From Spirirestis rafaelensis WJT71-NPBG6 (GTDB taxonomy: Bacteria; Cyanobacteriota; Cyanobacteriia; Cyanobacteriales; Nostocaceae): 60,784 bases of DNA. Shown here in pieces: positions 1 to 60,784 of the stretch (its first letter is position 1; each line of letters opens with the position of its first letter). Both the position numbers and the translations under genes were made by a program. Location: contig JAHHID010000042.1 in the NCBI GenBank assembly GCA_019359015.1, forward strand, positions 1 to 60,784, written 5' to 3'. Under the pieces are notes generated by a model, which ran no database searches, had not been told where the DNA came from, and saw only the letters and a list, made by a program, of their open reading frames with translations.

Positions 1-60
1 TCGCTAACGAAGGGACTGCACCTAAAGGTGCTTCGCATTCATCCCACCCCTGAAGGACGT

Positions 61-95
61 AACAGCCTGAAAATTTTTTGGATTTTCAGGCTGTT
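61..95. repeat. Perfect 14-bp inverted repeat at the end of the TIR fragment gene
   Basis: Arms AACAGCCTGAAAAT (61-74) and its exact complement (82-95) enclose a 7-nt loop. The right arm overlaps the stop codon of the minus-strand TIR gene. No T-run follows on either strand, so this is not a convincing intrinsic terminator. The flanking 1-60 and 96-112 (GGTGGGCTTTCTGC) resemble pieces of the palindromic repeats found elsewhere in the window, for example near 7460-7500. Confidence 0.7.
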
Positions 96-489
96 ACTGG
101 TGGGCTTTCTGCTTCAATACTTGTAAATCTTTGAAAGGTTGAGCTTGCCAGTTATCAACTGGGCGGAGTTTAACAGGAATTATACAGGCTTTTCCTGCAT
201 TGTGCCGTTCCATCGCCCGCTTCGTAATGTTCCTGCAATCTTCCGCTGCCAAAAAGTCTGGACTAACCAGCAGTACAATCACTTGAGCTGAATTCAGGTC
301 TCGGTTACTTTCTTGCTTCCAGTCTCTTCCAGCTAGCGTTTGACTTTTATGCCAGTTTATACTCACTCTTGCTGGTTGCAAACTACTAAGGTGCGATTCT
401 AGTTTTTCCCGCAGTTTGTGATCATCACGGGAGTTAGAGTGGGCAAAAAAAAGTTTGATAGTTCTGGTAGATGTCAGCAAGAAAGACAT
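94..489 (-). CDS. TIR-domain protein, 3'-truncated and probably catalytically dead
   Basis: A 131-residue protein that is nearly all one TIR domain: beta-A with FFAHSNSRDD (14-23), BB-loop region WHKSQTLAGRDW (46-57), then IVLLVSPDFL (71-80). TIR NADases use a Glu about two residues before the KRAMERH helix; here that position is Ile88 (NITKRAMERH), whereas the neighbouring CHAT-TIR keeps Glu299. Compared with that neighbour the protein stops short after PFKDLQVL and ends KQKAHQ, encoded by repeat-like DNA. It lies 48 bp downstream of the CHAT-TIR gene on the same strand and may be its co-transcribed partner or a decaying paralogue. A hydrolysing TIR seems unlikely; an adaptor or inert remnant fits better. 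Confidence 0.7.
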   Translation of the reverse strand: MSFLLTSTRTIKLFFAHSNSRDDHKLREKLESHLSSLQPARVSINWHKSQTLAGRDWKQESNRDLNSAQVIVLLVSPDFLAAEDCRNITKRAMERHNAGKACIIPVKLRPVDNWQAQPFKDLQVLKQKAHQ

Positions 490-537
490 AAATTACGATT
501 TACGCGGCTTTTATTGGAAGGCTTTCAAAATTCGTAT

Positions 538-1680
538 TCAAGGTGATTCAGCAGCTATTTGCTCGACTGCTTCTGCAAATTCTTCGGCAATCTTCACGAA
601 TGCTTCATTCTGATTTTTCCAAAACCTACTGTCAGTTACAAATTTACCATTTCTAGGTAAATACTGGAGGTTGCCAAGCTGGAAATCATTAAACTTTATA
701 CTTTGCCAACCTGCAACTGGACTGAGGAGTACAGGAATAACGTGGGCTTCCCCGGCACTTTGTCTTTCTATTGCTTGCTTAACCTCAAAATTGCTACGGT
801 GCAGCGAGGCGATAAAATGCCGACTTATAAGTAGGAGAATTATACGGGCTGAATTCAGGTTTTTATTAATTTCAAGATTTCTATTTCTGCCAGCTCTTAT
901 TTTGCCGTCATGCCAAATACTTATAACACCTTCTCCCTCCAGAATACTGAGAGAATTTTCTAGTTCTATCCGCAGTTTTTCATCTTTGGGAGAGTAAGAC
1001 AAAAAAACTTTCGTAGAAAGTTCTTTTTTGGGATCATAATTGAGGTCGTCGTTACTAAAGCCAGAATTTGAAGCGGTTGTATTTGCACCTTCCGTCTCAA
1101 ACTGTTTTTTTCTCAGCAATTTAGGAGTCAGATGCTCTGGAATACTTGCTATGTGGATAGCATTCTTACCAAATTTATAGGCATCTTCAAAACTTCTCCC
1201 GGCACCCAAACCATCGTAAAAGCCAACGGCAAATTCAATTGCAGCCCGATCGCCGATCGCCTGACTCATGCCAATGACATAATCTATATGTTGCAGTTGC
1301 ACGATCGCTTCCGCTTGATTCTCCGAATAACAAGCATTGAGCACTACACATTTTACGTGTTTGAACAGATCAAACAGTTCTGCTAGTGCCTCTGCATCTA
1401 CTAACTTTGCTTTTCCTGTGCCATCCTCAAATACCAAGCCACCTTCTCCCTCTCCATGTCCAGAAAAATGGACAATCTGTGGATCAAAATCTAGCAAAGC
1501 TTGGCGAATATCTCTGTAGCGCACTGCCAGCTTGAGCTTTACTTCAAATTGCTCACGTTTTCTTGCTCTTTGTAATACTTCCTCGATGTCACGCAACTCG
1601 TCCTCTAGACGCACTCTGTTCATGTCTTTCGGACTTGCTGCCAAAATCAGGATTTTGTTGACTGGAGTTCTACTGTTCAT
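538..1680 (-). CDS. CHAT caspase-like protease fused to a TIR domain
   Basis: 380 residues. The N-terminal CHAT domain (about 8-185) begins with the family-typical KILILAASPKD and has the caspase-like dyad: His75 in HFSGHGEGEGG and Cys117 in VVLNACYS. After a linker (190-220) comes a C-terminal TIR domain (222-380) with VFLSYSPKDE, WHDGKIRAG and RSNFEVKQAIER, retaining the putative catalytic Glu299. CHAT domains are peptidases of the caspase/separase clan, and bacterial TIR domains commonly consume NAD+ in immunity or cell death. A protein joining both suggests a stress or phage-triggered cell-death effector, but this role is inferred. It is divergent from hyuA across about 220 bp and followed by the truncated TIR gene. 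Confidence 0.85.
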   Translation of the reverse strand: MNSRTPVNKILILAASPKDMNRVRLEDELRDIEEVLQRARKREQFEVKLKLAVRYRDIRQALLDFDPQIVHFSGHGEGEGGLVFEDGTGKAKLVDAEALAELFDLFKHVKCVVLNACYSENQAEAIVQLQHIDYVIGMSQAIGDRAAIEFAVGFYDGLGAGRSFEDAYKFGKNAIHIASIPEHLTPKLLRKKQFETEGANTTASNSGFSNDDLNYDPKKELSTKVFLSYSPKDEKLRIELENSLSILEGEGVISIWHDGKIRAGRNRNLEINKNLNSARIILLLISRHFIASLHRSNFEVKQAIERQSAGEAHVIPVLLSPVAGWQSIKFNDFQLGNLQYLPRNGKFVTDSRFWKNQNEAFVKIAEEFAEAVEQIAAESP

Positions 1681-1903
1681 GCGAGGAGTTTATGTAAATA
1701 CCATTTGGCACTGAAATTTTTAGTAATTTGGTAGGCAATTCGCCGCTCACAGCCGCTTCACAGGATAAATACTGTCTTTAATGATTACATATAAATAACG
1801 GTAAATTCCGAAACGAAAGAAACAAAATTAGATAAAAATTAAATGATACTATCGCTAAATTCTATTGTTATCCTACTTTTATACCCGCAGAGGAAACAGA
1901 GTA

Positions 1904-4096
1904 ATGTTAAAAGTTTTTGCCGATCGCGGTGGTACATTCACAGATATTGTAGCTGTTACTAATAATCAGGCGATCGCAGACAGACTATCAACACATCCTG
2001 AACGCTTTCTAATCGTTCTCCTAGCAAACCAGCAATGGGTGATAGTTTATAAATTACTTTCAGAAAATCCCGAACAATATCAAGATGCAGCAATTCAAGG
2101 AATTCGGGATATCATCGGTCTTTCAGGTAACGAACCTATTCCCACAGAAACTATAGAAGTGGTAAAAATGGGCACAACAGTTGCCACAAATGCACTATTA
2201 GAAAGAAAAGGCGATCGCCTAGCCCTTATCATTACCAAAGGTTTTAAAGATGCCTTACGAATAGGTTATCAAAACCGTCCTAACATCTTTGCTCGTCATA
2301 TCATTTTACCAACGATGCTTTATGAACAAGTAATTGAGGTTGATGAACGATATGATGCTCATGGTCAAGAATTAACTCCTGTAAATATAGAACAAGTAAA
2401 AAACGACTTACAAGCAGTTTACAATACAGGAATTCGCAGTTGTGCCATTGTTTTTATGCATAGCGATCGCTATCCGAAACACGAACAACAAGTTGCCCAA
2501 CTCGCGCAAGAAATCGGATTTACGCAAATATCTGTATCACATCAAGTTAGTCCTTTAATGAAATTGGTCAGCCGAGGAGATACAACAGTCGTAGATGCTT
2601 ATTTAACTCCTATTTTGCGTCGCTATGTTAACTCTGTATCCAGCCAGTTACCTGGAGTAAGATTAATGTTTATGAAATCTGATGGAGGCTTAACCGATGC
2701 ACAACAATTTCAAGGCAAAGATAGTATTTTGAGTGGTCCTGCTGGTGGTATTGTCGGCGCAGTTCAAACTAGCAAAAGAGCGGGTTTTGAGTCAGTTATT
2801 ACTTTTGATATGGGTGGAACAAGTACAGATGTTGCTCACTATAAAGGAGAATATGAACGACAACTAGATTCAGAAATTGCTGGAGCGAGAATGCGAGTTC
2901 CCGTATTAGCAATTAATACAATTGCGGCTGGTGGTGGTTCAATTCTATTTTTTGACGGTTCTAGTTTTCGTGTGGGACCTGAATCTGCTGGTTCAAATCC
3001 TGGACCTGCTTGTTACCGACGTGGTGGAGCTTTGGCAGTAACAGATGCTAATGTGATGTTAGGCAAAATTCACCCGCAATATTTTCCTTCTGTTTTTGGA
3101 ATAGATGGTAATTTGCCTTTAGATAAAGATATTGTTATTGATAAGTTTACACAATTAACTCAAGAAATTGAAGCTATTACAAAAAATGCTCGTACCCCGG
3201 AACAAGTAGCCGCTGGATTTATAGCGATCGCTGTCGAGAATATGGCGAATGCAATAAAAAAGATAAGTTTACAAAGGGGCTATGATGTCACTGAATATGT
3301 CCTTTGTTGTTTTGGCGGTGCGGGGGCACAGGTTGCTTGTTTAATTGCCGATACATTGGGGATGAAAAAGATATTTTTGCATCCTTATGCTGGAGTTCTC
3401 TCTGCTTATGGAATGGGATTAGCTGATGTTAGGGCGATTAGAGAAGCAGGAGTAGAACAGCCTTTAACGCAAACATTAATTCCGCAATTACAGAACTTAA
3501 TGGAGTCTTTAGAAATTCAGGCGAGAAGCGAATTAAATAACGTTCAGGAACCCGTCACTCTAAATGGTGAGACTACGCAGGCAAAGCCTGCAAAGGCAGG
3601 CTTTGTTCGTATAGCACCAGGCTTTAGCCTGGAGGGTAACCAAGCAAGCAGTGAAGAGGAAATAGTTAGAAAAGTTAATTTCAAATATGAGGGCACTAAC
3701 TCTACCTTGAGCGTAAATTTTGCCTTGGATGTAGCGGTAATGCGAGAAGAATTTGAGATTGAACATAAATCTCGCTATGGTTTCATTCAATTAGAAAAAA
3801 CCTTAATTGTTGAATCGATTTCAGTAGAATTAATTCAGAAGATGGATACTCCTGAAGAACCCTTAATTACTCGGAAACGTCCTTTAGATGAAATCCCCGC
3901 ATCTGTTGAAACAGTCAGAATGTTTAGCGCTGAAAAATGGCATGATACACCCGTTTATCGACGAGAAGATTTACAACCTGAAGATAGTATTAGTGGACCT
4001 GCAATTATTGTCGAAAAAATTAGCACGATTGTAGTTGAACCATTATGGAAAGCAAGACTAACTGAACGCAATCATTTAATTTTAGAACGTCTTTAG
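1904..4096 (+). CDS. hyuA: Hydantoinase A / 5-oxoprolinase, ATP-grasp-like subunit
   Basis: About 730 residues. The family N-terminus [14 protein letters not shown] appears directly after the ATG at 1904, preceded by AGAGGAAA; an earlier in-frame start at 1865 adds unrelated residues. Other hallmarks are [22 protein letters not shown], the phosphate-binding segment [12 protein letters not shown] and CFGGAGAQ. The family opens 5-oxoproline or hydantoin rings with ATP together with subunit B (hyuB, 5793). Near residues 555-580 the protein carries a foreign stretch ([20 protein letters not shown]) encoded by a palindromic repeat at 3568-3637. The matching B subunit is not adjacent but about 1.7 kb downstream. 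Function is secure at family level; the substrate, 5-oxoproline being most likely, is inferred. Confidence 0.88.
3568..3637. repeat. Palindromic repeat inserted in frame within hyuA
   Basis: The segment contains nested inverted repeats: CAAAGCCTGC / GCAGGCTTTG (about 3582-3604) and CCAGGCTTTAGCCTGG (3618-3633). The same sequence family is intergenic at 7331-7352, 7437-7490, 12978-13066 and 13873-13926. The reading frame of hyuA stays open through it, adding about 23 residues. Confidence 0.8.
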
Positions 4097-4101
4097 TTTA
4101 T

Positions 4102-4127
4102 TCGTAGTAAGCACTTCAACGCTTAAA
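4102..4127. repeat. Dispersed repeat, half of the CGTAGTAAGC palindrome family
   Basis: TTCGTAGTAAGCACTTCAACGC is one arm of a family whose complete palindrome lies at 17101-17155. A related copy follows the next gene at 4942-4974. Confidence 0.5.
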
Positions 4128-4187
4128 AATACTCACGTTCGCTACACTAACCTCAACACAGTTTCACAATAAAAAGGCTATCCATTC

Positions 4188-4943
4188 ATGGACTCTCGCA
4201 TTCAGTCATATTTGCGCTTCGCGGCAAGCCAGCAACGTGACACGCAGCAAATCGGACCGTTCCTCGCTACCTTCAACCCCCATAGCGCCAATCCCTTTCT
4301 TAACTATGCCATCCCCGACGACGCAGCTACACCGTCACTCATCGACGTAAACGCCTTAATCGCTGCCTATGAAAGTCGCGGACGAAAACCGCGTTTGGAG
4401 TACGTTGCAACACTCGCACCTGCTGTCGAAGAAGCATTAGTTGCTGCTGGTTTTACCGTTGAGGGACGCTTGCCACTTATGATTTGCACTCCTGGTTCAG
4501 AGCAATTCCTTCCCGTCCCCCTAGATATCGAGTTAATCGTACCAGTTTCGGATGCTGAGATGCTTGCTACAGTTACGGTGCAAAACGAGGCTTACGGAGA
4601 GTCTGCACCAAGCGCTGAAGATGGTCAACGTCTTCGCAATAGTTTAGCAGCAGGCGCAATCGCCGTACTTGCTCGTGTAGCATCAACAGGCGAACCTGCG
4701 GGAGCTGGAGTGTGTTCGGTGCCGGGAAATCAGACGACAGAAGTCGCTGGTATCGGTGTGCGTGTTGCTTTTCGCCGACGGGGGATAGCAGGAGCTTTAA
4801 CAACCCGGCTGGTGCGAGAAGCTTTCGACGCGGGTGTTACGGTGGCGTTTCTCATGGCGGCACATGAAGAGGAAGTGCGAATTTACACCCGTGCTGGATT
4901 CTCTACAACAGGCGAAATTTTGCACATTTCGCTTTCACAGTAG
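4188..4943 (+). CDS. GNAT-family N-acetyltransferase
   Basis: 251 residues. The C-terminal half is a GNAT fold: VAGIGVRVAFRRRGIAGALTTRLV (about 188-211) matches the acetyl-CoA pyrophosphate-binding motif A (R/Q-x-x-G-x-G/A), followed by VAFLMAAHEEEVRIYTRAGF (motif B, including the usual Y-x-x-x-G-F). The N-terminal about 120 residues are less conserved and may carry the substrate site. The gene lies between hyuA and hyuB on the same strand, an unusual position that could mean co-transcription. The substrate is unknown. Confidence 0.8.
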   Translation: MDSRIQSYLRFAASQQRDTQQIGPFLATFNPHSANPFLNYAIPDDAATPSLIDVNALIAAYESRGRKPRLEYVATLAPAVEEALVAAGFTVEGRLPLMICTPGSEQFLPVPLDIELIVPVSDAEMLATVTVQNEAYGESAPSAEDGQRLRNSLAAGAIAVLARVASTGEPAGAGVCSVPGNQTTEVAGIGVRVAFRRRGIAGALTTRLVREAFDAGVTVAFLMAAHEEEVRIYTRAGFSTTGEILHISLSQ

Positions 4944-4974
4944 TAAGCACTGAAGTGCTTAAATAAAGCGCTTA
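4942..4974. repeat. Inverted repeat of the AGTAAGCACT family
   Basis: AGTAAGCACT GA AGTGCTTA forms a short hairpin directly after the GNAT stop codon; the related string AAGCGCTTAC follows. It may act as a 3' end stem but lacks a T-run. Confidence 0.5.
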
Positions 4975-5062
4975 CATTGATTAATTCATCACCTTTAATT
5001 TGTATTTGCGGGATAATTATCAATGTCAGTTCTAGGTTTTCAACGATTTTCACAAGAACAGA

Positions 5063-5608
5063 ATGTACAAATTTGCTGCGGCTTGGAAAAGTGAGCCGAT
5101 TGTGTTTGGTTCTGCAAGACCTGGATACAGTAGTGAAAAAGTCAACCAGTGGATTGAGTTTATGCAGAGTCAAGACATTAAGCGCGTTTGTTGTTTACTT
5201 CCCCATACTCAGCTAACTCGTTATTCAGATTTGCTTGGAGTTTACCGACAGACATTTGGATTGGATCGGGTTTGTTGGGCACCGATTGAGGATTTTCAAT
5301 TTGCCGACAAAGAAACTTTAATCCAGCAAATTTTGCCGTTCTTAGCTGTCGCAAATCAGCAAAGTGAGAAAGTAGTGGTTCACTGTTCTGGTGGAGTTGG
5401 ACGCACAGGACATGTTTTAGGTGCCTGGTTAGTCAGTGGACGGGGAATGTCTAACACTGGTGCGATCGCAGCAGTTAAACGAACTGGAAAAAATCCCTAT
5501 GAAGCGGCAATTCCTGCTGTGCTGAAAGGTCGAAATCCTTGGAAAGTTATTGCGGAACTAAACGCACTTCTGGATGATTGTCGTCGTGCTGGAGAAACGT
5601 TGGTTTAG
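5063..5608 (+). CDS. Dual-specificity/tyrosine phosphatase-like protein
   Basis: 181 residues with the protein tyrosine phosphatase P-loop VHCSGGVGRTGH: His107, nucleophile Cys108 and Arg114 of the HCx5R signature. The upstream acidic segment APIEDFQFAD (73-82) sits where the general-acid Asp loop lies in dual-specificity phosphatases. The start at 5063 gives the natural beta-strand EPIVFGSARPG near residue 11. It follows the GNAT gene and precedes hyuB, all on the plus strand. Targets could be phosphoproteins or phosphorylated small molecules; the sequence does not decide. Confidence 0.82.
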   Translation: MYKFAAAWKSEPIVFGSARPGYSSEKVNQWIEFMQSQDIKRVCCLLPHTQLTRYSDLLGVYRQTFGLDRVCWAPIEDFQFADKETLIQQILPFLAVANQQSEKVVVHCSGGVGRTGHVLGAWLVSGRGMSNTGAIAAVKRTGKNPYEAAIPAVLKGRNPWKVIAELNALLDDCRRAGETLV

Positions 5609-5792
5609 CTTGTAGTAACCCAACGAACACTCTTGTTTGCACCTTTGCGTTTCTACGTGAGATAAAAGATATTAGACCTCAAGACTCATTCTATAAATGT
5701 ATGTTTTTTCATACCCTTTCCCTAAATAAGTGCAATAAGTCTATTGATGCAACTAGTCTAATTATTCACATCTCAACTAATAAAAACCAAAA

Positions 5793-7349
5793 ATGTATAC
5801 AACATCTCAACCCGACCCAGTTCGCTTAGAAATCTTCAAAAACCTCTATCAATTTATCGCCGAACAAATGGGGATTGTTCTGCAAAACACAGCAGCATCG
5901 GTAAATATCAAAGAACGCCTAGATTTTTCTTGCGCTATTTTTGACTCTTCGGGATTATTAGTTGCTAATGCCCCCCATATTCCTGTACATTTAGGCTCAA
6001 TGAGTGAAAGTGTTCGCAGTTTAATTAACGATAAAGGCGACACTTTAAAACCGGGAAATGTCTATCTATCAAATAATCCCTATAACGGAGGAACCCATCT
6101 TCCTGATGTTACTGCAATTACCCCTGTTTTTCACCAAGATGGAAAACAAGTCATTTTCTACGTTGCTTCTCGCGGACACCAAGCTGATATCGGTGGAATT
6201 ACTCCCGGCTCAATGCCTCCCCACAGTACCACGGTAGAAGAAGAAGGAATTTTATTTGATAATTTTCTCTTAGTCGAAGAGGGTAATTTTCAAGAAACAT
6301 TAGTACGGCAGCATCTCTCAAATCATATTTATCCTGCTCGTAACCCTGAGCAAAATATAGCTGATTTTAAAGCACAAATTGCTGCTAATGAAAGGGGAGT
6401 GCAAGAACTGCGGAAAATAATTGCCCAATACGGACTTGAGACAGTCCAAAATTATATGAAATTTGTGCAAGAGAATGCAGAGGAAGCAGTTAGACGAGCG
6501 ATTGATGTTTTAAAAGATGGCTCATTTACTTATGAAATGGATAGCGGAGCGCAAATTCATATTAAAGTGACGATCGCTCGAAAAAATCGCACTGCTAAAA
6601 TTGATTTTACAGGCACATCAAAACAACTAAATAGTAACTTTAACGCTCCTAAAGCTGTAACTCAAGCAGCAGTTTTATATGTTTTCCGGACTCTGGTTGA
6701 TGATAATATTCCCCTCAATGCCGGCTGTCTTAACCCTTTAGAAATTATTATCCCTTCTGGCTGTATGCTTAACCCAACTTATCCAGCAGCAGTAGTCGCG
6801 GGTAATGTCGAAACTTCGCAAACCATTGTCGATGCTTTATATGGTGCTTTGGGTGTCATGGCTGCATCTGCCGGAACCATGAATAATTTTACTTTTGGAA
6901 ACGATCGCTATCAATATTATGAAACCATTTGCGGCGGTTCAGGCGCAGGGATTGATTTTGATGGAACTGATGGTGTCCAAACTCACATGACTAACTCCCG
7001 CCTCACCGATCCAGAAGTTTTAGAAACCCGCTATCCTGTACTTTTAGAAAGTTTTAGTCTTCGTCCTGATAGCGGCGGCAAAGGAAAACATTCGGGCGGA
7101 AATGGGGTGATTCGCCGTATCAAGTTTCTCGAACCAATGACAGCTAATATTCTTTCTGGACATCGATTTGTTCGTCCTTTTGGCTTAAATGGTGGAGAAG
7201 CCGCACAAGTAGGACGCAACTGGATACAACGTCAGGATGGAACTCAAGAGAATTTAGATAGCACAGCAACAGTAGAAATGCAACCAGGGGATGTTTTTGT
7301 AATCGAAACCCCTGGTGGGGGCGGATTTGGTGAGGAACACAGGCTGTAA
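5793..7349 (+). CDS. hyuB: Hydantoinase B / 5-oxoprolinase subunit B
   Basis: 518 residues of the HyuB family: [38 protein letters not shown] at the N-terminus, [26 protein letters not shown] and a GGGGFG C-terminus are typical. It should form the catalytic complex with HyuA for ATP-dependent ring opening of 5-oxoproline or hydantoins. In most genomes A and B are adjacent or fused; here two unrelated genes intervene. The stop codon TAA lies inside a palindrome (CACAGGCT-GTA-AGCCTGTG, 7334-7352), so the last residues EEHRL are repeat-derived. Confidence 0.88.
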
Positions 7350-7505
7350 GCCTGTGGCTATACGAGCAAAGCTCCGTTGGCGAAGCGTCTCGAAGAGAAG
7401 CTTTGATCGGAGGTTTCCTCCGATCAAACTTCTCTCTGCCTTTGCAGGCTAGAATCTTTTAGCCCACGCAGGTGGGCTTTCTACGTATAGCCGCACCTTT
7501 TAAGG
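7331..7505. repeat. Cluster of dispersed palindromic repeats
   Basis: Three elements are stacked between hyuB and the rlpA-like gene. 7334-7352 is CACAGGCT/AGCCTGTG. 7395-7433 has arms GAGAAGCTTTGATCGGAGG and its near-complement; this family also occurs at 15391-15426 and 35688-35729. 7437-7490 has GCCTTTGCAGGC and AGCCCACGCAGGTGGGCT. The mosaic looks like successive insertions of small non-coding mobile repeats. Confidence 0.75.
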
Positions 7506-7517
7506 TGTCGGTGAGGA

Positions 7518-8438
7518 TTAATTATTCAAAATTTCTATTTTCACTGCTGCAACACCACTGCTAATCATTCCTAATTCTTTTGCCGCACCCAGAGAAACGT
7601 CAATTACTCGACCGCGAATAAATGGACCCCGGTCATTAATTCGCACCACAACAGAGCGACCATTGCCAGTGTTGGTGACACGAACTCGTGTTCCAAAAGG
7701 TAAGCTGCGATGAGCTGCGGTGAATCCTTGGGGATTAAATCTCTCACCAGTTGCAGTCCGATTACCACTTTCATAGCCGTAATATGAAGCCATACCTTTA
7801 GAGGTGGCTTGCACTTGCCCACCAGTATTTTGCTGTGGTGGCTTTTTCACCTGCTGCGGCTGTTTAATCGGTTGCTGCGGTGGAAGTGCGATATTATCAA
7901 TCTGGCTTAAGGCATGAGCAACATCAATTAGTCTCCGTAAGCGATTGGTGGCTTGCATCGCATCTTGTGACAGGTTATTGGTTGTATCTGGTAAACGTGT
8001 TGTGTTGCCATCGATTTCGACTAGTTCTTCGCCATTGACTTTGATGATATAGCTTGCGGCTTTCCAACTGACCGTAATTTGACTGGCATCAACTTTGTCT
8101 GTGATTAATTGGTTGATTCTAGCAGCGATCGCACTCGCTCTTTCATCTGAGCTGCTGATATGCGTTTGACTCACGAACGTAAGAAACGGAATATTACGGA
8201 TATACAGCGTTGTCGCCTGACGACCTGCTAAGTTATGAGAATGAATTTGAGTAACCATATCACGGGAAATAAGTTTTTCCCTGATCGATTGCGGCTTTTT
8301 CACATTCACCGCATCATTACCAGGTGTCTCGTCCGGAGTGGTAGAATTTCCGTTGGCTGTTGCAGCACGACCAACTGACGGTAGCCCCAAAACAGTTGTT
8401 GACAAAGCAACAACAGACCACAATTGCGTTTGTTTCAT
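7518..8438 (-). CDS. RlpA-like septal-ring/peptidoglycan lytic protein, secreted
   Basis: 306 residues. A signal peptide ([28 protein letters not shown]) is followed by a variable region and a Q/P-rich linker (about 188-207). The C-terminal double-psi beta-barrel domain (212-306) carries [29 protein letters not shown] and [25 protein letters not shown], the hallmark of RlpA. These domains bind or cleave denuded glycan strands in the periplasm, mostly at division septa. The barrel Asp of NDRGPF is present. Single gene, convergent with hyuB across the repeat cluster. Confidence 0.87.
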
Positions 8439-8954
8439 GTATCCGATTTTCTAAGGAACTGAACAACTGCGATTTTGATTGCTGGGATGTTCCACTGTTT
8501 GAAGTGACATCACCCGATAACTCAAACTTCGCTTTTACTTTTCTTTAGTAGTGACTGCAACACCTGAATGCTAGCCTTGAGATTTGAAAACTAAGATTTT
8601 AGCTTCAATTTGGTCAATTTACCAAAATAAAGTGGTAGTTGGCAAGCTAAAAATGTTACAAAAAAATATTGTGCGTGCGTAAGCCCTTTTTACTTTTTCA
8701 AATTAAAATTTTCTCTGTCATCAGGCAGGAAAACAACCTGTAAATTCCTTAGACATGAGTAATATTTAATACTTTTAAATTATTAAAAAGCAGTGTCTTA
8801 GTTCCCGTTCATTACCAGCAAGGGCGATCGCCTGAAATAAACTTTGCATTTCAATCAGCCATTTTCCTTCAGCAATGTACTCTTTCGAGGACTAGGCAAG
8901 GCGAAGTCATCAATATTACTCTAGTTTTACGAAAAGCATTGATAAATAACGAAT
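8439..8954. other. Intergenic, no gene seen
   Basis: About 515 bp between the divergent rlpA-like and DJ-1-like genes. It holds one HIP1 site near 8824 (GGGCGATCGCC) and AT-rich stretches around 8640-8800 that could house both promoters. I see no repeat, RNA or small ORF that I can support. Confidence 0.4.
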
Positions 8955-9656
8955 ATGGCTAACCCAGAATACAACATTGGTTTGTTAATGTACCCTGGCA
9001 TGACTCAGCTTGATTTAACTGGACCGCATCAAGTGTTTGCCTTTATGCCTAATACTCGCGTGCATCTGTTGTGGAAGACTTTGGACGCGGTGACAAGCAG
9101 TGAGGGAATGACAATTTTGCCTACTACGACTTTTGATGATTGTCCACCTTTAGATGTTTTGTGCGTACCCGGTGGACCAGGACAAGTAGAAATGATGCGG
9201 GATGGTGAGGTACTAAAATTTCTTCAGCAGCAAGGACAAACAGCCAAATATATCACATCGGTCTGTACTGGCTCTTTAATTTTAGCTGCTGCCGGACTGC
9301 TTCAAGACTACCGCGCTGCTTGTCATTGGGCATTTCGTGAGCAATTGGTGATTTTAGGTGTTGAGGTGGGAACAGAAAGAGTAGTAGTTGATCGTAACCG
9401 CATTACAGGTGGTGGGGTTACTGCTGGGATTGACTTTGGATTGGTAATTGCTGCGACACTGTGCGGCGAGGAAACCGCTAAGATGATTCAGCTGCTTTTA
9501 GAGTATAATCCCGCGCCACCTTTCAACGCAGGCTCTCCAGAAAATGCTGGAGATGTTTTAGTGCAGCAAGTAAAGAAATTTGGAGAGGAATTAATACAAG
9601 CATCTTTGGCACAGACTCAGGCGATCGCAAGCTTGTTAAGCATTCGCCATTTGTGA
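8955..9656 (+). CDS. DJ-1/PfpI family protein, isocyanide hydratase-like
   Basis: 233 residues of the class I glutamine amidotransferase-like fold. The nucleophile elbow SVCTGSLILAAAGLL has Cys at about 102; ITGGGVTAGIDFGL is characteristic of the isocyanide hydratase (InhA) branch, as is the N-terminal YPGMTQLDLTGPHQVF with the conserved Asp. That branch hydrates isonitriles to N-formamides. The physiological substrate here is unknown. No HTH domain is attached, so it is not the GlxA-type AraC regulator. Confidence 0.8.
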   Translation: MANPEYNIGLLMYPGMTQLDLTGPHQVFAFMPNTRVHLLWKTLDAVTSSEGMTILPTTTFDDCPPLDVLCVPGGPGQVEMMRDGEVLKFLQQQGQTAKYITSVCTGSLILAAAGLLQDYRAACHWAFREQLVILGVEVGTERVVVDRNRITGGGVTAGIDFGLVIAATLCGEETAKMIQLLLEYNPAPPFNAGSPENAGDVLVQQVKKFGEELIQASLAQTQAIASLLSIRHL

Positions 9657-9700
9657 GTATTGCTATAGTTTAAAAAAGATATTCAAAGCGGGAAAGCGCA

Positions 9701-9988
9701 ATGCTCACTAATGAAAACTTCCGCCTCATTAAAGAGGCGGTTTCTACAGACACGCAAGGTCGCATAATACTAGGAGAAAACGCTAAAACAAAAGTTTACC
9801 GAGTGATGCTCAATGACGCTGGACAAATTCTATTAGACCCAATAGACATTCATGAACAACAGCAGTGGTTATGGCAAAATCCAGAAGCACTAGCTGCTGT
9901 ACAGCGAGGGATTCAACAAGCCGAGGAAGGAGAAGTACATGATTTAGGTTCTTTTGCTGAATATGCAGACGTTGACATCGAAGATTAA
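9701..9988 (+). CDS. Putative antitoxin-like small protein
   Basis: 95 residues, acidic at the C-terminus (EEGEVHDLGSFAEYADVDIED). The middle (GRIILGENAKTKVYRVMLNDAGQILLDPI) looks like a short beta-rich DNA-binding or adaptor segment and the C-terminal tail is typical of toxin-neutralising extensions. Its stop overlaps the next start (TAATG), the arrangement of type II antitoxin-toxin operons. I do not recognise a named family. An antitoxin role is inferred from the neighbour. Confidence 0.6.
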   Translation: MLTNENFRLIKEAVSTDTQGRIILGENAKTKVYRVMLNDAGQILLDPIDIHEQQQWLWQNPEALAAVQRGIQQAEEGEVHDLGSFAEYADVDIED

Positions 9989-10278
9989 TGCAATTTAGAC
10001 TCCAATTCTCCACTCAAGCAAAAGATACTTTAGCTAATCTTGAACAAACAGAGCCTAAAAAGTACCGCAAGGTGATAAAAACTCTGGCATTAATGGAAAC
10101 TAATCTGCGCCATCCCAGTCTCCAAACTCACAAATATGATGCGCTTTCGGGTTCCGATGGGGAGGAGGTATTTGAGGCTTATGTTGAGAACAAAACGCCT
10201 GCTGCTTTTAGGGTTTTTTGGTACTACGGTCCAGACCAAGAAGTAATAACAATTTTAGCAATTACCTCCCATCCCTAG
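9988..10278 (+). CDS. RelE/ParE-like toxin candidate
   Basis: 96 residues with the RelE/ParE topology: beta-strand MQFRLQFSTQAKDTLANLE, two helices, then a C-terminal sheet with AFRVFWYYGPDQEVITILAITSH. The AFRVFW-Y...I.I.AI.SHP pattern is typical of this superfamily, whose members cleave ribosome-bound mRNA or inhibit gyrase. The ATG overlaps the upstream stop by one base. Toxicity is not proven; many chromosomal copies are inactive. Confidence 0.65.
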   Translation: MQFRLQFSTQAKDTLANLEQTEPKKYRKVIKTLALMETNLRHPSLQTHKYDALSGSDGEEVFEAYVENKTPAAFRVFWYYGPDQEVITILAITSHP

Positions 10279-10312
10279 AATTATGCTCTGTATAAGCATA
10301 ATTTTAGGAATA

Positions 10313-10981
10313 TCAATTCAGCACATCTTGTAATTTCGCCACCATCTCCGCACGCGCTGACACTTCCAGCTTGCGAAACATCCGCTTCAAAGCTTGCTTA
10401 ACTGAATTTTGGCTAATCCAAAGTTTTGTCCCAATTTCCGCGTTAGTTAAACCCTGCGCTACTAATTCGGCAATTTCTAATTCTCGTGGTGTCAGGCTAC
10501 TTGCTAACTGAGAATTAAATGTTACTGATTTGGTGCGTAAAGTTGCGAGTTTTGCTGACAAATGCAAGCACAAGGCGCTAAGGTCGGCTAAATCGTTGGC
10601 ATCAAAGGCAGGATTTCCGCTAAAACGGGCAAGGTTTAAGGTTCCAATAAGACGACCATCACAAATAATTGGACCAGTCATGACATGTTCGTGGTCTTGA
10701 CGCGGGCAAAGTTGTTTCCAGCTTGTTGGGGATAATATTAATTGTTCGTGAGTCGGTGCATGACGCTCGACTACATAACGTCCGATAGGGTTGCTTTCTA
10801 TACATACATCCGGGATATCTTGAATACCATCCTTTGCTGTGGATTGGTCATCAAGCAGATGAATACCCCAACGTTGCACACCAAAATGTTCGCCAACTGT
10901 TTCCATGATGGCAAGTTTAAGTTCTTGCTCGTTTTGGGCGTTGGCGATCGCATGAAATACGCTATGAAGAGAATTAGGCAT
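10313..10981 (-). CDS. GAF-domain LuxR-type transcriptional regulator
   Basis: About 222 residues when started at the ATG at 10981 (MPNSLHSVFHAIANAQNEQE); a TTG at 11008 is a weaker choice. Residues about 5-140 form a GAF-like sensor (GVQRWGIHLLD... GPIICDGRLIGTLNLAR). The C-terminal 65 residues are a LuxR HTH: LTPRELEIAELVAQGLTNAEIGTKLWISQNSVKQALKRMFRKLEVSARAEMV. The ligand is unknown. It lacks a receiver domain. It is divergent from the DUF3386 gene over about 100 bp and might regulate it. Confidence 0.82.
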   Translation of the reverse strand: MPNSLHSVFHAIANAQNEQELKLAIMETVGEHFGVQRWGIHLLDDQSTAKDGIQDIPDVCIESNPIGRYVVERHAPTHEQLILSPTSWKQLCPRQDHEHVMTGPIICDGRLIGTLNLARFSGNPAFDANDLADLSALCLHLSAKLATLRTKSVTFNSQLASSLTPRELEIAELVAQGLTNAEIGTKLWISQNSVKQALKRMFRKLEVSARAEMVAKLQDVLN

Positions 10982-11082
10982 AAGTGTACCCAGTTGGGGA
11001 CTAGGCAAGGCTCCATAATTACTTCTATGCTAATACCAGCGCATGTAAAACGTTAAGATAACTAGTAACGATAGGAAACTAA

Positions 11083-11739
11083 ATGACTGTTACACAAATT
11101 TCTGCCCAAGAACTTTTCCAGGCTGCTTATGAAAACCGCTACACTTGGGATAAAAATTTTCCCGGTTACACCGCAGATATCACCTTTAAGGAGGATGATA
11201 AGGTAATTACTGGTAAAATTCGCGTTAACGCCGATCTCAAGGCAGAAGTGTTTGATGTCGAAGATGAGCAAGCACAGAAAATTATTCACGGTCAAGCTTG
11301 GGAAATAGCAATTCATCGTGTCCGTCGCAGCTTTGAACAAACCCACAGCACCAATACGTTCAGCTATGGTAACACTGACGAAACTGGTGCAGTCGAGATT
11401 TTGGTCGGTGGTAAGTCTGAGGGCGATGGATACAAAGTCCGCAATAATGAAGTGTGCTACGTTCACCGTCTAATTCATGGTACTTTTGTCACGATTAATA
11501 CTTTCAGCAGTCACGATACTGGTGAGGGCTATTTATCCCACACTTATGACTCTGTATACCACGACCCGAAAACACGCGAACAAAGAGGTGGTAGAAGCGA
11601 ATTTACAGACGAGTATGAAAAGGTTGATAACTATTTTATCCTCAATCGTCGCGAAATTCGCACCCAAACAGAAGGACAAGTTTCAACTCAAGAATTTATC
11701 TTCTCGAATATCAAGTTGTTAGAACCTGTTGCAGGTTAA
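11083..11739 (+). CDS. DUF3386 family protein
   Basis: 218 residues, full length for the DUF3386 family found in cyanobacteria and plastids. It begins ISAQELFQAAYENRYTWDKNFPGYTADI and contains the repeated beta-strand pattern (GKIRVNADLKAEV, GTFVTINTFSSHDTGEGYLSHTYDSVYHDP). No signal peptide or membrane segment is visible. The function is not established. A HIP1-based hairpin with a T7 run follows as a terminator. Confidence 0.8.
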   Translation: MTVTQISAQELFQAAYENRYTWDKNFPGYTADITFKEDDKVITGKIRVNADLKAEVFDVEDEQAQKIIHGQAWEIAIHRVRRSFEQTHSTNTFSYGNTDETGAVEILVGGKSEGDGYKVRNNEVCYVHRLIHGTFVTINTFSSHDTGEGYLSHTYDSVYHDPKTREQRGGRSEFTDEYEKVDNYFILNRREIRTQTEGQVSTQEFIFSNIKLLEPVAG

Positions 11740-11768
11740 TTTTTGTCATTGATTAATTAAATAATCAG

Positions 11769-11811
11769 GCGATCGCATTTTGGAAGTTTTTCTCAGGCGA
11801 TCGCTTTTTTT
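11769..11811 (+). terminator. HIP1-paired intrinsic terminator after the DUF3386 gene
   Basis: Two self-complementary HIP1 octamers (GCGATCGC at 11769-11776 and 11797-11804) can pair as a stem around a 20-nt loop, followed by seven T residues. It sits 30 bp after the DUF3386 stop. Confidence 0.6.
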
Positions 11812-11888
11812 CAGCGTGTAATGCTCAAAAGATAAAATCAATTTATCACAACTAGCAAATTACTTATTTCCAAAAGCTAGTAAAAAAT

Positions 11889-12203
11889 ATGACACTATCT
11901 TCTAATCACACCCCGCGTCGAGGACGAGTATTTCCAGAAAATCAACTATCACCGGAAGAGAAAGCACGACGTAAAGCTGAGTGGGAAGAGTTTAATCAGC
12001 GTTGTCAAGTAATTTTTGAGCAAGTACAACCAGAGTTAATCAAAGAACACTACGATTGGTTTATATTTATTGAACCAGATAGCGGTGAGTATTTCATCGA
12101 TCCAGATGAAATGGTTGTCAGACAAAAGGCACGTGAAAAGCACCCTAATAAAGTATGCTTGATTCTCCGCATCAATGAAACTGGAGCCTGCGGCAGAATA
12201 TGA
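11889..12203 (+). CDS. Conserved hypothetical protein preceding a protease-like gene
   Basis: 104 residues, charged: SPEEKARRKAEWEEFNQRCQVIFEQVQPELIKEHYDWFIFIEPDSGEYFIDPDEMVVRQKAREKHP. The segment YDWFIFIEPDSGEYFID recurs in small cyanobacterial proteins encoded just before retropepsin-like genes. The last codon overlaps the next start by four bases (ATGA), so the two are translationally coupled and probably work as a pair. No enzymatic motif is visible. Confidence 0.7.
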   Translation: MTLSSNHTPRRGRVFPENQLSPEEKARRKAEWEEFNQRCQVIFEQVQPELIKEHYDWFIFIEPDSGEYFIDPDEMVVRQKAREKHPNKVCLILRINETGACGRI

Positions 12204-12565
12204 TTTACGGAGAATTTAACACTCAGGGTGAGTTAATCTTTGAAATCGGTTTAATTTCTGCTGATGGTGATATAATTCCAGTCCAGGCGCTTCTAGATAC
12301 AGGATTTACCGGTTGGCTGGCAATTGACAATCAAGATGCTCTGAGTTTGGGATGGCTTGTTGACATTAATCCTAGTAGAATGCAGACCGCAAGAGGCGAG
12401 GCACGATTTAATCTTTATCAAGGAAGCGTGCTTTTAGATGAAGAAGAGTTTGCAATTGCAGCATTGGGAGGAGATGAACTGCAAGATATCCTCTTGGGTG
12501 TACGTTGGTTGCAGACAAAGCGATTGCTAGCAGATTTTCCCGCAAGAGTGTTGACGCTGGGATAA
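12200..12565 (+). CDS. Retropepsin-like aspartyl protease, single domain
   Basis: 121 residues with the clan AA signature VQALLDTGFTGWLAI (Asp33-Thr-Gly) and the second hydrophobic motif DILLGVRWLQTKRLLADFP near the C-terminus. One lobe only, so an active enzyme would have to be a homodimer, as in retroviral proteases. It overlaps the upstream gene by ATGA, which suggests an operon whose first product may be a partner or substrate. Whether it is proteolytic in vivo is unknown. Confidence 0.75.
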   Translation: MIYGEFNTQGELIFEIGLISADGDIIPVQALLDTGFTGWLAIDNQDALSLGWLVDINPSRMQTARGEARFNLYQGSVLLDEEEFAIAALGGDELQDILLGVRWLQTKRLLADFPARVLTLG

Positions 12566-12650
12566 AAGCATATAGACGTTATTGAGTTTATGTCAAGGAT
12601 ATTTTTTGTCAATAATCTTAAATTAGAGTAGCGATCGCATTTATTTTTTC

Positions 12651-12902
12651 ACGTTTCGAGTTCAGAACACGAAGTTTCGAGATCAAAGGCTGACGTTTCG
12701 TGTTCGGAACACGAAGTTTCGAGATCAAAGGCTGACGTTTCGAGTTCGGAACACGGAGTTTCGAGATAAAAGGCTGACGTTTCGTGTTCAGAACACGAAG
12801 TTTCGAGAGCAAAGGCTGACGTTTCGTGTTCAGAACACGAAGTTTCGAGAGCAAAGGCTGACGTTTCGTGTTCGGAAGCTGAAGTTTGAAGATAAAAGAA
12901 TG
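12651..12902. repeat. Six-unit 42-bp tandem array, each unit carrying a 19-bp palindrome
   Basis: Units begin at 12651, 12693, 12735, 12777, 12819 and 12861. Each starts ACGTTTCG and holds the dyad TTCGTGTTC-N-GAACACGAA, exact in units 2, 4 and 5 and near-exact in 1 and 3, followed by GTTTCGAGATCAAAGGCTG. Unit 6 is degenerate. The period is 14 codons, so spurious open frames run through it on both strands. Confidence 0.9.
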
Positions 12903-12938
12903 TGCTTCATTCAATTGAAAAACGCTATTGAAACGGGA

Positions 12939-13096
12939 GCATCCCAATTTTGCCGCAATACCCTAGAAGGGTATCGCTATACGTACGAAGCCTGCCTTCG
13001 CAGGCTTGAATATTTATAGCCTGCGAAGGCAGGCTTTGTTTATTTAGCCCCAGGCTTCTAGCCTGTGGGCGTTTTTGCCAAATTGGGATGCTCGCT
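12939..13096. mobile_element. MITE-like element with terminal inverted repeats
   Basis: The outer arms GAGCATCCCAATTTTGCC (12942-12959) and the complement of GCAAATTGGGATGCTC-like sequence (about 13074-13093) are inverted. Inside lies a perfect 16-bp inverted repeat, GCCTGCCTTCGCAGGC at 12983-12998 and its complement at 13018-13033, plus CCCTAGAAGGG-type and CAGGCTTCTAGCCTG stems. About 155 bp, no coding capacity. This is consistent with a non-autonomous element; no target duplication was confirmed. Confidence 0.6.
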
Positions 13097-13108
13097 ATTC
13101 AAACAGAG

Positions 13109-13501
13109 TTAATTAATCAACTTGTGAATATTCTCTTCCCAATTCGCACCATCAAAAGGGACAACTTCAAAGTTTGACATCACATCACCATCAAGACACC
13201 GCACATTCACATCAATACAATCGGGGTGACTGCGCGGAATATAGAAAGAATGAATTCCACAAACAGAGCAAAATTTATGTTGAGCAACTCCCGTATTAAA
13301 TCTGTAGTTTGTCAACAAATCTTTCCCTTGCAGTAAAGTGAATTTATCTTGCTGCACAATTAAATGTAAAAAGCCCTTTTTTCTACAAATGGAACAATTG
13401 CAATCATCGATTTTGTGATTATCAACTACCACCCGAAAGCGCACTGCACCGCAATGACATCCACCTTCATAAGTTGCTGGTTGATTGGTATTTGTTGCCA
13501 T
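13109..13501 (-). CDS. GFA (CENP-V/GFA fold) zinc-binding protein
   Basis: 130 residues of the GFA family named after glutathione-dependent formaldehyde-activating enzyme. Zinc ligands are visible: GGCHCGAVRF (Cys15, Cys17), DCNCSICRKKG (Cys34, Cys36, Cys39) and FCSVCGIHSF (Cys78, Cys81). The full CxC...CxxC pattern is kept. The reaction is unproven for most members. The gene is 12 bp downstream of the coiled-coil membrane protein gene on the same strand, so probably co-transcribed. Confidence 0.83.
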   Translation of the reverse strand: MATNTNQPATYEGGCHCGAVRFRVVVDNHKIDDCNCSICRKKGFLHLIVQQDKFTLLQGKDLLTNYRFNTGVAQHKFCSVCGIHSFYIPRSHPDCIDVNVRCLDGDVMSNFEVVPFDGANWEENIHKLIN

Positions 13502-13513
13502 GTTAATTTACTA

Positions 13514-13861
13514 TCACCGTGACTCCAATTTAGCAACCCGCGCCTCTAATTTATTAACTTGTTGCTTGAGTTCAACTACTAAAGTTGCTAGTCTATCAAA
13601 CATCGGATCTTGTCGTGATACATTACGTCTGTTGTTACGCGCCGACTGTGGTAATGTAACTGGTAATCTTGAGGATGGGGAACGGTTTTGATTCAGCACA
13701 GACTCTATCTGATTTAACCGCGCCTCCACACGATTAACATCCGCTTCTAAGTTATAGAGACGGGATTCTACTAGCTGCGATAAGGCAGGGAACGATAAGA
13801 AACCGCCCCAAATAATAATTACCAAAAACACGGCGACACCAAGCGCCCACATTTTTTTCAT
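13514..13861 (-). CDS. Membrane-anchored coiled-coil protein, unknown function
   Basis: 115 residues from the ATG at 13861 (MKKMWALGVAVFLVIIIWGGFLSF), one N-terminal transmembrane helix. A heptad-like coiled coil follows (SRLYNLEADVNRVEARLNQIESVL), then a basic Ser/Pro/Arg linker and a second coiled coil at the C-terminus (LATLVVELKQQVNKLEARVAKLESR). A longer upstream frame comes from a palindromic repeat and is not used. It likely oligomerises at the membrane; nothing more can be said. Confidence 0.7.
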   Translation of the reverse strand: MKKMWALGVAVFLVIIIWGGFLSFPALSQLVESRLYNLEADVNRVEARLNQIESVLNQNRSPSSRLPVTLPQSARNNRRNVSRQDPMFDRLATLVVELKQQVNKLEARVAKLESR

Positions 13862-13869
13862 ATTATTGT

Positions 13870-13926
13870 CTAGCCTGCCTACGCAGGCTTTGTACGCACA
13901 ACGCTGCACCCTTCTAGGGTGAGGGC
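13870..13926. repeat. Dispersed palindromic repeat
   Basis: AGCCTGCCTACGCAGGCT (13874-13891) and CACCCTTCTAGGGTG (13906-13920) are the same families as in hyuA and at 40260-40320. They sit between the SDR-CIA30 gene and the coiled-coil gene. Confidence 0.7.
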
Positions 13927-13928
13927 AT

Positions 13929-15263
13929 TTATTTATCAGGTTGCAGATCAGAAAATAACCTCTGCCAATCGATAGAATTAGCGTTATTTTCTTTCTCTTT
14001 TACCTCAAAAGTGACATTACATGCCTTTGTTTGTTGTAGCGCTTGCACGCAAAGTTCAGCTACATCCTCGCGGCTGATTTTTCCTCTGATATTATCGCCT
14101 TGCTCAAAAACTAATTCCTTTCCTCCAGCTTCTTCAGTTAACGCACAAGGTCTAATAATTGTATAAGGAATTCCACTTTCTCTTAAACTATCTTCTCCCT
14201 TTAACTTCCAAGTCAAAATTCCCCCCAATTGATCATTTAATCTGACTGCTGGCGGTTCTTCCTCTAAATTAATTCCTGGTCGTCCAGGACGAGTTACACC
14301 CGCTGAACTCACAAGAACAAATTGTGGTAAAGTTTCCTTGCCATACGCTTTAATTGATTCCAACTGCAAAGCAAAACCACCATCAGAAAACTTAGGATTT
14401 AAAGCGCCATCGTATTCAAACTTACTTAACATCAATTGAAATGAACAGATTTTGCTCTTCTCAATTGGCGGACAATCTTTGACACTTTTTGCTCGAAATA
14501 CTGGAATCAAATTAGCAAAAGGGATGTGAATATCTATCCAACTATTTGCGACAGTATCGAAAGAATAGCCGTAACCAATACCATCCCATACTGCTTCTGT
14601 CCGCAGAAAGATTTTATAACGTTTACCGTCACCTCTAACGCGCAATTGTATACCTTCGTAACCAGATAAGTTGAAAGGTGGTGAAAAATTTGTAGTTCTG
14701 ACAGAAGCAAAACCTCCAGAATTTGCGGTGGAAACATTGCCGGTAAATAAAGCTGTGTTTTCCACAAATTGCATGTTACTTGCACTCACACCACCCATCA
14801 CCACATCATCCAAAGCACCCCAAGTATTCTTTAACTCGTCTGATATATTTGTGAAATCAAATATCACCTTTTCGCTCGATTTTTGCAGAGATTTCGCTGC
14901 CGCTTGTACCAAATTTTTCACACCTCGATATTCCACGTTTTCGGGAGTATCACCGACTACTTCTGGCAGGTAAAATTTGATGCCTTGGTTGTATTTGGCT
15001 CTATCTGCTGTGTCTCCCTCTACTGGCTGCACCCGCACTGCTGTACAAGACACGACAGCTTCGATATTACTCATCACCAGGGAAGTTAAAGTTTCCGGTT
15101 TAGTAATATCCGCAGCAATTAAGTCAACATCATTACCCAAAATAGACCGTGCTTTGTCGATATCGCGCACGAGACATTGCACTTTATAACCTTTTTCAAG
15201 CAGTCGTCGCACGACTCGCTTACCGACACCACCCGTCGCACCTGCTACTAATATCGCTCCCAC
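13929..15263 (-). CDS. NAD(P)-binding SDR protein with an inserted CIA30 domain
   Basis: 444 residues. The N-terminus AILVAGATGGVGKRVVRRLLEKGYKVQCLVRD is a Rossmann fold with a TGxxGxxG-like motif. Around residues 135-310 lies a CIA30 domain (IFDFTNISDELKNTWGALDDVVMGGVSAS... LRVRGDGKRYKIFLRT), named after a mitochondrial complex I assembly factor. The SDR fold then resumes (QFVLVSSAGVTRPG, GIPYTIIRPCALTEEAGG). The nested architecture occurs in cyanobacteria and plants. A role in assembly or photosynthetic electron transport is plausible but not shown here. First gene of a likely three-gene minus-strand run. Confidence 0.82.
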   Translation of the reverse strand: MGAILVAGATGGVGKRVVRRLLEKGYKVQCLVRDIDKARSILGNDVDLIAADITKPETLTSLVMSNIEAVVSCTAVRVQPVEGDTADRAKYNQGIKFYLPEVVGDTPENVEYRGVKNLVQAAAKSLQKSSEKVIFDFTNISDELKNTWGALDDVVMGGVSASNMQFVENTALFTGNVSTANSGGFASVRTTNFSPPFNLSGYEGIQLRVRGDGKRYKIFLRTEAVWDGIGYGYSFDTVANSWIDIHIPFANLIPVFRAKSVKDCPPIEKSKICSFQLMLSKFEYDGALNPKFSDGGFALQLESIKAYGKETLPQFVLVSSAGVTRPGRPGINLEEEPPAVRLNDQLGGILTWKLKGEDSLRESGIPYTIIRPCALTEEAGGKELVFEQGDNIRGKISREDVAELCVQALQQTKACNVTFEVKEKENNANSIDWQRLFSDLQPDK

Positions 15264-15390
15264 GCTTTTTCCTCCTAATGCTTTATCTTTATTATCGTTG
15301 GGACAACAGATGAACGAGTGGAGAAGTTATTTACAGCAATTTTCAGTTAAGTAGATCGCGCAGACCTCTCTCCAAACCTCTCTCTCTTGA

Positions 15391-15426
15391 AAAGCTTTGA
15401 TCGGAGGAAACCTCCGCTCAAACTTT
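15391..15426. repeat. Palindromic repeat, AAGCTTTGATCGGAGG family
   Basis: AAAGCTTTGATCGGAGG pairs with CCTCCGCTCAAACTTTT around a short loop; it is followed by CTCCGACGCGGAG. Related copies are at 7395-7433 and 35688-35729. It occupies part of the 268-bp gap before the photolyase gene. Confidence 0.7.
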
Positions 15427-15531
15427 TCGCTCCGACGCGGAGAGAGGCTTTGACTTTCCCCCTTAAAAGCCAGGGAAGGGCGAACTCTGCGAAAAATGCC
15501 AAAATATAAATAAGATTAATAGTACATATGT

Positions 15532-17076
15532 ATGCACATTCTTTGGTTTCGACGAGACTTGCGGCTAAATGACAACGAAAGTGTCGCGAATTCGACTGCT
15601 AACAATGCGGAAGTGTTACCGTGCTTTATCATTGATCCGTGGTTTTATCAGCAACCAGAGGTAGGTAAAGCGCGTGTAAGGTTTTTGTTTGAGTCTTTAG
15701 AAAATTTAGACCGCAATTTACGCTCTTTGGGTAGTCGGCTGTATTTATTTGAGGGGAATTCTCTAGATATTTTACAGCAGTTGACAAGACAACTAATGGA
15801 GGAGCCTGAGAAACCGAAGCTTTATTTCAATCGAGATGTGCAAGTTGAGTATGGTATTGAACGCGATCGCGCGATCGCAAGCTTCTACCAACAACTCAAT
15901 CTCGACTGTCACATCGGTCTAAATAACTTTGTGCAAACCGACGACGAACACCGCGACCGATGGTTTGATGAATATTACACTTATATTAGACAATCCCCAC
16001 ACCCAACTCCAACTCAGATAAATACCCCGAAGCGTTCGTTTAAGTTACCGCAAATCACCATAAAACAACTTAAGCAAAAGTACAGCGCTTTTTGGGAAAC
16101 AGAGCAAGTTTACTTTAAGGGTGGAGAAAAGCAAGCTTTGACCACTTTAGATTCATTTCTGAAGCGCAGATTCCACGGTTATCACTGGAAGCTTTCACAA
16201 CCGTGGTTAGCTCAAGCTGGGTCAACGTCTCACCTTTCACCTCATCTGGCATTTGGTACTATCAGCGTGAGAAATGTCTATCAACGCACCAAAGCAAGAG
16301 CAGCAGAACTTGTCAATGAGCCGAAAGCGGAATTTTCTTTAAAAACGTTTCGCGATCGCTTGCGTTGGCACGATAGCTTTACTCAACGGTTGTACTTTCA
16401 TCCCGAAATAGCACACACCAATCGTTATCCTGAGTTTGATGAGTATTATACACCAACAGAATTAACTCCACAACAACAAGAGTTATTTCAAGCTTGGCAG
16501 CAAGGTGTAACTGGTTTCCCGCTACTCGATGCCAGTATGCGCCAATTGCAAACAATGGGCTGGATGAACTTTCGGATGCGGGCAATGTGTGCTACATTCT
16601 TAACAATTAATTGTGGTATATCTTGGCATCATGGCGCACGTCACTACATGAATTATCTCGTGGATGGTGATTTAGCAATTAACAATTGGCAATGGCAGAT
16701 GCAAGCTGGAATCACCAATCCTTTAAGTGACACTTTCCGCATTTATAATCCCAACAAAAACATTCCCGAAAAAGATGCAAATGGTCGCTTTCTTAACTAT
16801 TGGCTTAGAGAACTACATAGTTACAGCTTAAGCGAAATTCTTGATGGAGCGTACATCAACAAAGGTGAATATCCTGCACCTATTTTAGATTGGTCAAAGA
16901 CTCGGTTGATAAATGGCAAAATTGTCTCAGACATTCGCAAGCGCGTGCGGGAACGTATAATTTCCGAGGGTGGTGAAGATTATGAAAACGCGATCATTAC
17001 TAAAAAAACCGTAAATAAATACGTTGAATCCAAAGACAAACAATACCAACAATTTAAGCAGATGTCTCAGCAATAA
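15532..17076 (+). CDS. Photolyase/cryptochrome family FAD protein
   Basis: 514 residues. The N-terminal antenna-type Rossmann domain opens with ILWFRRDLRLNDNESVANS. The C-terminal FAD domain shows FGTISVRNVYQ, FRDRLRWHDSFTQRLYFHPE, GVTGFPLLDASMRQLQTMGWMNFRMRAMCATFL and YLVDGDLAINNWQWQMQAGI. These are typical of class I-like photolyases. It differs clearly from the second photolyase at 54827, so the two are not recent duplicates. DNA repair or blue-light signalling are both possible; the conserved core favours an FAD-binding repair-type enzyme. Confidence 0.85.
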   Translation: MHILWFRRDLRLNDNESVANSTANNAEVLPCFIIDPWFYQQPEVGKARVRFLFESLENLDRNLRSLGSRLYLFEGNSLDILQQLTRQLMEEPEKPKLYFNRDVQVEYGIERDRAIASFYQQLNLDCHIGLNNFVQTDDEHRDRWFDEYYTYIRQSPHPTPTQINTPKRSFKLPQITIKQLKQKYSAFWETEQVYFKGGEKQALTTLDSFLKRRFHGYHWKLSQPWLAQAGSTSHLSPHLAFGTISVRNVYQRTKARAAELVNEPKAEFSLKTFRDRLRWHDSFTQRLYFHPEIAHTNRYPEFDEYYTPTELTPQQQELFQAWQQGVTGFPLLDASMRQLQTMGWMNFRMRAMCATFLTINCGISWHHGARHYMNYLVDGDLAINNWQWQMQAGITNPLSDTFRIYNPNKNIPEKDANGRFLNYWLRELHSYSLSEILDGAYINKGEYPAPILDWSKTRLINGKIVSDIRKRVRERIISEGGEDYENAIITKKTVNKYVESKDKQYQQFKQMSQQ

Positions 17077-17100
17077 CAAAGCTAGGACTAAACCTGTAAA

Positions 17101-17155
17101 ACTCGTAGTAAGCGCTTTAGCCCTTATCTTAAGCACTTTAGTGCTTACTACGAGT
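17101..17155. repeat. Long inverted repeat between convergent genes
   Basis: ACTCGTAGTAAGC (17101-17113) and GCTTACTACGAGT (17143-17155) are perfect 13-bp arms, with inner AGCGCTTTAGCCC and AAGCACTTTAGTGCTT. It lies between the convergent photolyase and dienelactone hydrolase-like genes and could serve as a bidirectional stop. Partial copies are at 4102, 4942 and 25762. Confidence 0.75.
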
Positions 17156-17182
17156 AAAATTACTTGAAAACTTGCTTTTTCT

Positions 17183-17923
17183 TCAAACCGCAAACATCCG
17201 CTCAAAGAAAGCTATTATTTCCGACCAAGCAGAGGTAGTAGCAGCAGAATCGTAGCGATAACCGTCGTCGCGCATGAAAGTATGTTCGGCTTCATACAAG
17301 AAAACTTGGTGAGGTATACCAGCATTCTCAAGTGCTTTAATTAAAATTTGGCGGTCTGCTTCTGGGATATGGGGGTCAAGAGTACCGAACACCATTAGCA
17401 TTTCCCCTTTGATTTCGCTCACCCGCTTGATTGTATCAGCTATCCCTTTACCGAGTTTACCACTCGGAATACCTGTAGGATAGCAGCAGGCTGCTGCCTT
17501 AATTTCGCTTTCAAAGGCTGCCCGAAAAGCTAAATGTCCACCAATACAAAAGCCGAGAGTGCCTATTTGACCACTAGAAACCGAACTTTCTGCTTTGAGG
17601 AATTCTATCACAGCACGGCAATCAGCATCATAATGAGCGATCGCAGTTCGCCGAGCATTATCATTACCCCGCATCCGACCAATATCGTCTGGTTCAATCA
17701 CTAAACCAACTGGTTCAGTTCGATGAAAAATTTCTGGAGCTGCTACCACATAGCCATATCCTGCCAAGTAGTTAGCTAAACGAATCATTGCACCGCCTAA
17801 CTGATAAATATCACTATAAAATATAATACCTGGGTAATTTCCTGGGGAAGAAGGTGCTGCTATATAAACACGCATTAAACTGTCATCAACTCTTAACTCG
17901 ACATTGCGCTTAGTAATTTGCAC
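17183..17923 (-). CDS. Dienelactone hydrolase family protein
   Basis: Alpha/beta hydrolase of about 246 residues. The nucleophile elbow GFCIGG has Cys instead of Ser, the hallmark of dienelactone hydrolases; the acid and base appear as FGTLDPHIPEAD and EAEHTFMRDDGYRYD (His). I place the start at GTG 17923 because AGGAG (17932-17936 on the complement) is eight bases upstream; an in-frame ATG at 17944 would remove that leader. The substrate is unknown. Confidence 0.85.
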   Translation of the reverse strand: MQITKRNVELRVDDSLMRVYIAAPSSPGNYPGIIFYSDIYQLGGAMIRLANYLAGYGYVVAAPEIFHRTEPVGLVIEPDDIGRMRGNDNARRTAIAHYDADCRAVIEFLKAESSVSSGQIGTLGFCIGGHLAFRAAFESEIKAAACCYPTGIPSGKLGKGIADTIKRVSEIKGEMLMVFGTLDPHIPEADRQILIKALENAGIPHQVFLYEAEHTFMRDDGYRYDSAATTSAWSEIIAFFERMFAV

Positions 17924-18244
17924 TTTTTTGTCTCCTCTACACAAGTTGGTTAGGATGCGCGAACACCTTCATATGTTGATGCATATGAATGCATCTTTTA
18001 ATTATTTACCTTTCTTTTTATATATAAGTTGTATTTGCATACTTTTATCTAAGATTTTATGTTTTACTTCAAATTTTATAATTTCAATAGAATAAAACTG
18101 AGACTTAACACTTTTGCCACCTTCGTACCATTTGCGTGTAAGGTATAAATAATTATCGAACTGAATAACATATATTTGCTACACTAGTCAAAACAAAAAG
18201 CCGTCTACTAGTTAACTTACACCCTAAATTAACTCATAGCTTTT

Positions 18245-19279
18245 ATGCCTCGTCGAACTCCAGCACCCAAACGCGCTACCGCTACAACTCTAGCACCCTC
18301 GACAGTCCACATTCGCTTAGAAGGGCTGGAAACACAACACCAACGTCTATTAACACAAATTAAGAGAAAACGCACCGAACTGAATAACTTTGTTGAGCAG
18401 ATGCGCTCTATCGCTACACAAATTTATCAGCGCACTACCCCCAAGTTTCAAAAAATAAATGCTCTCGACGAAGAAATTCATACACTCTTCAATGAAATCC
18501 TAACTAAGAAAAAACTTGGCAAACAAACCAAGCACAAAATTGCACAAATTTACCACAATCTTCAGGTTGCAGGAATCATCAGTCAAAAAGTCGATGAGGA
18601 AGAAGATACAGAACTTGACGAGTTATTTGAATTCAACGAACAAGAAAACGAAGTTCCACACGAATACCGACAGCAGCAATACCAACCCCAGCCCGAATTA
18701 GAATCACCGTCTGCTAGCAGAACCGACGAATCAAAAAAGATTCGCTCTTACTTCTTGCGTTTAGCCGAAATCTTTCACCCGGATAAAGCCACCGATAGCG
18801 AAACGCAGATGCGCCATACCGAGATAATGAAAGAAATTAACAAAGCTTACCAAGAAGGCGATTTAGCACGACTGTTGGAAATTGAAAAAAAACATGAGGT
18901 AGGAGAAGTTATTGATAGCAACAGTGAAGACGATTTAACCAGGAAATGTACTCGCTTAGAACAGCAAAATCAATTCCTCGAAACTCAATATGAAAGCTTA
19001 AAAGCAGAACTTCGCAGCTTTAAAAATACCCCAGAAGGCGCAATGGTTTCAGAATGCAAGAAAGTCAAGAAAAAAGGATTTGACCCGATTGATGAAATCT
19101 CACTACAAATAGAGTCTCAGATTAGCGTTATATCAGAAATACGCGATTATGTAAAAGACTTTCACTCAGCGAAGATGACTATTAAAGAGTTTCTCTGCGG
19201 TCCGGCTGTTTTGAGTTCTTTAAATCAAAGTATGATCGAAGATTTTCTAGATCAGATATTAGACGAAATGGGCGAATAA
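18245..19279 (+). CDS. J-domain-like protein with N-terminal coiled coil
   Basis: 344 residues. The first about 115 are helical and basic (LEGLETQHQRLLTQIKRKRTELNNFVEQM), probably coiled coil, followed by an acidic linker (EEEDTELDELFEFNEQEN). Residues about 162-205 are a J domain: KIRSYFLRLAEIFHPDKATDSETQMRHTEIMKEINKAYQ, with the essential HPD at 178-180. A second coiled coil follows (LTRKCTRLEQQNQFLETQYESLKAELRSF). It should stimulate an Hsp70 (DnaK) for a specific client. No zinc finger or substrate domain of classical DnaJ is present. Confidence 0.8.
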   Translation: MPRRTPAPKRATATTLAPSTVHIRLEGLETQHQRLLTQIKRKRTELNNFVEQMRSIATQIYQRTTPKFQKINALDEEIHTLFNEILTKKKLGKQTKHKIAQIYHNLQVAGIISQKVDEEEDTELDELFEFNEQENEVPHEYRQQQYQPQPELESPSASRTDESKKIRSYFLRLAEIFHPDKATDSETQMRHTEIMKEINKAYQEGDLARLLEIEKKHEVGEVIDSNSEDDLTRKCTRLEQQNQFLETQYESLKAELRSFKNTPEGAMVSECKKVKKKGFDPIDEISLQIESQISVISEIRDYVKDFHSAKMTIKEFLCGPAVLSSLNQSMIEDFLDQILDEMGE

Positions 19280-19421
19280 AAGAAAAAATTAGATACTTTT
19301 GGATTATAAATAAGTTGTTAATAAGTGACAAATTCATTTTGAGGCAAATAAAAAAATATTTTCCCCCCACACCCCCGCTGTCACCAGCTACTGCAAAATA
19401 TATTCATGAAATTAGTACATT

Positions 19422-20303
19422 ATGCTTCGATTTCAACCTCCTGGTTTTGGGCATAAAGTCGTTAATACTTCCTTGGGAGCAATGGTTTACTATACCCAAA
19501 CCACTGCACCTTGGTTAATGGCTGACATTGATTTACCCCCGCTACTGTTTCTGCATAACTTTGGTGGTGGAGCATCAGCTTATGAATGGTCTAAAGTTTA
19601 CCCCGCTTTCGCTGCTACTCACCGGATATTGGCACCAGATTTAATTGGTTGGGGTGATTCTGCTCATCCAGTGCGAGATTATCAAATAAGCGATTATTTA
19701 AACACGATCGCTCAATTTATCACTCAAACTTGTGACAGTCCTGTAACCGCGATCGCATCTTCTCTGACAGGTGCTTTGACTATCCGACTAGCGATTCAAC
19801 AACCTGAATTATTTAAAGCCCTCTTTCTCGTTTGTCCCTCTGGATTTGATGACTTTGGGCAAGGTGCTGGACGTAGACTTCCACTTGGGTTAATTAATAC
19901 GCCACTGTTGGATAATTTAATATATGCCCTTGGCGCTGAAAATGAAATCGCAGTCCGCAATTTTTTACAAAGTTTTTTGTTTGCCAAAGCCGAACGAGTA
20001 TCTGAAGAAATGGTACAGGCTTATTTAACTTCTGCACAACAGCCTAATGCCAAGTTTGCAGCATTGGCGTTTTTGCGCGGCGACCTTTATTTTGACTTAA
20101 GTTTGTATATCAAGCAATTAAGCATTCCGACTGTGATGTTTTGGGGTGAAAAAGCACAGTTTACTAGTGTTAAATTAGGACGAAGGTTGGCAAATTTAAA
20201 TACAGATGCAATTCGAGATTTTCAGGCGATCGCTTTTTCGGGAGTCCTGCCACATTTAGAATTACCAGAGGTGATGATTGGTTTGTTGCAGCGTTATCTA
20301 TAA
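19422..20303 (+). CDS. Alpha/beta-fold hydrolase
   Basis: 293 residues. Oxyanion segment LLFLHNFGGGASAYEWSKVYPAF, strand motif HRILAPDLIGWGDSAHP, and nucleophile elbow AIASSLTGALTIRLA (the usual G-x-S-x-G is replaced by A-S-S-L-T-G). The late acid and His would lie around FWGEKAQF and LPHLELPE. Family members of this type in cyanobacteria have no defined substrate. The relaxed nucleophile motif makes catalytic activity uncertain. Confidence 0.75.
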   Translation: MLRFQPPGFGHKVVNTSLGAMVYYTQTTAPWLMADIDLPPLLFLHNFGGGASAYEWSKVYPAFAATHRILAPDLIGWGDSAHPVRDYQISDYLNTIAQFITQTCDSPVTAIASSLTGALTIRLAIQQPELFKALFLVCPSGFDDFGQGAGRRLPLGLINTPLLDNLIYALGAENEIAVRNFLQSFLFAKAERVSEEMVQAYLTSAQQPNAKFAALAFLRGDLYFDLSLYIKQLSIPTVMFWGEKAQFTSVKLGRRLANLNTDAIRDFQAIAFSGVLPHLELPEVMIGLLQRYL

Positions 20304-20477
20304 GCTAAAAACTGGCGTTTAACTTATTAGTCAGGCTAGCGCACAACCAGCATATCCCCTTGTGCCTAGGTTCTTTTAAGGTATACGTTCGGCTATGAAG
20401 CATTACCATTCCCCTGATTGAGCTGGCATGAAATGAGGCAGAGGGGGAGATGAGAGGGATGAGGAGGATAATTGTTT

Positions 20478-20516
20478 CCATTACCGCGTTCCCGCGTTCC
20501 CGCGTTCCCCATCTCC
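20478..20516. repeat. Short tandem repeat, GTTCCCGC units
   Basis: About three and a half copies of an 8-bp unit (CGCGTTCC). It is one of several short-period arrays in the window and lies just after the 3' end of the zinc-ribbon gene. Confidence 0.7.
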
Positions 20517-20524
20517 CATCTTCC

Positions 20525-20761
20525 TCATCGCCGAGTGTTAGACACGGATTGTTTTGTTTTGGGTTTCTTCTTGGATTTGATTGACTTGGAGGTAGGTTTT
20601 TCGATTTTTAGTTTGGGAGGACGACAGCTATCGCAATACAACGGCTGTGATGGAAAGCAAGTGCGTTCAACCACCAGATTGCATGATTTACAGACAAAGC
20701 GATAAACTTTTTGCTTAATCACACGAACGTGAGCCTTGACAAAAACTTCCTTAGATTCCAC
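20525..20761 (-). CDS. Small zinc-ribbon protein
   Basis: 78 residues. Two Cys pairs, CKSC (24-27) and CDSC (43-46), form a rubredoxin/zinc-ribbon type knuckle, followed by a Lys-rich tail (KLKIEKPTSKSIKSKKKPKTKQ) that suggests nucleic acid binding. Start is GTG at 20761 with AAGGA about nine bases upstream. Divergent from the next gene with only 31 bp between starts, so the two promoters must overlap the other gene or one another. Confidence 0.7.
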   Translation of the reverse strand: MESKEVFVKAHVRVIKQKVYRFVCKSCNLVVERTCFPSQPLYCDSCRPPKLKIEKPTSKSIKSKKKPKTKQSVSNTRR

Positions 20762-20792
20762 CGATTTGTTCCTTTCACTGAATAGTAGTTCT

Positions 20793-21425
20793 ATGTCTGA
20801 GTTGTCTGAGATTCTGAGTTTACTAGAAGCAGAGCGCGATCGCTACGTCTTAGAAGTAGTTGACTTAGAGCGTCGTCTATCATTAGTCCGCAAGCAGATT
20901 ACTACTCTAGAAGCTCTAATATCAGGGTACGCCCTAGAAGAGCAGATGTATCAACCTCAAAGACGTATATCTGAGTCATCCTCTAGTACAGCTGTGCTCT
21001 TGAATAGTCAAGATGAAATTGAGCACTCCGGAATTGAGAACTCCGAACAGACTGCTTCTCAACTAGTTGATTCTACCGCTCCTGCCGAAAAAGAACCGGA
21101 CATTTCCGACATTCCCAAACTTACCATTGCCAGAAAACCCGGAACTTTACCTTTACTGCCAGAATTCCAAGATTACTCCATTCAGAATGCCATATTGATT
21201 TTGATGCGCCAGCGACCGGAACTGCATTTTCACGTTGATGCAATTGTCCGCGACTTATATGGCGATCAATTAACCTTGTCACAGTTCAAAACCGCAAAAA
21301 CCAATGTCAGTAAAATGCTATCCACAGGTGTGCAAATGGGTTTATGGTATCGGGTGTTTCGTGCATTGGGCGTGTATACCCTGCATTATGAAAAAGGAGT
21401 GACAACCAAATCTATTGGGAAATAA
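20793..21425 (+). CDS. Conserved hypothetical with coiled coil and C-terminal winged-helix-like region
   Basis: 210 residues from the ATG at 20793 (MSELSEILSLLEAERDRYVLEVVDLERRLSLVRKQITTLEALISG), which is a coiled coil. A Ser/Glu-rich linker follows (about 55-118). The C-terminal 90 residues (YSIQNAILILMRQRPELHFHVDAIVRDLYGDQLTLSQFKTAKTNVSKMLSTGVQMGLWYRV) resemble a winged-helix domain of the HARE-HTH or related type. It may act in DNA or chromatin-like contexts; function unknown. Confidence 0.65.
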   Translation: MSELSEILSLLEAERDRYVLEVVDLERRLSLVRKQITTLEALISGYALEEQMYQPQRRISESSSSTAVLLNSQDEIEHSGIENSEQTASQLVDSTAPAEKEPDISDIPKLTIARKPGTLPLLPEFQDYSIQNAILILMRQRPELHFHVDAIVRDLYGDQLTLSQFKTAKTNVSKMLSTGVQMGLWYRVFRALGVYTLHYEKGVTTKSIGK

Positions 21426-21672
21426 GGTTGGGAATGGGGCATGGGGCATTACCACGTTCACATGGGTAATTCCTCTCCCTTGTCTCCCCCATCCTCCTCA
21501 ATAGACATCTTGCATAAATCAAAAATTAAGAACCCCACCCCGCATTTGCTGACGCAAACGCTCCCCTCCCCGCTTGCGGGGAGGGGTTGGGGGTGGGGTG
21601 TTATGGACTTTTGCAAGAGGTCTAATGAGTCTTTGAACCTCATTAATGAGTATCTGAACCTCATTAATGAGT
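21426..21672. other. Intergenic repeats beside the duplicated hpnB scrap
   Basis: Contains a GGGGCAT heptamer run (21434-21450), a hairpin-forming CTCCCCTCCCCGCTTGCGGGGAGGGG stretch (about 21560-21588), and direct repeats of CCTCATTAATGAGT at 21638-21651 and 21659-21672. No gene seen. Confidence 0.6.
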
Positions 21673-21900
21673 TTATCCAGGATAAACTCGTCCTTTCCAA
21701 GCACCCCCTCGTCCTTGCCAATGACGCCAAGCTGAGTCTAAAGTCATCAAAGTATAAAGGAAAGCGATCGCACTCAAGCAAAATATTAACCACACAGGAC
21801 ATTTATAAAAGCGGATGGTGGGTAAATAAGCCAAACTCATCAGCAACCATCTCAACAAACCTGTAAATGCGATTTCCCAATTCCCCATCAACACACCCAA
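21673..21900 (-). pseudogene. Duplicated 3' fragment of hpnB
   Basis: The minus-strand reading frame gives 75 residues almost identical to the C-terminus of the hpnB product at 22444, from ALMGNWGIAFTGLL to WKGRVYPG. The DNA match runs from about 21666 to 21903 against 22437 to 22674, with identity lost at both ends. It lacks the catalytic part and a start context, so it is a scrap of a segmental duplication. Confidence 0.85.
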
Positions 21901-21951
21901 AGACGGAACATCGCAAGCGACAATCAGGATTAAACGCTCTTTTTAAACATT

Positions 21952-21973
21952 AAAAAACCCCCACAAGTGGGGG
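21952..21973 (-). terminator. Intrinsic terminator for the small gene at 22000
   Basis: On the minus strand CCCCCAC-TT-GTGGGGG is followed by six T residues. The stem is perfect and GC-rich, 27 bp after the stop of the 68-residue gene. Confidence 0.9.
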
Positions 21974-21999
21974 CATTACTGAGTTTTAGCTTTTTACTA

Positions 22000-22206
22000 C
22001 TACACTCCTGCCTCGGCAAGTGCCTCTAGATGAAAGGCAAGATTGTTGAGCGACATTTGAATTTCGTTACTGTAAGAAAGGGTTCTCCACCTTCGAGTCG
22101 TGGCATTATCTAGCGCCGTTGTATCCAAGTATCGCGCAAAAACTACTAGCCTCTGTGAGTCTGTTTCGGCTAGCGCCAAATCTTGTAAAAATTCTTGAGG
22201 TGTCAT
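22000..22206 (-). CDS. Small conserved hypothetical protein
   Basis: 68 residues: MTPQEFLQDLALAETDSQRLVVFARYLDTTALDNATTRRWRTLSYSNEIQMSLNNLAFHLEALAEAGV. The protein is helical and acidic, with no known motif. A good GGAG lies nine bases before the ATG and a perfect terminator follows, so it is a real transcription unit. It is placed between the hpnB fragment copies. Confidence 0.65.
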   Translation of the reverse strand: MTPQEFLQDLALAETDSQRLVVFARYLDTTALDNATTRRWRTLSYSNEIQMSLNNLAFHLEALAEAGV

Positions 22207-22443
22207 AGTTTACAACTCCATTCATGTTCACGTTTCGAGCCTTTATATTTTTGCCACACCTGCATTTAAATTTCTGATATCAGCTTACCCAGATTCAAAG
22301 ACTTCTTGAGCGATAGTGACACGCGCCATCTCAAAAAATAACCAGCATGCGGGGGTGTTGGGTAAAATATTTGAGGTGACATAGCCACACCTCACTTAGG
22401 GGTAGCTGATGGGCTACGAGCGCGACTCTTCGCTTGAATGAGT

Positions 22444-23793
22444 TTATCCTGGATACACTCGTCCTTTCCAAGCACCCCCTCGTCCTTGCCAATGACGCAA
22501 AGCTGAGTCTAAAGTCATCAAAGTATAAAGAAAAGCGATCGCACTCAAGCAAAATACTAACCACACAGGACACTTATAAAAGCGGATGGTGGGTAAATAA
22601 GCCAAACTCATCAGCAACCATGTCAACAAACCTGTAAATGCGATTCCCCAATTCCCCATCAACGCACCCAAAATAATACCCAAAGGCGGAACGATATAAA
22701 TCAAAATCATCCCCACCAAAGTCAAAATTAACAGCAATGGCGAATTATTCAATTGCGTATAAGCTGTACGCGCAACCATATCCCAAATCGTAGTTAAAGA
22801 AGGATAGGGACGCAAACTGCGAGTTAAAGTACTTAATCCTAGCCAAATGCGACCGGTTGAGAAAGTAGAGACAAGGGTTATCGCGTCTGTGGAGGTTTCC
22901 GAGGAAGATAACAGAGAAATTCCCCCTTGTCTCCCTGCCCCCTGCCCCCTGCCCCCTGCCCCCTGCCTCCTGCCCTTCACCGCAGAAGCAAGAGCGCAAT
23001 CATCAATTAAAGCGTGTCGTACAGTTTTAATTCCACCGATGCGATTTAAGGCTTCTCTACGAATTAAAATACAGCCTCCGGCGGCTGCGGCTGTTGTATT
23101 ATTTGGATCGTTAACCCAGCGAAAGGGATAGATTTTTTGGAAGAAAAACACAAAAGCCGGAATTAAAAGTTGTTCCCAAAGGCTTTTACAGCGAAGTCGC
23201 ACCATCACCGAAACCAAATCTAAATTATCTTTTTCGGCTTTGGCAACAAGTCGGCGGAGATTTGCTATATCATGCTCAATGTCTGCATCGGTGAGCAAAA
23301 AATAGTCGGGTTTTTCTAGAGACGTTGCATGTAAGGTCTCTACAGCTTGAATGCCTTGTTCAATTGCCCATAGTTTACCAGTCCAACCGGGAGGTAGGGC
23401 TTGGGCAGAAACAATATGTAATTGCTGTGATTTATTTAAAGCGTGTGCCACACCTTCAGCTATATCTGGAGTGCCGTCTGTGCTGTGGTCGTCTACTAAG
23501 AACACGGTAAATGAGCCGTGATAATCTTGACGTAGAAGCGATCGCACAGTAGTTGGTAGCAAATCAGCTTCGTTACGTGCTGGAATTACCGCACACACCG
23601 TGGGTAATGATTCTAGCACTGTTTCTCCTACCTCTAGTCGCTGGTCTGTTCGCCAAAACTGACCCCGCAAAGTTAATAATCCAATCCAAGTTGCCAAAGA
23701 TAAGAGTATTACCACGAATATAATTCCTTCCATAAGCTCTTGCCAATTCACTGCCTCTGTGAGCAAAATACTATGTTTGCTGATTGTAAGCAA
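22444..23793 (-). CDS. hpnB: Hopanoid-associated glycosyltransferase HpnB
   Basis: 449 residues; an ATG at 23733 is an alternative start. N-terminal membrane helix (MEGIIFVVILLSLATWIGLLTL), then a family 2 glycosyltransferase fold: CAVIPARNEADLLPTTVRSLLRQDY, VDDHSTDGTPDI and LLTDADIEHD (metal-binding DxD). C-terminal transmembrane helices follow. The family is linked with hopanoid biosynthesis, supported here by the divergent squalene-hopene cyclase gene 55 bp away. A low-complexity insert KGRRQGAGGRGQGAGRQGG after ALASAV is encoded by CCCCTGC tandem repeats (22925-22975) and interrupts an otherwise conserved region. Confidence 0.87.
   Translation of the reverse strand: MLTISKHSILLTEAVNWQELMEGIIFVVILLSLATWIGLLTLRGQFWRTDQRLEVGETVLESLPTVCAVIPARNEADLLPTTVRSLLRQDYHGSFTVFLVDDHSTDGTPDIAEGVAHALNKSQQLHIVSAQALPPGWTGKLWAIEQGIQAVETLHATSLEKPDYFLLTDADIEHDIANLRRLVAKAEKDNLDLVSVMVRLRCKSLWEQLLIPAFVFFFQKIYPFRWVNDPNNTTAAAAGGCILIRREALNRIGGIKTVRHALIDDCALASAVKGRRQGAGGRGQGAGRQGGISLLSSSETSTDAITLVSTFSTGRIWLGLSTLTRSLRPYPSLTTIWDMVARTAYTQLNNSPLLLILTLVGMILIYIVPPLGIILGALMGNWGIAFTGLLTWLLMSLAYLPTIRFYKCPVWLVFCLSAIAFLYTLMTLDSALRHWQGRGGAWKGRVYPG
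22922..22976. repeat. CCCCTGC tandem array inside hpnB
   Basis: About six copies of a 7-bp unit. The hpnB frame remains open because the total insertion length fits, adding Gly/Arg/Gln-rich residues. Confidence 0.85.
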
Positions 23794-23848
23794 AGAACTT
23801 TTTTTGTAATGGTGTGTCGGTAATATTGTTGAGATTGAGTCATATTAC

Positions 23849-25750
23849 ATGCAAACTCAAGATAGGCTAACAGTCAATAAAGTAACTGAAGCGATCGCTA
23901 AGAGCCAAAATCATCTTCTCTCGATTCAAAATCCTGGAGGTTATTGGTGGGCAGAGTTAGAATCTAATGTCACGATCACGGCTGAAGTTGTCCTTCTACA
24001 TAAAATTTGGGGGACGAACTCCGAAAGACCTTTACACAAAGTTGAAACCTACCTGCGTTCTCAACAACGACAGCATGGCGGCTGGGAACTCTTCTACGGC
24101 GATGGCGGAGAGATTAGCACTTCCGTAGAGGCTTACATGGCGCTGAGGCTGCTAGGTGTCTCTGCTAGCGATCCGGCAATGCTGCGGGCGCGAGATTTTA
24201 TTTTACAGCGCGGCGGCATCAGTAAAACTCGCATCTTTACAAAGTTTCATTTAGCACTGATTGGCTGCTACAACTGGCGGGGTCTTCCCTCAATTCCACC
24301 AGCAATTATGCTTCTGCCAGATGCTTTCCCATTTAATATCTATGAAATGTCGAGTTGGGCAAGGTCAAGCACTGTTCCTTTATTAATTGTCTTTGATGAT
24401 AAGCCTGTTTATCAAATTGATTCACCTATCACTTTAAATGAATTATATGTTGAAGGTGCAGATATCCAATTTGAATTACCTCGCAATGGCGATTGGACAG
24501 ATTTATTTATCACCCTGGATAATGCTTTCAAGTTAGCAGAAAACTTGAATTTAATGCCTTGGCGCTCTGAAGGTATCAAAGCCGCAGAAAAATGGATTTT
24601 AGAAAGACAAGAAGCAACCGGTGATTGGGGCGGAATTATTCCGGCGATGCTAAACTCAATGTTAGCTTTGAAGTCGCTCAATTACGATGTTAATGATCCG
24701 ATTGTCGTTAGAGGTTTGCGAGCAATTGATAATTTTGCGATTGAAACTGAAGATTCCTACCGAGTGCAACCTTGTGTTTCTCCAATTTGGGATACAGCTT
24801 GGGCAATTCGTGCTTTAGTAGAATCTGGTTTAGCAGCAGATCATCCAGCGGTAGTTCGCGGTGGAGAGTTCTTGTTAGACAAGCAGATTTTGGATTATGG
24901 TGATTGGGCAGTTAAAAATCATCAAGGTAAACCGGGTGCTTGGGCATTTGAGTTTGACAATCGCTTTTATCCAGATGTAGACGACTCTGCTGTGGTTGTC
25001 ATGGCGTTGCAGATTGCGAAACTACCTAATGAACAATTAAAGCAGCAAGCGATCGCACGCGCTATTAACTGGATTGCTTCGATGCAATGTCAAGCAGGTG
25101 GTTGGGCTGCATTCGATCTCAACAACAATCAAGACTGGCTTAATTTAGTGCCTTATGGTGACTTGAAAGCGATGATCGATCCAAACACCGCTGATGTTAC
25201 CGCCAGAGTATTAGAAATGCTGGGCGAATGTAAACAGTCAATTGATACTCAAAGCTTTGAGAAAGCGCTTGTCTATCTCATGAACGAACAAGAAATTGAT
25301 GGTTCTTGGTTTGGTCGTTGGGGAGTAAACTACATTTATGGAACTAGTGGCGCACTTTCTGCTCTTGCTTTAGTTGCACCGCAAACTCACAAAAACAGTA
25401 TCGAACGCGGTGCAACTTGGTTACTCGGATGTCAAAACCCCGATGGTGGTTGGGGTGAAACTTGTCGCAGTTACAACGATCCTAGCCTTAAAGGAAAAGG
25501 AAAAAGTACTGCATCCCAAACCGCTTGGGCAATAATAGGGTTGATAGCAGCAGGTGAAGCGATCGCTAAAATGGCGCTTCCTGCTATTGAAAAAGGAATT
25601 AACTACCTTTTAGCAACTCAACAATCAGATGGTACTTGGGACGAATCAGAATTTACAGGTACTGGCTTCCCCGGTCATTTTTACCTGAAATATCACCTTT
25701 ATCAACAATATTTTCCTTTAATAGCTTTAGCCCGCTATCAAAATCTTTAG
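23849..25750 (+). CDS. shc: Squalene-hopene cyclase
   Basis: 633 residues, the usual length. The catalytic acid motif DVDD is at 376-379 (FYPDVDDSAVVVMAL). Several QW repeats are visible: QNPGGYWWAE, QRQHGGWELFY, QCQAGGWAAFD, QEIDGSWFGRWG, QNPDGGWGET and QSDGTWDE. The enzyme cyclises squalene to hopene/hopanol at the membrane, the first committed step to hopanoids. Divergent from hpnB, so a shared promoter region is likely. Confidence 0.95.
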   Translation: MQTQDRLTVNKVTEAIAKSQNHLLSIQNPGGYWWAELESNVTITAEVVLLHKIWGTNSERPLHKVETYLRSQQRQHGGWELFYGDGGEISTSVEAYMALRLLGVSASDPAMLRARDFILQRGGISKTRIFTKFHLALIGCYNWRGLPSIPPAIMLLPDAFPFNIYEMSSWARSSTVPLLIVFDDKPVYQIDSPITLNELYVEGADIQFELPRNGDWTDLFITLDNAFKLAENLNLMPWRSEGIKAAEKWILERQEATGDWGGIIPAMLNSMLALKSLNYDVNDPIVVRGLRAIDNFAIETEDSYRVQPCVSPIWDTAWAIRALVESGLAADHPAVVRGGEFLLDKQILDYGDWAVKNHQGKPGAWAFEFDNRFYPDVDDSAVVVMALQIAKLPNEQLKQQAIARAINWIASMQCQAGGWAAFDLNNNQDWLNLVPYGDLKAMIDPNTADVTARVLEMLGECKQSIDTQSFEKALVYLMNEQEIDGSWFGRWGVNYIYGTSGALSALALVAPQTHKNSIERGATWLLGCQNPDGGWGETCRSYNDPSLKGKGKSTASQTAWAIIGLIAAGEAIAKMALPAIEKGINYLLATQQSDGTWDESEFTGTGFPGHFYLKYHLYQQYFPLIALARYQNL

Positions 25751-25761
25751 TGTTTGATACT

Positions 25762-25790
25762 TTCGTAGTGAGCGGCTTGAGCCGCTCATC
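25762..25790. repeat. Hairpin after shc
   Basis: TGAGCGGCT-TG-AGCCGCTCA (25769-25788), preceded by TCGTAG. It belongs to the TAGTGAGC/TAGTAAGC palindrome family. No T-run follows. Confidence 0.6.
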
Positions 25791-25831
25791 TAAGCACTCA
25801 TTTTCGGGCGTTACCTATTTTCAAAATAACT

Positions 25832-26641
25832 ATGAAAAAAAACAAAGGTTTTAATGGTGCTGCTAAACTCACTGCACTTTTATTCTTGATAACCATTTTA
25901 CTAACGCCTTTTGTAATAGTAAACGCTGGGCAACGCGGCGTATTAATGAAATTTGGTCAAGTCCAAGACACAATACTAGGAGAAGGAATCCACACAATCA
26001 TTCCTGTAGTTAATACTGTCAAAAAATTGAGTGTTCGAGTCCAAAGCCAGGAAATTTCCGCAGAGGCATCCTCAAGAGATTTACAAGATGTCTTCACCGA
26101 TGTAGCGCTAAACTGGCATATTATCCCAGAAGAAGTAAATGCCATTTTTCAACAAATTGGAGATGAAAATAGTGTTATACAGCGGATTATAAATCCAGCA
26201 GTTGAAGAAGTGCTCAAAGCCGTGATAGCAAAGTATACTGCTGAAGAAGTTATCACAAAAAGGGGGGAAGTCAAAGCAGGAGTTGACGATGCACTAACCA
26301 CGCGTCTAGCTACTTATCATATTGCAGTTGATGATATTTCTCTAGTGCATGTCCACTTCTCAGCGCAATTTAGCCAAGCAGTGGAAGCAAAACAAATTGC
26401 CGAGCAAGAAGCAAAACAGGCAGAATTTATAGCGCTAAAGGCATCAAAACAAGCTCAGGCAGAAGTCAATCTAGCAAAAGGAGAGGCTGAAACGAACAGT
26501 TTGCTGCATGAAACTTTGACTCCAGAAATACTGCAAAGACAAACAATCGAAAAATGGGATGGCAAGTTGCCATTAATTGTTGGCAAGGACGTTCCCAAAT
26601 TGTTGAATTTGAGAGATTTGGTAGATGCTAATAAAAATTGA
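25832..26641 (+). CDS. Prohibitin-type SPFH membrane protein
   Basis: 269 residues. An N-terminal transmembrane segment (LTALLFLITILLTPFVIVNAGQRGV) is followed by the SPFH/band 7 domain (VNAGQRGVLMKFGQVQDTILGEGIHTIIPVVNTVKKLSVRVQ) and a C-terminal coiled coil rich in A/E/K/Q (KQIAEQEAKQAEFIALKASKQAQAEVNLAKGEAE). Such proteins form ring or cage scaffolds that control membrane proteases such as FtsH. It stands next to shc; hopanoid-rich microdomains are a possible link but this is inference. Confidence 0.85.
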   Translation: MKKNKGFNGAAKLTALLFLITILLTPFVIVNAGQRGVLMKFGQVQDTILGEGIHTIIPVVNTVKKLSVRVQSQEISAEASSRDLQDVFTDVALNWHIIPEEVNAIFQQIGDENSVIQRIINPAVEEVLKAVIAKYTAEEVITKRGEVKAGVDDALTTRLATYHIAVDDISLVHVHFSAQFSQAVEAKQIAEQEAKQAEFIALKASKQAQAEVNLAKGEAETNSLLHETLTPEILQRQTIEKWDGKLPLIVGKDVPKLLNLRDLVDANKN

Positions 26642-26763
26642 TGGTGTTGTTTGTTAGTGGGCAATGGGCATGGGGCATGGGGCATTGGAAATTTCCCCTT
26701 TCCCCCTCTTATAAAAGCCCTTTTAGCCTCTTTAAATTGCCACTAACAACTAACCACTTTTCA

Positions 26764-27225
26764 TTAACCATTAGAGAATAAAACGGGAGTATCAAGAATC
26801 TTAAACTGAATTAAGAGGATAATCACTACAGTAAAGACTGTTGAGGAAACTAGACCGGTGAATAACTCTTTTTTCAGGTTACGTTCTTTTTGCTGGTTTT
26901 GAAAAACATCTACAGACCCTAATTGCATTAAGAGAATTCCGACAACGTTAGATAGCCAGTAGCCGATAATTGAACAAGGTATAAGTAACTTTGGGGAAAA
27001 TAAACTACACATATACCCAAAACCATAAGCAATTGGCAGATTGAATAATAAGTCATTCCACCAACATAATGGCGACAGCAAATATCCAAGTACTAAAAAG
27101 AATCCACCTCTAAGTTTTTTCCAAATGTCTGGTTTGATGACCTCATTCGCGGTTTGTGATGGCTCGTCAGAGGTGGTTTGTCCAGCTACGCTCAAATCCT
27201 GACTGACATTTTGGATATTTAACAT
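26764..27225 (-). CDS. Unknown membrane protein under a sulfur-type operator
   Basis: About 153 residues from the ATG at 27225. A polar N-terminus (about 40 residues) is followed by four hydrophobic segments: GGFFLVLGYLLSPL, LPIAYGFGYMCSLF, LIPCSIIGYWLSNVVGILLM and GLVSSTVFTVVIILLIQF. I do not recognise the family. The interesting point is upstream: CTATCGGCTTACCGTAG at 27242-27258 is identical to a site upstream of cysE (37528-37544), which ties this gene to the sulfur island at its left border. Confidence 0.7.
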   Translation of the reverse strand: MLNIQNVSQDLSVAGQTTSDEPSQTANEVIKPDIWKKLRGGFFLVLGYLLSPLCWWNDLLFNLPIAYGFGYMCSLFSPKLLIPCSIIGYWLSNVVGILLMQLGSVDVFQNQQKERNLKKELFTGLVSSTVFTVVIILLIQFKILDTPVLFSNG

Positions 27226-27241
27226 GATAATCACTCAATTC

Positions 27242-27258
27242 CTATCGGCTTACCGTAG
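27242..27258. promoter_or_regulatory. Candidate operator, identical to the cysE-side site
   Basis: CTATCGGCTTACCGTAG lies 17 bp upstream of the start of the membrane protein gene. It equals, base for base, the site at 37528-37544, and reads CTACGGTAAGCCGATAG on the other strand. The dyad is CTA.CGG...ACCG.TAG-like. Confidence 0.6.
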
Positions 27259-27754
27259 TTTATATAAAAACGCAGAAAAAGTCTAGTGTAGGAATAGAGT
27301 GCCATCTATGCAGCCGAGATTATCCCCGTCACTAATAGAATTAACGGAATTGAAAAAAGTAAAATAGCGATCGCCTGTTATCAGTTCCCTTACTATCTAC
27401 GTAGTAATTAGTATATTATTTTACTAAATTTTCAGAAGAGGTTGTGCGATCGCCTGATATCTGCTTACCCGGAATATTTCAACATCCAAACATTTAAAAT
27501 CATTTGGCGTTGCTGATTAAGAATATGAATTTGTCTCACGCAGAGGAGCCACTGCGTTGCGGGGGTTCCCCCCGTTGTAGCAAGTGGCGTCCGCAGAGTC
27601 GCAGAGAGTAAGAGTTTGAGATGCTTGATTTTTAAGTTTCATATTTTGATTCAGCAATGCTAATCATTTTTCTACCTTTCCCCCTCTTAAAAATCTCTTT
27701 TCCCTTTCACCTTTAACATGAGTCTCCTGCGAGGTAATAGCTATAATAAAAATT
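27259..27754. other. Intergenic region with a dispersed repeat
   Basis: About 500 bp. HIP1 sites occur near 27368 and 27449. A repeat at 27545-27593 (GAGCCACTGCGTTGCGGGGGTTCCCCCCGTTG...) is a copy of the family also at 43872, 53376 and 58296. No gene was supported; an open frame on the minus strand (27664-27978) is the shadow of the gene at 27755. Confidence 0.5.
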
Positions 27755-28045
27755 ATGGATGAACTTAATAATATGACTAATCCCCCTTTAACTACTTTAT
27801 TTTTGATATTGGGAATAGTTTTCCTGACAATTTCTGTTATTGGGCAATCAAAATTGTTTTTTGCTGAAATTAATCCAGGTTGTTTTGGTAGGTTTTTAGC
27901 TTTAATTATTGGTGTATTCAGCTTAATCTGTGCTGTTTTAATAGGGGTATTTCCCCTGGAAAGCGTTGATGTACTCAAAAATTATTTAGCGCAGCAGCTT
28001 CAACAAAATATAAGCTCGATTAACCAATTGTTAATTGGCTCGTAA
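27755..28045 (+). CDS. Small membrane protein, unknown
   Basis: 96 residues with two hydrophobic helices (LTTLFLILGIVFLTISVIG and FLALIIGVFSLICAVLIGVFPL) and a polar C-terminal tail (KNYLAQQLQQNISSINQLLIG). A stem at 28082-28109 follows the stop. It is convergent with the DUF1634 gene. No motif recognised. Confidence 0.6.
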   Translation: MDELNNMTNPPLTTLFLILGIVFLTISVIGQSKLFFAEINPGCFGRFLALIIGVFSLICAVLIGVFPLESVDVLKNYLAQQLQQNISSINQLLIGS

Positions 28046-28081
28046 ACAAGTAAATGTGAAAATTTAATAATATATTACTTC

Positions 28082-28112
28082 GGGTGCGTTAGGAAAACGC
28101 AACGCACCCTTT
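28082..28112. terminator. Hairpin between convergent genes
   Basis: GGGTGCGTT (28082-28090) pairs with AACGCACCC (28101-28109), then TTT. This stem is common in cyanobacterial genomes and may stop transcription from the plus strand; its T-run is short. Confidence 0.5.
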
Positions 28113-28136
28113 AACTCCAGACTTATACAATTAGTA

Positions 28137-28673
28137 TTAGTAATAAGCTCCTATCAGGCTATAAGTCAGAGTCGCTAGTACCAAAAAATTCACAATAATG
28201 TAAATCAAATCACGCTTCAAAATAAAACTAAAAAGCGAAACTATTACACGAACTATAGGAGTAGCAATTAAAAGCAGCAGTCCAAGTTGAATAATTCCAC
28301 GGCTACTACCTGAAAAAACAGCTTCTACCACAGCTTTAGGAGAGCGAAACTCAGATGGTGTTCCGCGAAAAAAGTGATATTCAGCAGGTTCGGCACCATG
28401 ACGAATTAAATATAGAATACCGCCTAGCAAAACTACAGCACTAGCAATCATAACGCCATATCTGAGAAGATTGCTAAGTAGATTTTCTAGTTGCTGATCA
28501 CTTGATGTTTTCCTAATTTTATTACTATCAATATCAGGAGTTATTTTGCTAGCGCGTTGTGTTAACTCTTGAATATCAGAATCTGGTTCTGACTGCAAAG
28601 GTAGTGCAACTACTTCAATTTTTGACTGTACCGATGATTTCCACTCCCAACCCGACGAATTAAATTTATACAT
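28137..28673 (-). CDS. DUF1634 membrane protein
   Basis: 178 residues. After a hydrophilic N-terminus of about 60 residues come three membrane helices, LLRYGVMIASAVVLLGGILYLIRHG, IIQLGLLLLIATPIVRVIVSLFSF and LIYIIVNFLVLATLTYSLIGAYY, matching DUF1634. The family is almost always encoded beside TauE/SafE permeases, as here: its ATG is one base after the permease stop. It is therefore probably an accessory subunit of that exporter. Confidence 0.85.
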   Translation of the reverse strand: MYKFNSSGWEWKSSVQSKIEVVALPLQSEPDSDIQELTQRASKITPDIDSNKIRKTSSDQQLENLLSNLLRYGVMIASAVVLLGGILYLIRHGAEPAEYHFFRGTPSEFRSPKAVVEAVFSGSSRGIIQLGLLLLIATPIVRVIVSLFSFILKRDLIYIIVNFLVLATLTYSLIGAYY

Positions 28674-28674
28674 T

Positions 28675-29511
28675 TTACAGCCCCCCTAATAGACTGTTAT
28701 AGACCATCTTCAAAGCCATTACCACCAGCACAAGGCTGAAGATAATTCGCAAAATCTGCGTTTTCGCTCCCACTAGAACTTTTGCGCCTAAAAAAGCACC
28801 AGGTAATACCCCCAACATCACCGGCATTGACAATCCTGGATCGATGTAACCCCGTGCTAAATAAACCCCTGCGGATGCAGCTGCTGTTACACCGATCATA
28901 AAATTGCTGGTAGTGGTGGAAACTTTGAATGGTAGACGCATAGCTTGATCCATCGCTAATACTTTGAATCCTCCCGAACCAATTCCCAGCAAACCAGAAA
29001 GCACTCCAGCTACTAACATAATGCTAAACCCAGCCGGCACAGATTGAACTTGGTAAGACATTAATCCATTAGAAGTTGGGTAAGTACTATTGAGTTTCAG
29101 ATAGTTTGCCAGAAAGTCAGTTGACTCAGTTTCGAGATTTTCGGGTCTAGGTCGTTGTGAAAGGTATGCTGAATAAATTAAAACGATCGCCAGCACAATC
29201 GTCAGCGCTTTGACAGAAATAAAACTAGCAATTAAAGCACCAACTATCGCGCCAATTGTTGTTGCCACTTCCAGAAACATTCCCAAGCGTAAATTAGTGT
29301 AGCCTTTTTTTATATAAGTACATGCCGCTCCGGAAGAAGTCGCAATTACAGACACCAGTGAAGCACCAACAGCGTAGCGGATATCAACGCCAAACATTGA
29401 AGTTAATAAAGGAACAATTACTACTCCACCCCCTAACCCAGTCAGCGCACCGAGAAAACCAGCGCTAAATGAGCCAATCCAAACTAGTAAAGAAAATTCT
29501 AAGATATTCAA
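28675..29511 (-). CDS. TauE/SafE (TSUP) sulfite/organosulfur permease
   Basis: 278 residues, eight to nine hydrophobic helices. Family repeats GFLGALTGLGGGVVIVPLLT (N half) and GVLSGLLGIGSGGFKVLAMD (C half) are clear. Start is TTG at 29511 with AGAGGA upstream. TSUP members move sulfite, sulfoacetate, taurine-derived or similar anions. It is paired with DUF1634. Two more TSUP genes are in the window (34105, 52520), all bordering the sulfate permease region. Confidence 0.88.
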   Translation of the reverse strand: MNILEFSLLVWIGSFSAGFLGALTGLGGGVVIVPLLTSMFGVDIRYAVGASLVSVIATSSGAACTYIKKGYTNLRLGMFLEVATTIGAIVGALIASFISVKALTIVLAIVLIYSAYLSQRPRPENLETESTDFLANYLKLNSTYPTSNGLMSYQVQSVPAGFSIMLVAGVLSGLLGIGSGGFKVLAMDQAMRLPFKVSTTTSNFMIGVTAAASAGVYLARGYIDPGLSMPVMLGVLPGAFLGAKVLVGAKTQILRIIFSLVLVVMALKMVYNSLLGGL

Positions 29512-29697
29512 ATTTAATTCCTCTTTTTTTAATATGTATAAAAAGGGTGAGATAATATTTTTATGCTTTAAATTTAAACAGTTATCTTAATACTTGTAGT
29601 AGCTGATTAATTGTTACGTGTGTTACATGGTAGGCGCGTGAAGCTAAAATATTATTCGTCACTTTCAGCCCCAGCCGATGATTTTTGTGTGCCGTGG

Positions 29698-30351
29698 TTA
29701 CTCATAGGGCGAGATTTCGCCATTAAATACGTTTAGCAAACTTAACGTACCACTATCTACCATGATAAAAGCACCTAATCCGATCAGCACAAAAGGCATA
29801 AACTTATTGCCGTAGCCAGTCATAACAAGAGCGATCGCTTTGTTGTGGGTTAACTTATATGCCACATAACACAACACTCCTACCAGCAGAAAGAATACCG
29901 CTAAAATTACCAGCAGACTCTCCCAAGTCCTGCTAGCAAACAAAGGCACATAGATGCTAATGTTGTCAGTACCATTAGCAACCGTAACGGCTGCCACACT
30001 GTAAACTTGGAGATTGATTAACTTGGCAAGAATCGAGTTGTTATGCGGTCTTTCTCCCTCGTCTTCCTCTAATGTATCTTCAAAATTGAGCAAGCATTTG
30101 ATACCGATTAGTATTGGCAGTAAGCCAAATAATCCAATCAAAGGACGCGGTATCATTAAACCGCCAAAGAAACCGGGAATACTGAGGATTATTAGTGTTG
30201 CAAAACCTATATACTGACCTGCAACAATATGCCAACGACGGAACTTAGCATTGACTTGTGAAAAAAACAGCGTCAGGAGAACCATATCATCGATATTGGT
30301 GGCACTGAAGGCTGTTACCCCTGTGAAGAGTGCAGTAACTAACTCGCTCAT
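29698..30351 (-). CDS. CadD-family transporter 1
   Basis: 217 residues, five to six membrane helices. Conserved family motifs: AFSATNIDDMVLLTLFFSQVN, HIVAGQYIGFATLIILSIPGFFGGL, IGLFGLLPILIGIKCL, and VAAVTVANGTDNISIYVPLFA. The acidic NIDD and NGTDN motifs are the likely ion-coordinating sites. Founding members confer cadmium resistance, but many relatives are of unknown substrate. It lies upstream of the TSUP/DUF1634 pair on the same strand. Confidence 0.85.
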   Translation of the reverse strand: MSELVTALFTGVTAFSATNIDDMVLLTLFFSQVNAKFRRWHIVAGQYIGFATLIILSIPGFFGGLMIPRPLIGLFGLLPILIGIKCLLNFEDTLEEDEGERPHNNSILAKLINLQVYSVAAVTVANGTDNISIYVPLFASRTWESLLVILAVFFLLVGVLCYVAYKLTHNKAIALVMTGYGNKFMPFVLIGLGAFIMVDSGTLSLLNVFNGEISPYE

Positions 30352-30455
30352 ATTAATTTTTGATGCGTTTGTGGATCGTCAGCGCCGGCTTTCCCTGCAA
30401 TTTTGTACTTTCCAAGATGGATGCGTTTTCTGTGGAAAGTCAAAAGCTGGAAATT

Positions 30456-31115
30456 TTATATCCCAAAACCAGGCAAAAGTTGGTACGTTCCACTTTTAAT
30501 TAGAATGGAGAGTCCCAAGTAGATTAACATAAACGGAAAGATTTTTTGACCATAGCGAGCTACAACCGGAGCTGCCAGACGGTTACGAGTCATGTGGTAA
30601 GAGAGGAAGCACCACAGCCCAATTGTCAAATAGCAAACACACAGAATTACACCCAAACTAGGAAGATTGCTACTGGCAAACAATGGCACGTAGATCCCAA
30701 TGTTGTTTGCTCCATTTGCAATGGTGACAGCAGAAACCCGGTAGGTTTGGCGATCGCGTATAGTTGCCCACAGTGATTGATTATGGCGCTGAAGTTCGTC
30801 ATAAGATGTGAAAACTGACACAGTTTGCACTGATTCCTCTTCTTCTCGACTCATTAAATTGCTAATACCAATGGCAATGGGAAGGAAACCTAGCAATCCA
30901 ATCCAAGCAGCTGGAAGTATTAAACCACCAAAGAAACCAGGGAGACTAGCAACAACTAATGCAGTGAATCCAATAAATTCACCGAGAATAATATGCTTGG
31001 GACGAAAAGTACGATTGATTTTTCCGAAAAAGGCAGTCAAGTATAAATTGTCGTCAAAGGTGGTTGCAAAAGCGGCAGAGATCCCAATAATTAATGTACT
31101 AATTAGCCAACTCAT
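30456..31115 (-). CDS. CadD-family transporter 2, divergent
   Basis: About 219 residues from the ATG at 31115. It aligns with the other four copies (FGKINRTFRPKHIILGEFIGFTALVVASLPGFFGGL; VSAVTIANGANNIGIYVPLFA) but has ATTFDDN in place of ATNIDD and NGANN instead of NGxDN, so a key acidic residue is changed. Substrate preference may differ. Directly upstream is a truncated amino-acid permease remnant (31178-31401) on the same strand. Confidence 0.82.
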   Translation of the reverse strand: MSWLISTLIIGISAAFATTFDDNLYLTAFFGKINRTFRPKHIILGEFIGFTALVVASLPGFFGGLILPAAWIGLLGFLPIAIGISNLMSREEEESVQTVSVFTSYDELQRHNQSLWATIRDRQTYRVSAVTIANGANNIGIYVPLFASSNLPSLGVILCVCYLTIGLWCFLSYHMTRNRLAAPVVARYGQKIFPFMLIYLGLSILIKSGTYQLLPGFGI

Positions 31116-31177
31116 GATCGTTACACAATGATTAAATGCTATTTTTCCTAATTTTTCTCTGTTTCTCGATGTGAGGA

Positions 31178-31401
31178 TCAATCAGAGGTGGTACGACTCC
31201 CAAACTGGTTGATGTTGCTACTGACAAAAACTAGCCCAATTAAACCAATCAGAAAACTTAGCCAGATGCCGTTTCCAAATAGAGGCAATGATTGTTTGTC
31301 CTGAATGCAATAACAGCGAAAGGTTGAGCTAGGACTTCTGGTAAATATTGGCAATCCGGCTTTAAGCTGTTGACGCTAGGTAGATGCAGTTTGATTTTCA
31401 T
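31178..31401 (-). pseudogene. Remnant of an APC-family amino-acid permease
   Basis: From an ATG at 31401 the frame reads MKIKLHLPSVNSLKPDCQYL then PEVLAQPFAVIAFRTNNH, matching the N-terminus of cyanobacterial APC permeases. A frameshift/deletion leads to PLFGNGIWLSFLIGLIGLVF and VSSNINQF in another frame, ending at TGA 31178. Only the first about 70 codons survive. A second remnant of the same region lies at 49405-49689, again just before a CadD gene. Confidence 0.75.
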
Positions 31402-32024
31402 TTTTCAAAATTTATCGTGACTAATGAGGCATGTATTGATTGGCTTTGATGCAATTTATAGATAGATTCAAGGCGAAATCTTTTTTCTATTCAATTTATG
31501 ACTTTTACCTTAGGTTCTTATAACTCTATCTATTTAATGCGTATTTTCGTTATTTCTATTTATTAAGACAGATTAATCCAACATGATGTTTTTTTCATAA
31601 TCAAGTAGTAGTAAAAAAATATTTTAATTTTCTCAAAAAAATACTTAATTGCCCCAAAGTACATCGGAATACTGACTATTAAATTATGTCAATCTAAAAT
31701 AATTATTAATCCAGATTAACGGTAACAAAACATACAGAATAAAAAACTATAATTTAGGCAGTTAAAATTAATACAACTCATCAAATAGCCTGAATTCAAC
31801 CTTTAAAGGCGATTTAAGCTAATTCAGGTGACTGTAAGAGAGTAGTATAAAAGTAAATTTATTTGCTAATCTTGCGAAAATAAAGCTCAAATGGTAAGGT
31901 TAAACATGAATTGTTAAGTAGCAAAAAAGCATTCTTTACAAAAAATAGGTTTTGATATCCTCCGTAATATCGAGAATTATGTTGGTTCAAAAGCTTTGAT
32001 TTATAGAATTAGGGGCAAAGAATC
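31402..32024. other. AT-rich intergenic region
   Basis: About 620 bp, strongly AT-rich, between divergent transcription units. It should hold the promoter of the secreted-protein gene at 32025. I see no ORF, repeat or RNA motif in it. Confidence 0.4.
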
Positions 32025-32678
32025 ATGAAAAAGTTCAAATACATTTTGATAGTGGCGCTAGTTTTAGCAAATTTAGTATTTGCTCAACCTTCATTCGCAG
32101 ATGCGCCAAGTTTTACCAAACATCCTGACTACATCGCACTAACTAAAGAGATCAATAACTTGCAGACTCTTAAAGAAACACATGCGGGTGTAGAAGGTTT
32201 CACAACTGAGGAAATTGATAAGAAACTCAATGAGTTAGAGTTTCAAAAATATGCATTTGAGTCAGGTATTAACTGGGCACAATGTAGTAATCAGACAGGA
32301 AAGACTTTAGCTGTCTACGGACCAGAACCAAATCTGGACGAAGATGAATACTCCTCCGGAGCTTCACTGTATTTTTTGGCTGATGGTAAGACAACAAAAA
32401 ATAGATGGGATTGCAAAGGAGTTTTGCTCCCCAGCGATATCAAAGCTGTTGCCCTCACTCCTGGTGGACAAAATCAAGACTTGAACGGTGGTATTATTAT
32501 CAACGTTCCTGTTGGGACTAACTTAGTATTGAAGACAAATGCAGATACCGGGGCAATTGAATTCAATCAGGCTGGTACTAAAGTCTTCAAACCAGGTGAA
32601 ATTAACTGGTTTATCCCTAATGTGTCGCAAGCGATTGTAGATGCACGAGTGACCAATGCACCTACTAATAAGGATTGA
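32025..32678 (+). CDS. Secreted protein of unknown family, paralogue A
   Basis: 217 residues. A signal peptide (MKKFKYILIVALVLANLVFA-QPSFA) is followed by a mature protein with two Cys, Cys87 in NWAQCSNQTGKTLAVYGP and Cys120 in NRWDCKGVLLP, which could form a disulfide. The C-terminal INWFIPNVSQAIVDARVTNAPTN is also shared with paralogue B at 50929. Low-complexity acidic segment NLDEDEYSSG in the middle. Neither domain nor function is known to me. It sits near CadD copies 2 and 3 and a PAP2 gene. Confidence 0.8.
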   Translation: MKKFKYILIVALVLANLVFAQPSFADAPSFTKHPDYIALTKEINNLQTLKETHAGVEGFTTEEIDKKLNELEFQKYAFESGINWAQCSNQTGKTLAVYGPEPNLDEDEYSSGASLYFLADGKTTKNRWDCKGVLLPSDIKAVALTPGGQNQDLNGGIIINVPVGTNLVLKTNADTGAIEFNQAGTKVFKPGEINWFIPNVSQAIVDARVTNAPTNKD

Positions 32679-32725
32679 CGAGATGGTGTGCTTAGGTCAG
32701 CACCTCATACAGACTTGATATTATA

Positions 32726-32743
32726 TGAGGGCTTTAGCCCTCA
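32726..32743. repeat. Short hairpin repeat
   Basis: TGAGGGCT-TT-AGCCCTCA between two convergent genes; member of the ..GCTTTAGC.. family (compare 17101-17155). Confidence 0.6.
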
Positions 32744-32786
32744 CTACAAATAATTCCCAATTATTTAAAGTGAATTGGGATTGCTA

Positions 32787-33548
32787 TCAAAACTGTGTTT
32801 CTTCTGGAAGTAATGAGGTTTCTTCTACTGGCTGTTCATTTTCATCGCTTGCTTTAGTCAAATGCGGTTTAATAATTAGACTCACACCAATTGCCCACGC
32901 TAATGCAACCATCCATCCTGCAAGAATATCACTAGGAAAGTGAACGCCAAGGTAAAGTCGCGTCCAGCCGATCGCAACGACGAATAAACTGCCAAAAATC
33001 AAAACTAACCAGCGCGAGTAGCTATTCCAAGCCAAAACTACCAAAACAGCTATTAGCGTCATACTTGTCATTGCATGACCACTGGGAAATGCATAACTGA
33101 GTTCATGAGCGCTTGATTCCCACAAGTCAGGACGCACTCTATGCATGAATTCCTTAACTGTGCGGTTGATGAACGCACTTCCCAATGCCGTGGTGAGTAC
33201 ATAAGCTAGCGATCGCCAACGCTTCAGCAACAATAACACGAGTGCGATCGCACTAAAAATTGGTATTGCAGTCCAATACGAACCAAACTTAGTCAGTGAT
33301 AGTGCAAAAACATCTAACTGTGGCTGCGCTGTTTTGTGAATTGCTATCAATATCGGCACATCCCAGGGAAAGCCACCTTCATGTTGCCATACTTCCAAGG
33401 CAAGTAACCCAAAGACTTGCAAAGGTAAATAAACCCCAATAAATAAAGTTAGCAGAGAACGCCAACGGGCTATCAACAGTTTTTTGATAAAGCTCAAAGG
33501 CGATTTTTGTTGTGAGCGATCGCCTTTGACGTTTTCTAATTTTTCCAT
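32787..33548 (-). CDS. PAP2 superfamily phosphatase
   Basis: About 253 residues from the ATG at 33548 (MEKLENVKGD). Multi-helix membrane protein with the three-part PAP2 signature: K-x-F-M-H-R-V-R-P, PSGHAMT and TRLYLGVHFPSD. Such enzymes remove phosphate from lipid phosphates or undecaprenyl diphosphate at the membrane. It is convergent with the secreted-protein gene. A link to sulfur transport is not evident. Confidence 0.85.
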   Translation of the reverse strand: MEKLENVKGDRSQQKSPLSFIKKLLIARWRSLLTLFIGVYLPLQVFGLLALEVWQHEGGFPWDVPILIAIHKTAQPQLDVFALSLTKFGSYWTAIPIFSAIALVLLLLKRWRSLAYVLTTALGSAFINRTVKEFMHRVRPDLWESSAHELSYAFPSGHAMTSMTLIAVLVVLAWNSYSRWLVLIFGSLFVVAIGWTRLYLGVHFPSDILAGWMVALAWAIGVSLIIKPHLTKASDENEQPVEETSLLPEETQF

Positions 33549-33821
33549 ATTAAATATGCCCTTCGACTGAGGTAAACAATTCTTAGATGCCATCCAAGTC
33601 ATTATGCTGCACTTGGATTTTTTGCATGCTATTTGATTACATTAATTTTAAAACTATCTTCTAATTTTATACATAACGTAACAGTCCATTACCAATAAAT
33701 AATTAAGTAATTTTTATTACCACATAGAAGCGGGTATCTAGTGTCACAGCATGTTTCATCCATGTAATTGGGTAATTTACAACACTGTGGACTAGACGTT
33801 TGTTTATGATTATGATTAAAA
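33549..33821. other. AT-rich intergenic stretch
   Basis: About 270 bp, no ORF or repeat seen; presumably carries the promoter of the PAP2 gene and the plus-strand promoter for the TSUP unit. Confidence 0.4.
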
Positions 33822-33838
33822 TACGGTAAGTCAGTAGG
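33822..33838. promoter_or_regulatory. Weak candidate operator before the TSUP unit
   Basis: TACGGTAAGTCAGTAGG resembles CTACGGTAAGCCGATAG (sites at 27242 and 37528) in 12 or so positions of one arm but lacks a good second arm. About 265 bp upstream of the TSUP ATG, 22 bp upstream of the small ORF. Confidence 0.35.
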
Positions 33839-33860
33839 ATTTTAGTGTTTTACTTGTAAA

Positions 33861-34100
33861 ATGCTAGAAAAAGAAAGAAGCAGGAACAGTTTAGCAGGAG
33901 AAGCGTTCCATCGGCAGTTACAAGCTGCTCAAGAACGGAAAAGCGCGATCGTGCTGAAAAAAGTCAACAGACGGCTTTTTGGTCGGGATCTTAAATCCTC
34001 AAAGCCTTCGCTAAATAACCTTTGTGTTTCTCATCCAATTAGAAACACAAAAATTTGTGGTGTTTACATTACCCCACTTAAAAACCCCCGTTTTGGATAG
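33861..34100 (+). CDS. Possible small protein upstream of a TSUP gene
   Basis: 79 codons: MLEKERSRNSLAGEAFHRQLQAAQERK followed by a basic, then less protein-like tail. The stop TAG (34098-34100) is part of the TAGGAG Shine-Dalgarno of the next gene, giving tight coupling. No good Shine-Dalgarno precedes its own ATG. It may be a leader peptide or a chance frame; weak. Confidence 0.3.
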   Translation: MLEKERSRNSLAGEAFHRQLQAAQERKSAIVLKKVNRRLFGRDLKSSKPSLNNLCVSHPIRNTKICGVYITPLKNPRFG

Positions 34101-34104
34101 GAGT

Positions 34105-34902
34105 ATGGACTATTTATTACTACCACTGTTAAGCTTCGGCGTTGGCATCATCGTTGGTTTGACAGGAATTGGCGGAGCATCTCTCATCACCCCTATGTTG
34201 ATTTTTGTATTTCAAGTTCCCCCTTCGGTGGCTGTTAGTTCTGATGTCGTGGCTGCCACACTAATGAAGGTTGTTGGCAGTGTCAAGCACTATCAACAGA
34301 AAACTCTCGACATGCAAGTTGTCCAATGGCTTGCATTCGGAAGTGTTCCAGGATCGCTCTTTGGGGTGGGGATTTTGCATCTAATTAGGCGTAATGGTGG
34401 ATCTAGCCTGGATTATATTCTGCTGCGCTTGCTTGGGGTGATGATTCTGTTAGTCACAGTCTTAGCGCTCGTACAATTGCTACTTTTGACTTTTTTCCCC
34501 AAGTTCACGCTACCCGAAATGCCAAAGTTTGACTTAAAAACTAACTTAGGTCGTTTTCAGACGATCACAGTAGGAGCAGTTTTAGGGTGTTTGGTCGGTC
34601 TAAGTAGTGTTTCTTCCGGTTCAATGTTTGCACTGGTGTTGATTGGCTTTTTCCGGCTTGATGCTCGTAAATTGGTAGGTACAGACATTTCACAAGCCGC
34701 TATTTTATTGTTTTTTACCTCCCTCGGACACCTCACTCTGGGAACAGTTAATTGGAGTCTGGTAATACCGATTTGGATAGGCTCAGTTCCAGGGGTATTA
34801 CTAGGTGCTAAAATCTGTCAAATCGCGCCTCAACGCCCACTGCGGTTTATCATTTACACAATGTTGATGATGGTTAGTTGGAAGTTAGTTTATCAAGCGT
34901 AA
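34105..34902 (+). CDS. TauE/SafE (TSUP) permease, second copy
   Basis: 265 residues from the ATG at 34105 (TAGGAG upstream); the longer upstream frame is not family-like. Features: SFGVGIIVGLTGIGGASLITPMLIFVFQVPPSVAVSSDVVAATLMKVVGSVKHYQ and the second-half repeat GCLVGLSSVSSGSMFALVLIGFF... LVGTDISQA. It differs clearly from the other two TSUP genes. Probable anion (sulfite or related) exporter or importer. Confidence 0.85.
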   Translation: MDYLLLPLLSFGVGIIVGLTGIGGASLITPMLIFVFQVPPSVAVSSDVVAATLMKVVGSVKHYQQKTLDMQVVQWLAFGSVPGSLFGVGILHLIRRNGGSSLDYILLRLLGVMILLVTVLALVQLLLLTFFPKFTLPEMPKFDLKTNLGRFQTITVGAVLGCLVGLSSVSSGSMFALVLIGFFRLDARKLVGTDISQAAILLFFTSLGHLTLGTVNWSLVIPIWIGSVPGVLLGAKICQIAPQRPLRFIIYTMLMMVSWKLVYQA

Positions 34903-34905
34903 GGC

Positions 34906-34930
34906 AAGATAGTTACGAGTTAGGAGTTAG
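34906..34930. repeat. GAGTTAG heptamer repeat
   Basis: Three near copies of GAGTTAG between two convergent genes; identical unit family at 38488-38514 (opposite orientation) and 41926-41960. Confidence 0.6.
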
Positions 34931-34977
34931 GAGTTCGTATAACAACGCTCCAACCAACAATCGAAAATCCAAAATGG

Positions 34978-35637
34978 TTAGGCTTTCACCCACGGGAGTA
35001 AGTTGAATGTGCCTCTTTCATACATTATAAAAAGTCCCAAAAGAATTAAGACATAGGGGACAATAATCTTACCGTAGCGAGTTAAAATATCAGCAATCGT
35101 AGGATGAAGAGTTAATAGGTAAGCAATAAAGCACCAAACCCCTACCATGACAAAAAATACACTCAAAATTACTCCCAAACTGGCAAAATTCTGACCAGCG
35201 AATAAGGGAATATAAATACTGATATTATCACCGCCATTGGCAAAAGTTACCGCCGCTACTTTATATGTATTAGGATGCAGAAGGCTCAATACAAAAGATA
35301 CTATGGGGTTTCTGTCTGAGGACTGCTTAAAATTACTGGTTACTGTCTGAACTTCTGTAGTTTCTTCCCGACTCAGCAGTTGCTTTATACCAATCAAGAT
35401 TGGTAGTATTCCGAGTAATCCAATTAATTCTCGCCGCACTACCAAGCCACCAAAAAATCCTGGTAAGCTAGCGATGATGATGGCTGTAAAACCAAGGTAT
35501 TGACCAAAAAAGATATGTCGGCGACGAAAGTTAGCATTTATCTGTGAAAAAAATAGCAACAGGATAATGATGTCATCGATATTAGTGGCGAAGAAGGCGA
35601 TTATTCCTTCTATGAAAGCTGTCCCAAGCTTATTCAT
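34978..35637 (-). CDS. CadD-family transporter 3
   Basis: 219 residues. FFATNIDDIIILLLFFSQINANFRRRHIFFGQYLGFTAIIIASLPGFFGGL and KVAAVTFANGGDNISIYIPLFAGQNF carry the intact acidic motifs. A cytoplasmic loop (SREETTEVQTVTSNFKQSSDRNP) differs from the other copies. It is divergent from CadD 4, across about 200 bp filled with palindromic repeat DNA. Confidence 0.85.
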   Translation of the reverse strand: MNKLGTAFIEGIIAFFATNIDDIIILLLFFSQINANFRRRHIFFGQYLGFTAIIIASLPGFFGGLVVRRELIGLLGILPILIGIKQLLSREETTEVQTVTSNFKQSSDRNPIVSFVLSLLHPNTYKVAAVTFANGGDNISIYIPLFAGQNFASLGVILSVFFVMVGVWCFIAYLLTLHPTIADILTRYGKIIVPYVLILLGLFIMYERGTFNLLPWVKA

Positions 35638-35687
35638 GCTGGATTGTCAGAAAATATTATTTACATACTAGATTAAACGAACCTCAG

Positions 35688-35729
35688 AGAGAAGTTTGAG
35701 CGGAGGTTTCGTCCGCTCAAAGCTTCTCC
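35688..35729. repeat. Palindromic repeat between divergent CadD genes
   Basis: GAGAAGTTTGAGCGGAGG pairs with the complement in CCGCTCAAAGCTTCTC around TTTCGT; same family as 7395 and 15391. The following 35730-35815 has further copies such as CGCCGAGACCAAGGCG. Confidence 0.7.
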
Positions 35730-35842
35730 TATCAGAGACACTTCTCTTCTCAATCGCCGAGACCAAGGCGAACGAGAGGCTTGTCTGCGACACGCTCCGC
35801 GAACGGTGGGCACAGAGAACATAGAGAAAGAGTAAGAGAAGA

Positions 35843-36529
35843 ATGAATGAGTTAGTTGCTGCAATTGGTACTGGGGTAACGGCGTTTACTGCTACTAATA
35901 TTGATGATATTGTGATTCTGTTACTGTTTTTTTCGCAGGTAAGTGCAACTTTTCGGCGTCGTCATATTGTTGCTGGTCAATATTTAGGTTTTACGGTGCT
36001 GGTAATTTTTAGTCTTCCCGGTTTGTTTGGGGGGTTGATTTTATCGCCACAGTGGATTGGATTGCTAGGTTTGATGCCAATGGCAATAGGTATTAGTAGT
36101 TTGGTTAATTCTGAAGATGTATCGGCAGAAGTTGAGGCGGAAACAGAAGAATTTGATAATTTAAATATTACTAGTTTTCTTGCTCCCCAGACTTATAGTG
36201 TAGCGGCTGTGACTATTGCTAATGGTAGTGACAATATCAGTATTTATGTGCCATTGTTTGCTAACAGCAGTTTTGTCAGTTTCTTAATAATTATTATTGT
36301 ATTTTTTGCACTTTTAGCTGTTTGGTGCTACGTAGCACTTAAATTAACCGACCAGGGTAGAATAGCTCAACTGATAACTGACTATGGCAATTATCTTGTG
36401 CCTTTTGTCCTAATAGGGCTAGGTGCTTTTATTGTCTTGAAAAGTGAAGCGTTAAGTCTAACTAAATTAATTCTTAGTTGTATGTGTTTGACTGTTTTGG
36501 TGAAAAAAGACGGGGGCTCCTTGAACTGA
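35843..36529 (+). CDS. CadD-family transporter 4
   Basis: 228 residues with FTATNIDDIVILLLFFSQVSATFRRRHIVAGQYLGF and VAAVTIANGSDNISIYVPLFA. It is closest by eye to copy 5 (49940), sharing the SPQWIGLLGLMPMAIGISSL-like segment. An HIP1-containing stem-loop with a T-run follows the gene. Confidence 0.85.
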   Translation: MNELVAAIGTGVTAFTATNIDDIVILLLFFSQVSATFRRRHIVAGQYLGFTVLVIFSLPGLFGGLILSPQWIGLLGLMPMAIGISSLVNSEDVSAEVEAETEEFDNLNITSFLAPQTYSVAAVTIANGSDNISIYVPLFANSSFVSFLIIIIVFFALLAVWCYVALKLTDQGRIAQLITDYGNYLVPFVLIGLGAFIVLKSEALSLTKLILSCMCLTVLVKKDGGSLN

Positions 36530-36560
36530 TTCTAAGTCTTTAAATAACGCTGTACTCAGG

Positions 36561-36612
36561 TAGCGATCGCGCTTTGCTAAATATCATCACAAAAAAGCGC
36601 GATCGCTATTTT
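36561..36612 (+). terminator. Terminator built from HIP1 sites after CadD 4
   Basis: TAGCGATCGCGCTTT (36561-36575) and AAAGCGCGATCGCTA (36594-36608) are perfect 15-bp arms, followed by TTTT. Confidence 0.75.
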
Positions 36613-36701
36613 CTAAACGCTTCACCACAAGGATTGCTGCATATAAAGCTGCTGTCGTAGAAATTCCCAATAGCAATCCTTCATATGTGGCTAAAGGACG
36701 A

Positions 36702-36947
36702 CTAGCCAATTGACGACAAAAAGTCAGCGCGTTTACGCTCATCATATTGGATGGGCATTGTTAGAATAAGATGGTAGCCCTGTTCTGCCACCATAAAATA
36801 AAGCAATTCCGGTGTTACAGGAATAAGCTTGACGACAATTTGCGCTCCGCGCTTTGGATTGGGGAATCTTCTTGAAATGAACGGGCACGAGTCCGTCCAA
36901 TTAACTCCCTCGTATATAAGCGCAAACCGTATATGGGTACTCTTGAA
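36702..36947 (-). pseudogene. Remnant open stretch, no usable start
   Basis: The minus strand reads about 80 codons without a stop between TAG at 36948 and TAG at 36702, including AQIVVKLIPVTPELLYFMVA and EQGYHLILTMPIQYDERKRA. This looks like protein sequence but lacks a start codon; a second frame continues with ATYEGLLLGISTTAALYAAI (about 36635-36695). Probably a decayed gene. I do not recognise the family. Confidence 0.3.
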
Positions 36948-36950
36948 TCG

Positions 36951-37418
36951 CTAAATGTAATACATCGGATTTTGCTGTGTTTTTTGATCTCGTTCTTGAC
37001 ACATGTCTTGGAGTGTATAGCTCCTCAAAACTTCAACCGCAGCATTGTTAGCTTGTAGCCAAATGTTTTGCACCAGATTCTTTTCTAAAGTGGGAGGTTC
37101 AGAGCTTTCTTTTGGTTTGCGATCGCCCTCCACGAAAGTGACAATTTCCAGCAAGGTAATTTGCCAAGGTTCACGAACTAAAAGAAAGCCTCCCCTAGAA
37201 CCGCGTTGACTCTTAACCACACCAGCACGTTGCAGGCTAGTAAGAATTTGCTCTAGATAGCGTTCTGGAATCGGTTGCTTGGCAGTAATCTTGCTCATCG
37301 TCAGAGGAACTTTTTTGTCGTGATGGATTGCCAGTTGCAAAAGTGCTAGCAAAGCATATTCGACTTTAGAAGACAGATCCAAAAGAGCGTAATTTGGGCT
37401 ATTCAAGTCTCTACTCAA
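36951..37418 (-). CDS. Rrf2-family transcriptional regulator, CymR-like
   Basis: About 150 residues. The winged HTH (LSSKVEYALLALLQLAIHH... PERYLEQILTSLQRAGVVKSQRGSRGGFLL) is typical. It lacks the three-Cys cluster of IscR/NsrR, leaving a single Cys (DMCQERD), which fits the CymR group that senses cysteine supply. No ATG exists; TTG at 37418 or at 37406 are candidates. It is divergent from cysE, and a 25-bp inverted pair of sites (37423-37447 and 37520-37544) lies between. A role as cysteine/sulfur repressor is inferred. Confidence 0.8.
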   Translation of the reverse strand: MSRDLNSPNYALLDLSSKVEYALLALLQLAIHHDKKVPLTMSKITAKQPIPERYLEQILTSLQRAGVVKSQRGSRGGFLLVREPWQITLLEIVTFVEGDRKPKESSEPPTLEKNLVQNIWLQANNAAVEVLRSYTLQDMCQERDQKTQQNPMYYI

Positions 37419-37422
37419 TATA

Positions 37423-37439
37423 CTACGGTTTACCGATAG
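37423..37439. promoter_or_regulatory. Candidate Rrf2 operator, rrf2 side
   Basis: CTACGGTTTACCGATAG is a dyad (CTACGGT-TT-ACCG.TAG). It starts five bases before the TTG at 37418. The repeat extends to ATTTGAGG (37447), inverted at 37520-37544. Confidence 0.6.
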
Positions 37440-37527
37440 ATTTGAGGCATACAGCGGCGAGCTTAATTTTTCTCAAACTGACGGATGTGATAGCATCCCA
37501 ATTATGACTGACTGAAACACCTCAAAT

Positions 37528-37544
37528 CTATCGGCTTACCGTAG
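37528..37544. promoter_or_regulatory. Candidate Rrf2 operator, cysE side
   Basis: CTATCGGCTTACCGTAG, reverse complement CTACGGTAAGCCGATAG; 87 bp upstream of the cysE ATG. Identical to the site at 27242-27258. Confidence 0.6.
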
Positions 37545-37630
37545 ATTATCCATCATAATTCCTGTCTTTGGAATTAATTATTTAGGTATTTGATTTTATC
37601 TCCCTTAGCAACAAAGATCCAAACTTGCTT

Positions 37631-38356
37631 ATGCTACTAACTGATTTCCGAACGATTTATGAGCGCGATCCAGCTGCCCGTAACTGGCTGGAAGTGTTGT
37701 TTTGCTATCCTGGACTTCAAGCCATAGTGCTTCATCGCCTCGCACATCGGCTGTATAAAACAGGCATGCCCTTTATACCTCGGTTTATTTCTCATCTCAG
37801 TAGGTTTTTTACGGGGATTGAAATTCACCCAGGAGCTACGATTGGCAAGGGTGTTTTTATAGACCACGGTATGGGAGTAGTCGTTGGCGAAACAGCGATT
37901 ATCGGCGATAATGCCCTAATTTATCAAGGTGCCACCCTTGGCGGTACTGGGAAACAAAGCGGCAAGCGTCATCCCACTTTGGGTAGTAATGTGGTCGTCG
38001 GCGCAGGGGCAAAGGTATTAGGCAACATTCAAATCGGCGATAATGTCCGCATCGGCGCCGGTTCGGTGGTGCTGCGCGATGTGCCCAGCAACACGACTGT
38101 AGTCGGAATTCCCGGACGTGTAACTCGTCAAGACAACACAAGTGTCAATGCTTTAGCTCATGATAAAGTGCGCGATGTCGAAGCCGAGGTAATACGCGCT
38201 TTATTTGAACGAGTCAAAAAGCTAGAGAAGCAAGTTGTCGAGATGGAAACTGAATTACATATGTCCATCATTCAAGTGGATAACGGAGAAACCGACAAAG
38301 GTAAGTGTAATACAGATTCGGTAATTAAAGACTTTCTCGATGGTGCAGGAATTTAG
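37631..38356 (+). CDS. cysE: Serine O-acetyltransferase
   Basis: About 241 residues, start ATG 37631 ([28 protein letters not shown]). The left-handed beta-helix is evident ([54 protein letters not shown]... [27 protein letters not shown]). The enzyme makes O-acetylserine from serine and acetyl-CoA for cysteine synthesis. The C-terminus extends beyond the helix by about 60 residues with a coiled coil, longer than the minimal bacterial form. Divergent from the Rrf2 gene. Confidence 0.93.
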
Positions 38357-38371
38357 CTTTGTTAATTGTTG

Positions 38372-38472
38372 CCTCGTTCCCAGTCTCAGACTGGGAATGT
38401 GATACGCGAGGCTCTGCCTCCAGGTTGACGGGAGGCAGAGCCTCCCACAAGAGCATTACAAGTCTGAGCCTT
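38372..38472. repeat. Dispersed cyanobacterial palindrome
   Basis: CCTCGTTCCCAGTCT-CAGACTGGGAA (38372-38397), then GAGGCTCTGCCTCC (38408-38421) and its complement GGAGGCAGAGCCTC (38431-38444), closing with GTCTGAGCCTTGTAACGAG. It separates the 3' ends of cysE and cysA. Confidence 0.75.
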
Positions 38473-38487
38473 GTAACGAGACCTACT

Positions 38488-38516
38488 CTACTCCTAACTC
38501 CTAACTCCTAACTCTT
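38488..38516. repeat. CTCCTAA heptamer array
   Basis: Four copies of CTCCTAA, directly after cysA. Confidence 0.8.
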
Positions 38517-38517
38517 T

Positions 38518-39528
38518 CTAAGCGTAAGCCGGAAAAACTCTTGCTTTCTTGGGTTTAACGTAGACACGCTGATCTTCCTTGAGTGGAAGTTGATTGAATT
38601 GCTCTCGCGTGAGGTGAGCATTTACCCTTTCCCCAGACTCTAAAATTAACTCGATGCGAATTTCCCAACCTAAGTGAATTATGTTGTCAACTTTGGCTGG
38701 TGTTGCATCTTCGACTCTCTGGGGTTGAATGAGAATGTCATGAGGACGTAAGAATACGCGATCGCTCGCAGTGAAGGAATGATTGCCTGTTTGAATACCA
38801 CAGTTACTAGATAGGATATTCACTGGACCAATAAAGCTCATGACAAATGGTGTTGCTGGGTGGTCGTAAATCTCGGCTGGTGTACCAACTTGTTCTACTC
38901 GACCTTTATTCATGACGACAATCTCATCAGCAACTTCCATTGCTTCTTCTTGGTCGTGGGTGACAAATACTGTAGTTACATGCACATCTTCATGCAGACG
39001 TCGCAACCACATTCTTAAATCTTTACGTACTTTCGCATCTAAAGCGCCAAAGGGTTCATCTAGTAGCAAGATTTGCGGTTGAACTGCTAAAGCACGCGCT
39101 AAAGCTACTCTTTGCCGTTGTCCCCCAGATAATTGTGAGGGATAGCGATCGCCTAATCCAGTCAACTGCACTAAATCTAAAAGTTCGTCTACTCGCAGCT
39201 TAATCCGGTTTTTGGGAGCTTTGCGGAGTTCTAGGGCAAAAGCGATGTTTTGCCGCACCGTCAAATGCTTAAATAAGGCATAATGCTGAAATACAAAGCC
39301 AATATTACGCTCTTGCACCCGCTTGTGAGTCGCATTTTCACCAACTATCCATACTTCACCTGAACTAGGTGTCTCTAGTCCAGCAATCATCCGCATTAAT
39401 GTTGATTTTCCTGAACCAGACGGACCCAAAAGCGCAACCAGAGAGCCAGTTTTAAACTCCAAACTCACAGAGTCAACCGCATGGAAACAACCATAGTGTT
39501 TGGAAACATTCTCAACCGCTATCCCCAT
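38518..39528 (-). CDS. cysA: Sulfate/thiosulfate ABC transporter ATP-binding subunit
   Basis: 336 residues from the ATG at 39528 ([21 protein letters not shown]), preceded by AAGGA; the longer upstream frame lacks family match. Walker [10 protein letters not shown], signature [15 protein letters not shown], Walker [13 protein letters not shown], and H-loop [16 protein letters not shown]. The C-terminal region is the TOBE domain ([10 protein letters not shown]... [16 protein letters not shown]). It powers the CysT/CysW channel. It is separated from cysTW by the regulator and NIL genes, and reads divergently from the Crp-type regulator. Confidence 0.94.
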
Positions 39529-39563
39529 ATGAAATCCTTCCAGAAATTGATATATTTTTAATA

Positions 39564-39583
39564 CTACGGTAAATGTATCGAAT
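39564..39583. promoter_or_regulatory. Candidate operator between cysA and cysR
   Basis: CTACGGTAAATGTATCGAAT shares the CTACGGTAA arm with the rrf2/cysE sites and the ATCGAAT half with the site before the NIL gene (41366). Lies between the divergent cysA (39528) and cysR (39603) starts. Confidence 0.5.
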
Positions 39584-39602
39584 AATAGGATTATTTGCAA
39601 TA

Positions 39603-40190
39603 ATGTCTTTATACTCTGCCCCGCCAAATTCTTTAAGTAAGAATACTGTTCAATCTTTTTCCCGTCGCACCTTGTTGCCACAACAGACTCATGGTCTGTG
39701 GAAAATTGAAACAGGGGTTGTACGAACATTTACTTATCTCGAAGACGGTACAAGCGTCACTCTGGGAGTGTGGGGATCAGGAGATATTGTTGGCAAAGCT
39801 TTGTCAAAAGTTGAACCCTATCAGATGGAATGTCTTACCAAAGTGCAAGCGACAATCTTCAATTTGCAAGGATGGGATCAAATTGCAGATGTATTGCTAG
39901 CACACATTCACCAAGCTGAAGAATTGATGATTGTTCGTGGCTATAAAACAGTTGATATCATGCTTATCAAGCTGTTGACATGGTTATCTAAAAAATTTGG
40001 TCGTGAAGTTGAACAAGGACGTTTGATAGATATGCGTCTGACTCATGAAGACATTGCGGAACTATTGGGTTCAACTCGCGTGACAATCACTCGTATTCTT
40101 AGGCAATTAGAACAGGAAGGCTTTATTCACCGTCTGAGTCTGCATCGAATTGTGCTGCGAGAAGAAGAAATTTGGCACTATGAGATTTAA
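39603..40190 (+). CDS. cysR: Crp/Fnr-family regulator, CysR-like
   Basis: About 195 residues from ATG 39603; the upstream ATG at 39573 lies inside a candidate operator and is less likely. The sensor half is a shortened cyclic-nucleotide-type barrel ([34 protein letters not shown]). The C-terminal winged HTH is [34 protein letters not shown]. In Synechococcus PCC 7942 a Crp-family protein CysR lies among the sulfate permease genes; position and length suit this role here. The cAMP-binding Arg motif is not evident. Confidence 0.82.
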
Positions 40191-40254
40191 TAGTGGGGAA
40201 TTGGGCATTGAGCACTGGCTCGGCTACACAAACAAATCCTGCCGTCACAACCTA

Positions 40255-40325
40255 AAATCCATAGTCCGCGTAGGCAGACTTCGTTAGTATAGCCCCACCC
40301 TTCTAGGGTGAGGGCGCTATGCGCT
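40255..40325. repeat. Palindromic repeat after cysR
   Basis: TAGGCAGACTTCGTTAGTATAGC and CACCCTTCTAGGGTGAGGGCG (compare 13906-13926). It fills most of the 156-bp gap between cysR and the NIL genes. Confidence 0.65.
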
Positions 40326-40346
40326 TTGTTAATCCCTAGTCTCTAA

Positions 40347-40686
40347 TCAGCAATACCAACCATCTCCATCAACATTAGGTTTGCCTTTAATTGTCAAATT
40401 TAGAGATTCTAAATAAGTCAGACCACTGCTAATCTGTGGTGGTGTTCCTTGAAGTTCTAAGTCAAAAGAACCATGTCCATCTGTATGTTCTTCCACTATT
40501 GCTTTAGTAATATTAACAACTAAACCATGAGCAGAAATTAATCGGCAAATCACAGGTTCTTGTTGATAGCATTGGGGAATATGTAAGCGCAAGCGAACTT
40601 TAGTAAGATTATTTTTTTTGCAAGGCTGGGGAAATCACAGATGGTCTGGTTTCTACTGCTGGTTGATATTTATTAAAAATTGTCAT
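40347..40686 (-). pseudogene. NIL-domain protein gene with an A8 frameshift
   Basis: The intact frame from about 40608 down gives a NIL domain: NLTKVRLRLHIPQCYQQEPV followed by CRLISAHGLVVNITKAIV and then GHGSFDLELQGTPPQ. Upstream in another frame, an ATG at 40686 encodes MTIFNKYQPAVETRPSVISP and runs into TAA right after eight A residues (minus strand; T8 at 40612-40619). Removing one A would fuse both into about 112 residues. The ATG is six bases after the stop of the previous NIL gene. Either a true break, slippage, or an assembly error. Confidence 0.6.
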
Positions 40687-40692
40687 TTGCAA

Positions 40693-41319
40693 TTAATTGT
40701 TATCAGGAATTGAAACTAACCAAAGTGGTAACTCCAATTTTTCTAAGTAACTTATACTAGCGCGGAGTTGTTGCGGTCTACCCCACAAATCTAAATCAAA
40801 CCAGCCATCATCTTGGATGTCGGGATTTAGCAGCGCACTGGTGATGTTGACTGTGAGCATATAATGAGAAACTAATTCGCAAATTATCGGTTTATGGTAA
40901 TAGTTTTTCAAAATGCACAGTTGCAAACGCACTCGATTTGTTTGAGCGATCGCATTATATATTGGTTCTTGTTTCAATTTTGTTGATGCAGATTCTCTGT
41001 TAGTTAAATTGCTAACTAAGTGAGGGAAAGGCTGAGTGTTTCCTGATTGAATGTGATTGGCGATCGCTAGTTGCATCAAATCGACACCCAACGAATGCAG
41101 GTAGGATAGGCTATTTGCCAATTCTGAGGGATTTCCTGAAAGTTCTAGGTCAAACCAGCCATCATCGTTACTGTCTGATGTTAAAGATGCTGCGGTAATA
41201 TTGACGGTTAAATTATAACGAGATACAAGACGGGAAATTATCGGTTGTCTATTATACCGCTGCGGTATGCGAATCCGGCTGTGGACTGGGGCGGGTTTTT
41301 CTAAGTTGCTGAAAAACAT
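40693..41319 (-). CDS. Double NIL-domain protein
   Basis: About 208 residues from ATG 41319 with AGGAG four bases upstream. Two NIL domains: the first reads HSRIRIPQRYNRQPIISRLV then SRYNLTVNITAAS, and the second reads LQLCILKNYYHKPIICELVS then HYMLTVNITSALL, each followed by (D)DGWFDL(E/D)L(S/W)G. NIL domains are known as the substrate-sensing tail of methionine ABC ATPases (MetN). Free NIL proteins in cyanobacteria lie near sulfate permease genes. A ligand-sensing or regulatory subunit for the transporter is inferred. Confidence 0.8.
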   Translation of the reverse strand: MFFSNLEKPAPVHSRIRIPQRYNRQPIISRLVSRYNLTVNITAASLTSDSNDDGWFDLELSGNPSELANSLSYLHSLGVDLMQLAIANHIQSGNTQPFPHLVSNLTNRESASTKLKQEPIYNAIAQTNRVRLQLCILKNYYHKPIICELVSHYMLTVNITSALLNPDIQDDGWFDLDLWGRPQQLRASISYLEKLELPLWLVSIPDNN

Positions 41320-41365
41320 TACACTCCTTGACAATGATGAATTGCTTTTCTCGGTGATTAATAAT

Positions 41366-41387
41366 CTACGACAAGTTTATCGAATTA
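41366..41387. promoter_or_regulatory. Candidate operator before the double NIL gene
   Basis: CTACGACAAGTTTATCGAAT matches the cysA/cysR site CTACGGTAAATGTATCGAAT at 16 of 20 positions. About 45 bp upstream of the NIL ATG. Confidence 0.4.
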
Positions 41388-41631
41388 CAGTACTTATTGT
41401 TGATGTAAAGGAATTTAACACAAGAAAAACTAAAAAACAATGCCCCAATAGTGCTGAATATATAGTAAATGGGTTGGGGCAATAAGCATGGGGCATGGTA
41501 AATTACAACAAAAAATGCCCAAGTGCGTTCCGTAAGGTTGCGGGACTCCGCATCGCCTAACAAATCCGTCTCAGGGCATTATTTTTCCTAAATATTTTAT
41601 TTTGTTTAAAACAAGCAGTAATTAAGCTGCT

Positions 41632-41901
41632 TTACCAAATACCTGTTTGGCTGTTGTTATCCCAGATTTGCAAACCCAAGTCATGCAGATAACTTAAAGC
41701 AATATCAATTTGTCCAATTGTGCCTTGTAAATCCAAGTCAAACCAACCATCACCAATAGCATTGGCACCGAGAACAGCAGCAGTGATATTCACAGTCAAA
41801 CCGTAGTCAGACACCAAGCGAGAAATCACAGGTTGGGAGTGATAGTCCTTAGGAATTCTTAAGCGAATCCGTTTATGGGTGAGCGCAATGTCATTAGCCA
41901 T
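41632..41901 (-). CDS. Single NIL-domain protein
   Basis: 89 residues: THKRIRLRIPKDYHSQPVIS (start), RLVSDYGLTVNITAAVLGAN and GDGWFDLDLQGTIGQIDIAL. The whole protein is one NIL domain plus a short C-terminal tail (DNNSQTGIW). It is the last gene of the sbpA-cysT-cysW run on the minus strand (cysW stop at 41994, 92 bp upstream). In Synechocystis a similarly small gene is found among sbpA-cysTWA. Probably a sensor of a sulfur metabolite for the permease; inferred. Confidence 0.82.
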   Translation of the reverse strand: MANDIALTHKRIRLRIPKDYHSQPVISRLVSDYGLTVNITAAVLGANAIGDGWFDLDLQGTIGQIDIALSYLHDLGLQIWDNNSQTGIW

Positions 41902-41925
41902 AGTGGAAGCGTGGATAGTGGTTAA

Positions 41926-41960
41926 GAGTTAGGAGTTAGGAATTAGGAGTTAAGAGTTAG
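41926..41960. repeat. GAGTTAG heptamer array before the NIL gene
   Basis: Five near copies of GAGTTAG/GAATTAG between cysW and the NIL gene. Confidence 0.7.
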
Positions 41961-41993
41961 GGATTTTCCAATTAACAACCGTCAGCCAACATC

Positions 41994-42881
41994 CTATTCA
42001 ACATCTTTAATACGGGTTTTCCGTTCGAGAATTTCCTTCAACACCAAAGTGACAACTGCTAGGAGCGCTAACAATACAGCAGCCGAGTAAGCGGCTTCGG
42101 TTTCATACTGCTTATAAGCGTCTTCGACAAATAAAGGTAAGCTTTGAGTTTTATCGGCAATGTTTCCTGAAACTACGGATACAGCACCGAATTCACCCAT
42201 TGCTCTGGCATTTGTCAAAATCACGCCGTAGAGTAAGCCCCAGCGGATACTAGGTAAAGTGACGCGCCAAAATATCTGCCAGTCCTCTGCACCCAAGGTT
42301 CTGGCTGCTTCTTCTTGATCTTTGCCGAATTCTTCTAAAACCGGAATCACTTCACGAGCGACAAACGGCATAGTGACGAATGCTGTAGCCAACACCATAC
42401 CAGGAAAGGCAAAGATAATATTGATATTATGAGCCTGGAGCCAACCGCCAAACCATCCATTTCGCCCGTATAGCAACACAATCATCAAACCTGCGACAAC
42501 GGGTGAGATAGAAAAGGGCAAGTCAATAATGCTGAGGACGAAAGCACGACCGGGGAACTTGTGACGAGTGATCGCCCAAGCTGCACATAAACCAAATACT
42601 GTGTTTAAAGGTACAGTAATTACAGCTAGTATCAGTGTTAGCCAAGCTGCATGAAGAAAGGCAGGATGGGTAAGGTTAGACAGAAATGGACCAACCCCCT
42701 TTTTGAAAGCTTGGTAAAAGACGTTAGCAGCAGGGATGTAGAGAACTAAGCCCAAATAGGCGATCGCTATCCCAATCAAAATAATTGGCATCCAATCCCT
42801 CGATTTAACAGGTTTTTGCGGCTTTGGATCTGCTGCACCTGAGTGAATGCGAGGTGGAAAAGAGGCATCATTTTGTGTCAT
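41994..42881 (-). CDS. cysW: Sulfate ABC transporter permease CysW
   Basis: 295 residues, six membrane helices. The EAA-type loop [34 protein letters not shown] and [29 protein letters not shown] are diagnostic. It starts inside the last codons of cysT (overlap of 14 bp), so translation is coupled and both channel halves are made in equal amounts. Confidence 0.94.
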
Positions 42882-43752
42882 ATCTTCTTGCCCAAGCTTG
42901 TAAAAGATTAATTCCTATTAACAACACCAAGGAAATCAGCAGTAAGACAGTACCAATTACAGTTGCCCCAGAATAGTCATACTGCTCTAATCGCTGGAAA
43001 ATTAGTACAGGTGCAATCAAATCTTTAAACGGAGTATTGGAAGCGATAATCACCGTCGAACCATACTCCCCAACTGCACGGGAGAAACCCAAGGCAATAC
43101 CAGTCAAAATTGTCGGAAATAAAGGCGGAAAAATCACTTTCCAGAAAGTCTGCCATTGAGTTGCACCCAAACTCCAGGCAGCTTCTTCAATTTCGCGTTC
43201 CATTTCCTGAAGTACAGGTTGCACTGTCCGCACGACAAAGGGCAGCGAGATATACGTCATTGCCACCCCTACCCCCAGACGGGTAAAAGATACCTTAATG
43301 CCCAGCGGTGCTAGCAACGAGCCAAGCCAGCCATTATCGCTGTAAACTGTTGCCAAAGTTAACCCCGCAACCGCTGACGGTAGCGCAAAAGGTAAATCTA
43401 CTGAAGCTTCAATGAACCGTTTCAAGGGAAATTTATAACGAACCAAAACCCAAGCAATGAGAGTACCAAAGACCCCATTAAACAGAGATGCAATTAGTGA
43501 TGTGGTAAAAGTGACATCATAAGTTGCCAGTGCGATCGGACTAGTGGCAATTTCCCAAAATTTAGCCGGGGGTTCGGTACCCGCTTTCAGGAACATTGCG
43601 GCTATGGGGACGAACAACATTACCGTGAGGTATCCCACAGTAATTCGCCATGTCCAAGGAATTCTAGACAAATTGCTTAAGAACTTCTTCCAAGCTGGAG
43701 GTTCTGGGGGAATGAGTTGCCGAGGAGAAGAGGGAGGTGAGGAGACTGCCAT
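42868..43752 (-). CDS. cysT: Sulfate ABC transporter permease CysT (CysU)
   Basis: About 294 residues from ATG 43752 ([19 protein letters not shown]). Six helices, [29 protein letters not shown] and the EAA loop [33 protein letters not shown] longer upstream frame through repeat DNA (Leu-Pro-Leu runs) is open but not protein-like. The leader up to 43850 consists of GC-rich 9-bp repeats with no clear Shine-Dalgarno. Confidence 0.92.
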
Positions 43753-43761
43753 TTTGAAAAA

Positions 43762-43846
43762 GAGGGGGGGAGGGGGAGACAGGGGGAGCAGGGGGAGCAG
43801 GGGGAGCAGGGGGAGCAGGGGGAGCAGGGGGAGCAGGGGGAGATGA
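43762..43846. repeat. CAGGGGGAG 9-bp tandem array in the cysT leader
   Basis: About eight units between sbpA and cysT. The same unit family (CAGGGGAAG) occurs at 53498-53545 and 56318-56370. Confidence 0.85.
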
Positions 43847-43871
43847 AAAATTAATTCCTTTCCCTTTCCCC

Positions 43872-43922
43872 TTTCACGGCAGGTGCTCCACTTGGGGAGA
43901 CCCCAAGACCGCACTGCCTCCC
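43872..43922. repeat. Dispersed repeat GGCAGTGCGGTCTTGG family
   Basis: Minus-strand GGCAGTGCGGTCTTGGGGTC followed by TCCCCAAGTGGAGCACCTGC. Related copies at 27545, 53376 and, inside a gene, 58296. Confidence 0.7.
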
Positions 43923-43972
43923 CTTTTCCCTTTCCCCCTCAACAAAATTGCCCAATGCCCATTGCCCTATAA

Positions 43973-45124
43973 CTATTTCTTTTGGGCTTGAATCTTGTCA
44001 AAAAGACCGCCATCTGCGAAGAACTTGTTCTGCACGGTATCCCAACCACCGTAGTCACCAACTGTACCGAGAGTTTTGACTTTGGGATATTTGCCGGCAA
44101 GTTCTTTAGTTTGCGGTGCTGTCTCGTCTACTGGTCGGAATCCCAATTTGGCGAATTCTTGTTGTGCTTCGGGGCTATAAAGGTATTTGACAAAACCTTC
44201 TGCTACTTCCCTTGTGCCGTGCTTATCAACGTTTTTGTCTACGACTGCGATCGGGTTGTCGATGGATATATTGACATCAGGGACGACATAGTTTACTTTT
44301 TCGCCTTTTTGTTGTGCCAAGATAATTTCGTTTTCGTAGTTAATTAGGGCATCTCCTTGACCCTGTTTGAAGAAGGCATCGCTAGCTTCACGGGCATCTT
44401 TGGTCAAAAGAGGCACATTTTTATAAACGTTGGTGACAAAATCAGTCGCTTTAGCTTCGTCTCCACCAGTTTTAATTACTGAATTCCATAATGCTAAGAA
44501 ATTCCAACGCGCAATACCTGATGTTTTCGGGTCAGCGGTAATCAGCTTGACACCATTTGTACCCAAATCCGCCCAGGTTTTGATGCCTTTCGGGTTGCCT
44601 TCTCTGGTGACTAATACGGCAACTGATTTTGAGACAATACCATTGTTGGGGACTTCTTTTTCCCATCCTGGCTGAATCAATCCAGCTTTCTCAATTCTTT
44701 GAGTGTCTAATGCTAGTGCTAAGTGAACCACATCCGCTTCTAGACCGTCGATGACTGCGCGAGTTTGCGAACCAGATCCGCCGTAGCTTTGCTTAAACCT
44801 GACATTTTGATTGTGGTCTTTCTTCCACTGTTCGACAAATTTGGGTATAATTGCTTCGTGAACCGCTTTGGTGACGGCGAAAGAAACAAGGGTTAGTTCA
44901 ACGTCTTTGTTGTTGGCGGCAACAGGGCTAGCACCAGAACCACCAGCAGCGTTATTGGCAGAATTGTTTGCATTTCCACCAGAGCAGGAGGCGATCGCCA
45001 CACTCAATATCGCTCCCACCAAAAACATCGATACAAAGCCTTTGAAGGAACGCAACCTGAGTCTGCCCCTCAGATGCCCAATGGTAAGCCCCGATTGCTT
45101 CAGCTGGCGTTGCCAAAAACTCAT
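43973..45124 (-). CDS. sbpA: Sulfate-binding periplasmic lipoprotein
   Basis: 383 residues. Long N-terminus, then a hydrophobic segment and lipobox-like SVAIASC (Cys47) followed by a Gly/Asn/Ala-rich linker. The binding domain is clear: VELTLVSFAVTKAVHEAIIPKF, FKQSYGGSGSQTRAVIDGLEADVVHLALALD, and LINYENEIILAQ. It captures sulfate and hands it to CysT/CysW. First gene of the sbpA-cysT-cysW run. A candidate operator lies 25 bp upstream. Confidence 0.93.
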   Translation of the reverse strand: MSFWQRQLKQSGLTIGHLRGRLRLRSFKGFVSMFLVGAILSVAIASCSGGNANNSANNAAGGSGASPVAANNKDVELTLVSFAVTKAVHEAIIPKFVEQWKKDHNQNVRFKQSYGGSGSQTRAVIDGLEADVVHLALALDTQRIEKAGLIQPGWEKEVPNNGIVSKSVAVLVTREGNPKGIKTWADLGTNGVKLITADPKTSGIARWNFLALWNSVIKTGGDEAKATDFVTNVYKNVPLLTKDAREASDAFFKQGQGDALINYENEIILAQQKGEKVNYVVPDVNISIDNPIAVVDKNVDKHGTREVAEGFVKYLYSPEAQQEFAKLGFRPVDETAPQTKELAGKYPKVKTLGTVGDYGGWDTVQNKFFADGGLFDKIQAQKK

Positions 45125-45148
45125 TTTTTATGCTCCTAATAAATTAAT

Positions 45149-45166
45149 CTACTATTTATCGATATA
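45149..45166. promoter_or_regulatory. Weak candidate operator before sbpA
   Basis: CTACTATTTATCGATATA matches CTACGGTTTACCGATAGA (37423) at 14 of 18 positions. A weaker member of the motif series. Confidence 0.35.
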
Positions 45167-45376
45167 CATATCGTGCAATAGATATTACAGCGATGAAGCT
45201 AAAAACGCAAGCGAATAACTCCACATGGTCGATAGATAATATGTAGATTTAAGAACATAAAAAATTTCGGCAATGGGCATCGGGCAATGGGCATTGGGCA
45301 CGCTCGAATTAAAAAAGTTCAAGAACCTAATGCGCGAACGATCCGAGGATTCCTTCCATGCCCCATGCGCGACTAT

Positions 45377-46150
45377 CTATGTAAATTTTAAGGGCAAACC
45401 GTCCTGAAATACTAGTAGTTCTCCTGGTTGAATTTGCGTCCAAACTTCGTTGTCGGTGAGGGGGGTAGTAGCGATAACAGCAACGCGATCGCTTGGAGTC
45501 GTCAATTCTTGGAAATCTACAGTTACATCTTGGTCAATCAAGTGAGCCGCAGCAAAGGGCGCTTGGCGTACAATGTAACTAAGTTTAGTTGAACAGTGAG
45601 CAAAAAAATGCTCTCCCTCTGATAACAAGTAATTAAAAATACCGTATATAGAAATTAATTCAGTAATTTCCCGAAGTGCCAGATAAAGTTCTTTAACGTT
45701 TGGCTGACCTTCAGGAAATCGTTGTCTTAACGTTTCTAGTATCAAGCAAAACGCTCTTTCACTATCGGTTTTACCTACGGGGTAATAAAACCCCATACTT
45801 TGAGGATGAAAATCTGGTAAATCTCCATTGTGAGCAAATACCCAATACCTTCCCCACAGTTCCCGACGGAAGGGATGGCAATTTTCTAAACTAATTTCAC
45901 CTTGAGTTGCTTTGCGGATATGGGCAATTACATGGGTAGAGTGGATGGGATAGCATCGTACCACTTCTGCGATTGGAGAAGTAACCGAGGGTTTGGCATC
46001 TATAAAAAGCCGACATCCTTTACCTTCAAAAAAAGCAATCCCCCAACCATCACTATGGTCGTCAGTTTTTCCTCCTCGTGCAGAAAAGCCTTCAAAAGAA
46101 AAGCAAATATCCGTGGGAACATTGCAGTTCATTCCGAGTAATTGGCACAT
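45377..46150 (-). CDS. Class II glutamine amidotransferase-type protein
   Basis: 257 residues. Processed N-terminus MCQLLGMNCN with the nucleophile at Cys2, then SDGWGIAFFEGKGCRLF and HVIAHIRKATQGEISLENCHPFRRELWGRYWVFAHNGDL, the class II (Ntn) glutaminase signature. It has no synthase domain, so it resembles the YafJ/EgtC group. EgtC trims a gamma-glutamyl group in ergothioneine (thiol) synthesis, which would suit the sulfur context; this link is not proven since no other egt gene is present. Confidence 0.8.
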   Translation of the reverse strand: MCQLLGMNCNVPTDICFSFEGFSARGGKTDDHSDGWGIAFFEGKGCRLFIDAKPSVTSPIAEVVRCYPIHSTHVIAHIRKATQGEISLENCHPFRRELWGRYWVFAHNGDLPDFHPQSMGFYYPVGKTDSERAFCLILETLRQRFPEGQPNVKELYLALREITELISIYGIFNYLLSEGEHFFAHCSTKLSYIVRQAPFAAAHLIDQDVTVDFQELTTPSDRVAVIATTPLTDNEVWTQIQPGELLVFQDGLPLKFT

Positions 46151-46311
46151 AGCGATCGCATCTGTGAACTATAGACATTAATGCCTGTAGCCTCAAGATA
46201 CTTCAGAATGGCTAATTTAATCTGGAGCGATCGCAACAAGAATGAAGATTTAGCTTTGTGACGGGGGAACGGCTTGAAAAAATGCGTTAAATCCTTCGTC
46301 TGCTTCTGTTT

Positions 46312-46975
46312 TTATGTCCCTATCTCCCCAATGCCCACTTGGCGAGATGCTACCATGTAGCGGAATATATATTCGATCAACTCTATATAGTTATGAGCTG
46401 TTTCGGGAGAAGATGCCCAGACTGTAACACCGTGGTCGCGGATGAGCAAGGCTGACACCTGCGGTAAAGTAACACTGAAGCGCTCTTTAATCTCAGCTGC
46501 AATCAGGGAAACTTGTAAATGGTTAGCGAATATGGGAATAACACAACGAGGATTTTCTTCCCGCACTCCTAGCCCTTTTAACATCTCCAAGGGTGGCAAG
46601 ATTACGGTATCTCCCTGCACAAAGCGAGAAACCAAATTTGCCTCAACTGAGTGGATATGATAACAAACTTGTGCTTCGGGAAATAGAGTATAAAGAATTT
46701 GATGAATGGCTGTTTCCGCCGAAGGCTTCAAATCAGGTGATGATTGTGCTACTTTGCCATCTGGATAAATGCGAACGAAATCACTCTGGCATAATTTGCC
46801 TTTAGAGCGACCGCTAGCGGTAATCGGTGAAACTATTATCAGGTAAGCGAATCGAGAGATTTCCCGCAGTTCCCATCATCCAACCTTGATGGTAAAAGTT
46901 ACGGGCTGTAGCGATTAGCTCGTAACGAGGATCTAATTGTTGACCGTGGGTAGATAGTGATTCGTATTCAATCAT
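46312..46975 (-). pseudogene. mtnB: Methylthioribulose-1-phosphate dehydratase, frameshifted
   Basis: From ATG 46975 the frame reads MIEYESLSTHGQQLDPRYEL and then QGWMMGTAGNLSIRLPDNSF before ending early at TAG. In the next frame the protein continues ITASGRSKGKLCQSDFVRIY... to the end, with the zinc motif HIHSVEANL and LLIRDHGVTVWASSPETA. The two parts join across an extra base at about 46825. Otherwise the full family length of 220 residues is present. The enzyme dehydrates MTRu-1-P in methionine salvage. It overlaps mtnX by eight bp. Frameshift may be real or an assembly error. Confidence 0.75.
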
Positions 46976-47609
46976 GCGATCGCTCCCATAATCTGGCTAA
47001 TTGCTCACGCACCTCAAAGAAGTCATTCCAGGGAATATAAGGTTTTTGGGATTCATCAAGATATTTGGCTAGGCGATCGCGTGCAAATACCACAGAAGCC
47101 TCAATTGCCATATTTAAGTCGGTAACCGAATCCCCAATCGCTATCTTCTCATCAGCCGGATACTCTTCCATCACCTGCACTTTCGCAATTAGTTCTGTAT
47201 CCCCCTCGTACTCACTGCGTACCACCAAGTACTCACCACTTGTATCTACATCCACAGCATAAAGTGCATGAATCCGTTGCACCAACCCACCTAAAACAAC
47301 TTCCACCATTCCCCGCAGTCCCCCAGAAACCACCACCAAAGGCACTTTTTCCACCTCTAGAAAATCTAGCAGTTCTATAAATCCCGGACGCATCGCCTGA
47401 GGTCGAGTAAATTCCAAAATTTCCCCATAGCTTGAAGATGGAATTGATTCGAGTATTTGCCGGACTCCCTCTCGCAAAGTCAACTTTCGTGCATACATTT
47501 GCGGAAGCAAACTGGCAGAAAGCTTTGGTGCAAAATGTTTCAGAACCGCAACAAACGTTTCTTCAGCCGTAATAGTGCCATCAAAGTCGCAAAAAACTAT
47601 CCTTTTCAT
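46968..47609 (-). CDS. mtnX: HK-MTPenyl-1-P phosphatase of methionine salvage
   Basis: 213 residues from MKRIVFCDFDGT. HAD-superfamily motif I DFDGT (near residue 8), SGGL at about 95 (motif II) and IGDSVTDLNMA (motif IV). This enzyme removes phosphate from the enolised methylthio intermediate between MtnB-type and dioxygenase steps. Its end overlaps the mtnB start by eight bp, confirming an operon. The upstream leader holds a 39-bp perfect palindrome. Confidence 0.85.
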   Translation of the reverse strand: MKRIVFCDFDGTITAEETFVAVLKHFAPKLSASLLPQMYARKLTLREGVRQILESIPSSSYGEILEFTRPQAMRPGFIELLDFLEVEKVPLVVVSGGLRGMVEVVLGGLVQRIHALYAVDVDTSGEYLVVRSEYEGDTELIAKVQVMEEYPADEKIAIGDSVTDLNMAIEASVVFARDRLAKYLDESQKPYIPWNDFFEVREQLARLWERSHD

Positions 47610-47672
47610 CAATTTTAACGGATTGCGGAAGTCGCCACCTTCAATGTACTCATAAGGTGGGGATTGTGAGCG

Positions 47673-47711
47673 GGTGATTCCTTATACATCCAGGATGTAT
47701 AAGGAATCACC
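47673..47711. repeat. 39-bp perfect palindrome upstream of mtnX
   Basis: GGTGATTCCTTATACATCC (47673-47691), one central base, and its exact complement (47693-47711). 62 bp before the mtnX start. No run of T follows on either strand. A hairpin in RNA or an exceptional protein-binding dyad. Confidence 0.85.
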
Positions 47712-47729
47712 AATTTTTGTGGTAGGATA

Positions 47730-47924
47730 ATTAGTGTCTTGACCCTTCGGGTTCGCCACTTTGACGGGACAGAAACTGACACCGCCAAGTGGCTCACCAT
47801 CAATGCCACAAGCGAAAACCAAGCTAATAGGTATATGTTGCAAGAAAAAGATTTGGGTCTTGGGAATCAGGACTTCTGCCCTTGGAGGGAATGTCAGACC
47901 AATAGAGCTACGGAGTCCTAGAGG
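47730..47924. other. Possibly structured non-coding stretch
   Basis: About 195 bp without a convincing gene. On the plus strand ACCC-TTCG-GGT is a UUCG-capped stem (47741-47751) and GCCACTT (47755-47761) pairs with AAGTGGC (47786-47792). A 60-codon open frame exists but has no family resemblance. It could be an RNA element or remnant of one. Confidence 0.35.
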
Positions 47925-48053
47925 CTATTCCCGATGAATTGGGAAGCCCTGTCCGTCTATAGGTTGGGGTAGTTCACTATATTGTTCTGGCTGAACTGTG
48001 AATTCTACCTGGCTGCCATCTGGACGCACAAATTTTTTGTGGCGCTTATTCAA
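47925..48053 (-). CDS. 42-residue small protein coupled to the LysR gene
   Basis: TTG at 48053 overlaps the LysR stop (TTGA, four bases). The frame reads NKRHKKFVRPDGSQVEFTVQ then PEQYSELPQPIDGQGFPIHR, and ends at TAG 47925. The overlap and protein-like composition suggest a true gene, though no ATG is present. No domain recognised. Confidence 0.45.
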   Translation of the reverse strand: MNKRHKKFVRPDGSQVEFTVQPEQYSELPQPIDGQGFPIHRE

Positions 48054-48985
48054 AGTTTTAAAGTTTCTACAGGGATCAACATTTGTTCAAAAGCGGTAGA
48101 AAGCCGACTCTGAAAACGCTGGCGATGTTTTAGCTTTAAAAAAGGACGGGTTATTTCCGTAGGACTTAACGAACCATTTCTATTATCAATGACTGTAAGC
48201 GATCGCAAAGTTGACAGAGACAGTTCTTTTTTCACCATCAAATCAGAGATTGCTGTAGCACCTACACCATTTTCAACTACAGCCTTGACCATCTCGCCAC
48301 TATTCAAAACAGAAATGACATTTAATTGCGATGGATCGATCCCCCAATTTTGCAAAGCTTGGTCAAATCTTTGCTGCGTACCAGAACCGGACTCGCGCAT
48401 CACCCATGCAGTTTGAGTTAATTCGCTTAAGCGAACCTCTCCTAATTCAAACCAAGGGTGAGATTTGCCAACCACAATTAGCAAGCGATCGCTGGCGACA
48501 ATTTCTTCCTCTAAAGAAGCCTTCAACGATGGTTGCACTTCTCCTTCCACCAAACCCAAATCAAACACACCCGTCGCTGTTCCTGCACAAATCGTTTCTG
48601 CATTGGCGAGAGTGCAATTGACAGTGATCCCTGGATATGTGCGCTGAAATTCACTAATCTTTTCTGGCAACCAATAATTACCAATCGTCAGACTTGCTCC
48701 CAAATTCAACTTACCACGTTGCAGATCGTTTAATTCCCGTAAATTCCTTTCAGTCAGAGTAACTTGCTTTAATATTGCCTGTGCTTCTATTTGTAGCAAC
48801 TTTCCTGCCTCAGTGATCTCAATGTGGCGACCAATTCGATGGAAAAGTTTGACTGCATATTCCTCTTCCAAGCTTTGAATTGCGGCACTCACAGCGGGTT
48901 GAGTAATGTAAAGCGCTTCGGCAGCACGGGTAAAGTGGAGATTTTCCGCCACAGCTACAAAAACTCGCAATTGGTCAAGTGTCAT
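48050..48985 (-). CDS. LysR-family transcriptional regulator
   Basis: 311 residues from ATG 48985 (MTLDQLRVFVAVAENLHFTRAAEALYITQPAVSAAIQSLEEEYAVKLFHR), winged HTH at residues 1-60. The effector domain contains LNLGASLTIGNYWLPEKISEFQRTYPGITV and FDLGLVEGEV. The sequence resembles the CbbR/CysL group. CysL activates sulfite-related genes in Bacillus, which suits the neighbourhood. It is divergent from the permease remnant at 49405, which it may once have controlled. Confidence 0.83.
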   Translation of the reverse strand: MTLDQLRVFVAVAENLHFTRAAEALYITQPAVSAAIQSLEEEYAVKLFHRIGRHIEITEAGKLLQIEAQAILKQVTLTERNLRELNDLQRGKLNLGASLTIGNYWLPEKISEFQRTYPGITVNCTLANAETICAGTATGVFDLGLVEGEVQPSLKASLEEEIVASDRLLIVVGKSHPWFELGEVRLSELTQTAWVMRESGSGTQQRFDQALQNWGIDPSQLNVISVLNSGEMVKAVVENGVGATAISDLMVKKELSLSTLRSLTVIDNRNGSLSPTEITRPFLKLKHRQRFQSRLSTAFEQMLIPVETLKL

Positions 48986-49404
48986 TCCCGCCATTTAATG
49001 CATCCCTAAAACTTAGTGTTTGATAAAAACTTTTCAGTTAAATCTTGATCCCACAATCCTTTCAGGAAAGAGAAATAAAGACTCATTTCCTACTAGGGTT
49101 GGGGGGTATCTGCAATGGCTAAATTTATTCAACCAAATGTACTAATTATCTGACTCTTAATCACTTTTATTTATTGTTTGGAAAATAAATAACATTTGCT
49201 TTCATCATATAGGTCGCTTAGAGTAAATATCAAGCTAGATGCACGGCAGCCCTTGCAAAGCTGATGCGTATCAAGAAAATTAAGTTTTGTAATTTTAAAA
49301 CTTAAATTGCTTGAGGCATAGCTTGCTTTTTTGAAGTTGAGCCAAGAAGCATAGGTGGTAGCGCTTATAGCTACACATAGCTTGGCAATAAAAGGAGATT
49401 GTCT
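48986..49404. other. Intergenic region before the permease remnant
   Basis: About 420 bp. It contains a GGGTTGGGGGG run near 49096-49108 and the Shine-Dalgarno AAAGGAG (49391-49397). No gene or RNA family was recognised. Confidence 0.4.
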
Positions 49405-49689
49405 ATGACTGCTGAAATCCAACTAAATCAAAGTGCTCACGGTTTAAAGAGAGAATGTCTTTCCTACGGGGAAATTATAGCTCAATCTATTGCCGTTATC
49501 GCACCTACGACAACACCAGCCGCAAATATAGCCTTGATAATTCCCTTTTCTGGAAACGGCACGTCGCTGAGTTTTCTGGTTGGCATGATTGGGCTAATGT
49601 TTGTCGCGATATCCAAGATGGTGTTCTCGTTGTTGGCAGTGGCTTTCATCCCGGATTTCTCTTGTCGATACTGTTGGCATTGGCAGTAG
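49405..49689 (+). pseudogene. Truncated APC-family amino-acid permease
   Basis: ATG 49405 with AAAGGAG seven bases upstream. The first about 70 residues are a permease N-terminus: LKRECLSYGEIIAQSIAVIAPTTTPAANIALIIPFSGNGTSLSFLVGMIGLMFV. The remainder (AISKMVFSLLAVAFIP...) does not match. A complete APC permease has more than 400 residues. The remnant breaks at the same point as the one at 31178-31401, and a CadD gene follows on the same strand in both. Confidence 0.75.
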
Positions 49690-49939
49690 CATTACAAACA
49701 TTCTGCCTACTACACCTGACAATACTTTCCCTTAGTTGTTCTTGTTGTATTTGATGCTCCGTTGTAGCTGGTTTTTCATTCAAAGAGGACGTTATCCCAA
49801 AATGGTGAGGAAAATGAAGCACGAAATTGAAACAACTCACTTCAGTTTCACTGATGCCGAAAATATTTTCTACTTAGTTGCACTAACTAATAACTACTAT
49901 CGACTAACAACTAACCTTGCAAATAAGGAATGAATGTAA

Positions 49940-50662
49940 ATGAATCAATTAGTAACAGCAATTCCTACTGGTTTAGCCGCTTTCACTGCAACCAACATTG
50001 ATGACCTTGTTATCCTCACGTTGTTTTTTTCGCAAGTGAATAAAACATTTCGTAGTCGGCACATCTATATTGGTCAATATTTGGGTTTTGCAGTACTAGT
50101 TATTGCTAGTATGACTGGGTTCTTTGGTGGTTTAGTAGTGCCACAAAACTGGATTGGACTACTTGGATTGATGCCAATTGCGACTGGTCTAAGTCGCTTG
50201 CTGAGTAAAGAAAGTGATTCTGTTGAATCAGAAACAGTTGTGACGGAAAAAAGTGCGAGACTCCATTGGAGTCGCTTCGCGAACGCTAGTTTTATTTCTC
50301 CTCAAACTTACAGCGTAGCTGCTGTGACTATCGCTAACGGAAGTGACAATATTGGCATCTATATGCCTTTATTTGCCAACAGTACCTGGGAAAGCCTCTT
50401 GATAATTCTCGGAATCTTCTTTTCGCTCGTAGGAGTTTGGTGTTACGCTGCCTACACATTAACTAGGCTCCCAGCTATTAATCAAGTTATTACTCCTCAC
50501 AGCAACGCACTCGTTCCCTTTGTCTTGATTGCATTAGGTGCTTATATTGTCTGGGAAAGCGGCGCTTCAATTCTCATCACTTCAGTTGCAAGCTGCTTAT
50601 ATTTAACCTGGTTAATTCTGGCAAAAAATTTGGGAGAGTCTCCGGAAATGGAGAAAAATTAA
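49940..50662 (+). CDS. CadD-family transporter 5
   Basis: 240 residues with intact motifs FTATNIDDLVILTLFFSQVNKTFRSRHIYIGQYLGF and VAAVTIANGSDNIGIYMPLFANSTWES. A loop segment LLSKESDSVESETVVTEKSARLHWSRFANASF carries a repeat-like insertion (GAGACTCCATTGGAGTCGCTTCGCGAACG, 50261-50288 region). The secreted protein B follows 270 bp downstream. Confidence 0.85.
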   Translation: MNQLVTAIPTGLAAFTATNIDDLVILTLFFSQVNKTFRSRHIYIGQYLGFAVLVIASMTGFFGGLVVPQNWIGLLGLMPIATGLSRLLSKESDSVESETVVTEKSARLHWSRFANASFISPQTYSVAAVTIANGSDNIGIYMPLFANSTWESLLIILGIFFSLVGVWCYAAYTLTRLPAINQVITPHSNALVPFVLIALGAYIVWESGASILITSVASCLYLTWLILAKNLGESPEMEKN

Positions 50663-50928
50663 AGGCAAAAGCGAAGTATTCAATTCAAGATGTTACTCTC
50701 AAATTTTCATGTTTCTAAAGAATACTTCGCACTGGAAATTTTTGATAAAAAGTTAGTATTTATATGTTGTTCATCTCTAAAAGTTATTATTATATAATTA
50801 ATAGGAAGTAAATTAAATACCACAGAAAATATAAAGTTAAGTAAATATTTTAAGTTTGATAACTTAGAATAGACTTAAATAAAAGTTGTCAAGTTGACTA
50901 CATGGCAAAATCGATAAGGAGAAAAAAC

Positions 50929-51741
50929 GTGAAAATATTGCAATCTCTTTTAATTGTTTTGGTAATTTTGGTCAACCTAGTGTTTGCCCAACCTTCATTT
51001 GCTGATAGACCTAAATTCACCAAAAATCCTGACTACATAGAGGTGACTAAAGCTCTTGAGAGTCTGAAGACGGCGCAAAATACACTATCTCAAGGCGAAA
51101 ACACTAACCCTGAGGAAATTCAAAAGAAAATTGATGAGTTAGAGTTTAAAAAATACGCTTTAGAAACCGGAACCAGCTGGGGACAGTGTGCAAATGAAAC
51201 AGACAAAACGCTGGCTGTCTATGGACCACAACCAGATGAAGACGACGTTGGAGAAGATTATCCATACGATACTGCACTTTACTTTTTAGCACCTGGTCGG
51301 ACAACCAAAGAAAAATGGGATTGTAACGGAGTTTATCTACCAAATGATGCCAAACTAACAGCTATAAGCTCTAACCAACAAGGTGAAGAATTAGCTGGAC
51401 CTGGTGCTATTAAGATAGTTAATGGAACTCAGTTAGTGGTAAAGACAAATCCTGATACTTCTGCTGTTGAGTTGAATATTCCTCCTACTCAAGTTTTCAA
51501 AGCAGGTGATCTCAATTGGTTTATCCCTAATGTAACTAGCGCAACTATAGATACACGAGTTGCAAACGCGCCTACTGCTAAAATAGCTAATAAAAAGCAA
51601 TTGGTTGTGCAGAACAATCTAGAGAAAGAGACTGTAGAATCCAAGATTCCTACTAAGATTGAGCCACAGGTGCAGCCTCTACTTCAAGGTCGCTACGACG
51701 AGCCAACTTTACCAAAAGAAGGCTATTATAAAACACCCTGA
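50929..51741 (+). CDS. Secreted protein of unknown family, paralogue B
   Basis: About 270 residues from GTG 50929, preceded by AAGGAG with seven-base spacing; the upstream ATG at 50902 would add nine basic residues. With this start Cys87 falls at the same residue number as in paralogue A (32025): SWGQCANETDKTLAVYGP and KWDCNGVYLP. The signal peptide is MKILQSLLIVLVILVNLVFA-QPSFA. A longer C-terminal tail (about 60 residues, Pro/Lys/Gln-rich) is absent in A. Function unknown; probable periplasmic binding or sensor role inferred. Confidence 0.8.
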   Translation: MKILQSLLIVLVILVNLVFAQPSFADRPKFTKNPDYIEVTKALESLKTAQNTLSQGENTNPEEIQKKIDELEFKKYALETGTSWGQCANETDKTLAVYGPQPDEDDVGEDYPYDTALYFLAPGRTTKEKWDCNGVYLPNDAKLTAISSNQQGEELAGPGAIKIVNGTQLVVKTNPDTSAVELNIPPTQVFKAGDLNWFIPNVTSATIDTRVANAPTAKIANKKQLVVQNNLEKETVESKIPTKIEPQVQPLLQGRYDEPTLPKEGYYKTP

Positions 51742-51993
51742 AGAGTTGATCTGCGCTCAATGAATAAAAGTCGCGGCTCAAAAAACGCGCATCCGTAACT
51801 AGGCGAAAAGTGCAAACAAATCTGAATATCGCCAAAGCCAGAATCTGGGAACAAATAAAACTTGGAATCTGGCTTTCTCTTTTTAACACAAGAGACATTG
51901 CTAGTAAAATGAAAGATGAAATTGCTACTGAAGGTAGTTGGATTTTAGGCTCATTTTATTTATAAATATAAAATTAGAGTTAGGGTGTTACTC

Positions 51994-52416
51994 ATGCGGT
52001 TGCTGTTCAAAGCCAGAAATGTAGATATACAAAAGGCAAAGTTAAGGAATCCGTCGCGAGTGCGGGATCACTTGGCTAATGAGCGCACTTACTTAGCATG
52101 GATGCGGAGTGCGATCGCTCTTATGGGTTTTGGTGTTGTCATCGTCCGTCTTCGCCACTTCCAAGCACCACTAATACCACATCCTGGGGCAGGGTGGAAG
52201 TTGGGTTTAACTTTCGCTCTAGTTGGTCTATTGACAGTTTTACTCTCAACTCAACACTATTTCGCCGTCCGCGATAACATTGATGAAGATACCTATGAAC
52301 CCGCAGATCGCTGGGTAATTCTTTTCAGCCTCGCTATGCTTATTTTGGGTGCTGGGGTAATCTATTTTGTCTTCTCTGTCCCTCTCGATCCAATGAGTCC
52401 TGTGATACCTGAGTAA
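51994..52416 (+). CDS. DUF202 (YidH-like) membrane protein
   Basis: About 140 residues from ATG 51994 with the DUF202 motif VRDHLANERTYLAWMRSAIALMGFGVVIVRLRHF. Three helices. The function of the family is not established; members often stand near transporters. The next gene is a TSUP permease. Confidence 0.8.
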   Translation: MRLLFKARNVDIQKAKLRNPSRVRDHLANERTYLAWMRSAIALMGFGVVIVRLRHFQAPLIPHPGAGWKLGLTFALVGLLTVLLSTQHYFAVRDNIDEDTYEPADRWVILFSLAMLILGAGVIYFVFSVPLDPMSPVIPE

Positions 52417-52519
52417 TTGCAGCAACCTACCACCATAGCAGGTTTCAATTAGTTGCAATACATAAAAGAATAAAGGAACCGCAGATAAACACCTTCTTAT
52501 AACTGTTTCTTTTATTTAA

Positions 52520-53260
52520 ATGCTTATTTTCTCTCTAGCAGTAGTCAGCTTTTTTGCTTGGTTGGTTAGCACCCTAGCTGGTGGTGGTAGTCCTTTCATG
52601 CTCATACCTCTAGTTAACTCGATTCAAGGTGCCGCATCGGTTCCGCCGGTAATTACTATCGGTATGTTTTTGGGAAATGCACATCGCATCGTACTTTTTT
52701 GGCGATATATTGACTGGAAATTGACATTATGGTATGCTCCAGGCGCTATTATTGGGGCGATGCTCGGTGCGTATACTTTTACCCAAATTCATATAGATTG
52801 GTTGCAGTTACTCATCGGCGTTTTTTTGGTAATTAGCATTTTTGGCTTTGGATTAGAACAAAAAGAAACTACATTTAAAGTCAAAGCTTGGTATATTTTA
52901 CCTGCGGGCTTCGTCAAAGCTTTTGTCTCTGGACTAATTGGAACTACAGGTCCAGTATTGAATGCTTTCTATTTAAATTATGGTCTAGTTAAAGAAGAGT
53001 TGATTGCTACTAAAGCAACTCATGTAGTAATTATTCACTTAGTTAAAATATTGACTTATGCTGCATTTGGAATATTATCACCGCAGATTATCGCTACTGG
53101 TTTAGTCATTGGTCTAGTAGCTATACCAGCTAACTTTCTCGGTAAGTATATTCTCAATAAGATAAATGCTCAACAGTTTCGCTCGATAGTACTGGCAACA
53201 ATGGCTATCAGCGGTGTATGGATGCTGTGGGGACAACGAGATTTACTCGTTTTTTGGTAA
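52520..53260 (+). CDS. TauE/SafE (TSUP) permease, third copy
   Basis: 246 residues. WLVSTLAGGGSPFMLIPLVNSIQGAASVPPVITIGMFLGNAHR and the C-half repeat GFVKAFVSGLIGTTGPVLNAFYLNYG, with KATHVVIIHLVK. A hydrophobic helix set of seven or eight. It marks the right border of the sulfur island. A 30-bp perfect palindrome follows. Confidence 0.83.
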   Translation: MLIFSLAVVSFFAWLVSTLAGGGSPFMLIPLVNSIQGAASVPPVITIGMFLGNAHRIVLFWRYIDWKLTLWYAPGAIIGAMLGAYTFTQIHIDWLQLLIGVFLVISIFGFGLEQKETTFKVKAWYILPAGFVKAFVSGLIGTTGPVLNAFYLNYGLVKEELIATKATHVVIIHLVKILTYAAFGILSPQIIATGLVIGLVAIPANFLGKYILNKINAQQFRSIVLATMAISGVWMLWGQRDLLVFW

Positions 53261-53281
53261 TTGGGCATCTCCGAAAAAGAA

Positions 53282-53311
53282 TGTAGAGACGCGAAATTTC
53301 GCGTCTCTACA
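53282..53311. repeat. 30-bp perfect palindrome
   Basis: TGTAGAGACGCGAAA followed directly by its complement. No T-run; a known kind of dispersed cyanobacterial palindrome. Confidence 0.85.
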
Positions 53312-53375
53312 AGGGTTTCAGGTAACGCATAATTAATTTATGGAGATGTCTATTGGGCATTACGCAGGGGGAAAG

Positions 53376-53545
53376 GGGAGGCAGTGCGGTCTTCTGCCAA
53401 AGGGAGAGGCTAGCGCCAAGGGGTTTCCCCAAGTGGAGCATCTGCCGTGAAAGGGTAAAGGGTAAAGGGAAAGAAAGAAGAAATATTTCTTCCTCTGCTT
53501 CCCCTGCTTCCCCTGCTTCCCCTGCTCCCCCTGCTCCCCCTGCTC
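53376..53545. repeat. Composite repeat block
   Basis: Contains GGAGGCAGTGCGGTCTTCTG (compare 43872, 27545, 58296) with its partner GTGGAGCATCTGCCGTGAAA, then CTTCCCCTG and CTCCCCCTG 9-bp tandem units (53498-53545). No gene. Confidence 0.75.
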
Positions 53546-53587
53546 CCTTTTTTCCCATAACCCATTCCCTATTTTGCAAATTACAAA

Positions 53588-53623
53588 GCATTCCGGGCAA
53601 ACCTTGCTTCGGAATGCTTTTTT
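53588..53623 (+). terminator. Intrinsic terminator-like stem
   Basis: GCATTCCG (53588-53595) and CGGAATGC (53610-53617) followed by six T. It is 330 bp after the TSUP gene, so it may stop a longer transcript. Confidence 0.6.
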
Positions 53624-53745
53624 AATTCTGTCTTTAGGAGGATAATACGCAAACATATTTGAAATAAAATGTTATATTTACTACTAAGGTTAAAAATAAA
53701 TTAAAAGTTTGCATAAAATTACTTTTTATAGGGGGTAAATTAATC

Positions 53746-54003
53746 GTGCAGCCTAATGAAAACGAAAAAGACAAGTTTCTTTACCCCAGAAGTCGCTATT
53801 ACGGTCAAGCTAAACCACAAGAGCTTATATTTAATGCGAATCTCCAAGAATTTGCCCAAAAAGTTGGCTTTATCACCGCTTTAGAAACATCTGGGAAACT
53901 TTCTCCTGTTGATGCTTATGACCAGATTAAAGCGCTGTGGAAGCAGTTGAAACACAGCAAAAAACAACTAGGAATTGGTGAAGATCCGCCAACATCGACC
54001 TAA
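53746..54003 (+). CDS. DUF7219-like small protein
   Basis: 85 residues from GTG 53746: KDKFLYPRSRYYGQAKPQELIFNANLQEFAQKVGFITALETSGKLSPVDAYDQIKALWKQLKHSKKQLGI. This FLYPRSRYYG...NANLQEFAQ...ALWKQLK pattern is a small cyanobacterial family. Function unknown. GGGGG precedes the start at a distance of about ten. Confidence 0.7.
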   Translation: MQPNENEKDKFLYPRSRYYGQAKPQELIFNANLQEFAQKVGFITALETSGKLSPVDAYDQIKALWKQLKHSKKQLGIGEDPPTST

Positions 54004-54014
54004 AATTGCTCTTT

Positions 54015-54215
54015 TTAGCGTATAATCACCTGAAACTCATTTACACTCAGCGAGACTATTATATTTTCAGAATCTATCTGAATCAACCAACGTCCGCTAG
54101 GTTGACCGTCTGAAAGTATTTCTTGAGCACAGACTACTCCAATTTTACCAGCCACATACGGTGGATGTAGAATCAACACTTTTTGTCCAATTGGAAAAGT
54201 CTTTGGGGTATGCAA
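54015..54215 (-). CDS. Possible small SH3/KOW-like protein
   Basis: About 66 codons from TTG 54215: TFPIGQKVLILHPPYVAGKIGVVCAQEILSDGQPSGRWLIQIDSENIIVSLSVNEFQVI. The pattern GQKVLILHPP..AGKIGVV...GRWLIQID resembles a KOW/SH3-like beta barrel. A small conserved protein is likely, but the start is uncertain because the frame remains open upstream to about 54265 without an ATG. Confidence 0.5.
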   Translation of the reverse strand: MHTPKTFPIGQKVLILHPPYVAGKIGVVCAQEILSDGQPSGRWLIQIDSENIIVSLSVNEFQVIIR

Positions 54216-54826
54216 TGGCTCTTGTGAAATTAAAGGTTGGGTAAGTGAAATCCGATGTATTTCATAACCAGATCTTAATCATAAAAGATGCATTTTCTCT
54301 AACTTTTTTAATTGCTACTTGGATGCTCATATAAAGAAACATGGAAAGTGGGGCAATGGTGTTTCTCTAATGATGAGTAACGGATCGTGCAGCTCGCCAA
54401 TCAAGCGATTTAAAGGGTGTTTTTTAATTTTGGGGTGAGTTTTCGGGCTAGCCCAAACACGAAAAATCTCAGATTAAGGCTTACTTAGAACTTACGCATT
54501 GACATAAATTTGATCGTATGCGTAAACTGTTGTTTGCTTTGCATTGCTCAGAAGTTAAGTATGAATGAGCTTCATAGCTGTATTTAGAATGGGTGTAAGC
54601 ACCATCAAATTATGCAGTTTTAGAATAGAAATGGAAAAATTGCTACTATTCTGGTCAGTTCAATCAAGAAGACTGAGTGTATTATCGCTGATACACGTAA
54701 GCGTCTCTTTGTAAAGTGCGTAAGTCCTATTACTACTGAATTGAGGGCAGAAATTCTTCGGTAGAGCGATGTTAGATGGTACAATTAGCGTTTAATCTAG
54801 TACAGGTGAACTATGAAAAAGATGGA
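54216..54826. other. Intergenic region before the photolyase
   Basis: About 610 bp, no ORF or recognisable RNA. AT-rich around 54600-54680. It should contain the photolyase promoter. Confidence 0.35.
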
Positions 54827-56275
54827 ATGTCTGATTTAATTTTGTTTTGGCATCGTCGCGATTTACGCATCAGTGATAATACAGGACTTGCAGCAGCGCG
54901 ATCGCACTCGTCTAAAGTCGTAGGTGTATTTTGCCTCGATCCGAATATTTTAGAACGAGATGATATTGCCCCAGCCAGAGTAAGTTATATGATTGGCTGT
55001 TTGCAAGCACTACAAAAGCGATATGCCGAAGTAGGTAGCCAACTATTAATACTCCACGCCAATCCGATGCAAGCGATACCCGCACTAGCTGCGGCTTTAA
55101 ATGCTAAGGCTGTATTTTGGAATTGGGATGTAGAACCGTATTCCCACATACGCGATCGCACTATCATCGATGCGTTAAAAGAAAAAGGGATTCAGTTTCT
55201 CGATCAAAACTGGGATCAAATCCTGCACCCACCCGAAGAGATTCGCAGTGGTTTGAATCAACCTTACACAGTTTACACTCCCTTTTGGAAGAATTGGGTT
55301 AGCAAACCGAAGGCTAACCCAGTCCCAACGCTGGAAAATGCGGAGAAATTGACAGAAGCAGAAGAGGAAATTGCAAAACTTACTGGAGCGATCGCATTAC
55401 CAACAGCGAAAGATTTAGGATTTGTTTGGGATCAAGACTTAGTAATTGCACCAGGAGAAGCAGCAGCGCAAGAACGCTTAGAGGAATTTACTAATTCTGC
55501 GATCAACGAATATAAAGAACAGCGGAATTTTCCAGCAGTTAACGGCACATCTCAACTGAGTGCGGCTTTAAAATTTGGGGCGATCGGTATTCGCACCGTT
55601 TGGCAAGCTACTTTAGAAGCGTTACAAAACAGTCGTAGTGAAGAAACAGAAAGCAACATCCGCACATGGCAACAAGAAATCGCGTGGCGGGATTTTTATC
55701 AACACGCAATGTATAACTTCCCGGAATTAGCTGAAGGTGCTTTCCGCGTAACTCTGAAAAACTTTCCTTGGCAAACCAACGAAGAATACTTTCAAGCTTG
55801 GTGCGAAGGTAAAACAGGTTATCCCATAGTAGATGCAGCCATGCGGCAAATGAATGAACTCGGTTGGATGCACAATCGCTGTCGGATGATTGTCGCTAGT
55901 TTCCTCACCAAAGACTTGCTGATAAATCCCCAACTGGGAGAAAAATACTTCATGCAAAAGCTGATTGACGGTGATTTATCTGCCAATAACGGGGGTTGGC
56001 AATGGAGTGCTTCAAGCGGGATGGACCCCAAACCCTTGCGGATTTTTAACCCAGCCAGTCAAGCGCAAAAATTCGATCCAGAAGGTGAATATATTCGGGA
56101 ATGGGTTCCGGAATTGCGCTCTATGGATACAGAATATTTAGTTACCGGTAAAATTCCACTTTCGGAACGTGATGCAGTTGGCTATCCTCACCCAATTGTG
56201 GATCACAACCTCCAGCAACGCCAGTTTAAAGGACTTTATCAACAGCAAAGAGAAAGTATACCGACGCTGGGATAG
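54827..56275 (+). CDS. phrA: Deoxyribodipyrimidine photolyase, class I
   Basis: 482 residues from ATG 54827 (MSDLILFWHRRDLRISDNTGLAAA). The 8-HDF antenna type domain continues with VVGVFCLDPNILERDDIAPARVSYM. FAD domain: TSQLSAALKFGAIGIRTVW, WRDFYQHAMYNFPE, GYPIVDAAMRQMNELGWMHNRCRMIVASFLTKDLLI and LIDGDLSANNGGWQWSASSGMDPKPLRIFNP. This is like the enzyme of Synechococcus (Anacystis). It repairs cyclobutane dimers using blue light. Confidence 0.93.
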   Translation: MSDLILFWHRRDLRISDNTGLAAARSHSSKVVGVFCLDPNILERDDIAPARVSYMIGCLQALQKRYAEVGSQLLILHANPMQAIPALAAALNAKAVFWNWDVEPYSHIRDRTIIDALKEKGIQFLDQNWDQILHPPEEIRSGLNQPYTVYTPFWKNWVSKPKANPVPTLENAEKLTEAEEEIAKLTGAIALPTAKDLGFVWDQDLVIAPGEAAAQERLEEFTNSAINEYKEQRNFPAVNGTSQLSAALKFGAIGIRTVWQATLEALQNSRSEETESNIRTWQQEIAWRDFYQHAMYNFPELAEGAFRVTLKNFPWQTNEEYFQAWCEGKTGYPIVDAAMRQMNELGWMHNRCRMIVASFLTKDLLINPQLGEKYFMQKLIDGDLSANNGGWQWSASSGMDPKPLRIFNPASQAQKFDPEGEYIREWVPELRSMDTEYLVTGKIPLSERDAVGYPHPIVDHNLQQRQFKGLYQQQRESIPTLG

Positions 56276-56500
56276 GGAGAAGGGGGATGGGGGATGGGGA
56301 GATGGAGAGATGGGGAAGCAGGGAAAGCAGGGGAAGCAGGGGAAGCAGGGGAAGCAGGGGAAGCAGGGGAAGAAATTCCTCCTTGTCTCCTTGTCCCCTT
56401 GTGTCCTTGTCTCCTTGTCTCCTTGTCCCCTTGTCCCCTTGCCCCCTTGTCTCCTTGTCCCCTTGTCTCCCTGTCTCCTTGTCTCCTCTTCAAATGCCCA
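56276..56500. repeat. Tandem repeat block after phrA
   Basis: GGGGATGG and GGGGAGATGG runs, then six copies of CAGGGGAAG (9 bp), then about fourteen copies of CTTGTCYC (8 bp) up to 56490. Open frames in all six directions through it are artefacts. Confidence 0.9.
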
Positions 56501-56614
56501 ATAACAAATAATTAACAATTAATATAAGTCACCATAAACAAGTGCCATAGTTAAAGCTAAAAGATACTTTAATCATCATTTTGATTCAAGTATCAAGCTT
56601 TACTCTTGCGGTTT

Positions 56615-59600
56615 ATGTCATCGCCTCTTGATCGCCCTTTGAAATTTGAAGTCAAACTACCATCATCCCATCCTGAGTTATTAGAAGGATTGGATACATT
56701 GCTGCGCTTGGGTTTGATATCCGATGCCCAAGTTAAGCAAATAGCCTTTGAATTTCTCGTTTGTCCGATGGTGTCGCAACCTGAGACTAAATCTGCACAA
56801 GTAGCATTTAAAACTACCGAAGCTGTGAAAGCCGCACCAGTACCACAAAAGCCTGTTAAACCGAACTTGATCGCAACGATGTTGCAATCATTGGGGGCAG
56901 AATTAAGTGTCCGCTGGCTGCTATTTTTAGGTGTATTTCTGGTAGTAGTGTCATCTGGGGTGCTTGCTGCAAGTCAGTGGGAGAAATTCCCCGCTTCGGG
57001 ACAGTATGGAGTTTTGTTCGCTTATACTTTGAGTTTCTGGGGGTTGAGTTTTTGGGCAGGCAAACAGCCTAATTTAAGATTAACGGCACAGACATTGCTA
57101 ATTGTCACCCTTTTGTTAGTGCCGGTGAACTTTTGGGCGATGGATAGCTTCAAGTTGTGGCAAAATCCTGTGGATTGGTTAGTGATAGCGATCGCTTTTC
57201 CTATTCTCACAACTATTACTGTTTTACTCTGCAATAATCGGCTATTTGTCGCCAATTCGCCAATCGGGAAATTGCCCCTAATAAATATTTTGGCGCTGTC
57301 ATACTTACACTGGGGCTGGAAATTACCAGGATTTCCTTTAATTGCCGTTTATCTGGCGATGATCAGCACAACTATCATTACCGTATATCACAATCGCAAT
57401 CGATCCTCTGCAAATCCTTTGCAAGAAGACGATACGCGCGTCGGACTTGGTATCACTTTACCTGCCTTGGTAGTAGTTTATGCTTTAGCAGTATTACTAG
57501 TACGGGCGATTTTTGTTGTCCAAGTAGATATTACCCAGTTAGGTTTAGCTATTGGCATTTGCGGTTGGTTAATCGCTTGGTTAGCACAGGGAAGAGGAGG
57601 GGGAGAGGGGGGGACAAGGGGAGGGGGGGAAAGAGAAATTGCTGCACCTGGTGTTTCTCCTACTTCCTCATCTCCCTCATCCCCCCCCGCCCCCCCCCCC
57701 CCCATCTCCCCCACTCCTCAACTACCGTGGGAAATCTTAGGAGGAATCTTACTTTTCCTCGGTTGGCTAGTTTCGGTGGTATCATCACCTTTGCAAGCGA
57801 TCGCTGTTAGCGGTTTGAGTTTGTGGTTTTTCAACCGTCGTTTGCAACAACATGCTTTCAAAGTTGATTTAGCGGCGATTTTCGTTATCGGTTTACAAAC
57901 AGTTTGGCTAGCTTGGCGTTTGATACCTGCTGAATTACAACAATCAGCGATCGCTATTGCAACAAAACTTACCAATTCGCAAAACGAACCTTGGGCGTTA
58001 CTAAGTGTAGCTTTATTTCCCTACCTAATTTTCATGGTGGCGTTAACGGATCGAATTTATCGCACACCAAAGCGGGAATTAGCTACTTTTGGAGATGGTT
58101 TAACGCTCTTATTTGGAATTTTCTTAACAACGATCGCTCTGGTCAATCCGATATTGCGATCGCTAAATTTACTCTTTTCCACAATAACTCTCGCAGCAGT
58201 CACCCAACGGGGAGTGGGGGAGCGGGAGAGTGGGAGAGTGGCAGACGAGGGGACAAGGGGACTAGGAGACTCCTTGGAGAATAATTCTTCTTTCCCACGC
58301 CAGGTGCTACAACGGGGGGAACCCCCGCAACGCACTGGCTCCCCATCCCCCCCTCTCCTTGTCCCCCCCTCTCCCCCTCCTCTTTCCCTGATATATCTGA
58401 CACACATCACCGGAGTACTAACACTTTGCTCTACAATTGATTGGCTGTTTCCAAATCTGCATACTCATGTATGGGCAAGCATTTTGTTAGCCCTGATGGT
58501 GGCGGAATGGTTGCAAAGCGTCGGTGGGGGAATATGGCGACGTAGTGCATGGCACATCGGTTTTGGATTGGCGGTAACTAGCTATTTACTACTTTGGGTA
58601 AATGCTTCCGCATCTTGGACGAGCGGTATAATCAACAATCAAAATTGGGGATTAATTTGGTTAATTACCCCTATTACCCTCATGGGAATTGCTAGCCGCA
58701 CCTCTGGACAACGCCGCATTACTAGCAGTTACTTCAGCGTTTTAACTTTGTTAGCGGCACAGTTACTTATTTTACCTTTGCCAGGAACCAGATTAATTGG
58801 TTTAGGTGTGGGTACAGTTTTGATGTTTGTAAATACGCGCTATTTGCGAAACAAGCAATCTGCGGGAACTACGGTAGGTTTTGGGCTGAGTTTTGTTGCT
58901 GTGCTGCTGTGGGATGGCGTTTTTGGTTTACCGCATCTATCGCTAGATGGATGGTTTGTGGTGGGAGCGATCGCTATCTTCAGTTTATGGCTTGTCAGCA
59001 AAGTGCTCAGTCGAGGTGACCGAGCGATGCAAGAAAAAATGGGGAGGGTTTCTACAAACAATCTAGTAGACCCCACGATTAATCATGGGGCTTCAAACCC
59101 TCCCCATTTTTTTAAGAGCAAAATTGGTGAAGAATTAGCCGCGATATATGCAGTTGTCACCGACAAATGGGCGATCGCATTATGTAGCTTTGAGTTATTG
59201 AGTCTAACACTGCACTCGCTGCTTGTTTACCAAACCTTTGCTAACCCCAGTTTTTTATACTTAAGTTCTACGGCATTAACTTTGGCTGCAATCGTTTATC
59301 GCAGTTGGCGACAACCGAAAAATTGGGCATTTTATGGCATCGGCTGGTGTCTAGAATTGTTGATAGCTCAGGTTTTCGGGTTTGGCGAGCGCTCAGTTAT
59401 CAAAATAGCGATCGCTAACATCGCCTTAGGTTTAATCGCGCAGCTTTTTGGCGAATGGTGGCGACGGCGACATCAATTATCAACAATGCCCAGTAGTTTC
59501 CACATTCTACCTTTAATATACGGTGCATTCAGCGTACTATTGCGTTTAAACACCTTTAGCGAGTGGACAGGTTTATATTCTTTAGGTGTAGCTTTAATTA

Positions 59601-60682
59601 TTATTGGTGTAGGGCGACGCCACCAAGATTTAAAACCGCTACTTTATTTAGGAATTCTAGGCATATCAATTTCCGCTTATGAACTTTTGTTTTATCAAAT
59701 GTCTCAAGCTTCGGGAGGTGCTTGGGGTGATGGATTGATTGCCATGTCCGCTTTGGGTGCCAGCATCATGTATGCTTATCGCATATTGTCGCCTTGGCTA
59801 ATTAACTATTTACGTCTTACACCCCAAGAATTAAAAGCGATCGCTCATCTTCACTGGGCTGTGAGTAGTTGCTTATTAATGGCAGCCATTACCGCCCCCA
59901 TTGCCGTCAATCGCCTTGTAGGATTAGCAACAGGGGCATTTTTAATTCGCTACGCTATTTTTCAAGGGCGTCGTTCTCCCACTTCCCCAACTCTCCGTCT
60001 CTGGGGAATTACAACAGAGGAAATCTGGGTTTACCTGGGTTTATTAGAATTTGCAGGAATGCGAATTTACTGGCGCGAAACAGCAGTAGGACAATTATTA
60101 AGTGGTGTTTTAGTTCCTTGGAATGGTGCGATCGCTTGTGTATTTGCCTATTTTCTCTACATCTTACCTTGGGAGAGTTGGGGCTGGTCGAAAAAACCTT
60201 GGCAACTCGCGGCATACATAATTCCACTGATAATATTATGGGAAACTAGACTGCATGTCTACCCGATTACGATAGCGATCGCTGCTGCATATTACATCTT
60301 CCTCGCCAAAATTCGCGAAAATATTCGTTTTACCTACATCAGTGTCGCTTTGATTGATTGGGCGCTATTTCGCTGGTTTTGGGATTTACATCTCACAGAT
60401 ACTTTGTGGTATATCACACCAATCGGATTATCACTGCTATATATTGCTCAAGTTGATGTAAATCTCATCCTTCCAGATTATAAAACATCTCGTCACTACT
60501 TACGGCTGCTAGGCAGCAGCATAATTTGTGGGTGGGCAATTTTATTTCATCAAGACACAGCAGTTATACCAGGAATTTTCAGCCTCATCGCCATATTTGC
60601 CGGATTAGCTTTGCGAGTGCGGGCTTTTCTTTACGTTGGTACAGCGACTTTTTTCATTACTAGTACAGTACGGCGGAAATAA
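56615..60682 (+). CDS. Giant multi-spanning membrane protein, DUF2157-like
   Basis: About 1355 residues from ATG 56615 (MSSPLDRPLKFEVKL). A cytoplasmic N-terminus of about 95 residues is followed by some thirty hydrophobic helices (first: VRWLLFLGVFLVVVSSGVLAASQWEKFPASGQYGVLFAYTLSFW). The opening is characteristic of DUF2157 proteins. Function is unknown; a large polytopic scaffold or transporter is possible. Three loops carry low-complexity or palindromic insertions (about residues 325-368, 528-588 and 808-831), all in frame. Confidence 0.8.
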   Translation: MSSPLDRPLKFEVKLPSSHPELLEGLDTLLRLGLISDAQVKQIAFEFLVCPMVSQPETKSAQVAFKTTEAVKAAPVPQKPVKPNLIATMLQSLGAELSVRWLLFLGVFLVVVSSGVLAASQWEKFPASGQYGVLFAYTLSFWGLSFWAGKQPNLRLTAQTLLIVTLLLVPVNFWAMDSFKLWQNPVDWLVIAIAFPILTTITVLLCNNRLFVANSPIGKLPLINILALSYLHWGWKLPGFPLIAVYLAMISTTIITVYHNRNRSSANPLQEDDTRVGLGITLPALVVVYALAVLLVRAIFVVQVDITQLGLAIGICGWLIAWLAQGRGGGEGGTRGGGEREIAAPGVSPTSSSPSSPPAPPPPISPTPQLPWEILGGILLFLGWLVSVVSSPLQAIAVSGLSLWFFNRRLQQHAFKVDLAAIFVIGLQTVWLAWRLIPAELQQSAIAIATKLTNSQNEPWALLSVALFPYLIFMVALTDRIYRTPKRELATFGDGLTLLFGIFLTTIALVNPILRSLNLLFSTITLAAVTQRGVGERESGRVADEGTRGLGDSLENNSSFPRQVLQRGEPPQRTGSPSPPLLVPPSPPPLSLIYLTHITGVLTLCSTIDWLFPNLHTHVWASILLALMVAEWLQSVGGGIWRRSAWHIGFGLAVTSYLLLWVNASASWTSGIINNQNWGLIWLITPITLMGIASRTSGQRRITSSYFSVLTLLAAQLLILPLPGTRLIGLGVGTVLMFVNTRYLRNKQSAGTTVGFGLSFVAVLLWDGVFGLPHLSLDGWFVVGAIAIFSLWLVSKVLSRGDRAMQEKMGRVSTNNLVDPTINHGASNPPHFFKSKIGEELAAIYAVVTDKWAIALCSFELLSLTLHSLLVYQTFANPSFLYLSSTALTLAAIVYRSWRQPKNWAFYGIGWCLELLIAQVFGFGERSVIKIAIANIALGLIAQLFGEWWRRRHQLSTMPSSFHILPLIYGAFSVLLRLNTFSEWTGLYSLGVALIIIGVGRRHQDLKPLLYLGILGISISAYELLFYQMSQASGGAWGDGLIAMSALGASIMYAYRILSPWLINYLRLTPQELKAIAHLHWAVSSCLLMAAITAPIAVNRLVGLATGAFLIRYAIFQGRRSPTSPTLRLWGITTEEIWVYLGLLEFAGMRIYWRETAVGQLLSGVLVPWNGAIACVFAYFLYILPWESWGWSKKPWQLAAYIIPLIILWETRLHVYPITIAIAAAYYIFLAKIRENIRFTYISVALIDWALFRWFWDLHLTDTLWYITPIGLSLLYIAQVDVNLILPDYKTSRHYLRLLGSSIICGWAILFHQDTAVIPGIFSLIAIFAGLALRVRAFLYVGTATFFITSTVRRK
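57589..57720. repeat. G-rich/C-rich insertion in the giant gene
   Basis: GGAGGGGGAGAGGGGGGGAC type purine runs followed by pyrimidine runs (CCCCCCGCCCCCCCCCCCCC). Coded as GRGGGEGGTRGGGE...SPPAPPPPISPTP in a loop. Confidence 0.85.
58200..58385. repeat. Repeat insertion with a dispersed palindrome in the giant gene
   Basis: GGGAGAGTGG-type units, then GCCAGGTGCTACAACGGGGG and GAACCCCCGCAACGCACTGG (58303-58344, the family of 27545 and 43872), then CCCCCCTCTCC. Frame open throughout. Confidence 0.8.
59040..59105. repeat. Nested inverted repeat inside the giant gene
   Basis: Outer arms GGGGAGGGTTT (59041-59051) and AAACCCTCCCC (59095-59105); inner near-palindrome CCCCACGATTAATCATGGGG (59072-59091). 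Encodes EKMGRVSTNNLVDPTINHGASNPPHF in frame. Confidence 0.8.
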
Positions 60683-60690
60683 GCCAAGTA

Positions 60691-60784
60691 TCAGATAGCC
60701 AACACTTTACCCTTATATGTCCACTTAAAAGGTTTAGCCATTGTTTTATTAAAATAGTCGATAAATTCAAGAATTTGAGTTTTG
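60691..60784 (-). mobile_element. 3' end of an IS630-type transposase gene
   Basis: From the window edge the minus strand reads KTQILEFIDYFNKTMAKPFK followed by WTYKGKVLAI and a stop at 60691. The Y-N-x-T-x-x-P-F-x-W-T-x-K-G end is typical of IS630-family transposases. The rest lies outside. Confidence 0.75.

Follow-up and report, generated by a model that had tools for sequence, protein, structure and literature searches.

The 60,784-nt stretch of DNA analysed here (the window), from a Nostocales cyanobacterium, carries five CadD-family (PF03596) and three TauE/TSUP transporter genes around sbpA-cysTW-cysA-cysR-cysE. We consider it fairly probable that two regulons, each under its own control, interleave in this old transporter island, one of them a CadD set governed by a LysR-type regulator. 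This reading draws on the clustering of the genes, on two promoter boxes with their respective gene sets, and on the co-occurrence of LysR, the LysR-type promoter, CadD and the secreted-looking protein hyp279, all of which are evident at the level of sequence. An earlier description of such an island or of its regulons was not found in the open-access literature.

A CadD-rich island around sulfur genes

The genes of the island and its flanks are as follows.

26764..27234, -, hyp156, small membrane-type protein, member of the sulfur-box (S-box) set; no Pfam match
28137..28673, -, DUF1634 protein following TSUP1 (PF07843, 105.7 bits)
28675..29511, -, TSUP1 (TauE/SafE; PF01925, 164.1 bits)
29698..30351, -, Cad1 (CadD family; PF03596, 115.3 bits), in its own clade shared with other genera
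30456..31181, -, Cad2 (CadD family, TM4 Asp replaced by Asn; PF03596, 82.0 bits), in a clade of 31, all with Asn
31154..31377, -, remnants of an APC-type amino-acid permease gene (tblastn, two pieces, 58-63% identity, E 7e-14)
32025..32678, +, hyp217, secreted-looking paralogue of hyp279 (53% identical)
32787..33602, -, PAP2 phosphatase (PF01569, 73.0 bits)
34024..34902, +, TSUP2 (TauE/SafE; PF01925, 132.9 bits), S-box member
34978..35637, -, Cad3 (CadD family; PF03596, 120.4 bits), used for a structure model and fold search
35843..36529, +, Cad4 (CadD family; PF03596, 95.7 bits)
36951..37418, -, Rrf2a regulator (PF02082, 116.3 bits)
37625..38356, +, cysE, serine O-acetyltransferase (TIGR01172, 253.3 bits, cut-off 210.65)
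38518..39729, -, cysA, sulfate ABC ATPase (TIGR00968, 420.1 bits, match from residue 70); the listed start is probably too early
39573..40190, +, cysR-like Crp-family regulator (PF13545, PF00325)
40693..41334, -, NIL-domain protein (PF09383, 93.2 bits)
41994..45124, -, cysW, cysT and sbpA, sulfate ABC transporter (TIGR02140 395.6, TIGR02139 409.4 and TIGR00971 276.9 bits, all over cut-off)
48050..48994, -, LysR-type regulator (PF03466/PF00126)
49405..49864, +, second APC permease gene, surviving as remnants in the LysR-Cad5 interval (tblastn E 6e-21 and 2.5e-13)
49940..50662, +, Cad5 (CadD family; PF03596, 111.6 bits)
50902..51741, +, hyp279, secreted-looking; no Pfam or NCBIfam match
51985..52416, +, DUF202 membrane protein (PF02656, 69.2 bits)
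52520..53260, +, TSUP3 (TauE/SafE; PF01925, 105.0 bits), co-directional with Cad5-hyp279-DUF202

The gene content proposed in the first-pass annotation was confirmed. All five CadD proteins exceed the Pfam cut-off of 26.2 bits, the three TSUP proteins exceed the PF01925 gathering score of 32.6 bits, and sbpA, cysT, cysW, cysA and cysE score above their NCBIfam cut-offs, with the Crp-family gene at 39573 as cysR. Both genes of the proposed mtnXB pair are present, although the mtnB match covers only positions 63-193 of 194, the N-terminal part lying in another frame. No riboswitch or other Rfam match was obtained at gathering level in a scan of the window.

The whole genome contains six PF03596 genes, five of them in the window and inside 21 kb; in our judgement, chance would not be expected to produce such a cluster in 7 Mb. 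Clustering extends to relatives, in that 77 of the 113 CadD places in this and related genomes have another CadD within 10 kb (four weak or partial matches, G009:C46:28454, two of G018, and G033:C29, are left out of this count). A recent tandem amplification was rejected: the paralogues are old, with five copies in five clades common to other genera and 42-60% mutual identity (FastTree, midpoint root; support 0.97-1.0 for Cad1-Cad4 and only 0.63-0.67 for Cad5). In the neighbourhood and promoter counts given here, the labels Cad1-Cad5 denote best BLAST matches, not clade assignments. The hyp279 family accompanies CadD closely. Matches lie within 5 kb of a CadD in 43 of 49 cases in this genome and its relatives (three partial matches left out), and the family is found in 29/34 genomes with CadD and in 0/25 without. 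A fold search with hyp279 gave no confident match (best E 0.035).

The first-pass annotation held that CadD genes failing to co-localise with sulfur genes in other genomes would be one half of the case against its idea of a sulfur role. Co-localisation is in fact seen repeatedly: 9 of 33 CadD-bearing genomes, against 0.31 expected, have cysT no more than 15 kb from a CadD. The nine include the window's own genome and G002 of the same genus, and the expectation was derived from a thinned list of CadD places in which neighbours close to a listed one were left out.

A sulfur box before TSUP2 and the sulfur supply genes

The S-box (AATCTACGGTAAgTCGATag) occurs upstream of Rrf2a/cysE, cysR/cysA, NIL, TSUP2 and the 156-aa membrane protein hyp156. 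The scoring matrix was trained on cysE-region sites from other genera, and the window sites are as follows.

27234..27261, -, S-box directly upstream of hyp156 (score 29.3)
33818..33845, +, S-box before TSUP2 (score 21.0)
37420..37547, Rrf2a/cysE control region with two S-boxes (37420 + and 37520 -; scores 19.1 and 35.2)
39561..39588, +, S-box at cysA/cysR (score 19.8)
41363-41390, S-box before NIL (score 17.4)

These six sites compare with 0.125 expected per 60 kb at score 14. Beyond the window, evident sulfur genes stand behind only 2 of the 8 sites in this genome that score at least 14, and chance alone would give about 15 such sites in 7 Mb. An 18-base pattern proved too short, giving 50 matches in the genome against 38 for the reversed control, many of them containing GCGATCG. 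Promoter-box counts covered 31 of the 34 CadD-bearing genomes (G003, G018 and G027 are not among the loci). The S-box precedes TSUP2 in 12/22 genomes (window included; p 8e-11), hyp156 in 8/16 and NIL in 3/6, against 18/483 background genes; the cysE and Rrf2a rows of this count overlap the matrix training sites. As in known TauE/SafE systems with DUF1634, all three island TSUP proteins pass the PF01925 cut-off, but the sulfur box distinguishes TSUP2 from TSUP1, which lacks it (0/13). The sequence evidence for a sulfur link of TSUP2 is thus good, and the S-box separately places this transporter and hyp156 in sulfur supply. TSUP2 was also considered as a member of the LysR regulon and rejected (promoter element described below, 0/22).

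Rrf2a is the probable S-box binder. Like the regulators of CymR-type (Rrf2) cysteine regulons, it lies beside cysE/cysK and S-box genes. It differs in falling below the CymR model cut-off (NF047409; 95.8 bits against 195, with 111.4 bits for the second Rrf2 protein, Rrf2b, also below), and its binding to the box is a prediction. The first regulon would accordingly comprise cysE/Rrf2a, cysR/cysA, NIL, TSUP2 and hyp156, probably bound by Rrf2a and serving sulfur supply.

The CadD genes stand apart from this set, and their participation in sulfur assimilation is not supported. The S-box precedes none of 83 Cad1-4-type genes and 2/24 Cad5-type genes (p 0.24 against background), the CadD promoter precedes none of the cys genes counted, and no CadD directly adjoins a cys gene in the window. 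G001, of the same genus, has no CadD match, yet keeps sbpA-cysTW at 94-95% identity and the sbpA-cysTW-GATase row intact.

A LysR-type regulator and its proposed promoter element

The LysR-type protein encoded at 48050 is the probable regulator of a CadD regulon defined by a second box, the L element.

49157..49231, +, 75-bp LysR-type promoter element before Cad5 (score 63.5; none of 50 window shuffles >5)

The element was discovered in LysR-Cad/APC intergenic DNA (26/40, 0.40 expected). A 30-bp matrix built from 20 distinct LysR-Cad/APC sites alone then recovered the promoters of lone Cad2, hyp279 and Rrf2b genes. The 75-base matrix was trained on many of the loci counted; the independent evidence is the 30-base matrix, the pattern counts and the co-occurrence with LysR. 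The L pattern occurs at 84 places in 59 genomes (reversed control, 2). LysR orthologues (E up to 1e-100) are present in 25 of the 59, all 25 CadD-bearing, and the promoter is found in 23/25 genomes with LysR versus 2/34 without (p 6e-12), or 23/25 versus 1/9 when CadD-bearing genomes alone are compared (p 2e-5). Two LysR-containing genomes (G042 and G056) have no pattern match; both score with the matrix. In G006, which has neither LysR nor CadD, an L element stands in front of Rrf2b; the element may therefore be bound by another protein.

Genes preceded by the L element encode Cad5, Cad2, the permease, hyp279, Rrf2b, and DUF1003 and pentapeptide proteins. Among CadD genes it is frequent only before the Cad2 and Cad5 types (Cad1-type 0/7, Cad3-type 0/27, Cad4-type 3/27; background 9/483). 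Eight of 32 site rows lead to no ORF of these families. In this genome, the short L pattern has 32 matches against 18 for the reversed control; 20 of the 32 had loci and were scored with the 75-base matrix. Neither the Cad3-Cad4 nor the hyp217-APC intergenic DNA yielded a convincing common motif.

Among solved structures, those closest to the LysR sensor domain are YeiE-type proteins. Its best PDB matches are 7erp (E 4.5e-18), 7fdf (2.2e-17), 8sbf (1.6e-16) and 8sbh (4.9e-16), followed by 5y2w (4.4e-12) and the CmpR structure 5z49 (2.2e-10); we take 7erp and 7fdf to be Cronobacter YeiE. The PDB titles name 8sbh as YeiE, 7erp and 7fdf as LysR family and 8sbf as an unnamed LysR. With the full-length protein, 8sbf ties with the rubisco-operon regulator 5y2v. 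The Glu that distinguishes 7erp from 7fdf is retained in 38 of 65 cases. Passages of PMC12880088 place sulfite resistance in Salmonella under YeiE control. The island LysR resembles the regulator of the YeiE-YeiH sulfite stress system in its sensor domain and in being divergent to a membrane transporter gene. It differs in scoring below the YeiE cut-off (NF040889, 176.9 bits against 480) and higher with the selenium-associated NF040786 (208.5 bits, cut-off 250), and in that the divergent genes seen beside it encode CadD or an APC permease, not YeiH. An Azospirillum relative (43.6% identical) is encoded divergently from a gene for a putative sulfate exporter. A sulfur link for the LysR signal is therefore possible on sequence grounds.

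We propose that LysR would bind and activate the L promoter, driving Cad5-hyp279-DUF202, perhaps TSUP3, and in trans a lone Cad2 on contig C1, the second Rrf2, a DUF1003 protein and a secreted-looking pentapeptide protein. Its signal may be sulfite or another such oxyanion of sulfur (or selenium). CadD, with hyp279 as a helper, might then carry a divalent cation out across the inner membrane and so provide the efflux side of a response to sulfur or metal stress. Taken alone, the sulfite and cation parts of this explanation are rather tentative, and a sulfite sensor controlling a cation exporter would be odd, which counts against it. CadD in these cyanobacteria forms multi-copy islands with their own LysR-type promoter and a secreted-looking partner. 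The L element yields an immediate list of co-regulated genes, and with it sulfite or a similar oxyanion as candidate signal, which makes the question of the CadD substrate directly testable.

Candidate substrates of the CadD proteins

The annotation of CadD as a cadmium exporter derives from Gram-positive work (cadDX operons, TC 2.A.77), and amino-acid exporters of the LysE superfamily belong to families other than CadD. As in the cadmium resistance family, the five island proteins pass the Pfam cut-off and the TM1 Asp pair (Asp21-Asp22) is invariant (234/234). The island proteins differ in occurring as islands of several paralogues, accompanied by LysR and a secreted-looking partner, in that all five fall below the CadD subfamily cut-off (TIGR00779; 104.6-140.4 against 181.65 bits), and in the Cad2 clade. 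The TM4 Asp is present in 203/234 proteins and replaced by Asn in 31/31 of that clade (the 60 'units' of the TM4 check are partly redundant, and only the 31 G genomes are quoted). The best fold match of the Cad3 model, CcdA, a LysE-superfamily relative, is weak (E 0.076, probability 0.97). Passages of PMC4608589 report the Asp residues in TMS1 and TMS4 as fully conserved in CadD and MntP. Judged from sequence, the conserved membrane Asp residues suit a cation more readily than a sulfur anion, the Cad2 clade excepted.

These residues, the CcdA match and the missing sulfur box before Cad1-4-type genes are consistent with plain metal efflux, in which CadD would export Cd, Zn, Mn or similar and the sulfur neighbours would be inherited synteny only. 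We hold this to be a real possibility but a somewhat doubtful one. The regulator that tracks CadD belongs to the LysR type and carries a YeiE-like sensor domain, and in several genera cysT and CadD lie close together more often than by chance. An ArsR/SmtB-type regulator beside CadD was sought, and PF01022 was not seen among the 25 families listed of 84 (115 small ORFs within 4 kb). In favour of metal efflux, G015 has, among the matches listed, an ArsR-type gene about 5 kb from a CadD.

The interleaved-regulon explanation also has a more specific form, in which a new LysR regulon (CadD, amino-acid permease, hyp279 as a secreted two-helix-plus-beta partner, DUF202, DUF1003, secreted pentapeptide and second Rrf2 proteins) would act against sulfite or thiol-metal stress, and the Cad2 clade, with Asn for the TM4 Asp, would have changed its substrate away from divalent metals. 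Taken whole, this appears unlikely; its standing is lowered because NF040786 outscores the YeiE model and the PDB titles of 7erp and 7fdf give only the LysR family.

The original idea that the CadD proteins handle a sulfur compound or a thiolate-bound metal has partial support: co-localisation with sulfur genes recurs, TSUP2 shares the cysE/Rrf2a box, and the LysR sensor is YeiE-like. As an explanation for CadD we regard it as quite unlikely. The sulfite-related role of YeiE, the putative sulfate exporter beside the Azospirillum relative, the Cad2 clade without its TM4 acid, and operon-like rows of CadD with TSUP1-DUF1634 in several other genera argue for it; the absence of a sulfur box, membrane acids suited to cations, and the placement of LysE-superfamily amino-acid exporters in other families argue against it.

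That an old gain-and-loss hotspot merely gathered unrelated transporters beside a conserved sulfate operon would fit G001, the permease remnants as gene loss inside the island, and the plasmid location of LysR in some cyanobacteria (next to three genes annotated as cadmium resistance transporters in Pseudanabaena ABRG5-3, but with no such annotation inside 10 kb in Calothrix PCC 7716), but is very unlikely given that hyp279 follows CadD and the L promoter tracks LysR. The sixth CadD gene of the genome (G000:C1:79450-80136) is separated by 882 bp, containing a single 187-aa ORF, from a gene for an alkanesulfonate monooxygenase.

Gene content of the island and recurrence of CadD clusters

The window spans an entire contig (G000:C42 in a 7.07 Mb genome), and the genes listed by the first-pass annotation were all confirmed on it: five CadD genes (PF03596; Cad1 to Cad5, at 29698, 30456, 34978, 35843, and 49940), three TauE/SafE genes (PF01925; TSUP1 to TSUP3), sbpA-cysTW, cysA, cysE, mtnX, and mtnB, together with its cysR, which is a Crp-family cysR-like gene. 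mtnB (46312-46990, minus strand) is interrupted and its N-terminal part lies in a different frame; it is therefore a pseudogene or an assembly error. Two permease remnants flank CadD genes at positions where relatives carry an intact gene:

31154-31377, minus strand, APC amino-acid permease remnant beside Cad2
49405-49864, plus strand, APC amino-acid permease remnant between the LysR regulator gene and Cad5

A CHAT + TIR domain protein is encoded outside the CadD/sulfur island (538-1680, minus strand), and a photolyase/cryptochrome gene follows the island (54776-56275, plus strand). On contig C1, the sixth CadD gene of the genome and a gene for alkanesulfonate monooxygenase (SsuD model, 621.9 bits against a cut-off of 518.2) are 882 bp apart.

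In a phylum-wide sample of 292 cyanobacterial genomes, 46 carry PF03596; among this genome and its relatives the figure is 34 of 59. Where present, CadD is mostly multi-copy and clustered, with another CadD gene within 10 kb at 77 of 113 places. The density of transporter genes around sulfur genes is real and recurs in other genomes: cysT lies within 15 kb of CadD in 9/33 genomes (own genome and one genus-mate included) versus 0.31 predicted by random placement (P ~1e-11, with genomes not fully independent owing to shared ancestry). Neighbors within 10 kb of CadD in loci of 31 CadD-bearing genomes were the family of the secreted-looking protein hyp279 (27), LysR (22), TSUP2 (22), and DUF202 (21), and among sulfur genes cysE (10), sbpA-like (10), cysA (8), and cysT (6). 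Two gene rows were seen repeatedly, LysR facing (APC permease)-Cad-hyp279-DUF202, and TSUP2-Cad3-Cad4-cysK-Rrf2a-cysE-cysR. A genome of the same genus (G001) gave no CadD match and retains sbpA-cysTW-GATase at 93-95% identity.

Plasmid ABRG53c of Pseudanabaena ABRG5-3 (L263) holds LysR, three CadD, DUF202, PAP2, prohibitin-family, and TauE genes together, and thus plasmids can carry the LysR-CadD module; CadD on this plasmid also has a cryptochrome/photolyase gene next to it. In four genomes (e.g., L069:2411-3151), a gene for another metal-type transporter, of the TerC family, is situated within 6 kb of a CadD gene. Several CadD loci (L045, L057, L058, L090, and others) have a second sulfate-binding-protein-like gene (∼60% to sbpA) nearby, in L058 and L090 among ORFs read by eye as phosphate-transporter-like.

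A sulfur-gene box and its distribution

The sequence TACGGTAA is common to the Rrf2a/cysE and PAP2/TSUP2 intergenic DNA. A 28-base matrix of this S-box was compiled from 13 cysE-region sites, with the genus of the present strain excluded; its chance rate at score 14 is 0.125 matches per 60 kb. Matches in the window precede the small membrane-type protein gene hyp156 (29.3), TSUP2 (21.0), Rrf2a/cysE (19.1 and 35.2), cysA/cysR (19.8), and NIL (17.4), and three weaker matches score 9-10.

In the 31 genomes at score 14, the box was present before cysE (10/10) and Rrf2a (13/15), both of which overlap the training sites, and before TSUP2 (12/22), hyp156 (8/16), and NIL (3/6), against a background of 18/483. 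Lower counts were obtained for PAP2 (4/16), which is divergent to TSUP2, cysA (2/8), and cysR (2/9). None was detected before cysT (0/6), cysW (0/5), or sbpA (0/5), and the sulfate permease operon itself therefore does not have the S-box. Cad1 (0/7), Cad2 (0/22), Cad3 (0/27), and Cad4 (0/27) also gave no matches, and Cad5 gave 2/24. The sulfur connection proposed for the island thus stands well for TSUP2 and hyp156, but the idea that the CadD genes belong to sulfur assimilation is unsupported by these counts or by those of the putative promoter element described below, which precedes no cys gene counted.

A weak pattern search of the genome supplied 30 loci, of which eight outside the window have an S-box score of at least 14, with ∼15 such sites expected by chance in 7 Mb. 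Two are sulfur-type, an arylsulfotransferase-like gene (23.4) and SsuD (16.4); the others are a PUCC/MFS gene (25.2), a dienelactone hydrolase/glyoxalase pair (23.9), a TPR/hexapeptide pair (19.9), a 2OG-dioxygenase (18.2), a solute-binding protein (15.1), and a further gene (14.8). A role for the box at these places is only suggestive.

A putative promoter element associated with the LysR gene

The dyad CAAA-N8-TTTG occurs in 26 of 40 dereplicated intergenic regions between LysR and Cad or APC genes versus 0.40 expected. A 30-base matrix made from these sites alone found more sites before lone Cad2, hyp279, and second Rrf2 genes. The next same-strand gene after the 125 loci sites scoring at least 18 was Cad5 (45), Cad2 (24), APC (16), Rrf2 (9), hyp279 (7), Cad4 (2), DUF1634 (1), another ORF (17), or none (4). 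Extended to 75 bases, this L element consists of an ATAA-N7-TTAT-like upstream half and a TTG(A/C)TT-N17-TAAAGT-like core, which we read as a putative LysR box and promoter, respectively.

Five places in the genome score 42-68: Cad5 (window 49157), a lone Cad2, the second Rrf2 gene Rrf2b, DUF1003, and a secreted-looking pentapeptide gene; 50 shuffles of the window yielded no score above 5. Thirty-two site rows from 28 fetched stretches and three own-genome loci led to pentapeptide (9), Rrf2b (6), DUF1003 (5), hyp279 (3), and DUF202 (1) genes, and the remaining 8 to a different ORF or to no ORF. In the 31-genome run the element preceded Cad2 (17/22), APC (7/10), Rrf2b (6/9), Cad5 (9/24), hyp279 (9/34), and Cad4 (3/27), relative to a background of 9/483 genes, and was found before none of the cys and sbp genes counted or TSUP2. 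APC genes not facing hyp217, the paralogue of hyp279, have it in 16/17 cases (two from the same strain) and those facing hyp217, in Cad1-TSUP1-DUF1634 rows, in 0/7; Cad1 rows are therefore probably under some other control.

A pattern search of the 59 genomes returned 84 places, versus 2 for the reversed pattern. The element is present in 23/25 genomes with this LysR and 2/34 without, or 23/25 and 1/9 when only CadD-bearing genomes are considered. The two genomes that have the element but not the LysR are G003, which is 54% complete, and G006, a clear contradiction to the link: its element precedes Rrf2b, and it has neither a LysR orthologue nor CadD. Searches of open-access literature on CadD (in cyanobacteria, in cadmium resistance, and in the LysE superfamily), DUF1634/TauE, DUF202/LysR/sulfite exporters, DUF1003 in Nostoc, and Rrf2/alkanesulfonate in cyanobacteria revealed no account of the predicted S-box or L-element regulon; for a Nostoc cadmium resistance transporter, one paper gives a predicted LexA site before Ava_4997.

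The best NCBIfam model for LysR (48050-48994, minus strand) is selenium-metabolism-associated LysR (208.5 bits, cut-off 250), followed by YeiE (176.9 bits, cut-off 480). Among solved structures, the whole protein matched 8sbf and the rubisco-operon regulator 5y2v equally, and the sensor domain alone matched, in descending order, 7erp, 7fdf, 8sbf, and 8sbh, followed by 5y2w/5y2v and CmpR. 8sbh is titled YeiE, and 7erp/7fdf are presumably Cronobacter YeiE. The TIGNY stretch is nearly invariant, but position 150, a Glu here, is Glu in 38/65 and Thr in 25/65 (Ser in 7fdf). An Azospirillum LysR (43.6% identical) and a putative sulfate exporter gene are arranged divergently. According to one paper, some YeiH orthologues bear this annotation and YeiE drives yeiH for sulfite resistance (PMC12880088). 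A sulfur link of the LysR signal is plausible, with sulfite sensing as a lead rather than a result.

CadD proteins and the hyp279 family

In a tree of 234 sequences, the five CadD proteins of the window fall into separate clades, each common to other genera, with the Cad5 clade weakly supported. In TM1, Asp21 and Asp22 are present in every sequence. In TM4, Asp136 is retained in 203/234, and the remaining 31, which all have Asn, coincide with the Cad2 clade (branch support 1.0). In the Tsu and Saier survey, an Asp in TMS1 and TMS4 is given as fully conserved among 85 CadD and 85 MntP proteins (PMC4608589); the Cad2 clade, with its TM4 Asn, therefore departs from that pattern. The conserved acids would favor a cation as CadD substrate, the Cad2 clade excepted. 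The best fold match of the Cad3 AlphaFold model (pLDDT 84.4) is CcdA, and is weak.

hyp279 (50902) and hyp217 (32025) are 53% identical, have N-termini that by eye look like those of secreted proteins, and match nothing in Pfam or NCBIfam. The hyp279 model (pLDDT 77.8) combines a helical hairpin with a beta domain and gave no confident known fold in a fold search. The family is present in 29/59 genomes, all with CadD, and in 0/25 without, and 43 of 49 counted places are within 5 kb of CadD.
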